This document shows positions 1-41,032 of a stretch of DNA of 41,032 nucleotides, one piece after another. The position numbers and the translations under genes were made by a program. Below the pieces are notes generated by a model, which ran no database searches, had not been told where the DNA came from, and was given only the letters and a program-made list of their open reading frames with translations. Every line of letters starts with the position of its first letter. The first letter of the stretch is position 1. Source of the stretch: an uncultured Lachnospiraceae bacterium (GTDB taxonomy: Bacteria > Bacillota > Clostridia > Lachnospirales > Lachnospiraceae); the NCBI GenBank assembly GCA_951801955.1, contig CATOOV010000025.1:1-41032 (forward strand). Reading direction: 5' to 3'.

Positions 1-138
1 CTTCTGATCCCCTCCGGTTGGCGGCTGTTCCTCTCCTCCGGTCGGCGGCTTCTGATCCCCTCCGGTTGGCGGCTGTTCCTCTCCTCCGGTCGGCGGCTTC
101 TGATCTCCTCCGGTTGGCGGCTGTTCCTCCAGTTCTCC
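1..138 (-). repeat. 48-bp in-frame tandem repeat coding PPTGG units
   Basis: About 2.8 copies of a 48-bp unit are visible (1-48, 49-96, 97-138). Each encodes sixteen residues made of PPTGGDQK and PPTGGEEQ halves. The array continues beyond the window edge, so copy number is unknown. It is a low-complexity extracellular stalk or linker. Confidence 0.9.
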
Positions 139-1875
139 TTCATAAAATATAATCTGTTTTTCTGCCAATATGGTATCTTTTAAAGCTTTTACATCTCCAA
201 CTGTATCCAAGCTGCCTGTAAAATATTCTGAACAAAACAGAAACGTATAATCTCCTGTGAATCCGCCTTCTTCTGCCTGCAGGAAATATTTTCCCGGATA
301 ATCTTGTGAAGTCACAAAATAAACCGTATTATACCAATCTGTCTTATCCAAAACAGATGGATCGTCACTCTGCCAATATTCTGTTTTCATTCCGATTACA
401 TAATCAACTTCATAAAATGCATTCTCTTTTACCGCTTCACTGGTGTAAGGATTTCCATCAATATCATACCAAACGGTTTCAAAATATGCTGTCTCGTCGG
501 GAATAGCGCCATCTTCCCTGCTTTTTATTTTATCCAAGGAAACTTTTTCTGGTGCGGAAAGAATTTCGATCTCTCTGATTAATGGCACCTCTTCTTTGTC
601 AGCCCAATCCACATGCCAAAGACCATTATTGTAATACAGTTTATAACCATTTTGCACACTTTTATCTGCCAAGACAAAATTACTGCTGGAAACCTTTTCT
701 TTATTTGCTATAATATAATCCTTCCCTGGCACATATCTGCCTGGGAACATGCGGTTTTTCACCTGAAACACAGTGGTTCCTTTTACGCTTCCCTGAACAG
801 ACAGGGAACCTTGTTCATTTACAACTACACTGCCTCGCTCCTCATCTGGATTTTCCACGCCTGTAAAATCTCCAAGGATAAAGGCGTTGACCACTGCGTT
901 CAAATCCAGGCATCCGCCCCTTTTTAGCGTTACATTCTGTAAAACATCCGTCTTTGAAAAAACACAGGCATTGTCCTGGATTACAAGGTTTCCCACATTT
1001 TCCACTACTGCCTGCTCAATCGAACATTGGTTTACCGTCAAAGTTGTATTGTTATTACCAAAAAAGCTTTTTGCCTTTGCAGAATCATATTTGCCGCCAG
1101 AAAGATTGATCACTGCCTGGCTATTCAAACTGGTATCAATATTCTCACGGACTGTCAGTTTGGCGTCAAGATTCAGCTCTGCCTCCCCATCATAGGGAAC
1201 ATTCCCATCGTTTCCTGATTCATGCCCCATATAGATTGCCTGAAACATTGTCTTTTCATTAGAATTTCTGACGGTCAAGGACGCATGGTCTCCAATCTCC
1301 GTGTTGGAATAGCCGCCCCCATATACAGTGGGAAGCAATTCTTTTTCTGTCCCGCCCAAAGAACCAAAATTATTGTCTCCTCCTTCTAACCATGTCTTAA
1401 CATTGTCAAATGTCAGACTATATCCTGCAAGAAAAATCTCACGATGAGGGATGCTCCCCAATGCATTCGTGGACTCAAATGTCAGTTCTATGTTTTGGAA
1501 ACAAACACCATCCCCTTCCAATTGGATCGGACAACGGCAGTTTAAAATACTTTCCCCTGTTCCCTGGATCACTGTGCCTGCCGGAATCTTTACCGGCATC
1601 ATTTTTCCGCTTTCCTCTGCATCTTTGCCTATGGTAATAAGGCCACTTACCGTAATCGGACTTTTGTTCTGCTGCAGGGCATCCATAAACTCGTCTCTTG
1701 AGCTAACAACAACTCCATTTTCCTTTGTTGTCCTGCTTTCTCCCAATTCATGTTCACTTACAACATTCTTCTGGTATACTTCCATATTTTGGGCAAACGC
1801 AGGCTGTTGCATCCCTCCAGATATCACCGCTGCTGTTGTTAAAATACAGAGGCTTTTTTTCAATTTTCTTCTCAT
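1..1875 (-). CDS. Secreted repeat-rich surface protein, 3'-truncated by window edge
   Basis: I read this frame on the minus strand from ATG at 1875 to the window edge, 625 codons without a stop. GGAGG lies 8 nt before the ATG. Residues 1-28 form a signal peptide (MRRKLKKSL, hydrophobic core, then PAFAQ). About 400 residues follow that are rich in short beta-strand, Asn and Gly stretches resembling a right-handed beta-helix or adhesin. The visible end is a Pro/Thr/Gly repeat built of PPTGGEEQ and PPTGGDQK units. The protein is probably exported and wall-associated, but no catalytic motif or anchor is seen and the C-terminus is missing. It starts 35 nt after the tcdA stop, so read-through from that operon is possible. 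I recognise no specific family, so function is unknown. Confidence 0.8.
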   Translation of the reverse strand, partial: MRRKLKKSLCILTTAAVISGGMQQPAFAQNMEVYQKNVVSEHELGESRTTKENGVVVSSRDEFMDALQQNKSPITVSGLITIGKDAEESGKMMPVKIPAGTVIQGTGESILNCRCPIQLEGDGVCFQNIELTFESTNALGSIPHREIFLAGYSLTFDNVKTWLEGGDNNFGSLGGTEKELLPTVYGGGYSNTEIGDHASLTVRNSNEKTMFQAIYMGHESGNDGNVPYDGEAELNLDAKLTVRENIDTSLNSQAVINLSGGKYDSAKAKSFFGNNNTTLTVNQCSIEQAVVENVGNLVIQDNACVFSKTDVLQNVTLKRGGCLDLNAVVNAFILGDFTGVENPDEERGSVVVNEQGSLSVQGSVKGTTVFQVKNRMFPGRYVPGKDYIIANKEKVSSSNFVLADKSVQNGYKLYYNNGLWHVDWADKEEVPLIREIEILSAPEKVSLDKIKSREDGAIPDETAYFETVWYDIDGNPYTSEAVKENAFYEVDYVIGMKTEYWQSDDPSVLDKTDWYNTVYFVTSQDYPGKYFLQAEEGGFTGDYTFLFCSEYFTGSLDTVGDVKALKDTILAEKQIIFYEGELEEQPPTGGDQKPPTGGEEQPPTGGDQKPPTGGEEQPPTGGDQK

Positions 1876-1910
1876 ACTTCATTCCTCCTTTCCATTTGTG
1901 CTAATTCTTA

Positions 1911-2699
1911 TCACTTCCTGACATGCTGCGCGCACTTTTTATCAGATCCTGGATTACTTGCCATACAGTGTGCACTTTTTATCAAATCTTGGACCACCTG
2001 CCCTGCCACAATCAATCCCACCACCGGCGGAACAAAAGCATTGCTTCCAGGCGCCTGTCTGCGCTGTCCTTTCTTTTCACACTCTAAATAATCCTCCAAC
2101 TCCCCCACGGATTTCATCGGTTTTTCCTTAGAATAGACCACTTTTAAACTGTGGATCCCCCGTTTTTTTAATTCTCTGCGCATGACTTTTGCCAATGGGC
2201 AAACAGAAGTTTCTGAAATATCTGCCACTTCAAAAGCCGTGGGATCCATCTTATTTCCAGCACCCATCGAACTTATAATCGGTATTCCTGCTGCCATTGC
2301 CTGTTCTGCAAGCATCAGCTTCCCAGCCACTGTATCAATTGCATCCACCACATAATCATACTTGGAAAAGTCAAAATGAACCGCCGTTTCCGGCAAATAA
2401 AAAATTTTATGGAGATTCACCTGTGCCTGGGGATTGATGTCTTGCACCCTCTCTTTTGCCACATCGACTTTATACCTGCCGACCGTGCTGTGCAGTGCAT
2501 AAATCTGACGGTTTAAATTGGTCAAACACACCTTGTCATGGTCTATCAGATCCAGAGTTCCCACACCGCTTCTCGCCAATGCTTCCACCACATATCCGCC
2601 GACACCGCCGACTCCAAACACAGCTACTCTTGTTTGATGCAGTCGTTTGAGATTCTCTGTTCCAATTAATAATTCTGTTCTTGAAAATGGATGTTCCAT
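1911..2699 (-). CDS. tcdA: tRNA threonylcarbamoyladenosine dehydratase TcdA
   Basis: A 262-residue ThiF/E1-like enzyme. In the known family, TcdA uses ATP to cyclise t6A37 of ANN-decoding tRNAs to ct6A. The nucleotide-binding loop GVGGVGG is at residues 29-35. The D-x-D-x(5)-NLNRQ segment (about 52-66) and the conserved SETSVCPLAK region follow. Length matches the family. The start has AAGGAAC about 8 nt upstream. It lies 43 nt after larE, probably in one transcript with larE and the GH13 gene. The ThiF superfamily also holds MoeB, ThiF and HesA, but the N-terminal FSRTELLIG segment and overall pattern fit TcdA. Confidence 0.93.
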   Translation of the reverse strand: MEHPFSRTELLIGTENLKRLHQTRVAVFGVGGVGGYVVEALARSGVGTLDLIDHDKVCLTNLNRQIYALHSTVGRYKVDVAKERVQDINPQAQVNLHKIFYLPETAVHFDFSKYDYVVDAIDTVAGKLMLAEQAMAAGIPIISSMGAGNKMDPTAFEVADISETSVCPLAKVMRRELKKRGIHSLKVVYSKEKPMKSVGELEDYLECEKKGQRRQAPGSNAFVPPVVGLIVAGQVVQDLIKSAHCMASNPGSDKKCAQHVRK

Positions 2700-2742
2700 A
2701 TCTTTGTTCCTTGTATATAAAATATCTTTGTTTCTTGCAGCC

Positions 2743-3543
2743 TTATTTCAATACTTCATTCATACTTCCCATGCGGTAACCGGCAAGATCCACTGTCACA
2801 TAGGAAAAACCCAACATAGTCAGCCGGTTTGTGACTGTATCCCTGTTTTCCTTTAAAACCAACCGGGAAATTTCCTCCGCAGTAGTCTCAATCCGTGCCA
2901 GGTTTCCGTGAACACGTACCCGCACCTGGGAAAACCCCAACTCCCACAAAAGCTGCTCGGCATGTTCTACCATGGCAAGTTTTTCTTTGGTAATTCTTTC
3001 TCCATATGCAAACCTGGAAGAAAGGCAGGCATAGGAAGGCTTATCCCACACAGGAATCCCTGCTTCCTTTGACAACAGACGAATTTCCTGCTTGGTCAGC
3101 CCTGCTTCCAACAGGGGACTTCGAATTCCAAGCTCTATAATTGCCTTCCTTCCTGGTCTGTAATCTGATTCATCGTCTACGTTAGATCCCTCCGCCACAT
3201 AAGAGATACCATATTCTCCAGCAATTTTCTTAATGGTCTGAAAAAATCCCTTTTTACACAGATAACAGCGGTCAGGCGGATTTTCACAAAAACCTGGTAT
3301 TTGCAGCTCGTCAAACTTATATATTACCTGACGGATCCCTTCCCGTCTGCAGAAATCCTGTGCTTCCTCTAATTCCCTGGTCGGAAAGGAATGTGACTGT
3401 ATGGTAACAGCAAGTGTCTGTTCTTTTAACACATCAAAAGCAGTTTTTAATAAAAAAGTGGAATCCACGCCGCTGGAAAACGCTACGGCAACACTGCCCA
3501 TCTCTTGCAAAGCCTGTCTCAACCAGGTCTTCTTCCCATACAT
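2743..3543 (-). CDS. larE: LarE-type PP-loop ATP-dependent sulfur transferase
   Basis: A 266-residue N-type ATP pyrophosphatase. LarE adds sulfur to the pyridinium carboxylate precursor of the nickel-pincer nucleotide cofactor of lactate racemase and related LarA enzymes. The PP-loop SGVDS is at residues 24-28. RCYLCK carries Cys93 and Cys96, and ACLSSR carries Cys173, which aligns with the sacrificial cysteine of Lactobacillus LarE. Three cysteines in this CxxC plus C layout resemble the iron-sulfur-binding LarE type. ATG 3543 begins only 5 nt after the GH13 stop, and GGAAGGA lies within the end of that gene, so the two are translationally close. No larA, larB or larC is in the window. Confidence 0.92.
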   Translation of the reverse strand: MYGKKTWLRQALQEMGSVAVAFSSGVDSTFLLKTAFDVLKEQTLAVTIQSHSFPTRELEEAQDFCRREGIRQVIYKFDELQIPGFCENPPDRCYLCKKGFFQTIKKIAGEYGISYVAEGSNVDDESDYRPGRKAIIELGIRSPLLEAGLTKQEIRLLSKEAGIPVWDKPSYACLSSRFAYGERITKEKLAMVEHAEQLLWELGFSQVRVRVHGNLARIETTAEEISRLVLKENRDTVTNRLTMLGFSYVTVDLAGYRMGSMNEVLK

Positions 3544-3548
3544 AAATG

Positions 3549-5660
3549 TTATCCTTCCTCTTTCCCGATATTCTTCAAAATAACCGCCGAATTTGCTGGA
3601 AGGGAAATCTTGATTCTTCCATTATCCACTGGATAAATCTCTGGTTCCAGGGAATAAGATTCCGGACTTGTAATCAAAATCCGTAAAAGCCTGGACTTGC
3701 GCTCCATTCCTGCAGGCCATACCCTCCAAACCATATCACGCTGTACATAATCGTTATTGATGACAATTACAAACTGCTGTTCCTGGTTAAACCGCCCATA
3801 ACACATGGTCTGATAATCCCCGCCAAGAAATTTCAGGGAGCCCGTCTTAAACGCCTCGTTTTCTTTATGGATGCGAATAATATCACGGTGAAATGCAAAA
3901 AGTTCCTGGTCCTCCTTCCCCCAAGGATAAGTCCTTCGGTTATCTGGATCCGTAAATCCCACAACGCCCACTTCATCTCCATAATAAATCGTTGGCGCTC
4001 CAGGCCATGTCATCTGGACTACCACAGCCTCCTTCATCACGCCTTTGTTTACATCTTCCCCTGCCGCCATGCTTCCTAAATTTTCCACCCTTCCTACCTT
4101 ATGGTTGGTACGGGTCAAAAATCTGGAATGGTCATGGTTGGACAATTCATTCATGGCACATTGTAAAGAAGGTGTCATAAACCTTGTCATATAATAATTC
4201 ATGGCACCCTCAAAATTCTGGTAATTCCCCAGCATATCCTGCCTGTAGCCATCGCTGTGTTTTTCCATTCCAGTCAAAAACCAGGTCAACGGCTCCATAA
4301 ACGCATCATAGTTCATTACTGTGTCCCACTGATCTCCCCGGAGCCATTCCATAGGATCCCCATAATGCTCCGCAAGGACAATTGCCTCTGGATTTGCTTC
4401 TTTTACTGCTTTTCGAAAATCCCGCCAAAATTGATGGTTAAATTCAACTGAATGTCCAAGATCCGCCGCTACGTCTAGGCGCCATCCATCTGCATTAAAG
4501 GGCGGGGACACCCACTTTCTTCCGATATCCAAAATATATTCATACAGTTCCTGTGAACCTTCATAATTTAACTTTGGCAGTGTATCATGCCCCCACCAGC
4601 CGTCATAACTGTTATTATATGGCCAGCGGTTTTCATCAAGGAATCGGAAGAAATTCCGATAGGGGCTATCCATTGATACATATGCCCCTGTGGCATATCC
4701 AAGCTCTTTCTCATAAATCAGCTCCCGGTCAAGCCATTTATTAAAGGAACCGCAGTGGTTGAACACCCCGTCTAAAATTACCCGCATTCCACGCTTATGA
4801 GCCTCTTCCACCAGCTTTGCAAACAACTGATTGCTGGCTTCCAGATTCTTAAGATTCGAAACACGCTGAATATATTTTGTTGCTTTTGCATTATCAATCT
4901 CTCCCGCTGGCAAGAGGTCGCCGCCATCTTCCACAATCACACCATAATGAGGATCAATATAATCATAATCCTGAATATCATATTTATGGTTGGAAGGAGA
5001 GACAAACAGTGGATTAAAATATAATACTTCCACACCTAAATCCTGCAGATAATCCAATTTTTGCATTACTCCTGCAAGATCACCCCCATAAAATTCTCCT
5101 ACGCCAAATTCTGCAGGACATTTTTCCCATTCCTCCACCTGTTGGCTGTAAACTTTTATATAGTAATATTCGTTGGTCTGCACATCATTCGAAGGGTCCC
5201 CGTTACAGAAACGATCTACCAAAATCTGATACATTACGGCACCTTTCGCCCAATTGGGTGTTGAAAATCCTGGCACGATTACAAAGGAATATTCCTGCCG
5301 GACTTCCGGAGTTACCCCCATACGGTCATAAAAACAGTGCAGCATTCCTGTAGCAATTTCAAAATGATAGTGATAAGCTTCCGCCCCTAACTGCACCTTT
5401 ATCTCGTAATAATCAAAAGGACCACAGGTTCTCTGCTTTTTCATTGGAATCTTCCCATTATCGCTGCATAACCAAACAATATCTACATTATTTTTTGAAG
5501 TACGGAAGGTAAGGGTTACCTCTCCATTCACCTCTGGTTCCGGCGGATTCCGATAATCTTTCGTTCCGTCAGAAAACAATGCGTGTTTACGCAGCAGAGG
5601 ACGCATCTGCATCATATATTGTTGTCTCTGATTTAATTCATAAATGGAATATTTTTTCAT
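3549..5660 (-). CDS. Intracellular GH13 alpha-glucosidase/neopullulanase-like enzyme
   Basis: A 703-residue alpha-amylase-family glycoside hydrolase with no signal peptide, so it should act in the cytoplasm on imported maltodextrins or cyclodextrins. The N-terminal 130 residues form a beta-sandwich domain like those of neopullulanase or cyclomaltodextrinase. The catalytic barrel starts near AVMYQILVDRF (141-151). Family motifs are DGVFNH (297-302), DGWRLDVA with nucleophile Asp396, LAEHYG with acid/base Glu431, and SNHD with Asp510. The C-terminal 120 residues are a beta domain. It is first in a likely operon with larE and tcdA. AGAGG lies upstream of the ATG, and a pair of inverted operator-like sites lies in the leader. 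Exact substrate cannot be settled by eye. Confidence 0.9.
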   Translation of the reverse strand: MKKYSIYELNQRQQYMMQMRPLLRKHALFSDGTKDYRNPPEPEVNGEVTLTFRTSKNNVDIVWLCSDNGKIPMKKQRTCGPFDYYEIKVQLGAEAYHYHFEIATGMLHCFYDRMGVTPEVRQEYSFVIVPGFSTPNWAKGAVMYQILVDRFCNGDPSNDVQTNEYYYIKVYSQQVEEWEKCPAEFGVGEFYGGDLAGVMQKLDYLQDLGVEVLYFNPLFVSPSNHKYDIQDYDYIDPHYGVIVEDGGDLLPAGEIDNAKATKYIQRVSNLKNLEASNQLFAKLVEEAHKRGMRVILDGVFNHCGSFNKWLDRELIYEKELGYATGAYVSMDSPYRNFFRFLDENRWPYNNSYDGWWGHDTLPKLNYEGSQELYEYILDIGRKWVSPPFNADGWRLDVAADLGHSVEFNHQFWRDFRKAVKEANPEAIVLAEHYGDPMEWLRGDQWDTVMNYDAFMEPLTWFLTGMEKHSDGYRQDMLGNYQNFEGAMNYYMTRFMTPSLQCAMNELSNHDHSRFLTRTNHKVGRVENLGSMAAGEDVNKGVMKEAVVVQMTWPGAPTIYYGDEVGVVGFTDPDNRRTYPWGKEDQELFAFHRDIIRIHKENEAFKTGSLKFLGGDYQTMCYGRFNQEQQFVIVINNDYVQRDMVWRVWPAGMERKSRLLRILITSPESYSLEPEIYPVDNGRIKISLPANSAVILKNIGKEEG

Positions 5661-5690
5661 GGATTATAACCTCTTTATCATTTCATCTCC

Positions 5691-5748
5691 TGGTACACCA
5701 AACAGTCAAATACACTTGTAAATCACTTGCTTTATTTTTGGTGTACCA
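5691..5748. promoter_or_regulatory. Paired inverted operator-like sites upstream of GH13 gene
   Basis: TGGTACACCAAA at 5691-5702 is repeated exactly as its inverse TTTGGTGTACCA at 5737-5748. Each core, TGGT-NN-ACCA, is itself nearly palindromic. The two centres are 46 bp apart and 30-90 bp upstream of the GH13 start. This looks like a double operator for a dimeric regulator, possibly a maltose-type LacI-family repressor. The factor is not in the window. Confidence 0.6.
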
Positions 5749-5800
5749 ATTTCATTTTATAGGATAGTTTCCAGTAAATCAACCATTATTCCTTAGTTTT

Positions 5801-5917
5801 TACAAAAACAGCGTTTGCACGCTTTGTCGCGCCGAGTGCGGTCACGCAGTGACATCTTCTATTCGCACGCGTGCGCATGGTAGTTTTCTCATATAGGAAT
5901 TTCCTAATATGAGAAAA
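5801..5917 (+). repeat. Mosaic intergenic repeat, copy A1
   Basis: A GC-rich head (GCGCCGAGTGCGGTCACGCAG, then GCACGCGTGCGCATGGTAG) leads to a hairpin with arms TTTTCTCATAT and ATATGAGAAAA. The head is shared with the copies near 13.5, 13.7, 27.3 and 31.7 kb. It lies between ftsH and the GH13 gene together with the ftsH terminator. No gene is seen in 5749-6136. Confidence 0.8.
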
Positions 5918-5944
5918 AAGGCAGCTTATAGAAGCTGCCTTTTT
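5914..5944. terminator. Bidirectional intrinsic terminator after ftsH
   Basis: A perfect stem AAGGCAGCTT / AAGCTGCCTT with loop ATAG is flanked by A-run and T-run, so it can work on either strand. On the minus strand it would end the spoIIE-tilS-hpt-ftsH transcript. A second inverted repeat (TATTGGGGGGTT at 5991-6002 and AACCCCCAATA at 6027-6037) lies between it and ftsH. Confidence 0.8.
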
Positions 5945-6136
5945 AGGAGAAGGTATTTTTACTATGGGGTGTAGCAAAAACTATATAATGTATTGGGGGG
6001 TTTTTACAGTAATTATAGTATCACAGAACCCCCAATAAGTGTGCACAAACTTCACAAAAATTGTATTTTATTTTTAGTAATATTGTATAGTACTATTTTC
6101 TCATTCACCAGAATCTTCCTAGTAGTTTTGCACAAT

Positions 6137-7975
6137 TCATCCTTCAAACAACGCTTCAAACTCATCTCTGCTGATTTTTTCTTTTTCCAAAAGGAGATCC
6201 GCGCACTTGTGTAAAATCTTCTCATGTTCCAAAAGGATGGTTCTGGATTTCTGGTAACATTCATCAATAATACGCTTAATTTCCTGGTCAATCACGCTTG
6301 CAACATTCTCCCCATAAGCCCTAGCATGTGCCAAATCCCTTCCAATAAAGACTTCATCGTCATCATTGTCATAATTAATCAGCCCTACATGTTCTGACAT
6401 TCCATATTTTGTGACCATCGCCTTTGCCACACCTGTAGCCTGTTTAATATCCTGGGAAGCTCCCGTGGTAATATCGTCAAAAATTAATTCCTCGGCAACT
6501 CTTCCTCCAAGATCCACAATAATTTCCTGAAGCATTCTTCCTTTGGTATTAAACATCTCTTCCCGCTCCGGCAAAGGCATTGTGTAGCCTGCTGCACCGA
6601 TTCCTGTCGGGATAATAGAGACAGAATATACAGGACCCACATCTGGCAGCACATGGAACAAAATTGCATGGCCTGCCTCATGGTATGCTGTAATACGTTT
6701 TTCTTTCTCCGTGATAATCCGGCTCTTTTTCTCAGAGCCAATTCCTACTTTTACAAACGATTTGCGGATGTCATTCTGAACGATATAACCTCGGTCTTCC
6801 TTTGCTGCAAAAATTGCCGCCTCATTTAAAAGGTTTTCCAGGTCGGCACCGGTAAAACCTGCCGTAGTCTGTGCAATCTGTTTTAAGTCCACATCATCAC
6901 CCAAAGGCTTATTTTGGGCATGGACCTTTAAAATCTCTTCCCTTCCACCAACATCCGGTCTCCCAACATGTACTTTCCGGTCAAAACGTCCAGGGCGCAT
7001 GATCGCAGGATCCAAGATATCCACCCGGTTGGTTGCCGCCATCACAATGATGCCTTCATTAACGCCAAAGCCGTCCATTTCCACCAAGAGTTGGTTTAAG
7101 GTCTGCTCCCTTTCATCGTGGCCGCCGCCCATACCTGTTCCACGGCGCCTTGCCACCGCATCAATTTCATCAATAAATATAATACAGGGGGCATTTTTCT
7201 TCGCTTCCTCAAATAAATCCCTTACCCTAGAGGCTCCCACGCCTACAAACATTTCTACAAAATCTGAACCAGAGATACTAAAAAAAGGAACGCCCGCTTC
7301 CCCTGCAACAGCCTTTGCCAGCAATGTCTTTCCGGTTCCGGGAGGTCCTACCAACAAAACGCCTTTGGGAATTCTCGCCCCAAGCTTTGTATACTTTCTA
7401 GGGGCGCGCAGAAAATCTACCAATTCCTCCAGCTCTTCCTTTTCCTCTTTCAACCCGGCAACATTGCCAAAATTCACTTTTTTGTTCTCGTCTGTGGTCA
7501 TCTTGGCACGGCTTTTTCCAAAATTCATCATTTTATTCCCACCGCCGGATGCTGCCGCTGCATGGTTTGTCATCATGATATAAAAGATAAACAGTACGCC
7601 AAATATAATCAGTGTGGGGAGTATCGAAATCAGCCAGTTCTCCTCCGGCATCTCCTGTACCATAAACTCTTTAAAGTCATAAGATTTCATCGTCTCTTGA
7701 AGAGTATTGATATCTGACACATACAAGGTCTTTGTAACACTCCTGTTTTCCCCCTTCAAGGTTACATCTGCCTCCCCGCTGGGCACCTCCCGATTCTGGG
7801 AAATCACAACGGACACCACATGCTCTAATTCCAGATCTTGTTCAAACTGTGCATAAGTATAGACAGAGTTCTGTCCAAAACCAGAAGAACTGTCTTTTAA
7901 AACCCAGAGCAATGCCAGAATGACAATCACTGCAATATACAATCCGAATGCCCGGTAACGTCTCTGATTATTCAT
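6137..7975 (-). CDS. ftsH: ATP-dependent zinc metalloprotease FtsH
   Basis: A 612-residue membrane AAA+ protease that degrades misfolded membrane proteins and regulators. Two transmembrane helices (about 9-27 and 114-135) flank an extracytoplasmic domain. Walker A GPPGTGKT is at 210-217 and Walker B IIFIDEID at 265-272. The second region of homology ends in RPGRFDR (327-333). The zinc motif HEAGH is at 432-436. The start has GGAGG 8 nt upstream. It follows hpt by 26 nt, as in the tilS-hpt-ftsH order of many Firmicutes. Nothing is missing. Confidence 0.97.
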
Positions 7976-8001
7976 TGCAACTACCTCCTCTCCTTTCTAT
8001 C

Positions 8002-8529
8002 CTAATCATCTAATTCCACAATCCCTATATAGGGAAGGTTCCGGTATTTCTGCATATAATCAAGACCATAGCCTACCACAAATTTATCCGGTATGGCAAA
8101 TCCGGTATAATCTACCTGCACATCAATTACCCGGCGGTCGGGTTTATCTAAAAGTGTGCATAACCGCAGGCTTTTTGGTTTTCTGCTTTTCAAATTTTCT
8201 AATAAATAACTCAATGTCCTTCCAGAATCCACAATATCCTCTACCACCAATACATGTTTCCCTTCGATTGCCTCGTCCAGATCTTTCACCACTTTCACAA
8301 CGCCTGTGGACTTTGTATGGTTCCCATAGCTGGACACTGACATAAAATCAATGGAAACTGGTATGGTCAGCCGCTTTGCCAGCTCACAAGTAAAAAATAC
8401 GCCTCCTTTGAGGACGCTGACCAAATGAACTGCCTCTCCTTTATAATATTCACTGATCTCTCTTCCTATTTCACAAATTCTTTTTTCTATCTCTTCTTCT
8501 GAAATTAACACACGGATTTTCTCACTCAT
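8002..8529 (-). CDS. hpt: Hypoxanthine phosphoribosyltransferase
   Basis: A 175-residue purine salvage enzyme that converts hypoxanthine (and guanine) with PRPP to IMP (GMP). The PRPP-binding motif VLVVEDIVDSGRTL is intact, as are the SVLKGG loop and the base-binding KFVVGYGLDY region. I start it at ATG 8529 (MSEKIRVL). A GTG at 8544 would extend it by five codons but lies inside the Shine-Dalgarno GGAGG. The ATG overlaps the tilS stop by 8 nt (ATGAGTGA), which implies translational coupling. Confidence 0.96.
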   Translation of the reverse strand: MSEKIRVLISEEEIEKRICEIGREISEYYKGEAVHLVSVLKGGVFFTCELAKRLTIPVSIDFMSVSSYGNHTKSTGVVKVVKDLDEAIEGKHVLVVEDIVDSGRTLSYLLENLKSRKPKSLRLCTLLDKPDRRVIDVQVDYTGFAIPDKFVVGYGLDYMQKYRNLPYIGIVELDD

Positions 8530-9946
8530 ATAGGCTTCCTCCACTTATACGTACCTCTAAAATTCTTTTTGTATCTTCTGTTACCTTTATATCTTCGCTG
8601 ATGCGATGACCGATCACCCATAAAATATGGGATTCATCTGCCAGAAGCAAAATCTGGTCCCGTTTCTCTTTTGGTACTTTTTCGTCAATAAAATATTTTT
8701 TTAATTTTTTTCGTCTGCCCTGGGTGTCAATGACAAGATAATCCTGTTCCTGTCTAGTCCTCAATCGCATAGTACCTTTTATTTTATCATAATCAAACCA
8801 TTTCGTATATAACTTTTTGGGAATTTCTTCATTTTGAGGTATTTTATGCAATAATCTTGTGCTTATCTGATATCCATGGGATAATATGCTGAAATTTCCT
8901 GTATTGGGGAGCTCCCAGCTCCTTTGTGTGCTGTCCGCTCCAACTGTATCGATATGGCATGGCTTTTTTTTGTTTTCTTTTGTATTTCTAAGCAAAACCC
9001 CTTCATAGATCCGTTCTGCTTCCAAATCATAGGGAAGCGCCGCCTGTTTGCCGTTCTGCCTGTCAAACAATTCCCTCACTTGCTGGACATGGATCTTTAA
9101 GATATCTTTGCTGCTTTTGGCAGTGCCTGCTAAAACGTTATGAAGTACATTTCTTTGAATGGCTGGGCTCTCCTGCAGCAATTCCTGCCGAATGCAGACT
9201 CCCATGTCATTTTCAAAGACATATTTCTCCTGCGCCTGCCCTGCCAGATCTTCTAACAGTTCCACTGCTTCCATTGCAAAGGTTGCAACTTGGCTTATAT
9301 GGGAGACAGCTTGGTCATTGACCTGTGAAAGAATTGGAATCACCTGATGGCGTATTTTATTTCTGCTATAGATCAGTTCCTCGTTGGTTTGGTCTGTGCA
9401 AAATTCCTGTTTTTTTCCTGCAAGGTACCCTTCGATCTCCTGACGGGCAGCGCACAACAGAGGACGGATAATCTTCCCACGTACTGGAGGGATTCCGCAC
9501 AAGCCTTTCAAACCAGTACCTCGCACCAGATGAAAAATCATGGTTTCTGCACAGTCATTTTGATTGTGGGCGACAGCAATTTTATCTGCCCCTAATTCCT
9601 GTGCTGCATGATAGAAAAATTGATATCGCAGCTCTCTCGCTGCCTCCTCCACAGTCTGCCCATGTGTTTTTGCATATTCCTTCGCATGGCACCGGTACAT
9701 TTTATAAGGAATCTGATGCTGCCTGCAAAACCCTGCGACAAACTCTGCATCACGAACGCTTTGCGCCCCGCGGATCCCATGTTCTACATGTACCGCGCAC
9801 AGTCGAATGCCCAACTCCAAACGCAGGGCAAGCAGCACCAGCACCAAACAAAGGGAATCTGCCCCTCCTGACACCGCTGCTAAGATACAATCACCCTCCT
9901 CTACCATATGATATTCTTCCATAAACGCTCTTATTTTCTTCTGCAT
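8522..9946 (-). CDS. tilS: tRNA(Ile)-lysidine synthetase
   Basis: TilS attaches lysine to C34 of the CAU-anticodon tRNA-Ile, changing its specificity from Met to Ile. The PP-loop SGGADS is at residues 26-31 of the 474-residue form. An N-terminal ATP-pyrophosphatase domain (about 1-210), a substrate-binding middle domain and the C-terminal TilS domain follow. The open frame extends to 10039, but that region lacks family similarity and a good ribosome-binding site. ATG 9946 has AGGAG 6 nt upstream, and ATG 9952 is the other option. It sits between spoIIE and hpt, as in Bacillus. Confidence 0.94.
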   Translation of the reverse strand: MQKKIRAFMEEYHMVEEGDCILAAVSGGADSLCLVLVLLALRLELGIRLCAVHVEHGIRGAQSVRDAEFVAGFCRQHQIPYKMYRCHAKEYAKTHGQTVEEAARELRYQFFYHAAQELGADKIAVAHNQNDCAETMIFHLVRGTGLKGLCGIPPVRGKIIRPLLCAARQEIEGYLAGKKQEFCTDQTNEELIYSRNKIRHQVIPILSQVNDQAVSHISQVATFAMEAVELLEDLAGQAQEKYVFENDMGVCIRQELLQESPAIQRNVLHNVLAGTAKSSKDILKIHVQQVRELFDRQNGKQAALPYDLEAERIYEGVLLRNTKENKKKPCHIDTVGADSTQRSWELPNTGNFSILSHGYQISTRLLHKIPQNEEIPKKLYTKWFDYDKIKGTMRLRTRQEQDYLVIDTQGRRKKLKKYFIDEKVPKEKRDQILLLADESHILWVIGHRISEDIKVTEDTKRILEVRISGGSLYE

Positions 9947-10062
9947 CTCCATCTCCTGTATCTCTTTGTGGCAGCTCGGTTTCCATCTCTTGTTTTCCTT
10001 CCAAAACAATTCTTGGCTTGCCGCTCCCTGTAGCATCATCTTCTTACAGAATTTTCACCTGT

Positions 10063-11913
10063 TTATTTTTCCCAAATTCCAGTGACAAGGACAGTCATAT
10101 CATCTGGCACTTTTCCTGCGGTAAATAAAAGAATCCTTTCTAAGATCTGTTTTGCCATCTGTTCTGGATTATTCGTCTCAATGGTTTCCAAAATTTCCCG
10201 CATAGTTTCTTCCGGCATAGGCACCTTGAGGTAATCCAACACCCCATCTGTCAAAAGTACAACAAAATCCCCGTCCCGAAGCTGACGGCTGCTTTTATCA
10301 ATTTCGATCTGATGGAAGATCCCTGCTGGCAGGCTGCCGGACGAAATACATTCCACTTGCTCCCCATGTTTGATAAACGTTGCCGCCGCACCGATTTTGT
10401 AAAATTCACAGACACCTGAGTACAAATCCATCGACGCCAAATCCACGGTTGAGAAAATTCCATCCTCCCCTTGAATCACCATAGCCGAATTCATCATGCG
10501 AATGGCTGTTTCTTTCTGAAAACCGGATTCTAAAAATTTCTCTATTAACTCTATCACCATTTCACTTTCCTTACAAGCACGGATTCCAGATCCCATCCCA
10601 TCTGACAATGCCATGACGCACTCCCCGCCATCCAATTCTAAAAAGGAAAAACTATCTCCTGATACCTGGGCGTGGTCTTTGGTAAGCCTTGCGACGCCCT
10701 GCAGGGTATGGAACATGGTATCTTCTTCAAACGTAAGGTATACTTCTTCTTTTCCAATCAGGGAACGTGTATATTTTCCTGGAACCATATCCCGTTTCAA
10801 TCCCTGGCTCGCCGCCTTAGACAATTCTTTGACAGGCACACAGTTTCCCCATTTTGAGGATGCTTTCAATTGTAAGGATAATTTTCCATTCTGCCTTTGG
10901 TAGAGATGGATTTCCCTGGATACAATGCCGCGCTCTTTCAGACGGTATTTTACCGTACCCAACAGACGTGACTCCTGCTGGCTGACGTCTTTGTATTCCC
11001 TGGCGCAGTCTTCCATAATGTATGCCATGGCGTCAAGCTGCTCAGCAATAATTCCTCTATTTTCCAGGAGCCGGTTATACCAAGCAAGATTCAGCCTTGC
11101 TTTTTCAAAAACTCCCACTGCCTCCTCCACAATACTGTCCGAGTAGGGACAGTAACCTGCCAATTCCCTGTGAACTTCCTCTTCTGCCGTTCCCCGTTTT
11201 TCTATGGAGTGGAACAGGCGATAAAACAGTTCATACATCGGGCTGGTTTCTTCCTGCCAGCATATGGCACATTGATCACAGGTCATGCAGATTTTCCCTG
11301 TGATTTCCTGCTGCATTTTGCCCATCTCCTCAGGCTCAAAATGATTTTTAAAACTCTCCATATGAGAAAATATCTGCGAAAGCCCATTAAATGATTTTGC
11401 ATAGGTCTGTAATTTTTCCCCATGCTCCGGCGCCCTGTGTTCCTCGCCTTTCTTCCACTGGGCAGACACTCTTCCTTCTTCCATAAATCGGTGGAGCAGC
11501 GGCGATAAAATCAACACCATAGCAACTACCAGGACCGATTCCAATATCCCCATCCAGACCATAGAACGATTGCGGATCAAAAGAAGTTCGCCTGCCATGG
11601 TCAACAGCAGGACACTGACTCCTGCCGCCCCTGCGCCAATATAAGTACGGCAACTTTTATACGCCCATTCCACCAGCTTGATTACTGCCCCAGTAACCAG
11701 AAGCACCATTGTATATTTCGCCATTGCCTGTACCGGGGAGAATAACGCCATGCCAAAGATGCTGAACACCAAAAGCAGGGTCCGATTCACCTCTTCCATA
11801 TAAGCCGCCGCAAAAAATCCCGGAATCAGCGGATAGCATCCCACAAATTCACCTTTCGCCACAACGGCCGCCAAAATATACAGTGCCATTTCTTTCCATT
11901 TTGTTTTGTTCAT
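10063..11913 (-). CDS. spoIIE: Stage II sporulation protein E (PP2C phosphatase)
   Basis: SpoIIE dephosphorylates SpoIIAA and so frees sigma-F in the forespore; it also takes part in polar septation. The protein is 616 residues, clearly shorter than the 827-residue Bacillus form. The membrane part (about 1-145) has room for only about five or six helices rather than ten. A central region follows with a cysteine cluster at 209, 212, 215 and 218, the last followed by Trp. The PP2C domain (about 395-616) carries MALSDGMGSG (434-443) and LLTDGVLDYL. ATG 11913 is preceded by AGGAGG. It has its own promoter with a 21-bp spacer and is followed by tilS. Confidence 0.95.
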   Translation of the reverse strand: MNKTKWKEMALYILAAVVAKGEFVGCYPLIPGFFAAAYMEEVNRTLLLVFSIFGMALFSPVQAMAKYTMVLLVTGAVIKLVEWAYKSCRTYIGAGAAGVSVLLLTMAGELLLIRNRSMVWMGILESVLVVAMVLILSPLLHRFMEEGRVSAQWKKGEEHRAPEHGEKLQTYAKSFNGLSQIFSHMESFKNHFEPEEMGKMQQEITGKICMTCDQCAICWQEETSPMYELFYRLFHSIEKRGTAEEEVHRELAGYCPYSDSIVEEAVGVFEKARLNLAWYNRLLENRGIIAEQLDAMAYIMEDCAREYKDVSQQESRLLGTVKYRLKERGIVSREIHLYQRQNGKLSLQLKASSKWGNCVPVKELSKAASQGLKRDMVPGKYTRSLIGKEEVYLTFEEDTMFHTLQGVARLTKDHAQVSGDSFSFLELDGGECVMALSDGMGSGIRACKESEMVIELIEKFLESGFQKETAIRMMNSAMVIQGEDGIFSTVDLASMDLYSGVCEFYKIGAAATFIKHGEQVECISSGSLPAGIFHQIEIDKSSRQLRDGDFVVLLTDGVLDYLKVPMPEETMREILETIETNNPEQMAKQILERILLFTAGKVPDDMTVLVTGIWEK

Positions 11914-11955
11914 AGTTTATCCTCCTTTTTCTGCCGCTCTCAGCGTGCAGGACTA

Positions 11956-11988
11956 ATTATAAAAAGAGGACTATGAAATGTTTGTCAA
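11956..11988 (-). promoter_or_regulatory. spoIIE promoter with 21-bp spacer and 0A-like box
   Basis: On the minus strand, TTGACA (11983-11988) and TATAAT (11956-11961) are separated by exactly 21 bp. Both hexamers are perfect sigma-A consensus, yet the spacing is 4 bp too long. This is the known hallmark of Spo0A-activated sigma-A promoters such as Bacillus spoIIE and spoIIG. TTTGACAAA over the -35 region is one base from a 0A box, and TTTGTCTAAA (12013-12022) is a second candidate. Confidence 0.75.
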
Positions 11989-12017
11989 AACCAGGACAAG
12001 TTTTCAAAAACTTTTAG

Positions 12018-12060
12018 ACAAAAAATCCCTTAGAATCACTGCTTTTGGCGATTCTAAGGG
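12018..12060 (-). terminator. Intrinsic terminator between divIC and spoIIE
   Basis: A perfect 11-bp stem (CCCTTAGAATC at 12027-12037 and GATTCTAAGGG at 12050-12060) is followed on the minus strand by a T-run at 12020-12025. It should end the yabP-yabQ-divIC transcript. The spoIIE promoter lies just after it. Confidence 0.8.
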
Positions 12061-12099
12061 GCTTACGTTTTTTAAGAAATTCATCTGCTTATCATGTGC

Positions 12100-12241
12100 C
12101 AATGGACCCTTTTCCTCCTGTAGTTTAAGATTATCTTTCTGTAAAATAATACTTCAGAGCCTGCATACTTGCCTTATGGGAACGTGATACAAGCGTCAGC
12201 CATCATCAACTACCCAAATGTGCCATTCTTCCGAGCGCCCC
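12100..12241. other. Non-coding stretch with nested pairing, possible structured RNA
   Basis: The interval 12061-12241 between divIC and its terminator holds no convincing gene. GTAGTT at 12120-12125 can pair with AACTAC at 12208-12213. Inside, CTTG at 12168-12171 can pair with CAAG at 12190-12193, and a short TCTG/CAGA helix is possible. I match it to no known RNA family with confidence. It may be only a 3' untranslated region. Confidence 0.25.
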
Positions 12242-12589
12242 TCACCGGGAGGAGTCCTTCTCTTTAAATATAATCTCATTGGAATACACTAACCCTAATT
12301 TTGTCTTCGCAACTTGCTCGATATATTCTTTCGTAGTTACATACTCCTTATACTCCTTCAGCTCCTGCTGCCTCTGCTCTTCTGATTCCAGTTGCGCCTG
12401 TAATTGCTGTTCTTTTTCTTTACAGGATTCATTCTTATCATACATGGATACAATCCTGACAGACATTACAGCCACCAACATTAGTACGATTAAGGAAATG
12501 CAGATAATGCCTGACTTATTCTGCTTATTCCTTCTCCTTATCCGAGTTCTCTGTGCACTTGATTTTCGTGCTTCCTGACGTTTTCCCAT
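12242..12589 (-). CDS. divIC: DivIC/FtsB-type septum formation initiator
   Basis: A 115-residue bitopic membrane protein. A basic cytoplasmic N-terminus (1-27) precedes one transmembrane helix (about 28-47). A charged coiled coil (about 52-88) rich in Glu and Gln follows, then the family's YVTTKEYIEQVAKTKLGLV segment. In the known division complex DivIC/FtsB pairs with FtsL and activates septal wall synthesis. AGAGG lies about 8 nt before the ATG. Its place after yabQ and before spoIIE matches Bacillus divIC, which supports the name over ftsL. Confidence 0.9.
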   Translation of the reverse strand: MGKRQEARKSSAQRTRIRRRNKQNKSGIICISLIVLMLVAVMSVRIVSMYDKNESCKEKEQQLQAQLESEEQRQQELKEYKEYVTTKEYIEQVAKTKLGLVYSNEIIFKEKDSSR

Positions 12590-12622
12590 TTGAAATGCCT
12601 CTCATTCCTAGGTCTATACTAT

Positions 12623-13096
12623 TTATTGTTTACTTATCCCTATTCTAACGGCTTTCCAGATTTTTTTCAATTGTTTTTTCAGAAACCGTAAGACCTTTTT
12701 CCCTTTTTTTCTCATATGTCCCACAGGTTTTTTCAGGAGACGGGCTGTCCACACCAGAGGCCTGCTGAAGACAAACAGTATTTTTTCTAACAGAAACACA
12801 CATCCCTCTACCACCAAATGGCTAAACACCAGGTTATAAAATAACATTCCTACCAGGACCCCGCCGATTACAAAGCCTCGAATATAACCGCTGTTTTCAC
12901 GGTATAACATGGCAAACAACGCTAAGGCGCTGCCAATCCAAAATATTAGGTCTTCGGCTCCAATCAGCCATGTTTTATGGGGAACTAGCCTTCGGACGAT
13001 CCGCAGCAGGTCATAGGCAAACAGCAGTAGCATCCCTGTCAGAAAAGCTGCCAGCAGCACATCTGCTTCTTTTAAAATTTCTGCACTGATTTCCAT
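12623..13096 (-). CDS. yabQ: Spore cortex biosynthesis protein YabQ
   Basis: A 157-residue membrane protein with about four hydrophobic helices in the first 110 residues and a strongly basic C-terminal tail. YabQ is made in the mother cell and is needed for spore cortex formation; its molecular action is not known. Its ATG overlaps the yabP stop by one base (TAATG), so the two are translationally coupled. Length and position between yabP and divIC agree with the family. Confidence 0.9.
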   Translation of the reverse strand: MEISAEILKEADVLLAAFLTGMLLLFAYDLLRIVRRLVPHKTWLIGAEDLIFWIGSALALFAMLYRENSGYIRGFVIGGVLVGMLFYNLVFSHLVVEGCVFLLEKILFVFSRPLVWTARLLKKPVGHMRKKGKKVLRFLKKQLKKIWKAVRIGISKQ

Positions 13097-13383
13097 TACT
13101 TAAACAATCTTCCCAGCAAAGAATCGCTCTGTTTTGAGGCAGATTTTACATCTGAATATGTAAAACTGTCTATTTTTCCTTCAATGTCTATTTCTCCTTT
13201 TTCCAGTGTCAGGCGATTCACATGAAGGTCATTTCCCTTTATCATCAGCATGCCCATCTCTGTCTCTAACAAAATTTCACCAACATCAAAGGAAAGTACA
13301 TCTATCACACCGTTGAGCACTCCGCTTTTCCGGTTGGAAATCATAATCTTATGGGAATGGTTTCCCCCTGCTCTCTCTTCCAT
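13096..13383 (-). CDS. yabP: Sporulation protein YabP
   Basis: A small soluble sporulation protein of the YabP/YqfC family, about 95 residues from ATG 13383 (MEERAGG). The recognisable core reads KIMISNRKSGVLNGV, then LSFDVGEILLETEMG and GNDLHVNRLTLEKGEIDIEG. The frame could be extended to 13416, but GGAGG lies 7 nt before ATG 13383 and the extra residues do not match the family. It is first in a tight yabP-yabQ-divIC unit. Upstream, where many Firmicutes have rqcP directly, there are about 600 bp of repeats. Confidence 0.92.
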   Translation of the reverse strand: MEERAGGNHSHKIMISNRKSGVLNGVIDVLSFDVGEILLETEMGMLMIKGNDLHVNRLTLEKGEIDIEGKIDSFTYSDVKSASKQSDSLLGRLFK

Positions 13384-13483
13384 CCAAAAACCTCCTTCCA
13401 TATATCCTGAACCCATGGTATGTCCTTTTTAAATATATGAAAGAGGGGCTGTTTTATGCCTGAATTCTAAAATTATAGGCAAA

Positions 13484-13641
13484 GAACAAAAGTGCGTTTC
13501 ACGCACTTCCGCGAACTACTTCTTTTGCTCACGCATCTTTTGTTCCGCGCCGCGCACAGTCACGAAGTGACTCTTTCCTCTTGTGCGCGTGCGCATGGTA
13601 GTTTTCTCCTATAGGAATTTCGAAGGAATTTCCTATAGGAG
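13484..13641 (+). repeat. Mosaic intergenic repeat, copy A2
   Basis: It begins GAACAAAAGTGCGTTTCACG, a self-complementary AAGTGCGTTTCACGCACTT hairpin. The GC-rich head (CCGCGCCGCGCACAGTCACG, TGTGCGCGTGCGCATGGTAG) follows. It ends in a long hairpin with arms TTCTCCTATAGGAA and TTCCTATAGGAGAA. It abuts copy A3 head to tail. No gene is present in 13384-13981. Confidence 0.9.
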
Positions 13642-13860
13642 AACAAAAGTGCGTTTCACGCACTTCCGCGAACTACTTCTTTTGCTCATGCACTCCCGCG
13701 AACTACTTCTTTTGTTCACGCACTCCCGTGAACTACTTCTTTTGCTCACGCATCTTTTGTTCCGCGCCGCGCACAGTCACGAAGTGACTCTTTCCTCTTG
13801 TGCGCGTGCGCATGGTAGTTTTCTCCTATAGGAATTTCGAAAGGATTTCCTATAGGACAA
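13641..13860 (+). repeat. Mosaic intergenic repeat, copy A3, with 30-bp tandem units
   Basis: Nearly identical to copy A2, but the segment CGCACTTCCGCGAACTACTT is expanded into three tandem 30-bp units (13657-13686, 13687-13716, 13717-13746). It ends in the same hairpin with CTATAGGA arms (about 13823-13857). The units are contiguous with no spacers, so this is not a CRISPR array. Confidence 0.9.
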
Positions 13861-13878
13861 GAGAACGCCGTGTAATCC

Positions 13879-13920
13879 GCAATTCATCCCACCACTTGAT
13901 AGAAGTGGGGGATTTCTTGC
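13879..13920. other. Long hairpin resembling an insertion-sequence end, or rqcP terminator
   Basis: Nested pairing is visible: GCAA/TTGC outside, ATCCC/GGGAT in the middle and CCACTT/AAGTGG around a GATAG loop. The inner CCACTT...AAGTGG motif recurs near 19.95 and 25.18 kb. Such hairpins occur at ends of IS200/IS605 elements, but no transposase is adjacent. It lies about 60 nt after rqcP and could simply terminate it, although a T-run is lacking. Confidence 0.35.
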
Positions 13921-13981
13921 TCATGGCATGTTAAAAACCACTGGAACTTTACCTGCCTATTTCACTTTTATCCCTGCACCC

Positions 13982-14221
13982 TTACAGATACCGGAACAGC
14001 TCTTTTGCTTCCTCCTTTTTGCTGGTATCTAAGACAGCCAGCACCTCAACCTTAACATTTTTTGTTCCAAATCCAATCTCAATGGTATCCCCCACTTTTA
14101 CATCCTGGGAAGCCTTCGCCACTTTTCCGTTGACAGATACCCGTCCTGCATCACATGCCTCATTTGCAACGGTTCTGCGTTTAATCAGCCGGGATACCTT
14201 TAAATATTTATCTAACCTCAT
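13982..14221 (-). CDS. rqcP: S4-domain RNA-binding protein RqcP
   Basis: A 79-residue S4 RNA-binding protein. RqcP (formerly YabO, related to Hsp15) binds stalled 50S subunits and helps RqcH add alanine tails in ribosome quality control. The S4 core MRLDKYLKVSRLIKRRTVAN and the VNGKVAKASQ loop are clear, and the length matches. AAGGAAC lies ahead of the ATG. It sits between hup and yabP; the hup-rqcP-yabP-yabQ-divIC order is conserved in Firmicutes. Confidence 0.93.
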   Translation of the reverse strand: MRLDKYLKVSRLIKRRTVANEACDAGRVSVNGKVAKASQDVKVGDTIEIGFGTKNVKVEVLAVLDTSKKEEAKELFRYL

Positions 14222-14324
14222 ATCTTGTTCCTTCCTGAAATATCTGTTTTCTATATGAATTGAAGTGTTAAAAGATGGTTTTCAAAAAGAATGTCGGCAA
14301 ATTGCACAAATGGATGCATTCTCC

Positions 14325-14392
14325 TCTTGTACGCGTGCGTATAATTATTTTTTATATCATAAGAAACGTGAATCACTTCCCTATGATATAAA
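14325..14392 (+). repeat. Diverged mosaic repeat, copy A4
   Basis: It keeps the CTCCTCTTGTACGCGTGCGT head end and the terminal hairpin. Here the arms are TATATCATAAG and CTATGATATA instead of the CTATAGGA type. The changed but still paired arms support selection for structure. It lies between rqcP and the hup terminator. Confidence 0.7.
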
Positions 14393-14393
14393 G

Positions 14394-14419
14394 AAAAGGC
14401 TTTCTTTCGAAAGCCTTCC
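14394..14419 (-). terminator. Intrinsic terminator of hup
   Basis: Perfect stem AAGGCTTTC / GAAAGCCTT with a TTTC loop, followed on the minus strand by TTTTCTTT. It lies about 20 nt after the hup stop. Confidence 0.85.
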
Positions 14420-14437
14420 AAAATGTCATAAACTTAA

Positions 14438-14713
14438 TTATGCGTTGATCATATCCTTTAAAGCTTTTCCTGCCTTAAATTTGGGAGCTTTAGATGCCGG
14501 AATCTTCATCTGTTCACCGCTCTGTGGATTTCTTCCTGTTCTTGCTGCCCGCTCGGAAACTTCAAAAGTCCCAAACCCCACTAACTGGATTTTTTCTCCT
14601 TTTTTCAATTCTTCTGCTACAACATCTGTAAAAGCTTTTAACGCCTTCTCTGCATCTTTCTTTGGTAAATCGGTTTTTTCAGCGATCGCTGCAACTAATT
14701 CTGCTTTGTTCAT
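14438..14713 (-). CDS. hup: HU-type DNA-binding protein
   Basis: A 91-residue histone-like protein that bends DNA and compacts the nucleoid as a dimer. The N-terminal MNKAELVAAIAEKTDLPKKD helix pair, the GFGTFEV turn and the DNA-binding arm RAARTGRNPQSGEQMKIPAS are all intact. GGAGG lies 9 nt before the ATG. A near-consensus sigma-A promoter lies about 120 nt upstream and a terminator follows the gene, so it forms its own strongly expressed unit. Confidence 0.96.
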   Translation of the reverse strand: MNKAELVAAIAEKTDLPKKDAEKALKAFTDVVAEELKKGEKIQLVGFGTFEVSERAARTGRNPQSGEQMKIPASKAPKFKAGKALKDMINA

Positions 14714-14832
14714 GACAATATTCCTCCTCTAGGTTATTTGCTCTAAAATTAATATTTTTCGGTCCAAGTTCTATCAAAGTAACCGTTCCATAGAATTATA
14801 ATAATTACTCTTCTAGATTACCTACACACATA

Positions 14833-14861
14833 TTTATACTTGTTTTTATAATGTTTGTCAA
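14833..14861 (-). promoter_or_regulatory. Sigma-A promoter of hup
   Basis: TTGACA (14856-14861), a 17-bp spacer and TATAAA (14833-14838) read on the minus strand toward hup. The leader of about 115 nt holds no obvious ORF. Confidence 0.8.
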
Positions 14862-14928
14862 GAAAATTTCCATATTTCCTAGATTTTTCGTAACAGACTG
14901 TAAAACCAGTCCCTTCAACTTGATAACA

Positions 14929-15906
14929 TCACTTGTACTCTGTAACATTTTGTGCTGAGACTGGCTCAAAGGGCACATACACATATATGCCATTGTCCAT
15001 AGCATATTCCACCTTTGTTAAATCCTGCCCTTCCACCAGCGCCATCGCCGCATCCACACACGCTTTTCCCTGCCCAGAAGCTGACTGGCAGACTGTAAAA
15101 CCCATGTCCCTGTTCTCAATTGCCTCACAGCCGCCTGCCGTGGCATCCACACCAAGGATCAGAAATGAAGATGGGTCTATCTTATTTGACTTACAGGATT
15201 CAATCACACCCAGCGCCATCTCATCATTATTACAGATGATACAGTCTACCGTCCTGCCAGTTTTCAACACAATATCAAACAAATTTTTTGCCTTATCTTT
15301 ATCCCAATCTGCATAGTCAGCAAACACATAGTTGATTTTTTTCCCGCTTGCCTTTAAAACATTTTTTACTGCAGAAGTTCTTCCCTTGGTCGCAGAATGT
15401 CCGTTTTCTCCTTCTATAATCACCACGTTCAATGTATCTTTTCCAGAAAGCTTATCCAGCGCATATTCTGCCTGGAAGGTTCCTGCATCCTGCTCGTTGG
15501 ATCCCACATAGACGTACTGCCCTTTTTTCAAAAGCCTTTCATCTGGACAACTGTTGAAAAATACCATCGGTGTATCCTCTGCTGCAATTTCAAGCTGAAG
15601 GGCTGTTGCCGCATCTGCCGGATTACATATAATTACATTGTAGCCTTTTGCCACCGCATCTTTTATTGTCTTTACCTGTGTATCGGAAGTTCCGTCCCCA
15701 ATCACCAAATCAAGCTGCATCCCCCTGTCCTTTGCTATATCCTGCGCCTCTTTTGCAACCATTTCACGATAAGTATCTTCCGTGGACAAAATCATCAATG
15801 CCTTGACAGAATCTCCATTTCCTTCTGTAAAACTTCCTACTTTGCAGCCTGCAAGCAGACATGACATCATCGCTAATATTAAAATAACTGCTGTTTTTTT
15901 CTTCAT
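14929..15906 (-). CDS. Sugar-type periplasmic-binding-protein lipoprotein
   Basis: A 325-residue substrate-binding lipoprotein of the type I fold (Peripl_BP_4, like RbsB and galactose-binding proteins). The signal peptide ends in the lipobox LLAGC with Cys21. The body carries IICNPADAATALQLEIAAED, DCIICNNDEMALG and GVDATAGGCEAI, all typical of sugar-binding members. No ABC permease or ATPase is adjacent. It starts 17 nt after a chemoreceptor gene, so it may present ligand to that receptor rather than, or as well as, feed a transporter. The ligand is unknown. Confidence 0.88.
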   Translation of the reverse strand: MKKKTAVILILAMMSCLLAGCKVGSFTEGNGDSVKALMILSTEDTYREMVAKEAQDIAKDRGMQLDLVIGDGTSDTQVKTIKDAVAKGYNVIICNPADAATALQLEIAAEDTPMVFFNSCPDERLLKKGQYVYVGSNEQDAGTFQAEYALDKLSGKDTLNVVIIEGENGHSATKGRTSAVKNVLKASGKKINYVFADYADWDKDKAKNLFDIVLKTGRTVDCIICNNDEMALGVIESCKSNKIDPSSFLILGVDATAGGCEAIENRDMGFTVCQSASGQGKACVDAAMALVEGQDLTKVEYAMDNGIYVYVPFEPVSAQNVTEYK

Positions 15907-15923
15907 TTCACTACCACTCCTTC

Positions 15924-17909
15924 CTAAAATCGAAACGTTTTCACCTGACGCTCCAATTCCTCTGATGTTGCCGCCAGCGCTTCTGCATCATTTGCCACTT
16001 CCTCACTGTTATGCAGGATATGGTTTGACTGAGTGACCATATCCTCGGATGTCTGCAGGATTTCATCCGTACTCGCTGCCTGCTCCTCAGAAATTGCCGC
16101 CGCATTGGTTGCCACGGCGTCTACTTTTTCCACCTTCTCAATCATATCCTCAATCAAGGAACTGGTTTCTTCAATATTTTCATAAATCTTGTTGAAGGTA
16201 AGCACGGCATTCCCAATCAATGTTCCACTTTCATTGATATTTTCCGCACTGTCTCTGGACTGCTTCACTGCATCTGCCACAAGCGCCTGTACCTCATGAA
16301 TCAACTGTTCAATATTAGAGACGGATTCTGTGCTGGTACTTGCCAGCTTCCCGATCTCACCTGCAACTACAGCAAACCCTTTTCCAACCTCGCCAGCCCT
16401 TGCCGCTTCAATGGAAGCATTTAAAGACAACAGATTTGTCTCGTCCGCAATATTTCCAATCAGAGATACGATCGCTGTAATCTCTTCCGATGCGGTTCCC
16501 ACCTTGTTTATTGCTTCCTCTAAGCGGGTAATGGAAGTACTGATCATCTCCATGGCGGTTCCCACTTTCTGCATATCCTCTTTTCCCTTCTGGGATACAG
16601 ACACAGTCTCATTCATCTTTTCTTCCACCCGGACGCTGTCTTCCTTGGTATCAGCGACAACCATCGCCAACGTAGTCGCGCTTTCTGCGATCTCATTTAC
16701 CGACACAGAGAGCTGGTCCACCGTAAGATTCATTTCTTTCATGGAATCTGACTGCACAATGGAAGCGTCATACATTTCTCTGGAAATTTTGCTGCTCCCA
16801 TCTGCCTGGTTTCCAAGTTTCTCTGAAATCTGATAAATATCCTGAATCATAGACCGCATGGATTCCACAAATTTCTGGACGCTGCGCCCCATTGCTGCGA
16901 TCTCATCTCTTCCTTTTGCCTTTACTTCAACGGTAAAATCTCCTTCTGCCATTTTCGTAATATCCGCTGTAAGAACCTTGATCGGACGGATAATCATATG
17001 TACCATGCGCTCAATCAAAAGTACAATGCACAGCATTGCAATACATCCAATTACAATCATAATCAGCCGCAGTTTATTTAAATTGGCATAAATGGTAGCG
17101 GTTGGCACATCAGATACCATCACCCACTCCGTACCGCCAATCTCCTGAAATGCAACCAGGTACCCTGCCATTTCCTTCATGACATAATCATTTTCTTCCA
17201 CAGACTTTGCAATCCCTGCAAACAGCGGATTGTTGTCCTCTTTCGACAATTGTGTGGAAATCCGTTCACTGTCCCTTCCTGATAAAATGGTTCCATCTAC
17301 AGTATCAATTAGAAATGCCTCTGCGTCTTCCATTTCCACCATGGAATTTACAATCAAACTCACATGCTCTAAAGACACATCGGCAGAAATTACCCGTATC
17401 TTATCTTCCCCATCATCAAGAATGCCAGAGGCGCTGATAATGCTTTCTCCTGCTTCATTGGTATAGGCAGAGCCAAAAGCCATATTTACCCTAGACAACC
17501 CCTGCGTATACCAGACAGATTCCAACATCCCTTTTTCACTTTTTTTCGATCCCTTGGGCGCCACCAGCGTTCCATCTTCAGACGCCACATAAATTCCCTC
17601 TGGATAATCCATATTGTAGCCAAAATATGGATTCAACAATTCCTTCAGCTTTTTGTCATTGGGCTTTGTGGCTTCAATATTCTTTTTTACCATCTCAAAA
17701 GATTTCAGAGCCTCTTGAAGCCATCCTTCCATCTCCGCTACCTGGTTACCGATCGATGCATCCAGCAAGTTCATTGCAGATTCTTTCATCATATCTTTGG
17801 AAACCAGATACGATACTAAAATCAGGACAAATACCACCACGGCAGCCACTGGTATAATCGTTCCCAACAGCTTAGCCTTAATTGAAACTTTTTTCTTGTA
17901 CTTTTCCAT
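15924..17909 (-). CDS. Methyl-accepting chemotaxis protein (dCache type)
   Basis: A 661-residue transmembrane chemoreceptor. TM1 is about 13-33 and the extracellular dCache-like sensor about 40-275. TM2 is about 280-300, HAMP about 300-353, and the long cytoplasmic coiled coil follows. The signalling tip reads [20 protein letters not shown] and [12 protein letters not shown], the site that binds CheA and CheW. AGGAGG lies 7 nt before the ATG. It is followed by the binding lipoprotein, and the pair forms a likely two-gene sensory operon. No che genes are in the window. Confidence 0.93.
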
Positions 17910-18015
17910 TGCTCATCCTCCTCATAGATACGAAACCTTCTGAAACGATCTTTTAGCGATTCTTCACGATGCTTACTCGAAAAACATTCCACTCTATAGT
18001 AAATTTTTCATAAAC

Positions 18016-18021
18016 ATTATA
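18016..18021 (-). promoter_or_regulatory. Extended -10 promoter element of chemoreceptor operon
   Basis: TGTTATAAT (extended -10) reads on the minus strand about 107 nt before the receptor ATG. The -35 region is weak (TGCAAA with a 16-bp spacer). Confidence 0.5.
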
Positions 18022-18053
18022 ACATATTCATCCGTCTTTTGCATAAAATTTAC

Positions 18054-18124
18054 AAAAAAAGAGAAAGATATGGCTCAGAAAGTATTCGCATCCATTTGCG
18101 ACCTTACTAAGCCGTATCTTTCCC
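18054..18124 (-). terminator. Intrinsic terminator of pgcA
   Basis: GAAAGATATGGCT pairs with AGCCGTATCTTTC around an inner CGCA/TGCG hairpin. A T-run follows on the minus strand (18053-18060). Confidence 0.85.
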
Positions 18125-18166
18125 TTTTATCGATTTACAAATTTTCTAATCATTCCCGCTTGATCA

Positions 18167-19900
18167 TTACAGCATTTCATTGATCATGGCAAGAACTTCT
18201 TTTCCAAGTTTTTGTGATTTCTCATCTGCATCCGCAAGAGATGTCCCTTTTACACCATAGTAGAACTTCACCTTGGGTTCTGTTCCAGAAGGCCTTACGC
18301 ATACCCATGCATCATCTGTCAAATCATAATAGAGCACATTAGAACTGGGCAGTCCGGTAGGTGTTACCGCCCCAGTTTCCATATTTTTGATGGTATCTGT
18401 CTTGTAATCCCTTGCAGAAACCACTTTGTAACCGCCAATCTCGGCAGGTGTATTTTCCCTGAGGGTATTCATAATCGCCTGGATCTTCTCCAAGCCTTCA
18501 ATTCCCTTCAAAGTGATGGATTTTACATCATCTTTATAATAACCATAACGGTCATACATTGCGATCATAGCATCCCACAATGTCATATTCTTTGTCTTGT
18601 AATATGCGGCTGCTTCGCACAGCGCCATAGATGCCACTACCGCATCCTTATCTCTGGCATATGTCCCAGTCAGACAGCCATAACTCTCCTCCATGCCAAA
18701 GAGATAGGTTCCTTTGCCCGTGGTCTCAAACTCAAGAATTTTCTGTCCAATAAACTTAAATCCTGTCAGTACTTCCACCAAGGCAATTCCATAATATTTT
18801 GCAATGGCATCTGCCATATTGGTCGAGACAATGGATTTAATAAATGCTCCGTCTGCTGGAAGCCCTTCCTTTTCCTTTCTCTGGCTGATTACATAATCAC
18901 CAATCAGGCAGCCTGACATATTTCCAGTCAAGCTGTGATACTCGCCTGTCTGCGCATCCTTTACATATACGCCAAGGCGGTCTGCATCAGGATCTGTAGC
19001 AAGAATCAGGTCTGCATCCACTTCCTTTCCCAGTTTTAATCCCAACTGGAATGCTTCTTCTGCCTCTGGATTGGGATAGCTTACTGTGGGGAACTCGCCG
19101 TCCGGCAGTTCCTGTTCTGGTACCACATAAACATTTTCAAAACCAAGCTCCTTAAGCACACGCCGCACTGGAATATTGCCTGTTCCATGAAGAGGGGAAT
19201 ACACGATTTTCAAAGCCTTTGCCACTGCGTCGATGCAGTCCTGACGAAGCACAAGGCTCTTTAATTCCTCAATATAAGGATCATCAATATCTTTGCCAAT
19301 CGTCACATAAAGCCCAGCAGATTTTGCCCCTTCTTTGGACATGGTCTTTACGGTTGCATAATCCGTTACTTTCTTAACCTCATCCATAATTCCCTTGTCA
19401 TGAGGAGGAGTAATCTGTGCGCCATCTTCCCAGTACACTTTATATCCGTTATACTCTGGCGGATTATGGCTTGCTGTAATATTGATTCCTGCGATACACC
19501 CCAGCCTGCGCACAGCATAGGACAATTCCGGCGTAGGTCTTAAGGATTCAAATACATAAGCCTTAATTCCATTTGCAGCAAGGCACAGCGCCGCTTCATC
19601 GGCAAATTCCGGGGACATTCTTCTGGAATCATAAGCAATTGCCACACCCTTTGCCTGTCCATTGACAGTGGCAATATAATTTGCCAGCCCCTGTGTCGCC
19701 TTACGTACCGTATAAATATTCATACGGTTAGTTCCTGCTCCAATCACGCCTCGAAGACCTGCCGTACCAAATTCCAGATCCATATAAAAGCGTTCCTCAA
19801 TCTCTTTTTCATCATTTGCAATGCCCAAAAGCTCTGCCTTCGTTGCCTCATCAAAATAAGGGTTATTTAACCATTCATTATAAAGTTCCTTGAAATCCAT
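18167..19900 (-). CDS. pgcA: Phosphoglucomutase (alpha-D-phosphohexomutase family)
   Basis: A 577-residue enzyme that interconverts glucose-1-phosphate and glucose-6-phosphate, linking glycogen or maltodextrin use and cell-envelope sugar synthesis to glycolysis. The phosphoserine loop TASHNP has Ser144, the metal-binding loop is DPDADR, the sugar-binding loop is GMEESYG and the phosphate loop is RPSGTEPK. I start at ATG 19900 (MDFKELYNEW), with AGGAGG 6 nt upstream. The frame remains open to 19957 without a ribosome-binding site. A repeat element (A8) ends only about 30 nt before the Shine-Dalgarno. The family also includes phosphomannomutases, but the ELYNEW N-terminus and length favour PgcA. 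Confidence 0.93.
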   Translation of the reverse strand: MDFKELYNEWLNNPYFDEATKAELLGIANDEKEIEERFYMDLEFGTAGLRGVIGAGTNRMNIYTVRKATQGLANYIATVNGQAKGVAIAYDSRRMSPEFADEAALCLAANGIKAYVFESLRPTPELSYAVRRLGCIAGINITASHNPPEYNGYKVYWEDGAQITPPHDKGIMDEVKKVTDYATVKTMSKEGAKSAGLYVTIGKDIDDPYIEELKSLVLRQDCIDAVAKALKIVYSPLHGTGNIPVRRVLKELGFENVYVVPEQELPDGEFPTVSYPNPEAEEAFQLGLKLGKEVDADLILATDPDADRLGVYVKDAQTGEYHSLTGNMSGCLIGDYVISQRKEKEGLPADGAFIKSIVSTNMADAIAKYYGIALVEVLTGFKFIGQKILEFETTGKGTYLFGMEESYGCLTGTYARDKDAVVASMALCEAAAYYKTKNMTLWDAMIAMYDRYGYYKDDVKSITLKGIEGLEKIQAIMNTLRENTPAEIGGYKVVSARDYKTDTIKNMETGAVTPTGLPSSNVLYYDLTDDAWVCVRPSGTEPKVKFYYGVKGTSLADADEKSQKLGKEVLAMINEML

Positions 19901-19932
19901 ATTCTTCCTCCTCGCTTTGTGTTCCGCAATTT

Positions 19933-20115
19933 TCATCTCATCGGAGGAGACTCCCACTTCTATACCTTATGATACACCGAATTGCCCTATGGGATGCACT
20001 TTGGGTACAAGTGGTGAGTAAAACAAATTTATCTCAGTGGGAGGTGGCCTCCGATTGAGATAAAAGCCTCCGGCGGATTGCAGGGGTGCGGATTTGTTTC
20101 GTCAGCAGAGCTAAC
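19933..20115 (-). repeat. Mosaic intergenic repeat, copy A8, in pgcA leader
   Basis: It shares with copy A7 (25157-25424) the string CTCATCGGA, CTCCCACTTCTA, CAAGTGG, TAAAACAAATTTA, CTCAGTGGGAG and GCCTCCGGCGG, in that order. CTCCCAC can pair at long range with GTGGGAG. CCACTT can instead pair locally with AAGTGG, so two exclusive folds exist. The hairpin loop is interrupted by a 43-bp insert. The rest of 20116-20325 holds only a GAACGCC/GGCGTTC hairpin near 20128-20155 and no gene. Confidence 0.75.
19963..20005. mobile_element. 43-bp insert flanked by TA inside repeat copy A8
   Basis: Copy A7 reads CCACTTCTACAAGTGG without a break. In copy A8 the same string is split as CCACTTCTA, then 43 bp, then TACAAGTGG, leaving a TA on both sides. 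The insert begins TACCTTA and its other end, read in reverse with the flanking TA, begins TACCCAAA, giving weak inverted ends. It may be a micro-insertion with TA duplication, or the ancestral state lost in A7. Confidence 0.5.
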
Positions 20116-20325
20116 CCACACCCCGCAACAAGAACGCTGATGGCGTTCTTGAATACTTATCGTGGATAAGCCCTTCCCTATTATCATACTTCAAAGAAAG
20201 ATTTTTCTCAACCATTTTTTCTGATAATTTCCAGGATTTTCATGTACTGTATCACTTTTTGCAGCTTGTTCCCACAAAATCATCTTTCTCCCAGGCAAAA
20301 CTGCCCACTGCGAATCAGCTTTACA

Positions 20326-22044
20326 CTAATCATTCCCATCAATCCGCCCACTGCCTGTCCCATTATTGTCATCATCACCATTGTTGGTAGTTCCGTTAGT
20401 ATTATCGTTTCCGTTGTTGGTATTCCCGTTATTGCTGCTGTTCCCGTTGTTATTGTTCCCGTTGTTATTGCTGCTGTTCCCGTTATTATTGTTCCCGTTG
20501 TTATTGTCGTTTCCGTTGTTGCTGCTGTTCCCGTTATTATTGTTCCCGTTATTATTATCGTTTCTGTTGTTGTTTATATTCCCGTTGTTGTTGCTATTTC
20601 CATTATTGTTATTATTTCCGTTGTTGCTGCTATTCCCGTTATTATTGTTCCCGTTGTTATTGCTGCTGTTCCCGTTATTATTGTTCCCGTTGTTATTGCT
20701 GCTGTTCCCATTATTATTGTTGTTTCCGTTATTATTATTTCTGTTGTTGTTTATATTCCCGTTGTTGCTGCTATTTCCATTATTGTTATTATTTCCGTTG
20801 TTGTTGCTATTCCCATTATTATTGTTGTTGGTATTGTTGTTATTGGTATTTGTTCTGTTATTGTTACTATTGCTGTTGGTATTCGTCCTGTTATTATTGA
20901 CTTGGTTTTGATTCCCATTGGTATTCCCATTTGTTTGGCTGCTGCTTTGTTGGGAACTTCCAGATGTGGAAACTTCTTCCTCCTCCTTTTGCTCTTGGCT
21001 GCTCATTTCAACCTTAATCTCTGCTGTGGCGGAATTTACAACCAGGGTTTTCTTCCATTCCTGATATCCTTCTGCAGTTGCTGTCAAACGATGGACGCCA
21101 TAACGCACCTGCACTGGCTGTGCCGCGCTGATTAACTCTCCGTCCAAATATAAAACTGCTGTTTCTGGTGTCAGCTTAAATTGTATCTGGCAAAATTGGG
21201 GACCTTCTCCCTTTAGTTCATCTAAATTTATTTTCGTCTCACGGTTGGCTTCTACTTTAATTTCTTTGCTTCCGCCATATCCATCATTTGCTACAGAAAG
21301 AAGATAACTCCCCTCTGCCACCTCAATCCTCATTTCCGGCGTAATTTTTTTTGACAAAATATTGCCAATGGTAATATTTCCTCCCTGAAAAAGTTCTGTA
21401 TTTTCCAACACCACCGTTCCATGTCCATTGGTGACTTGAATGGTATAAATCTGCTGCCCAATCCCTTTTATACTTACCATATCCTGGTCGCTAAGTTCAG
21501 ACAAAGAAATCTTGCTTTTTCCATGATACACCAAAAGATCTTCATCAAAAGAATAACGAATACCACCGACTGTAAAGGATTTCTTCTTTTTATCCAAATC
21601 AAAATTCTGCAGGTCCTGATAAGAAAAAGCATCTTTGGAAACCTGTACTTCTGTAAGGTTTTTCCCTCTCCTTTCAATCGTGACAAGTTCTCCTTCAAAA
21701 ATCTGGTCGATCGTCAGGTTATCCCCATATTTGTCCCTGATATATGTTCCGCCAGTGTAATTGTAAGGCTTTTCTTTGGTATTCTCACAATCCCTGAGCG
21801 TCAATATCTTATGTTCTGTGTCAATGCCAGTAATCACATAGAGCTTCTCTGGCTTTTGGCTCTCTTCTTTTTCCTCCTCCTTTTTTTCGTCGTCCTCTTC
21901 TTTCTTATTTTTGTCCTCTTTTGACTCTCTCTTTACATATACCTCGCTTCCGTCTGTAATCCTTCCTTTCTGTTCCCCGCATCCTGGCACAAAAACCATA
22001 ACGGTCAGCATCAGGACTAAAACGTATAATTTTTTCTTTCGCAA
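20326..22044 (-). CDS. PEGA-domain lipoprotein with long Asn/Gly tail
   Basis: A 572-residue exported lipoprotein. The signal peptide ends in the lipobox VPGC (Cys22). An acidic and basic Lys/Glu linker (about 38-66) follows, then a beta-rich domain (about 67-215). Two PEGA-like beta-sandwich domains (about 220-277 and 285-347) come next. Residues 361-572 are almost only Asn, Gly, Ser and Thr. The start is TTG 22044 with AGGAGG 7 nt upstream. PEGA domains often bind or span cell-wall material, but the function of this protein is unknown. It stands alone, 162 bp from the upstream CotS-like gene. Confidence 0.85.
   Translation of the reverse strand: MRKKKLYVLVLMLTVMVFVPGCGEQKGRITDGSEVYVKRESKEDKNKKEEDDEKKEEEKEESQKPEKLYVITGIDTEHKILTLRDCENTKEKPYNYTGGTYIRDKYGDNLTIDQIFEGELVTIERRGKNLTEVQVSKDAFSYQDLQNFDLDKKKKSFTVGGIRYSFDEDLLVYHGKSKISLSELSDQDMVSIKGIGQQIYTIQVTNGHGTVVLENTELFQGGNITIGNILSKKITPEMRIEVAEGSYLLSVANDGYGGSKEIKVEANRETKINLDELKGEGPQFCQIQFKLTPETAVLYLDGELISAAQPVQVRYGVHRLTATAEGYQEWKKTLVVNSATAEIKVEMSSQEQKEEEEVSTSGSSQQSSSQTNGNTNGNQNQVNNNRTNTNSNSNNNRTNTNNNNTNNNNNGNSNNNGNNNNNGNSSNNGNINNNRNNNNGNNNNNGNSSNNNGNNNNGNSSNNNGNNNNGNSSNNGNNNNNGNSNNNGNINNNRNDNNNGNNNNGNSSNNGNDNNNGNNNNGNSSNNNGNNNNGNSSNNGNTNNGNDNTNGTTNNGDDDNNGTGSGRIDGND
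20350..20964 (-). repeat. Minisatellite coding an Asn/Gly/Ser-rich tail
   Basis: About 600 bp of degenerate short repeats encode units such as NNNNGNSSNNNG and NNNNGNSSNNG. The opposite strand is rich in TTATT and CCGTT triplets, which creates long but meaningless open frames there. Copy number probably varies between strains. Confidence 0.85.
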
Positions 22045-22206
22045 TTTGATTCCTCCTAGAATGTATTCTAATCTTCGATGCCCAAATCCCCCATCATGCC
22101 CTTCCCAACAGAAGAAAGACCATGCATATCCATACCCCTTCCCCTTTCAAAACCCGCTTTTGCAAATCTTGGGGCGGATTCAAGCCAGCTTCCAGAGACA
22201 TAACGC

Positions 22207-23193
22207 TTATCTGATCAGATGAAGAAAATTCTCACGTTCCTCATTCTGCATAATAAGCTTTTCCAGTTTTTCAAGGTTTCTTCCACAGACCCATGCCTTA
22301 CTGGTATTATAATAGTAATTTGCAATTTTCCAGAATTTTTCAGGGTATGCAAGACGGATATAGAGCTGCTCCATCTCCTGATGGCTTAGCTTTCTGACCA
22401 TATTATAAGCCTTCAGCATATCCATGCCAAGCCCCATATTCCAGTTATGTTTTTCCAGGATCTTGCGCATAAAATTGCCCAAATCCGCTACCTGGACATC
22501 ATAGGAAGCTTTTTCAAAATTTAAAACCGTAATTCCCTGTCTTAGAAAAACCACATTATGCTGATTGTAATCTCCATGGCAGATGCCATAAATCCCATGG
22601 TCCCCGTCCAGACCCTCATATCCTTGAAGTTCTTTTTGTAATGCCACAACACTCTGCGCTTCCATATAGAACAGGTCAAAGCTGCGCAAAAATTCCATTT
22701 CAAAGTCATTTTTCTTTCTTCTATTCGAAATAAAATTTCGAACTTTTTTCAATTCTTTGGTATGGCGGTCATTCTGCAAAAACAGGCTGTCTTCCTGTAT
22801 TTGCAGATAATCTGGAATTTCATCTGGAAATGTTCTAAGAATATTATGTATATCTGCAAGCTGGCGAATCGCCCGCAGAATATCCTCCCGGCTCTTTGTA
22901 TCACATTCCCTGCCTTCGTACCAATTGCGTACCATATAGGCAGTTCCATCAATATCTCTGGCAAGGGTTTTTTCTTCCTTTGTCCGCACAATGCAGTCTA
23001 TCTGTTCTTGTCCATGCTCTGCTAAAAAATGAAGCAAACGGTACAGAAAATCTGCCCTGCCCTCTGAACCTTTATATTCCTTTAAAATTTTCAAGCCGTC
23101 ACTGGTATCACAAATCAGTGCTCCTCTGCCTTTGGTTGTCTGTTTTACCTCAAACGGATACTGTTCCAGAATCAGATTTTCTCGATTATACAC
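22207..23193 (-). CDS. CotS-like spore coat kinase-fold protein
   Basis: A 328-residue member of the CotS/CotI/YutH spore coat family, which has an aminoglycoside-phosphotransferase-like fold. Recognisable segments are the N-terminal NRENLILEQYPF and GRGALICDTSDGLKILKEY, the loop HGDYNQHN (kinase catalytic-loop equivalent, printed CHGDYNQHNV) and the following EKASYDVQVADLGNF. Bacillus homologues sit in the spore coat; some phosphorylate coat proteins. I start at GTG 23193, which has GGAGGGG about 5 nt upstream. The frame is open to ATG 23247 but without a ribosome-binding site. It lies 72 nt after cca. Confidence 0.85.
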   Translation of the reverse strand: MYNRENLILEQYPFEVKQTTKGRGALICDTSDGLKILKEYKGSEGRADFLYRLLHFLAEHGQEQIDCIVRTKEEKTLARDIDGTAYMVRNWYEGRECDTKSREDILRAIRQLADIHNILRTFPDEIPDYLQIQEDSLFLQNDRHTKELKKVRNFISNRRKKNDFEMEFLRSFDLFYMEAQSVVALQKELQGYEGLDGDHGIYGICHGDYNQHNVVFLRQGITVLNFEKASYDVQVADLGNFMRKILEKHNWNMGLGMDMLKAYNMVRKLSHQEMEQLYIRLAYPEKFWKIANYYYNTSKAWVCGRNLEKLEKLIMQNEERENFLHLIR

Positions 23194-23265
23194 ATAAACC
23201 CCTCCACCATGATAATCACAAGTCCATTTCTTGTGTCTTTCTATCATATGTGAAGAGGTCCCATT

Positions 23266-24603
23266 CTATTCTGAATTTTGTGTTGTTTTTACCAAATTTA
23301 ATAATATTTCTGGCTTATTATGTTCTGGATGCTCTAACACATGCATCAATAGATAATTCAAAGCTTCGCCCAGCTCTTTGCCTGGTTTCATGCCAATACC
23401 AATCAGATCCTTCCCTGTCACAGCAAGATCCTTTAACGTCAGACACTGCCGTTTATCCATAATTTCACAATACATTCTCTCATAAGCATCTATAAATGCA
23501 AGCTTTTCTGCACGTTTAAAATTGCTCTTTGCCAGAGTGTCTGCACGTTTTACCTCAAACAACGCCGGATATTGTTCCAATCCCACCCGATGAATTGCCC
23601 TGCGGATGGAAGCTTCCCGCAAAGTCGGCCTGTCATCATGCCAAACGATCAGCGCCCCCACCCGGTCAATGGTGTAATTATCAAATTTCAGCCGGCGTAA
23701 AATATCCCTTGCCATCTTTGCACCTTCACTGGGATGCCCATAGAAATGATAAATTCCTTCCTCGTCCGTACATCGGCATACCGGTTTTGCCACATCATGT
23801 AATAACATTGTAAGCCGCAGGATCTTATCATTTCGAATGTTCTGCATTGCCACAATTGCATGTTCCCCTACATTGTAACAGTGGAAGGGATTATTCTGAG
23901 GAGTTTTCATCATCTGGTCAAACTCTGGCAAAAATACACTGGTCATACCAGTCTCATAAACTGTGCGCAGTTCTTCGGGATGGTCAGATACCAGAAGTTT
24001 CACCAGTTCCACCTGAATCCGTTCTGCACTAATCTGTGCAAGGTTTGAAGCAAGCCCTGGAATTGCGGCTTTGGTATGTTCCTCAATGGAAAACCCAAGC
24101 TGTGCAGCAAAACGCACTGCGCGCATCATGCGCAGGGCGTCTTCCGTAAAACGGTCCACAGGGTTCCCCACACAACGGATTATTTTATTCTCAATATCCA
24201 AAACCCCGCCAAAAGCATCAATCAGCCCTTCCTGTTCATTGTATGCCATAGCATTGATGGTAAAATCCCTGCGTTTTAAATCTTCCATCAACTCAGAGGT
24301 AAAGACAACCTCTTTGGGATGCCTCTTATCCTCATATTCTCCATCAATGCGATAGGTTGTTGTCTCAAAGCCTTCTCCATCCACTAAGACGGTAACTGTT
24401 CCGTGTAAAATTCCAGTATCAACCGTTTTGGGAAAAAGCGTTTTCACCTGTCCAGGAGACGCCGATGTGGTAATATCCCAGTCTCCTGGAATTCGTCCCA
24501 AAATGGAATCCCGCACACAGCCCCCCACTGCATAAGCCTCAAAGCCAGCACGCATCAAAGTATCTATAATAAATGTTACTTTTTCAGGTAACTGTATTTT
24601 CAT
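23266..24603 (-). CDS. cca: CCA tRNA nucleotidyltransferase
   Basis: A 445-residue class II enzyme that builds or repairs the CCA end of tRNAs. The N-terminal signature VGGCVRDSILGR, GDWDITTSASP with its metal-binding acidic pair, and the motif RRDFTINAMAYN are present. The EDALRMMRAVRFAAQLGF motif follows. The second half has an HD domain (LLHDVAKP), as in many Firmicute Cca proteins. I use ATG 24603 (MKIQLPEK); an upstream GTG at 24612 would add three residues. AGGTG about 7 nt upstream is a modest ribosome-binding site. yqeY lies upstream. Confidence 0.95.
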   Translation of the reverse strand: MKIQLPEKVTFIIDTLMRAGFEAYAVGGCVRDSILGRIPGDWDITTSASPGQVKTLFPKTVDTGILHGTVTVLVDGEGFETTTYRIDGEYEDKRHPKEVVFTSELMEDLKRRDFTINAMAYNEQEGLIDAFGGVLDIENKIIRCVGNPVDRFTEDALRMMRAVRFAAQLGFSIEEHTKAAIPGLASNLAQISAERIQVELVKLLVSDHPEELRTVYETGMTSVFLPEFDQMMKTPQNNPFHCYNVGEHAIVAMQNIRNDKILRLTMLLHDVAKPVCRCTDEEGIYHFYGHPSEGAKMARDILRRLKFDNYTIDRVGALIVWHDDRPTLREASIRRAIHRVGLEQYPALFEVKRADTLAKSNFKRAEKLAFIDAYERMYCEIMDKRQCLTLKDLAVTGKDLIGIGMKPGKELGEALNYLLMHVLEHPEHNKPEILLNLVKTTQNSE

Positions 24604-24651
24604 TCTACACACCTACTCGCTCTATATTATCTGTAGTTCCAAAATGGGGCA

Positions 24652-25089
24652 TTATTTACACAATTGCGCAACTACCTGATTAATTACTTTGCCATCTGCT
24701 TTGCCTTTTAATTCTGCCATAACTGCTTTCATAATTTGTCCTTTATTTTTTGTTGCGACAACTTCTGCAAACTTTTCAGTGATATATGCCTTGACTTCTT
24801 CCTCAGACATCATTGCTGGAGCATACTCTTTGATCACATCATGTCTCAGCTGATATTCTTCCAACAGATCCGTACGTTCTGCCGGGCAGGTATCCAACTG
24901 TTCTTTCGCTGTCTTCAATTCCTTTAAAATCACCCGGTCAACAAGGGATTGTGGAATATCTTCCCGGCACCCCTCGTCTATCGCCGCCTTCTTTACCGCT
25001 GATACCAACGCAGATATCGCATCTTTTCTTCCTTTATTTTTTGCTTTCATAGCAGCGACCATATCGCTCTGTAAGGTTTTTATATCCAT
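24652..25089 (-). CDS. yqeY: GatB/YqeY domain protein
   Basis: A 145-residue YqeY-type protein whose C-terminal half resembles the tRNA-binding tail of GatB. Conserved segments are DMVAAMKAKNKGRKDAISAL near the start and MKAVMAELKGKADGKVINQ at the end. The exact role is not known in the family. GGAGG lies about 10 nt before the ATG. It is probably transcribed with cca, 48 nt downstream. The 25090-25545 gap before it holds repeat copy A7. Confidence 0.93.
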   Translation of the reverse strand: MDIKTLQSDMVAAMKAKNKGRKDAISALVSAVKKAAIDEGCREDIPQSLVDRVILKELKTAKEQLDTCPAERTDLLEEYQLRHDVIKEYAPAMMSEEEVKAYITEKFAEVVATKNKGQIMKAVMAELKGKADGKVINQVVAQLCK

Positions 25090-25156
25090 GTCAAAACTCC
25101 TCCTGTTTTTTATTTTAGTTCTATCTTATATTATCGGCAATCTGAGCATATTTTTT

Positions 25157-25424
25157 ATCTCATCGGAAAATGCTCCCACTTCTACAAGTGGATTCGTGTG
25201 GTAAATAAAACAAATTTACCTCAGTGGGAGCCCAATCAATTCCCGATTCAGAAAAAAGCCTCCGGCGGGCGGTGGATGTCCAGTGGACATCCCGTTAGCA
25301 CCGACCGTAACGGAGTGAAGAAGCAGAGGTGCGGATTTATTTTTTCTTCTATAGGAAGACGCTTTCACGCTTTCGCGTGACAAGCCCTTTACTATAGAAA
25401 GAAAAAGTCCGCCATAGGCGAACT
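25157..25424 (-). repeat. Mosaic intergenic repeat, copy A7
   Basis: This copy joins modules found apart elsewhere. It has the CTCCCACTT...GTGGGAG part (as in A8), the palindromic GGATGTCCAGTGGACATCC and ACCGACCG part (as in A6), and the hairpin CTTCTATAGGAAGAC (as in A5 and A6) with far arm CTATAGAAAGAAAAA. It fills most of the space after the NlpC/P60 gene and probably terminates it. No gene is seen in 25090-25545. Confidence 0.8.
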
Positions 25425-25545
25425 GTAAAACATCTTAACGTATGAACCTTAACGGTTATGCATCTGCTGCATTCTGCCGGAGGCATTTGTCCTGGAAGAA
25501 GCTTCCACTCCTTCCAAGATAATTTAAGGCTGATGTCCAGCACTC

Positions 25546-27156
25546 CTACAACAAACGCCGCACGGTAATAATCTCACGGTATGTAGCATTGTCATAAGCG
25601 ACGATTCCATATGCAGTCCCTTTTGCATGGACAATCTGCCCATTCCCCATATAAATCGCCACATGACCAGCATAACAAATCAAGTCTCCCGGCTGTGCAT
25701 TGGCATAACTGACCTCTTGTCCTACAGAACGCTGTGCATAAGAGTAACTTGGAATACTGATTCCAAAATGTGCATAGACATAACTGGTAAATCCACTGCA
25801 ATCAGCGCCAGTATTCGGATCTTTCCCACCCCATACATAGGGATTTCCAACAAAGCTTAACGCATATTGAACAAGTTCACTTCCGCTGATACCAGTACTG
25901 TTTCCTGGATCAGCGTCCTCTCCGCCAGACCCTCCAGTTTCCTCTGGTATCTCAGACCCTCCGCTTTCTTCTGGTATCTCAGAATTTCCAGTATCTTCAG
26001 AGCCGCCTTCGTTTCCTGTGCCGCTGGTATCTTCAGAGCCTCCTTCGTTTCCTGTGCTGCCGGTATCTTCAGAGCCGCCTTCGTTTCCTGTGCCGCTGGT
26101 ATCTTCAGAGCCTCCTTCGTTTCCTGTGCTGCCGGTATCTTCAGAGCCTCCTTCGTTTCCTGTGCTGCTGGTATCTTCAGAGCCTCCTTCGTTTCCTGTG
26201 CTGCTGGTATCTTCAAAGCCTCCGCCATTTCCACTGCTTTCCTCTGGTATGTCAGATTCATTGTTTTCCTCTGGTATCTCACTGGAATCGTCATTGGATG
26301 CTGCAAGCTGCTGCTGCATACGTTCCAAACGCTCTTGTTCCAGGCGCTGCTGCTCTTTGCGCTCTTGCTCCCTGCGTGCCTGCTCTTTGCGCTCTTGTTC
26401 CAGGCGTGCCTGTTCCTGGCGCTCTTTCTCAATTCGTTCATTTTCCTTGGCAATAATTACATTCTGGGCATTGATCGTATCTTGATATTGTGCCGCCAAT
26501 ACCTGTGCTGCTTCCAATTTTTCGCCAAAATCTTTGGCTTCTCCCTGCTTTTGTTCAATCATGGAGCGGTAATTTGCCTCTGCAACCTGGTATTCTGCCT
26601 GCTTGTCTTTTAATGCGGCAACCTCTTTTTTCTGCTGTTTTTGCAGTTTTGCCACTTGCTTTTTCGCAGTTTCATACTCTTTCAGCAAATTCCGGTCATA
26701 GTCATACATCTCATTGACATATTCCACCCGATTCAAAAGATCAGCTATGGTTTTGGACTCCAGGATACTGGTAAGCATTGCCGTGTCGCCCTTCTCGTAC
26801 ATAAAACGAATCCGAAGCTTCATTGCCTCATATTGGTCCTTTTCGTCCTTCTTTGCCTTTTTGAGTTCCTCCTTGGTCTGCGCGAGCTCATCCTGCTTAA
26901 TGGCAAGCTCCTCCTCAACAACGGACAAATCCACAATTACATTTACCAGCTCCGCATCCAAGGCATCAATCTCTTCTTCAAGCTGTCTTTGCTGCTGTTC
27001 TATGCTGTCAATCTCACTCTGCTTTGAATTTAAATTACTCTGCGCTTCCTTCTTCTTAGACTCTGCCTCAGACTTCTTATCTGCCAAAGCAACTGAAAAT
27101 TGTGAAAATCCCATAGCCAACACCAGTAAAAATGCAATCAGCTTTTTTGATTTCAT
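25546..27156 (-). CDS. Secreted NlpC/P60 peptidoglycan endopeptidase with coiled coil and repeat linker
   Basis: A 536-residue exported wall hydrolase. The signal peptide is about 1-25 (cleavage near ALADKK). A long coiled coil (about 27-290) resembles the N-terminus of CwlO-type hydrolases and ends in a Gln/Glu/Arg-rich stretch. A Ser/Thr/Gly/Glu linker of 12-residue units (about 312-390) follows. The C-terminal NlpC/P60 domain has Cys453 (DCSGF), His498 (GHVAIY) and His510 (VHAKG), the expected catalytic set. GGAG lies just before the ATG. A separate promoter lies 40-70 nt upstream, so it is a single-gene unit. It probably cuts stem peptides during growth or separation. Confidence 0.92.
   Translation of the reverse strand: MKSKKLIAFLLVLAMGFSQFSVALADKKSEAESKKKEAQSNLNSKQSEIDSIEQQQRQLEEEIDALDAELVNVIVDLSVVEEELAIKQDELAQTKEELKKAKKDEKDQYEAMKLRIRFMYEKGDTAMLTSILESKTIADLLNRVEYVNEMYDYDRNLLKEYETAKKQVAKLQKQQKKEVAALKDKQAEYQVAEANYRSMIEQKQGEAKDFGEKLEAAQVLAAQYQDTINAQNVIIAKENERIEKERQEQARLEQERKEQARREQERKEQQRLEQERLERMQQQLAASNDDSSEIPEENNESDIPEESSGNGGGFEDTSSTGNEGGSEDTSSTGNEGGSEDTGSTGNEGGSEDTSGTGNEGGSEDTGSTGNEGGSEDTSGTGNEGGSEDTGNSEIPEESGGSEIPEETGGSGGEDADPGNSTGISGSELVQYALSFVGNPYVWGGKDPNTGADCSGFTSYVYAHFGISIPSYSYAQRSVGQEVSYANAQPGDLICYAGHVAIYMGNGQIVHAKGTAYGIVAYDNATYREIITVRRLL
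25987..26222 (-). repeat. 36-bp tandem repeat in NlpC/P60 linker
   Basis: About six and a half copies of a 36-bp unit encode EDTSSTGNEGGS and close variants (SGT, GST). It forms a flexible extracellular linker. Strain-to-strain variation in copy number is likely. Confidence 0.9.
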
Positions 27157-27194
27157 GCTTGTCTCCTTTCTATGTATTTTTGATGTTCAAAGTG

Positions 27195-27223
27195 ATTATA
27201 ACATCATATCGCCAGGATAGCAA
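27195..27223 (-). promoter_or_regulatory. Sigma-A promoter of NlpC/P60 gene
   Basis: TTGCTA (27218-27223), a 17-bp spacer and TATAAT with upstream TG (27195-27200) read toward the gene. The leader is about 35 nt. Confidence 0.75.
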
Positions 27224-27239
27224 CTAAAGAGTCTCTGAT

Positions 27240-27424
27240 TTTTTATTCTATAGGAAATACCTTTTCACGTTAAAACATGAAAGTGTCTTCCTATAGAATA
27301 AAAAATAATATGCGCACGCGCACAAGTGGAAAAATATTGCTGCGCAAATGTGCGCGGCGCGGAACAAAAGATGCGTTTGCAAAAATAATTGTTCGCGCAG
27401 GTGCGTGAAACGCACTTTTGTTCT
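27240..27424 (-). repeat. Mosaic intergenic repeat, copy A5, acting as LRR-gene terminator
   Basis: On the minus strand it begins GAACAAAAGTGCGTTTCACG, 2 nt after the LRR stop. It continues through the GC-rich head and ends in a hairpin with arms ATTCTATAGGAA and TTCCTATAGAAT followed by T-runs (27240-27308). It is placed and oriented as a terminator. Confidence 0.85.
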
Positions 27425-27425
27425 G

Positions 27426-30308
27426 CTATTTTTTTGTTGTAACCGTTTTCACTTTGGACCAATTTGAGTAAATATTCTGAGTTTTTCCCTTTACCTTTAC
27501 TGCTTTATAAGTACGGATTCGAACATAATATTTCTTTTTTGCCTTCAATTTCGTTATCTTTGCAGAGACCGTACTGTTCTTGTTAACCAAAACTGTACCC
27601 GTTGTTCCCTTGGCAAATTTACCGCTTGTAGAATACTGTATCTGATAGCCGCTTGACTGGCTTGCCTGCTTTGCCCATTTTGCCTGGAAACCTTTGGATT
27701 TTGCTGTAAGGCTTTTTATGGAAGAACCTTTTGGCAAAATAGTAAATGTCCGTTCAACGGCTCCCTTATAATTACCCTTAAATTTAATGGTTACTGTATG
27801 TACCCCTACGTTCTTCCTGTCTGTAGCATAACTTACCGTATAATCCGTTCCTTTTTTCAATGCCTTCTTTTTACTGTCCGTTACTGTGACAGAAATCGTC
27901 CGTGCCTTTCCGTTATAGGTAAGTTTCGTGGAAGACAATGTTGCAGCGTTTGGCGCATAGATCACTTGCGCTTTTTGTGATTTTCCGCAAATGGTACACT
28001 TTTTGGTGATGCTGCCATTCTTCTTCCAAGATGCTTTCACAACGGTAGATTTGTAATTATGTTTACATTCTGTACGATAGCGGTAGGTAAGACCCTGCTC
28101 TTTTGCATAGCTCTCCGCATGGCTGTTTGCATCTACCAAAAGGGTTAAACTCTTTTGGCAGCCTCCAAACATCCCATATCCCATTTCTTTCACACTGGCA
28201 GGAATCACGATTTCTTTCAGATTTTTGCAATCAACAAAAGCATACCTTCCAATCCTGGCCACAGTGTCTGGCACTTCCATTTTTGTCAGGGCGCTGCACC
28301 CATAAAATGCCATCTCTTCAATCTCTGTAAGACCTTTGGGCAGTTTAATTTCTGTCAGGGCGCTGCATCCGCTGAATGCTTCCTCTCCAATGTACTCCGT
28401 TTTCGCAGACAGTATGACTTTCTTTAAGCTGATACAGCCGCTGAAAGTTTGGGCTTCAATATCAGTAACATTTTCTGGAATCTCAATTTGCGCAAGGTTA
28501 AAACAGCCGAGAAATGCTGCTGACCCAATTGCCTCCACTTCCTTGGGCAAAGTGACTTTCGCAAGGCTGGTGCATCCCTGGAACGCACTCTCTCCCACAT
28601 AACTGATCCCCTGGGGAATTTCTACTTCAGTAATACCAGACAATCCTTGAAATGCTTCATCCCCAATTCCCGTTACCTGTTTTCCCTCCAACTGTGAGGG
28701 AAGCGTGAGCTTTGTATTTGTTCCAAGATAGCCAACCAATTCCAAAGTCCCATCACCCAAATCTTGGCAGCGATAATCCCCTTTCGTCTCCACAGAGTTG
28801 TCTCCGGGATCGTCTGGGTCATCGGGGTCGTCTGGGTCATCGGGATCATTCGGATCATCGGGGTCGTCTGGGTCATCGGGATCCTCCAGGTCGCCCACAT
28901 AACGATAGGGGATCTGATGTTCCTTTGCAAAAGCCTCTGCATAACTGTCTTTTACTACAACAAAACTTAAACTCTCTTCCTCTTCATTCCACTCACTGAA
29001 ATCTGGAACAATCTTTTGGACACTTGCCGGAAATGTAATTTCCTGCAAATCAATACATCCCCAAAATGCTGTGCCCTGAATCTCTGTTACCCCTTCTGGT
29101 ATCACCAGTTCTGTCCTGCCGCCAGGACAAACGCTTAGAGAGCTTCCGCTTTTATTATATAAAACACCGTCGATGGATTTGAATCTCTTATTGTTTTTGT
29201 CCACATTGATGTCAATCAGGCTGATACAACTGCTGAAGGGGTCAGTACCAACATTTTCCAATGCCGCCGGCATATTGACCTCCGTCAGGCTTTCACATCC
29301 ATAAAACGCTCCGCCGTCAATGCTTGCCACCGTCTGAGGTATAGTATAGCTTCCTTGCATATTCCCAGGGCAGCAAATCAATTTTGTCTTGTCTTTATTA
29401 AACAATACGCCATTCTCTGACACATAATTGGGATTGCCTTCCTCTACAACCACTGCATGTAACTCATCACAATATCCAAAGGGGTTTGACCCGATGTCTG
29501 AAAGATTTTTAGGAATTGTAACTTCCCCCACTACGCTGATGCAATGCCAGAAAGCACTGCCTCCAAGACTCTTAAGCCCTTGGGGAAGCGTAATTCCAGT
29601 TAAACTGGAACAATCTTGAAAAGCCGCGGATTCAATCTCCTCCAGCCCTTCTGGAAACTCAATTTGTGTTAAACTGATACAACTGTCAAAGGCAGACTGT
29701 CCTATTTTTTTTAGAGAGCCAGGCAGCTTAACATCCACCAGGCTGGAACATTCTACAAACGAGGAAGATTTAATTTCTTCCAACCCCTCCGGCAAAACAA
29801 GATCGTCAAGAAGGTTGCAGCCGCTAAATGTCCCCTTCTCCACGGAAGTAATTCCCTGGGGAATTGTAATTGCATCTAAATTGGCACAATTTGCAAAGGC
29901 ACCCTCCCCCAAATATGCCATGGTATTTGGAAGATTAATTTCTGACAAACTGGTACAACCATAAAAGGCATTGTCCCCAATATAGGTAATCCCTTCTTCC
30001 GGCATCGTCACCTGGACTAAATTACTACAACCCCGAAATGCTTCATTTCCAATACGGGTAACCTTTTTTCCATTCAGCTCTGCAGGAATTGCCACTTCTG
30101 TACATTCTTTGTCAGATACACTGATAATTTGCAAAGTACCATCCTGTAAATCATTGGTAATAAACTGATCTTGCTCCTGCCCTGGCTCTTCCTCCTGTGC
30201 CTCCGCCTGCAGTTCATCATTCCCCTGTGCCTGGACTCCTGTCTGTGGTATGCCGGAACATGCCAGCGCCAAGGCAAGCCCAATAGATATTGCTTTGTAT
30301 TTTTTCAT
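27426..30308 (-). CDS. BspA-like leucine-rich-repeat surface protein
   Basis: A 960-residue secreted protein. The signal peptide is about 1-28. Two blocks of about 22-23-residue BspA/TpLRR repeats (LRR_5) follow, for example IPQGITSVEKGTFSGCNLL. The first block is about 65-470 and the second about 515-725. An Asp/Pro linker of DPD units separates them. Next is a CxxC-containing segment (CKHNYKS... CTICGKSQ) and an Ig-like beta domain (LTYNGKARTISVTV). A fibronectin type III-like C-terminus (about 865-960) ends the protein without an LPxTG anchor. Such proteins bind host or bacterial surfaces. ATG 30308 has AAGGAG 10 nt upstream; a TTG two codons earlier is less likely. Confidence 0.9.
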   Translation of the reverse strand: MKKYKAISIGLALALACSGIPQTGVQAQGNDELQAEAQEEEPGQEQDQFITNDLQDGTLQIISVSDKECTEVAIPAELNGKKVTRIGNEAFRGCSNLVQVTMPEEGITYIGDNAFYGCTSLSEINLPNTMAYLGEGAFANCANLDAITIPQGITSVEKGTFSGCNLLDDLVLPEGLEEIKSSSFVECSSLVDVKLPGSLKKIGQSAFDSCISLTQIEFPEGLEEIESAAFQDCSSLTGITLPQGLKSLGGSAFWHCISVVGEVTIPKNLSDIGSNPFGYCDELHAVVVEEGNPNYVSENGVLFNKDKTKLICCPGNMQGSYTIPQTVASIDGGAFYGCESLTEVNMPAALENVGTDPFSSCISLIDINVDKNNKRFKSIDGVLYNKSGSSLSVCPGGRTELVIPEGVTEIQGTAFWGCIDLQEITFPASVQKIVPDFSEWNEEEESLSFVVVKDSYAEAFAKEHQIPYRYVGDLEDPDDPDDPDDPNDPDDPDDPDDPDDPGDNSVETKGDYRCQDLGDGTLELVGYLGTNTKLTLPSQLEGKQVTGIGDEAFQGLSGITEVEIPQGISYVGESAFQGCTSLAKVTLPKEVEAIGSAAFLGCFNLAQIEIPENVTDIEAQTFSGCISLKKVILSAKTEYIGEEAFSGCSALTEIKLPKGLTEIEEMAFYGCSALTKMEVPDTVARIGRYAFVDCKNLKEIVIPASVKEMGYGMFGGCQKSLTLLVDANSHAESYAKEQGLTYRYRTECKHNYKSTVVKASWKKNGSITKKCTICGKSQKAQVIYAPNAATLSSTKLTYNGKARTISVTVTDSKKKALKKGTDYTVSYATDRKNVGVHTVTIKFKGNYKGAVERTFTILPKGSSIKSLTAKSKGFQAKWAKQASQSSGYQIQYSTSGKFAKGTTGTVLVNKNSTVSAKITKLKAKKKYYVRIRTYKAVKVKGKTQNIYSNWSKVKTVTTKK
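28804..28893 (-). repeat. DPD-coding 9-bp repeat in LRR protein
   Basis: Short repeats encode an Asp-Asp-Pro linker between the two LRR blocks. The acidic stretch may bind calcium, but that is a guess. Confidence 0.85.
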
Positions 30309-30501
30309 AACCAAACTTCTCCTTCCCTATACTTTATGTTGGTTTAAGACTGGATTTGGCGAGTTTTGGCGCGGGATTCTGTCCAGCTTTTGCTGGCATC
30401 TACCTTTTTAGACTCACTCGCGCCCTCGCAAAGCGCATATAGCTTATACAACATCTGATTTAATATTATGACAAAAGTTGGTATATTTCAAGCCCAAAAA
30501 A

Positions 30502-30535
30502 GGGCTGTCGCTGAATTACATTTTCAGGACAACCC
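30502..30535 (-). terminator. Hairpin terminator at left edge of plus-strand island
   Basis: On the minus strand GGGTTGTCCTGAA pairs with TTCAGCGACAGCCC, followed by TTTTTT. No minus-strand gene ends here now. A related hairpin lies at 31893-31925 after sipL. The remaining 30309-30501 stretch before the LRR gene holds no gene that I can see. Confidence 0.7.
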
Positions 30536-30652
30536 ATTTCATCAGAGGACACCAAGGAAAAGTTGGAACAGCGTGGCGCCTTTGCCGTGTCTCATATAGT
30601 ATTTTTTATTCTTAAAACTTGTAAAACAGTGCTCCTTCCTTCTATAAAAGCC

Positions 30653-31512
30653 ATGCCTGAACTGCCAGAAGTAGAGACAGTCAAACGGGTATTAGAACCA
30701 CAGATAAAAGGACTGTACATCAATCATGTGACTGTCCGACGACCGGAGGTTGTCGCACACCCTTCAGCGGAGGAATTTTGCGCGCTGCTGACAGGGCAGC
30801 ACATTTCCAACATGATGCGCAGGGGAAAATTTTTAGGCGTGTCATTGGACAGCGGCGATTATTTTGTGCTTCACCTTAGGATGACAGGAGGACTTTTGTT
30901 TACACCCCTGATTACCCGGAGGAAAAGCACACGCATATCATTTTTAAAATGAGCAATGGCTATGAACTGCGTTTTTCCGATACCCGCCGTTTCGGAAGAT
31001 TTTGGTTCCTACAAAAAGGTGAGACAGATACACACAGCGGCATTGCCAAGCTGGGTCTGGAACCGTTCGACAAAAATATGACTGCCGATTACCTGCAAAC
31101 ACATTTTGGAAAATGCAAGAAAACCATAAAAGAATGCCTGCTGGAACAGAACGTAATCGCAGGCATCGGCAATATTTATTCTGACGAAATCCTCTTTACC
31201 GCAGGAATTTATCCTGGACACCGTGCAGACAGCCTGACAAAACATGAGTGGCAGTGTCTTGCCACGGTAATTCCGGAACGCCTTTCTTATTTTATAAACA
31301 AAAATAAGATTTCGCCGGAAGACTATCTGCAAAGCAAAGGGAAGGACTACCACAATACGCCGTTTTTACAGGTTTACGGACATAACGGCAAACAATGCCC
31401 AAAATGCCTGGAATCCTTTTGCCGTACGGTAATCGGCGGACGCAGCAGCGTCTATTGCCCATCGTGCCAAAGCCATGAAAAAGAAGGCAGATATTATGAA
31501 AATTGCCGTTAG
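30653..31512 (+). pseudogene. mutM: Frameshifted formamidopyrimidine-DNA glycosylase
   Basis: MutM removes 8-oxoguanine and other oxidised purines from DNA. The N-terminal MPELPEVETVKRVLEPQ with catalytic Pro2 and Glu3 is intact. So are MMRRGKFLG, QNVIAGIGNIYSDEILF and the zinc finger (CPKC and YCPSC). The frame breaks at the C-run 30905-30908. One more C would join TPPDYPEEKHTHIIFKMSNG and give about 287 residues, the normal length. As written, the first part stops at 30952 after a nonsense tail. No Shine-Dalgarno precedes ATG 30653. It is the only recognisable full gene on the plus strand here. A sequencing error in the C-run is possible. Confidence 0.85.
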
Positions 31513-31639
31513 TTATAAAAATGAAACTATTTTTGAACACTTTGGACATACCAGGCAATCCTAAGTAATGTGGCATTGCAGCCATCATGGCGACCATGGA
31601 AAAGGACACCAATGTGCACAGGAAATGAGAAAAGAATAA
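31496..31639 (+). pseudogene. Internally deleted NifX/NafY-like (dinitrogenase FeMo-cofactor family) protein
   Basis: Not on any long open frame. ATG 31496 overlaps the mutM end and gives MKIAVSYKNETIFEHFGHT, the typical start of small dinitrogenase iron-molybdenum cofactor family proteins. A stop follows at 31562. In the same frame the sequence then reads HCSHHGDHGKGHQCAQ to a stop at 31637. This is like the His/Cys-rich tail of the same family. The middle, roughly 80-100 residues, is missing. A mutM neighbour of this family fits Lachnospiraceae arrangements as I recall them. Confidence 0.65.
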
Positions 31640-31659
31640 AAAGGACAAGCCCCTTATTC

Positions 31660-31870
31660 ATGAGGGGGGCTGGACATCCAATGGATGTCTGTTTGGCGCC
31701 GACCGAAGCAGGGCACAGACCTTGGCTGCTTTGCTGCGCCGAGTGTGGTCACCCAGTGACCTCTTCCATTCATATGAGTGCGCATATTATTATTTCTTCT
31801 ATAGGAAGACACTTTCACGCCTTGATGTAACAAGGTTTTTCTTATAACAGAAAAAGCCCGCAAGGCGAGC
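31660..31870 (+). repeat. Mosaic intergenic repeat, copy A6
   Basis: It carries the GGACATCCAATGGATGTC palindrome and ACCGACCG (as in A7). The head TGCGCCGAGTGTGGTCACCC is close to A1. The CTTCTATAGGAAGACACTTT hairpin start and the AAGCCCGCAAGGCGAGC tail follow. It sits downstream of the plus-strand mutM remnant. No gene is seen in 31640-31930. Confidence 0.8.
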
Positions 31871-31892
31871 TTATTCAGAATGCTTGTTTACA

Positions 31893-31925
31893 GTCTATCG
31901 ATGAATTACGTTTTCAAGGCATCCC
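31893..31925 (-). terminator. Weak hairpin after sipL, related to 30502-30535
   Basis: On the minus strand GGGATGCCTTGAAAACG then TAATTCATCGATAG aligns with the strong terminator at 30502-30535 at about three quarters of positions. Its stem is partly broken and no good T-run follows. It could be a decayed duplicate. Confidence 0.45.
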
Positions 31926-31930
31926 CCCTT

Positions 31931-33490
31931 TTATCCGACGGTCTTGATAATCAAGATCTTATCTCCCCCGCGAATCTGCTCTGAGGAGAGCTGGTTTGTC
32001 TTAACAATCTCTGAGATTGTTGTAAAATTTTCTTTTGCAATATCCCAAAGCTGGTCTCCTTCCTTCACAATATAGCCGATAATACCAGGGCTTTCCTGCA
32101 ATTCTTCCATATTCAATGGTGACTGCTCTACTTCTGTGATCTTTTTCATTTCCTGCTGCTCAAATACAATGCAATTTAAATTCAGAACTGCCTTTACCTC
32201 CACCTGGGTGCTGTCGCTCATCACTGTGGTAAGCTGGTCAATCCCTGTCTGCAAATGATAACGGCAGTCTTTGTTGATTCCTGGCACTTCAATCAGGTAG
32301 TGGAACGGCAAAATATCCCTCATGGAAGCTATGGGCATCCGGTCATCTGCCGTCACATACAAAATCGTCACCTGCAAGGTACCCTCTACCTGGATTCCTC
32401 CGTCAACAATCTCCGCCTGCTCTGCCACTGCATATCCTTCGCTGGCGCAAATCTGCAGCATGGATTCCTGGTTTTTGTCAATACTCATTTTCTCAGAAAT
32501 CTTGCATTTAGAAGAATTTTTCAGCAGCAGTTTCTCAAATACTGCATCCTCATACACTGGGGTAAGTTTCTCATTGACAGCATACAGGTCAGCTACAATT
32601 TGATTCTCTTCCTCTGTGTAGATCTGTACCTCCAGATCCAGCACCACTTCCAGATGAAGCATCCGTTCTTCCCCATCATAATCTGGCTTTGCTTCCAATT
32701 CTATTGCTGATACATCATAGGAAACATCTGAAATCATATCTTCTGTACATCCACTGCAGTCAATCACCCCGGTAAAAGGCAGCGCTGTTTCCATCCATTG
32801 AAGATGCTCATCCTCATCCTCACCTTCATAAAGCACGAATACCAACGCCTCTCCCTTGATGTTTAACTGCTGGTCCACAAGACGCATTTCCACTCCCCGA
32901 AGCTGCACGCTCTTCCATAAAATCTGGCGGATATTTGGTTTGTTTGAGGGAAGTAAAATCTCTTCTTTAAACCGGAAAGTGTCTTTTTTCGACAAAAACA
33001 ACGCCATAGAAGACAAAGTCTGGTCCAAAATCTGGACTCCGCCTTCCTGGTCAACCCCAATAATCAATTCCTCATCATAAACCTCGTCGATTACTGCCTT
33101 TAATACCACCAATGCCTTGACGCTTAATTTTCTGGAATTGATAATTCCAATAGAGAGATCTTCCATTTCCCATTTTAATTTCGCCGTATCATACTCATTT
33201 GCTCCATCAATGGCAAGGCTTTCCTGGAAAGGAATTTCCCCATTCATTGTGTTTATCTTTCCTTCTTCCTGGTCGCTGCGGTATAACAGGGAGAACTTGA
33301 GAACCCCTTTCAACCAGACGTGGTCCTGGGTTATGGTGGTCTCATCCAGCTTCAGTTCCCCTTTATCTAATATAATCCGTATCATATCCGGTTTCATATC
33401 CGGAACATTAAAATCATCATCCAACGTAATCTGGGTTATGGCCTTGCCTTTTTCCCGATTCATATGTATATATTTTTTCGCTAAGTCCAA
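31931..33490 (-). CDS. sipL: SipL-type SPOCS (DUF3794) and LysM spore coat morphogenetic protein
   Basis: A 519-residue protein with repeated SPOCS/DUF3794 modules (starting KGKAITQITLDDDFNVPD) and a C-terminal LysM domain (about 470-517, GYIVKEGDQLWDIAKENF). Length and layout match Clostridioides difficile SipL, which binds SpoIVA and anchors the spore coat. The only start that keeps the conserved N-terminus is TTG 33490, with AGGAG 11 nt upstream. An internal ATG at 33463 lacks a ribosome-binding site. The TTG abuts the T-run of the veg terminator, and the Shine-Dalgarno lies inside that stem. veg lies upstream. Confidence 0.88.
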   Translation of the reverse strand: MDLAKKYIHMNREKGKAITQITLDDDFNVPDMKPDMIRIILDKGELKLDETTITQDHVWLKGVLKFSLLYRSDQEEGKINTMNGEIPFQESLAIDGANEYDTAKLKWEMEDLSIGIINSRKLSVKALVVLKAVIDEVYDEELIIGVDQEGGVQILDQTLSSMALFLSKKDTFRFKEEILLPSNKPNIRQILWKSVQLRGVEMRLVDQQLNIKGEALVFVLYEGEDEDEHLQWMETALPFTGVIDCSGCTEDMISDVSYDVSAIELEAKPDYDGEERMLHLEVVLDLEVQIYTEEENQIVADLYAVNEKLTPVYEDAVFEKLLLKNSSKCKISEKMSIDKNQESMLQICASEGYAVAEQAEIVDGGIQVEGTLQVTILYVTADDRMPIASMRDILPFHYLIEVPGINKDCRYHLQTGIDQLTTVMSDSTQVEVKAVLNLNCIVFEQQEMKKITEVEQSPLNMEELQESPGIIGYIVKEGDQLWDIAKENFTTISEIVKTNQLSSEQIRGGDKILIIKTVG

Positions 33491-33494
33491 AACA

Positions 33495-33549
33495 AAAAAC
33501 GCTCCTATCCTGAATATTGGTACATTCTATTCAGAACAGGGGCGTTTTA
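33495..33549 (-). terminator. veg terminator overlapping the sipL ribosome-binding site
   Basis: Arms AAAACGC/GCGTTTT outside and CTGAATA/TATTCAG inside form a long stem ending in TTTTTTGTTTT on the minus strand. The AGGAG at 33502-33506, the sipL Shine-Dalgarno, lies in the distal arm. Confidence 0.75.
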
Positions 33550-33603
33550 TTCATTTTCTCTGACAGGTATTGATTTGCCTAATACGAAGTTATCTTCGTC
33601 TGA

Positions 33604-33852
33604 TTAACACAATTTCATCCTCACATCCCTTGTCAGAACGTCTGCATAACTAAAAGAAAGAAGTTGTGGTGGATTCTTCTCATTTTCATCATCAATCAAA
33701 ATGGTGAATACGGAAGGATAGGCTCCCTGGATCACTCCTTTTTGAACGTCAATCCTGTTACGGCCCCTGTCCAATTGGATCATGACTTTGTTTCCCAACT
33801 GCCCTAATACAGATGCCCGTACCTTGTTAATATCTGCCTGTTGTACTGCCAT
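33604..33852 (-). CDS. veg: Veg family protein
   Basis: An 82-residue Veg (DUF1021) protein. It is a small basic beta-barrel protein, with residues such as LGNKVMIQLDRGRNRIDVQK and the YPSVFTILID core typical of the family. In Bacillus subtilis veg is highly transcribed and affects biofilm formation and spore outgrowth. I start at ATG 33852 (MAVQQADINK), where GAGGTGG lies 5 nt upstream; the GTG at 33861 is inside the ribosome-binding site. A consensus promoter upstream and a terminator after it make it its own unit. Confidence 0.93.
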   Translation of the reverse strand: MAVQQADINKVRASVLGQLGNKVMIQLDRGRNRIDVQKGVIQGAYPSVFTILIDDENEKNPPQLLSFSYADVLTRDVRMKLC

Positions 33853-33955
33853 TCTTTCCACCTCATTTCACAAATTTGATTAAGGTTCGAAAGAACCCCA
33901 ACCAGAATCCGAGAAGCTTGGGACTTCCCATTACATTAATGACTCGTTCCTTTTT

Positions 33956-33984
33956 AGTATATCACTGTGTTAAAGTTTTGTCAA
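33956..33984 (-). promoter_or_regulatory. Strong sigma-A promoter of veg
   Basis: TTGACA (33979-33984), 17 bp, TATACT (33956-33961) on the minus strand. The leader of about 100 nt holds a small GGTTC/GAACC hairpin near 33889-33902. Confidence 0.8.
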
Positions 33985-34078
33985 AGAAAAAAATATTTCA
34001 CCATTCGACAAGAACCAAAGTATGCCAAAAGATAGTTTTAAAATTCTTATTGTTAATTTTCACCAACCAATACAAACC

Positions 34079-35845
34079 TTATACGACAAACTGGCTGTTG
34101 TACAGCTCATAATAAAATCCGTTCTGTGCAAGCAGTTCCTGATGGCTGCCCTGTTCTAAGATATGTCCATCCTTCATGACCAGTATCATATCTGCTTCCT
34201 GAATGGTAGAGAGACGGTGTGCCACAATAAAACTGGTGCGCCCTTTCATCATCTTTGCAAAGGCATTTTGTATCTTCATTTCAGTCCTGGTATCAATGGA
34301 AGATGTTGCCTCATCCAAAATAAGCATAGGCGGAAGGCAGAGCATTACCCTGGCAATACACAAAAGCTGTTTTTGTCCCACGGACAGGCTTCCTCCTTCC
34401 TCACCGATAACCGTATCATACCCTTTGGGCAGACGCTTAATAAAACTGTGGGCATGCGCGGCATTCGCCGCTTCCATCATCTCCTCATCTGATGCATCCT
34501 GTTTTCCCATCTTAAGATTCTCACGGATTGTCCCTGCTTTCAACCAAGTTTCCTGGAGTACCATGCCATAGCTTTCTCTTAAACTTTGGCGTGTCACCTC
34601 TCTGATATCCTCCCCTTCCACCAGGATGCTTCCGCTGTCCACATCGTAAAAACGCATCAGAAGATTGATCAGCGTAGTCTTGCCGCATCCGGTAGGACCT
34701 ACAATCGCCACCCGCTGCCCAGGTTTTACAGATAAATTAAAATCCTCAATTAACTTTTTATCCGGCGTATAGGAAAAATAAACATGTTTCAGATCTATAT
34801 TTCCCTTGACCTCTGCCAAGACTTTTACATTTTCAGGTTCTGGAACCTGGGATTCTTCCTCAATCAAAGCAAAAATCCGTTCCGCACAGGCAAGGGCATT
34901 CTGCAGTTCCGTCACTACCCCGGAAATTTCATTAAAAGGCTTGGTGTATTGGTTGGCATAACTTAAAAAACAGGATAACTGCCCCACGGTAAGCACGCCC
35001 CTCATCGCCGAAAATGCCCCTACAAGCCCTACCCCGGTATATACCAGGCTATTTACAAACCGGGTGCTCGGATTGGTCAGGGAAGAAAAAAAGGTTGCCT
35101 TAAGGGATGCCTTTTCCAGCCTTTGGTTGATTTCATCAAACTGTTCCAGTATATCCTCTTCTTTGGAAAATGCCTGGACTACCTTCTGGTTTTCGATCAT
35201 TTCATTGACCAGCGCCGTCTGTTCACCCCTGGTAGCAGACTGGAGCATAAACATTGAGAATGTCCGCCGAGCAATAAAACTTGCCACAAAAAGAGAAACT
35301 GGAGTTACCAAAACCACCACCAAAGTAATTTTCACATTGATTCCCAGCATAAACAGCAAAGTCCCTAAAATCGTGACTACTCCGGTAAACAATTGGGAAA
35401 AACCCATCAAAAGCCCGTCTGCAAATTGATCCACGTCTGCAATGACCCGGCTCACCAGTTCACCATGGGAATGTCCGTCAATAAATTTCAGAGGAAGTAT
35501 CTCGATCTTAGCAAAGGCTTCCCTCCGAATATCTTGTACCACCTCGTAAGTAATCTTATTGTTGCACACATTCATCAGCCATTGTGCCAACGCCGTCACA
35601 GCAATCACAATCCCCATCTTCCAGAGAAGCTGTGTAATCACAGAAAATTTGACCTGTCCCGGTCCTAAAATATGGTCAATGACCTGCCCTGTCACCACTG
35701 GAATATACAAGGCAGCGGCTACTGTCACCACTGCAAACACCAAAGACAACGCCAGATACCCCCCATATGCCTTGATATATTTTAAGACTTTTTTCATTGT
35801 CTGGGTTTGTTTTACTCTAAGATCCTTTTTCACTGTTCCCTCCAT
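34079..35845 (-). CDS. ABC exporter half-subunit with canonical ATP site residues
   Basis: A 588-residue half-transporter: six transmembrane helices (about 30-330), then an ATPase domain. Walker A is GPTGCGKT and Walker B is MLILDE with the catalytic Glu. The switch His is in IVAHRLST. The signature is degenerate, LSVGQ instead of LSGGQ. This complements the upstream partner, so the two should form a heterodimeric multidrug or lipid exporter of the BmrCD or TM287/288 kind. It begins 36 nt after the partner. GTG 35833, with GGAGG 5 nt upstream, is an alternative start. The substrate is unknown. Confidence 0.9.
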   Translation of the reverse strand: MEGTVKKDLRVKQTQTMKKVLKYIKAYGGYLALSLVFAVVTVAAALYIPVVTGQVIDHILGPGQVKFSVITQLLWKMGIVIAVTALAQWLMNVCNNKITYEVVQDIRREAFAKIEILPLKFIDGHSHGELVSRVIADVDQFADGLLMGFSQLFTGVVTILGTLLFMLGINVKITLVVVLVTPVSLFVASFIARRTFSMFMLQSATRGEQTALVNEMIENQKVVQAFSKEEDILEQFDEINQRLEKASLKATFFSSLTNPSTRFVNSLVYTGVGLVGAFSAMRGVLTVGQLSCFLSYANQYTKPFNEISGVVTELQNALACAERIFALIEEESQVPEPENVKVLAEVKGNIDLKHVYFSYTPDKKLIEDFNLSVKPGQRVAIVGPTGCGKTTLINLLMRFYDVDSGSILVEGEDIREVTRQSLRESYGMVLQETWLKAGTIRENLKMGKQDASDEEMMEAANAAHAHSFIKRLPKGYDTVIGEEGGSLSVGQKQLLCIARVMLCLPPMLILDEATSSIDTRTEMKIQNAFAKMMKGRTSFIVAHRLSTIQEADMILVMKDGHILEQGSHQELLAQNGFYYELYNSQFVV

Positions 35846-35881
35846 TCTGTGTGCCTTTTTCCACAGAAGGCACCTCCCTGT

Positions 35882-37618
35882 TTACTGCTTTTTAAATTGG
35901 GACTCATAAATTTCCCGGTAAACCCGGCACTTCTCCAAAAGTTTCTGATGGGTTCCCATCCCTGCGACCTGTCCATCTTCCAAGACGATGATCTTATCTG
36001 CATGTTGGATGGAAGAGGTACGCTGGGAGACAATAAACACCGTAGGCGAACCGTCCATCTGGCGGATTGCCTTCCTTAACCTGGCATCTGTGGCATAATC
36101 CAACGCCGACGCGCTGTCATCCAAAATCAAAATATCGGGCTTACGCACCAGGGCGCGGGCAATGGTCAGACGCTGGCGCTGTCCCCCGGAAAAATTCTTC
36201 CCCCCCTGTTCCACAAGGGCGTCCAGCTTCCCTTCCTTGCCCTCTACCACTTCTTTCGCCTGTGCCGTTTCCAAAGCCTGATACAATTCTTCTTCTGTGG
36301 CAGCAGCATTGCCCCAACAGAGATTCTCCCGAATGGTGCCTTGGAACAACACTGCTTTCTGCATCACAATCCCAACTTTCTGGCGAAGTTCCTCCAAGGG
36401 ATAGTCTTTGACATTTTTCCCTTGGATCAGCACCTCCCCTCTTGTCACATCATAAAAACGGGGAATCAAATGTACCAAAGAAGTTTTTCCAGAGCCAGTA
36501 CCGCCAATAATCCCGACGGTTTCTCCCTTTTGCACAGTGAAATCAACCTCTGACAAACTCTCTGCGCCTGCTTTCTGATAGGTTAATCCCACATGGGAAA
36601 ATTGTACCATAGGAACGTTTTCGATTGCCTGGGTTCCTGACACGTCCTGTGTCCTAGTAAGGTTTACCGGCATACTGCTCTTCATTTCCAAAATAGTAGA
36701 CACACGGTTTCCGCAGGCATATGCTTTGGTAATGGTAATAATCAAATTTGCAAGCTTTATAAGCTCCACCAAAATCTGTGACATGTAGTTTACCAGCGCC
36801 ACCACTTCCCCCTGTGTAAGATTCCCCAGGTCAACCTGTACGGCGCCCGTATAGAGGAGTACGATGGTAGCTCCATTGATGACCACATAAGTCACAGGAT
36901 TCAAAAAAGCGCTGATTTTTCCCACATAATTCTGCATGGATGTGAGGTTTTCCAATCCCTCCTCAAATCGGCTTTTTTCTTCCTCCTCTTTGTGAAAGGC
37001 ACGAATCACCCTGGCGCCGGAAAGGTTTTCCCTTGTAATGCCTAAAACCTTATCCAGCCGTTCCTGGACCTTCCGATATAAAGGAATGCTGACTGCCATA
37101 ACGCCAAAAACCACAAAAGACAGTAAGGGAATGGTCACTACAAAAATCAACGCTGCCTTTGTGTCAATGGTAAAAGCCATCACCATGGCGCCAAAGACGA
37201 TAAAGGGAGAGCGCAGAAAGAGACGCAGCACCATATTGACCCCAGACTGTACCTGGTTAATATCACTGGTCATACGGGTAATCAGCGTCGCCGTCCCCGC
37301 TTGGTCAATTTCGGAAAAAGAGAAAGTCTGGATATGGGCAAAAAGCTGATGGCGCACCTTTGTTCCGAACCCTGCCGCAGCTTTCGCCGCAAAATACTGT
37401 GCAGTCACAGAACAAACAAGCCCAATAAGCCCCAGCGCAACCATCACCAAGCACATCCTTAAAATATATCCGCTGTCTTTAGCAGCAATACCTACATCAA
37501 TAATTGCAGAAACCACTAGCGGCACAACCAGCTCAAAAGAGGCTTCCAGCATTTTAAATAACGGCGCCAATACACATTCTTTTTTGTAATTTTTTAAATA
37601 TACCAGTAACTTTTTCAT
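35882..37618 (-). CDS. ABC exporter half-subunit with degenerate ATP site
   Basis: A 578-residue half-transporter: transmembrane domain about 15-310, then an ATPase domain. Walker A is GGTGSGKT and the signature FSGGQ is canonical. Walker B ends LILDDSAS, with Asp in place of the catalytic Glu, and the switch His is Gln (IVSQRTSS). It therefore supplies the degenerate Walker site and the good signature of a heterodimer with the next gene. AAGGA lies before the ATG, and a sigma-A promoter lies about 60 nt upstream. It is first of the two-gene operon. Confidence 0.9.
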   Translation of the reverse strand: MKKLLVYLKNYKKECVLAPLFKMLEASFELVVPLVVSAIIDVGIAAKDSGYILRMCLVMVALGLIGLVCSVTAQYFAAKAAAGFGTKVRHQLFAHIQTFSFSEIDQAGTATLITRMTSDINQVQSGVNMVLRLFLRSPFIVFGAMVMAFTIDTKAALIFVVTIPLLSFVVFGVMAVSIPLYRKVQERLDKVLGITRENLSGARVIRAFHKEEEEKSRFEEGLENLTSMQNYVGKISAFLNPVTYVVINGATIVLLYTGAVQVDLGNLTQGEVVALVNYMSQILVELIKLANLIITITKAYACGNRVSTILEMKSSMPVNLTRTQDVSGTQAIENVPMVQFSHVGLTYQKAGAESLSEVDFTVQKGETVGIIGGTGSGKTSLVHLIPRFYDVTRGEVLIQGKNVKDYPLEELRQKVGIVMQKAVLFQGTIRENLCWGNAAATEEELYQALETAQAKEVVEGKEGKLDALVEQGGKNFSGGQRQRLTIARALVRKPDILILDDSASALDYATDARLRKAIRQMDGSPTVFIVSQRTSSIQHADKIIVLEDGQVAGMGTHQKLLEKCRVYREIYESQFKKQ

Positions 37619-37667
37619 AGGGATTCCTTTTCCTTTTTATATTCAGCACATCTGCTGACCAAGAGAA

Positions 37668-37696
37668 ATTATACAAAATTTTCCTGTAAAATTCAA
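37668..37696 (-). promoter_or_regulatory. Sigma-A promoter of ABC exporter operon
   Basis: TTGAAT (37691-37696), 17 bp and TATAAT (37668-37673) read toward the ABC genes. The rest of 37697-37916 holds only the hairpin at 37808-37848. Confidence 0.7.
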
Positions 37697-37807
37697 TCCT
37701 TACCATAGTAATGTTACCACATATTTTGCTTTTATTCCCGCGGCAATGGCTCTAAATATTAATGGCGCGTGCCAAGCACATACCAGAACGGACTGCAGGC
37801 TGCTCCG

Positions 37808-37848
37808 AAAGTCCAACACCCCGCTGCTGGCAGCGAGGTGTTGACTTT
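37808..37848. terminator. Hairpin after Na/phosphate symporter gene
   Basis: AAAGTCCAACACC and CGCTGC pair with GCAGCG and GGTGTTGACTTT around a TGG loop. The better T-run is on the plus strand (TTTTCTTTT), so its use as minus-strand terminator of the symporter is plausible but not ideal. Confidence 0.6.
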
Positions 37849-37916
37849 TCTTTTACAGGCAGGAATGATCTCCAACCAATTTTTAACCCTGGTAATTAAT
37901 TCGCTCCACAAGGGAT

Positions 37917-39635
37917 TCATCTCCATTTAAAAAAGAGCTTAGACTTGATACCCGTAGTATAACCCATATTTGTTTTATTAGAAAGATGTTTTATATTTGA
38001 TTTTTCTCCCACTTTCTGCATCTCCTGGGCAATATTTAAAATATGCTGTCCAATGTGCTCAAAATCAGTCAGCATTTCTGAGTACACAATACATGCCTCT
38101 CCCGTGCACTTTCCTTGTTTCATCCGTCCCACAAGCGCTTCCCGAAACTGCAGCGCCATTTCACCCATACTGTGTTCCAGGTATTCCACCCTCTTTAACC
38201 AATTTTTCTCTTCTTGCATCGGCTTGTCCAATGCCTCAAAAATCACCTGGAGAACCTGCTCCATCCGCTCCATTTCCCTCTGTTCCTCCCTAGTAAAAGT
38301 AATTTCCTTTTCCTTAAGGACACTGGTATACTTTGCAATATTCAAGGCATGGTCTCCAATCTGCTCCATATTTCCCACCATTTTATAATATTGGCTGGCA
38401 ATAAAAGCATCCCCCTCATTTGGTTTATTTACAATCGTTCGAAAAATATACTGGGATATCTCCTTATTTAAATAATCTATATACTCTTCTGCCTTTTGAA
38501 CCTCCTCCAACTGCTCCTCGTCCGCCACTCGAAACGCCCAAAAGGCACGGTCTACGTTGTATCCTGTCATTTCCAGCATACGGAACACTTCCTGATGAAG
38601 CTGGTTCAGATAAATCGCGGACATACCGATTCGTTCCTCGATGGCTTTTCCTGGAGGAAGCAAATATTTCAAATGTTTTTCCTTATTGGAATCTGTCTTA
38701 AGTTCCGGCAATATTTTCTTTGTTGCCTTTGCCAATATCGTTCCAGTTGGAAATAATAACAATGTGGTTATAACATAAAATAACGTATGCATCTGGGCAA
38801 TCTGCACCGCGAGCTTTCCGGGCGTTATTTTTTCCAAAAATGGTACCACTGGCGTAGTAAGGCATAAAATGCAAAGCACACAAGTCCCAGCTATATTAAA
38901 GATAAAGTGAATCAATGCGGCACGCTGGGCGTCACGTTTTCCCCCAACAGCAGCAATCGCAGTCCTGACACATGTCCCGATATTCTGACCAAACATGAAA
39001 AATGCCGCGTCGTTTAACCGAACCAGCCCATTTACTGCTGCCATCTGCAGAATCCCTATTGACGCAGAGGAAGAATGAAGCACGGAAGTAAACACAATTC
39101 CAGCAAAAATTCCTGGAAGCGGACTTGAAAACATTTCAAGCAGCCTTATAATTTCCGGCACCCCCTGCAAAGGCAGCATTGCTGTCCCTATCATTTCTAT
39201 TCCCAGAAACAGCACCCCTAAACCGGCTAAAATCTGCCCAGCATATGTATATTTTGGCTTATTTAAAAACAATAGCAAGATCACTCCTGCAAACGCAAAT
39301 AAGGGAGCCATCATGCCTATGTTCCACGCAATCAAATGCCCTGTAACAATCGTGCCAAGATTCGCTCCCATAATAACCCAAACTGCCTGTTCCAATGTTA
39401 TCATCCCTGAACTAAGAAAGCCTACCACCATCGCCATCGTTGCTGAGGATGACTGGATAATTGCTGTAATAACCGCTCCCGCCGCCACTCCAAGAAAACG
39501 GTTTGCAGTCAGACGTTCCAAAATTTGTTTCATATAATTTCCTGCCGCCGCCTCTAATCCGCCGCTCATCATATGCATTCCATAAAAAAAGAGTGCCAAC
39601 CCTCCCAAAAAACTTAAAATATCTTTTATCTCCAT
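37917..39635 (-). CDS. Na/phosphate cotransporter family protein with PhoU-like tail
   Basis: A 572-residue inner-membrane protein of the NptA/YjbB (PNaS) family. Two inverted Na/Pi repeats are visible, with QSSSATMAMVVG near residue 61 and HSSSASIGIL near 192. About nine hydrophobic helices cover the first 320 residues. The C-terminal 240 residues form a helical PhoU-like domain (MVGNMEQIGDHALNIAKYT). It should move phosphate with sodium. The ATG has no good Shine-Dalgarno; the nearest AGGAGG is about 40 nt upstream (39675-39680). It stands alone, next to an insertion-sequence gene. Confidence 0.9.
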   Translation of the reverse strand: MEIKDILSFLGGLALFFYGMHMMSGGLEAAAGNYMKQILERLTANRFLGVAAGAVITAIIQSSSATMAMVVGFLSSGMITLEQAVWVIMGANLGTIVTGHLIAWNIGMMAPLFAFAGVILLLFLNKPKYTYAGQILAGLGVLFLGIEMIGTAMLPLQGVPEIIRLLEMFSSPLPGIFAGIVFTSVLHSSSASIGILQMAAVNGLVRLNDAAFFMFGQNIGTCVRTAIAAVGGKRDAQRAALIHFIFNIAGTCVLCILCLTTPVVPFLEKITPGKLAVQIAQMHTLFYVITTLLLFPTGTILAKATKKILPELKTDSNKEKHLKYLLPPGKAIEERIGMSAIYLNQLHQEVFRMLEMTGYNVDRAFWAFRVADEEQLEEVQKAEEYIDYLNKEISQYIFRTIVNKPNEGDAFIASQYYKMVGNMEQIGDHALNIAKYTSVLKEKEITFTREEQREMERMEQVLQVIFEALDKPMQEEKNWLKRVEYLEHSMGEMALQFREALVGRMKQGKCTGEACIVYSEMLTDFEHIGQHILNIAQEMQKVGEKSNIKHLSNKTNMGYTTGIKSKLFFKWR

Positions 39636-39838
39636 AGTATTATTTTTATTTTATGAAAAGGCTTATCCGCCGTACCTCCTAAGTTAATAAGGCAAGCATA
39701 TCAATATTTCCATTTTCCGTCAATCTTCCAGGCCGTTCCTTAGCAGTTTCTTACCGTTTGTTCAAACTTATAAAAAATTGGAGCTTCCTTTTTCCTTGTG
39801 TCTGCTTTTGCAAATCCATAAAGATTATGCTACTCACA

Positions 39839-39888
39839 TTTGATATAACACTCCAAAGGCGTAAATTCGGTGTAACGGGCACCTACAC
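39839..39888 (-). other. Possible right end / guide-RNA region of tnpB element
   Basis: Downstream of tnpB two small hairpins are visible on the minus strand. One is GTGTAGGTGCCCGTTACACC (39869-39888) and the other TTTGGAGTGTTATATCAAA (39839-39857). In IS200/IS605 elements the 3' end of tnpB and the right end encode the omega RNA. I cannot fix the exact boundary. The rest of 39636-39838 shows no gene. Confidence 0.4.
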
Positions 39889-39903
39889 ATTGTATTACTC
39901 GTT

Positions 39904-40878
39904 CTAGTGGGTATATACAATTTCCTTCCAGTTCTTACCATACCTAGAAAGATTTATACTTGCGTTGTAATCTCGGTCTATTTCTAAGCCACATCTATTA
40001 CATTTATAAACTCTTTCCGATAAAGATAGTCGCTTTGTTATATTAACACAACAACTACACATTTTACTTGATGGATAAAACTTATCAGCAATTTCTAATT
40101 TAATACCATATAATTGACATTTATAAGTTAAATACTGTCTAAACTTATTGAAACATTGATTAGATACTGCTTTAGATAAATGTTTATTTTTTATCATTCC
40201 TTTTACATTTAAGCCCTCTATTACCATTTTCTTTGGTGTGGTTCTTACCAAGCCCTTTGTAACTTTGTGGATATATGTATTACGAATGTTTGCTAATCTT
40301 GTATCTAATAATCTAATTCTTTGTTCCAATTTCTTAATATTCCCTGTTTTAACATATTCCTTACCTTGTTTATTCATCTCATATTTACGAGATACTTGTC
40401 TTTGCATTCGTTTCTTTTGTTTCTCTAACTTTTTGATTGTATTTGTTTTATTGATGTTCTTATAGACATCACTATTAGAAACAATAGCAAGGTCTTTAAT
40501 ACCCAAATCAACACCCATAGTTCCTGTGCCATTAGTTACTTGCCCTTGTACTTCATAAGTATAAGATAAATACCAATACTTGCCGTCAAAAGACACTCTA
40601 GTAAAAGATTTATACGCTTTATCCAAGTCCTTAATAGATTGTTTCGTAATTGCCTCTGGAACAAGTTTTACCCATTCATAGCCACTATCATTATGTTTAA
40701 GGTCTTGAATATGCTCTATACCTTGCTGAATAGTAGTATGGCTGCCATCTTTTTCATATCTAGCAATTCTATAAGAAAGTGATTCATTCCAAGCCCATCT
40801 TGAAGTACCCGCAAATTGCCAAAATAGTTCTCCTTGTTCTTACGTTGGATATAATCTTATTTTCCTTGCAATCTGCAT
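39904..40878 (-). pseudogene. tnpB: IS200/IS605-type TnpB (OrfB) with nonsense codon 13
   Basis: TnpB is the RNA-guided nuclease of IS200/IS605 elements. Read from ATG 40878, the frame gives MQIARKIRLYPT, then TAA at 40840-40842. It continues in frame as EQGELFWQFAGTSRWAWNES through to 39904, 324 codons in all. The RuvC residues are present: Asp124 in GVDLG, Glu221 in VIEGLN and the DRD at 301-303. The zinc finger reads CSCC and CNRC. Typical sequences have Lys at codon 13, so one base change (AAA or AAG to TAA or TAG type) explains the stop. The first later start would drop about 84 residues. The region is more AT-rich than its neighbours. No tnpA is visible. Confidence 0.88.
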
Positions 40879-40952
40879 TGTTCTCACCTACTTTTTCTTA
40901 CTATTATAGCCATGAGCAAAACTCTACATATCCTGTATTTATGCGGCTTTGC

Positions 40953-40969
40953 GAGGCATGGCAAACCTC
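40953..40969. other. Small palindrome near possible left end of tnpB element
   Basis: GAGG and CCTC pair around CATGGCAAA, 75-91 nt before the tnpB start. Subterminal hairpins are the recognition sites of IS200/IS605 transposases. The window ends 63 nt later, so the true left end and any tnpA are out of view. A TATAAT-like -10 lies at about 40904-40909. Confidence 0.3.
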
Positions 40970-41032
40970 TTTATCACTCCAAATTTATAGTAACCATCAG
41001 CTCCAAATGGTATAATTAAGTTGTCAAAATCA

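Follow-up and report, generated by a model that had tools for sequence, protein, structure and literature searches.

The window analysed here (the whole stretch of DNA, 41,032 nucleotides) contains copies of a family of hairpin repeats which we take, on balance, to be non-autonomous mobile elements that encode no protein and, in Lachnospiraceae-type bacteria, insert immediately after intrinsic terminators. Among the three explanations offered in the original prediction (non-autonomous mobile elements, spreading terminators and structured RNAs), this one is the best supported. The unit, ~100-170 bp in size, consists of a head formed by an A-tract and a hairpin, followed by the P2 core, 51 nt of conserved sequence whose helices covary and which has a tandem G-A motif, and then by an AT-rich palindrome (P3), which usually abuts the A-tract of the neighbouring gene's terminator. 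Many copies contain a short hairpin with a T-run between P2 and P3. The left boundaries of copies are abrupt and preceded by unrelated flanks, and head-to-tail units recur at ~157 bp.

The features of the window are listed in Table 1. The P2 covariance model found five full P2 copies in the window, four on the plus strand and one on the minus strand; a sixth row, with an E-value of 0.23, was considered a chance match. The repeats had been described as a mosaic of shared modules, and both this mosaic structure and the repeated intergenic modules were confirmed, whereas the initial list of eight copies stood only in part. The copies at 5801, 13484, 13641, 14325, 27240 and 31660 and the last part of the copy at 25157 belong to the family; the copy at 19933 and the first part of 25157 do not. 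The latter two share a different module, with matches in the own genome and in the fetched loci, and P3 is the only part of copy 25157 that belongs to the hairpin-repeat family. The copies at 13484 and 13641, initially listed separately, are head-to-tail units within one array. This split into two repeat families had been overlooked, as had the terminator adjacency, the replication-strand bias and the spread over many genera.

Table 1. Repeat elements and adjacent features in the window.
Positions	Strand	Feature	Basis
5809-5919	+	Element: degenerate head 5809-5827, P2 5828-5878, P3 ~5884-5919	P2 model, 70.2 bits; sequence
5920-5944	-	Unrelated terminator-like hairpin GGCAGC..GCTGCC (5920-5939) with an A-run on one side and a T-run on the other; abuts the element	Sequence, ORFs
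13483-13643	+	Array unit 1: A-type head 13483-13545, P2 13546-13596, P3 ~13603-13643	Sequence, P2 model
13640-13860	+	Array unit 2: head expanded by repeats of 30 nt, P2 13763-13813, P3 ~13820-13860	Sequence, P2 model
14321-14393	+	P3 with a truncated P2; flanked by genes for an S4-domain protein (13982-14221) and for HU (14438-14713)	Sequence; genes by Pfam
14394-14419	-	Intrinsic terminator belonging to the HU gene; abuts the element	Called by consensus scan; conserved at the orthologous site in most relatives (by eye)
19930-20130		Not of this family: member of the second repeat family	Sequence comparison (module families D15, D18)
25152-25230 (end approximate)		Not of this family: same second repeat family, beside the P3 at 25330	Shared module; own-genome matches
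25330-25408	+	P3 of long-loop type, no recognisable P2 of its own; terminator-like hairpin next (by eye)	Sequence; own-genome matches to query part 178-257
27239-27424	-	Complete reversed unit: P3 ~27239-27307, P2 27310-27361, head 27362-27424	Sequence, P2 model, scan
31735-31857	+	P2 31735-31785 with a degenerate P3 of long-loop type; past it, an imperfect terminator-like hairpin (by eye)	Sequence, P2 model

The arms of the terminal hairpins pair far beyond chance. In 307 of 378 TAGGAA..TTCCTA hairpins from 247 sequences (the window and overlapping loci), the outer 7-nt arms pair with no more than one mismatch, compared with a mean of 116 and a maximum of 140 after the right arms had been shuffled among hairpins; the related copies in this count are not independent, and palindromes are counted on both strands. 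The covariation of hairpin arms, initially seen by eye, is borne out by these numbers. Pairing of the arms at 25157 and 31660 is imperfect on inspection by eye. Covariation in the P2 core exceeds that in shuffled and slid controls, and the copies have both covariation beyond chance and shared boundaries.

The P2 core seems to fold on the plus strand of the window, judging by the preference for tandem G-A and for G-T on one strand. G-T mismatches outnumber A-C mismatches 3.0-fold (84 to 28), where the two alternative head pairings share sites and the copies are related, so that the counts are not independent. Since the ratio (C>T + A>G)/(G>A + T>C) in unpaired columns is only ~1.2, mutation bias would explain only a small part of the strand signal. 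The folded plus strand is antisense to the upstream gene. It is also opposite to the strand expected to enter the lagging-strand template, an observation that counts against the terminator-targeting reading. Two further indications were dropped after inspection by eye: GNA triloops taken to indicate single-stranded DNA, given that the loops vary too much, and variable P3 arms copied from the target, given that the arms differ at the same HU site.

The family is adjacent to terminators at its P3 end. An unrelated terminator-like hairpin adjoins P3 in 65 of 95 tested ends (ends followed by a further head were excluded), compared with 18/94, 14/93, 9/87, 8/84 and 5/49 (10-19%) at control positions shifted by 100-1500 nt, which lie partly in genes. 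For the set from other genera the corresponding numbers are 30/41 beside P3 and 9/41 at +500 nt. At the remaining 30 of the 95 ends no hairpin was scored; by eye, some of these look as if they had a further head or a hairpin that is longer or irregular. The gene on the P3 side is directed towards the element in 75 of 88 cases, and in 55 of 70 in a second count. In the window, the hairpin at 5920-5944 is located downstream of a minus-strand ORF (6137-7975) and was not called by the consensus terminator scan. The reversed copy breaks the terminator rule: its P3 is situated upstream of ORF 25546-27156 with no visible terminator alongside.

The intergenic site between the HU and S4 genes was compared by eye across 24 genomes. 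The HU terminator is retained in most of them; seven genomes have different clear elements against the terminator, four have remnants, one is doubtful, and 12 have none. The truncated copies at this site may be due to erosion. We also considered whether 5'-truncation points to target-primed reverse transcription. Among 13 P3 ends with a terminator-like hairpin outside the scanned pattern, a full core of one type or another is present at 10, a truncated P2 at one and no recognisable P2 at one, and the last is a chance match (by eye); hence truncation is not general.

Several head modules themselves resemble intrinsic terminators by eye when read on the minus strand. The consensus scan picked out the head of the reversed copy (27399-27417) and the head remnant (5823-5810), as well as P2 hairpins on the plus strand; the A heads at 13484 and 13641 were not called. 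The explanation by spreading terminators therefore holds in so far as the heads are terminator-like on the minus strand, but the terminator beside P3 belongs to the neighbouring gene. A family-wide search with the covariance model, suggested in the original prediction, detected the P2 core in 78 of the 299 genomes of the bacterial family, 25 of them with a single match; the own genome contains at least 149 P2 cores, and three congeners contain 81, 87 and 78. With strict filters, 77 of 298 sampled genera have matches and 221 have none. The terminator-like heads (partly by scan, otherwise by eye), the strong P2 covariation with its strand-specific features and the presence in 77 genera would all fit an element serving the host, whether in back-up or bidirectional termination or as a plus-strand structured RNA, spread passively and retained by selection. 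We regard this as rather unlikely, given the lack of matches in the other 221 genera, the variation of presence, type and number of elements at the HU site even between congeners, a fold that lies antisense to the upstream gene, and the fact that no common promoter-like sequence was seen by eye in the left flanks of copies.

The orientation of copies follows replication, beyond the strand bias of genes, in two genomes. On a complete chromosome all 47 copies have one replication orientation, compared with 215 of 255 genes (Fisher p 0.0015), and in the congener G044 this holds for 81 of 86 copies, five being against the rule, compared with 144 of 196 genes (Fisher p 2e-5). When arrays were collapsed and copies in skew-switch intervals removed, the counts were 41/41 (p 0.0025) and 67/71 (p 8e-5). 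Such orientation is what one would expect of sequences resembling polar chromosome-segregation motifs and multiplied for their usefulness; this is very improbable here, as many genomes have few copies, most sampled genera have no match, and tight terminator adjacency is not expected of such motifs. The link to replication would also agree with passive multiplication of hairpin-prone DNA by replication slippage or template switching at fork-stalling hairpins, where perfect palindromes are maintained by template-switch correction and not by selection. Tandem arrays, the 30-nt duplications inside a head and the P3 sequence, which changes from genus to genus with pairing preserved (by eye), are in line with it. 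Nevertheless it is an improbable explanation, leaving unaccounted for the scattering of copies over many unrelated sites, one end lying at a terminator, the one-strand preference for tandem G-A and G-T, and the P2 covariation.

The repeats match no known RNA family of Rfam at threshold. Rfam scans of the window and of 10 + 17 further loci gave no family at the gathering score over the copies; the best score was 38.7 bits compared with the gathering score of 88, and the only matches over the repeats, hairpin matches far below threshold, were to miRNA families and one sRNA family. On these scans a known RNA family was rejected, and the 51-position covariance model is a reusable tool for a family that these scans did not recognise. 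No description of the hairpin-repeat family was found in the parts consulted of the open-access literature, to which the search was confined; the stem-loop survey PMC2267715, in the part consulted, deals with other genomes and does not name Lachnospiraceae.

One of the closest parallels is with class C group II introns, which are reported to insert right after Rho-independent terminators and into the lagging-strand template (PMC8919778; the same target papers are cited in PMC3898094). The repeats likewise lie behind intrinsic terminators, also in other genera, and have the lagging-strand-template bias. However, they lack a group II ribozyme core (no Rfam match in the loci scanned) and a reverse transcriptase ORF, none being recurrent beside copies by eye; they are short, and several copy-rich genomes have no reverse transcriptase match. 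REP and REPIN sequences with their RAYT (Y1) transposases, and the IS200/IS605 family, offer another parallel in high-copy palindromic extragenic repeats and in a single-stranded hairpin and lagging-strand logic (PMC3733652, PMC6006769). The repeats share the high copy number, palindromes, extragenic location and link to the lagging strand, but their units are several times longer than REP/REPIN and have a conserved core, the Y1 transposase is unmatched in several repeat-rich genomes, and there is no constant GTAG or CGTC tag by eye: GTAG stands before P3 in just some of the own-genome copies, the rest having ATTTATT, ATTATT or CCTGCCC. Pneumococcal BOX, RUP and SPRITE are also modular composite intergenic repeats with predicted stem-loops, SPRITE being terminator-like (PMC3049150). 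They occur in another host, and the present repeats differ by the covarying core, the terminator-side end and the replication-strand bias. Interspersed, structure-forming, non-coding repeats are also represented by bcr1 and its relatives in the Bacillus cereus group and by the ERIC elements. Unlike MITEs, the repeats have no terminal inverted repeats: by eye, the left end is AACAAAAG.. and the right end ..ATATGAGAAC.

No mobilising gene was found for the repeats by searches for Y1 transposase and reverse transcriptase or among ORFs near copies. Y1 transposase had no match in the repeat-rich genomes G024, G009, G010, G012 and G002 and was matched in G007, G011, G015 and G018, which have no blast match to the unit; as its distribution over 25 congeners does not follow that of blast matches to the unit, it was rejected as the driver. 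Reverse transcriptase was rejected as the current driver, since it had no match in G024, G010 and G002 and in five of 12 copy-rich genomes of other genera. Recurrent clusters among 990 ORFs from loci L001-L231, judged by eye from translations without family search, were repeats read as ORFs or ordinary gene families; neither a mobility gene nor an autonomous gene-carrying copy was seen, in agreement with the original prediction that no protein is encoded. Carriage by phages or plasmids was rejected as well: one own-genome unit had no match in phage records, one unit of another genus had none in plasmid records, and in viral contigs the species-type pattern gave no matches, while a shorter pattern gave 109 stretches, with no core by the model in the 80 looked at. 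A search of 108 joined flanks for empty sites yielded tandem units and other repeats, with no clean empty site or target duplication.

The best reading of position and orientation is targeting to terminators on the lagging-strand template, as reported for group IIC introns. The target would be the terminator hairpin with its T-tract, single-stranded on that template, and P2 and P3 would probably be recognised by a trans-acting enzyme. As the head of a resident copy is again an A-tract with a hairpin, it could serve as a new target, which would yield head-to-tail arrays and mosaics. The terminator site would be a safe haven where the element is hardly transcribed and no gene is disrupted, and the head may act as a back-up terminator. 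A quite doubtful variant resembles SINEs: a short structured plus-strand RNA ending in P3 and an A-tract would pair with the exposed terminator T-tract on the lagging-strand template and be copied by a reverse transcriptase supplied in trans. Were it true, a non-coding RNA lacking its own enzyme would have colonised terminators across much of a bacterial family.

If insertion behind terminators is the right reading, the terminator and lagging-strand targeting known from group IIC introns would also be used by a minimal non-coding element, whose host genera include many relatives of major gut commensals. The family would then provide a clean system for studying the invasion of single-stranded hairpins at the replication fork, the source of the enzyme, and any tuning of read-through between neighbouring genes.

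Repeat finding and sequence inspection of the window bore out the presence of repeated intergenic modules. Eight copies had been proposed as one family; by module comparison and by matches in the same genome and in fetched loci, six of them and the last part of the copy at 25157 belong together, whereas the copy at 19933 and the first part of that at 25157 represent a second repeat family. By eye, the second family resembles IS200/IS605 ends, and no match to it was found in the stretch around the full Y1 gene of the same genome (L397). RAGATH-18 alone reached the threshold in the Rfam scan of the window.

Second repeat family and other features of the window
Feature	Position	Strand	Evidence
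Second high-copy family	19930-20130		43 rows of blast matches to fetched loci that overlap in part
Second high-copy family	25152-25230		30 rows of blast matches to fetched loci that overlap in part
Tandem repeats inside long ORF	20326-22044		units of 15-21 nt
Tandem repeats inside long ORF	28800-28900		units of 9 nt
RAGATH-18 RNA	39785-39859	minus	77.5 bits, gathering score 44.9 (Rfam)

Aligned copies of the main family follow one plan on the + strand: a head, the conserved 51-nt core P2 and the AT-rich palindrome P3, with a 4-bp hairpin and T-run intervening between P2 and P3 in many copies. The head consists of an A-rich run and a hairpin; the type from the window's genome is AACAAAAGTGCGTTTCACGCAC.., and further types among the aligned copies are AACAAAGTGGGCAAGCCCAC.., AACAAAGCGGACAGGTCCGC.. 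and AAAAGAATGCG..CGCATTCT. Compact heads are common in other genera, where 35 of 41 copies have a hairpin of at least 8 bp directly before P2 and 25 of 41 also an A-rich run ahead of it. In arrays the end of P3 is the start of the next head. The head of the second unit at 13670-13740 holds additional 30-nt direct repeats, and thus single modules expand independently too.

The genome comprises 3.62 Mb in 164 contigs (88.8% complete), one of which, C25, is the window. Its best unit gave 74 blastn matches there, many of them arrayed head to tail and several lying where a contig ends. Within the genus, the same unit matched 18 of 25 genomes, and it matched none of 16 genomes from other families of the order. 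In a separate scan, 80 listed loci, out of at least 91 stretches, came from records titled Lachnospiraceae, Roseburia, Eubacterium, Clostridia, Clostridiales or Eubacteriales. The covariance search suggested by the original prediction was run with R1, a model of the P2 core. At least 149 cores were found in the window's genome and 81, 87 and 78 in the congeners G017, G044 and G024, respectively. With E ≤ 1e-4 and strict filters, R1 matched 78 genomes out of 299, representing 77 of the 298 genera sampled from the family; calibration was rough, so that some single matches may be due to chance. Two or more matches occurred in 53 genomes and one in 25, these copy numbers being lower bounds with at most 19 candidates scored per genome.

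A sequence-only P2 profile yielded 261 hits (170 distinct, 144 near-full); its seeds were chosen by a pattern demanding the inner hairpin, so it is not entirely structure-blind. Entire 3' arms were shuffled among copies as a control for the P2 helices. Kinship among copies inflates all covariation counts, here and for P3. The middle helix had 728 Watson-Crick cells (shuffled mean 646, maximum 667) and the inner helix 656 (mean 485, maximum 516), whereas the nearly invariant outer helix showed no effect of shuffling (516 vs 517). In an alignment of 47 sequences (of 48 picked), both-side changes occurred in 74 cells vs 25.5 shuffled (0/500 as high), and the covariation score was 0.319 vs 0.198 shuffled (0/500) and at most 0.152 slid. 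Weak effects were seen for further pair types (22 vs 21.2 shuffled, 192/500 as high) and for pairs with double change (9 vs 6.6, 24/500). P3 arms paired with at most one mismatch in 307 of 378 hairpins (shuffled mean 116). Covariation had originally been read from terminal arms that change while still pairing. Since perfect palindromes may also be maintained by template-switch correction, P3 alone is no proof of selection, and P2 is the better evidence.

Mismatches on the + strand were G-T rather than A-C, both in 66 copies with the head type of the window's genome (84 vs 28) and in other genera (35 vs 9). A tandem G-A motif of P2 (CGAG facing CGAG) is retained in 37 of 42 distinct copies from other genera and replaced by two G-C pairs in many copies of the window's genome. 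These sequence features point to the + strand as the folded strand of P2, RNA and single-stranded DNA both being compatible with them.

Among 127 P3 ends, oriented by the P2 end and hence excluding P3-only copies, 29 continue into another head. A hairpin scoring at least 7 started within 16 nt in 65 of 95 non-head ends with enough flank. Shifted controls, partly inside genes and not matched for intergenic context, gave 18/94 (100 nt), 14/93 (200), 9/87 (400), 8/84 (800) and 5/49 (1500). By simple longest-ORF calls, the gene on the P3 side was directed toward the element in 75 of 88 cases; a second, independent set of 71 copies gave 55 of 70. The usual order on the opposite strand is thus gene, its terminator, T-tract, P3, P2 and head.

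One such point, between an S4-domain gene and an HU gene (assigned by Pfam), was searched in 29 genomes and compared in 24. Of the other five, two gave no match, and in three either one gene was missing or the pair was split between contigs. Loci L276-L278 duplicate L252, L263 and L250. By eye, clear but differing elements abut the HU terminator in 7 of 24 (the window's genome, L251, L254, L258, L263, L264 and L265), with about four units within 778 bases in L263; remnants are present in four (L250, L257, L270, L272), L255 is doubtful, and 12 have no element. Presence, type and number of elements vary among congeners at one fixed point, as repeated insertion with loss would give. G017 (L264) and G044 (L265), classed as different species, have in common a nearly identical 1007-base intergenic region with an apparent small gene pair and two family units, a good pair for studying insertion polymorphism. 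In other congeners (L252, L266 and L271), inspection by eye showed another type of palindromic element, its ends resembling GGGCTGTTGCA, at the same terminator, so that the site draws more than one kind of element. In the window, a third short repeat (14265-14318), which has roughly twelve further matches in the genome, lies beside the truncated element of this site.

The single-contig genome G308 (4,521,945 bases) has two sign switches of GC skew, one between the samples at 1.12 and 1.20 Mb and one between those at 3.45 and 3.60 Mb. The element + strand is the lagging one in 47 of 47 model hits, one of them (1.159 Mb) within a switch interval; for comparison, the leading strand carries 215 of 255 sampled genes (Fisher p 0.0015). 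When the boundary was set by skew in the congener G044, 81 of 86 copies agreed vs 144 of 196 genes (p 2e-5). With switch-interval copies removed and arrays collapsed, the counts are 41/41 (p 0.0025) and 67/71 (p 8e-5). Genes were sampled from 20 stretches per genome, and strongly expressed genes with strong terminators may exceed the average-gene bias. The window has negative skew throughout and four of its five full cores on the + strand. The other three single-contig genomes had 9, 8 and 5 model matches, and G041 had 8.

Class C group II introns are reported to target the position behind a terminator, in one orientation and on the lagging-strand template (PMC8919778); the elements share these three features. 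That they are such introns themselves was rejected: Rfam gave no group II match in the window or in 10 and 17 further loci, and the units contain no reverse-transcriptase ORF. By analogy of target, they may have the same kind of mobility, with an enzyme acting on them in trans. Neither Y1 transposase nor reverse transcriptase families tracked the copies across the genomes searched. Judging from their sequence, and with partial backing from the terminator scan, the terminator-like heads could lead to nesting into arrays. The family has no description in the literature searched. The family is real and widespread; its structured intergenic repeats show an unusual signature of targeting and are likely mobile.
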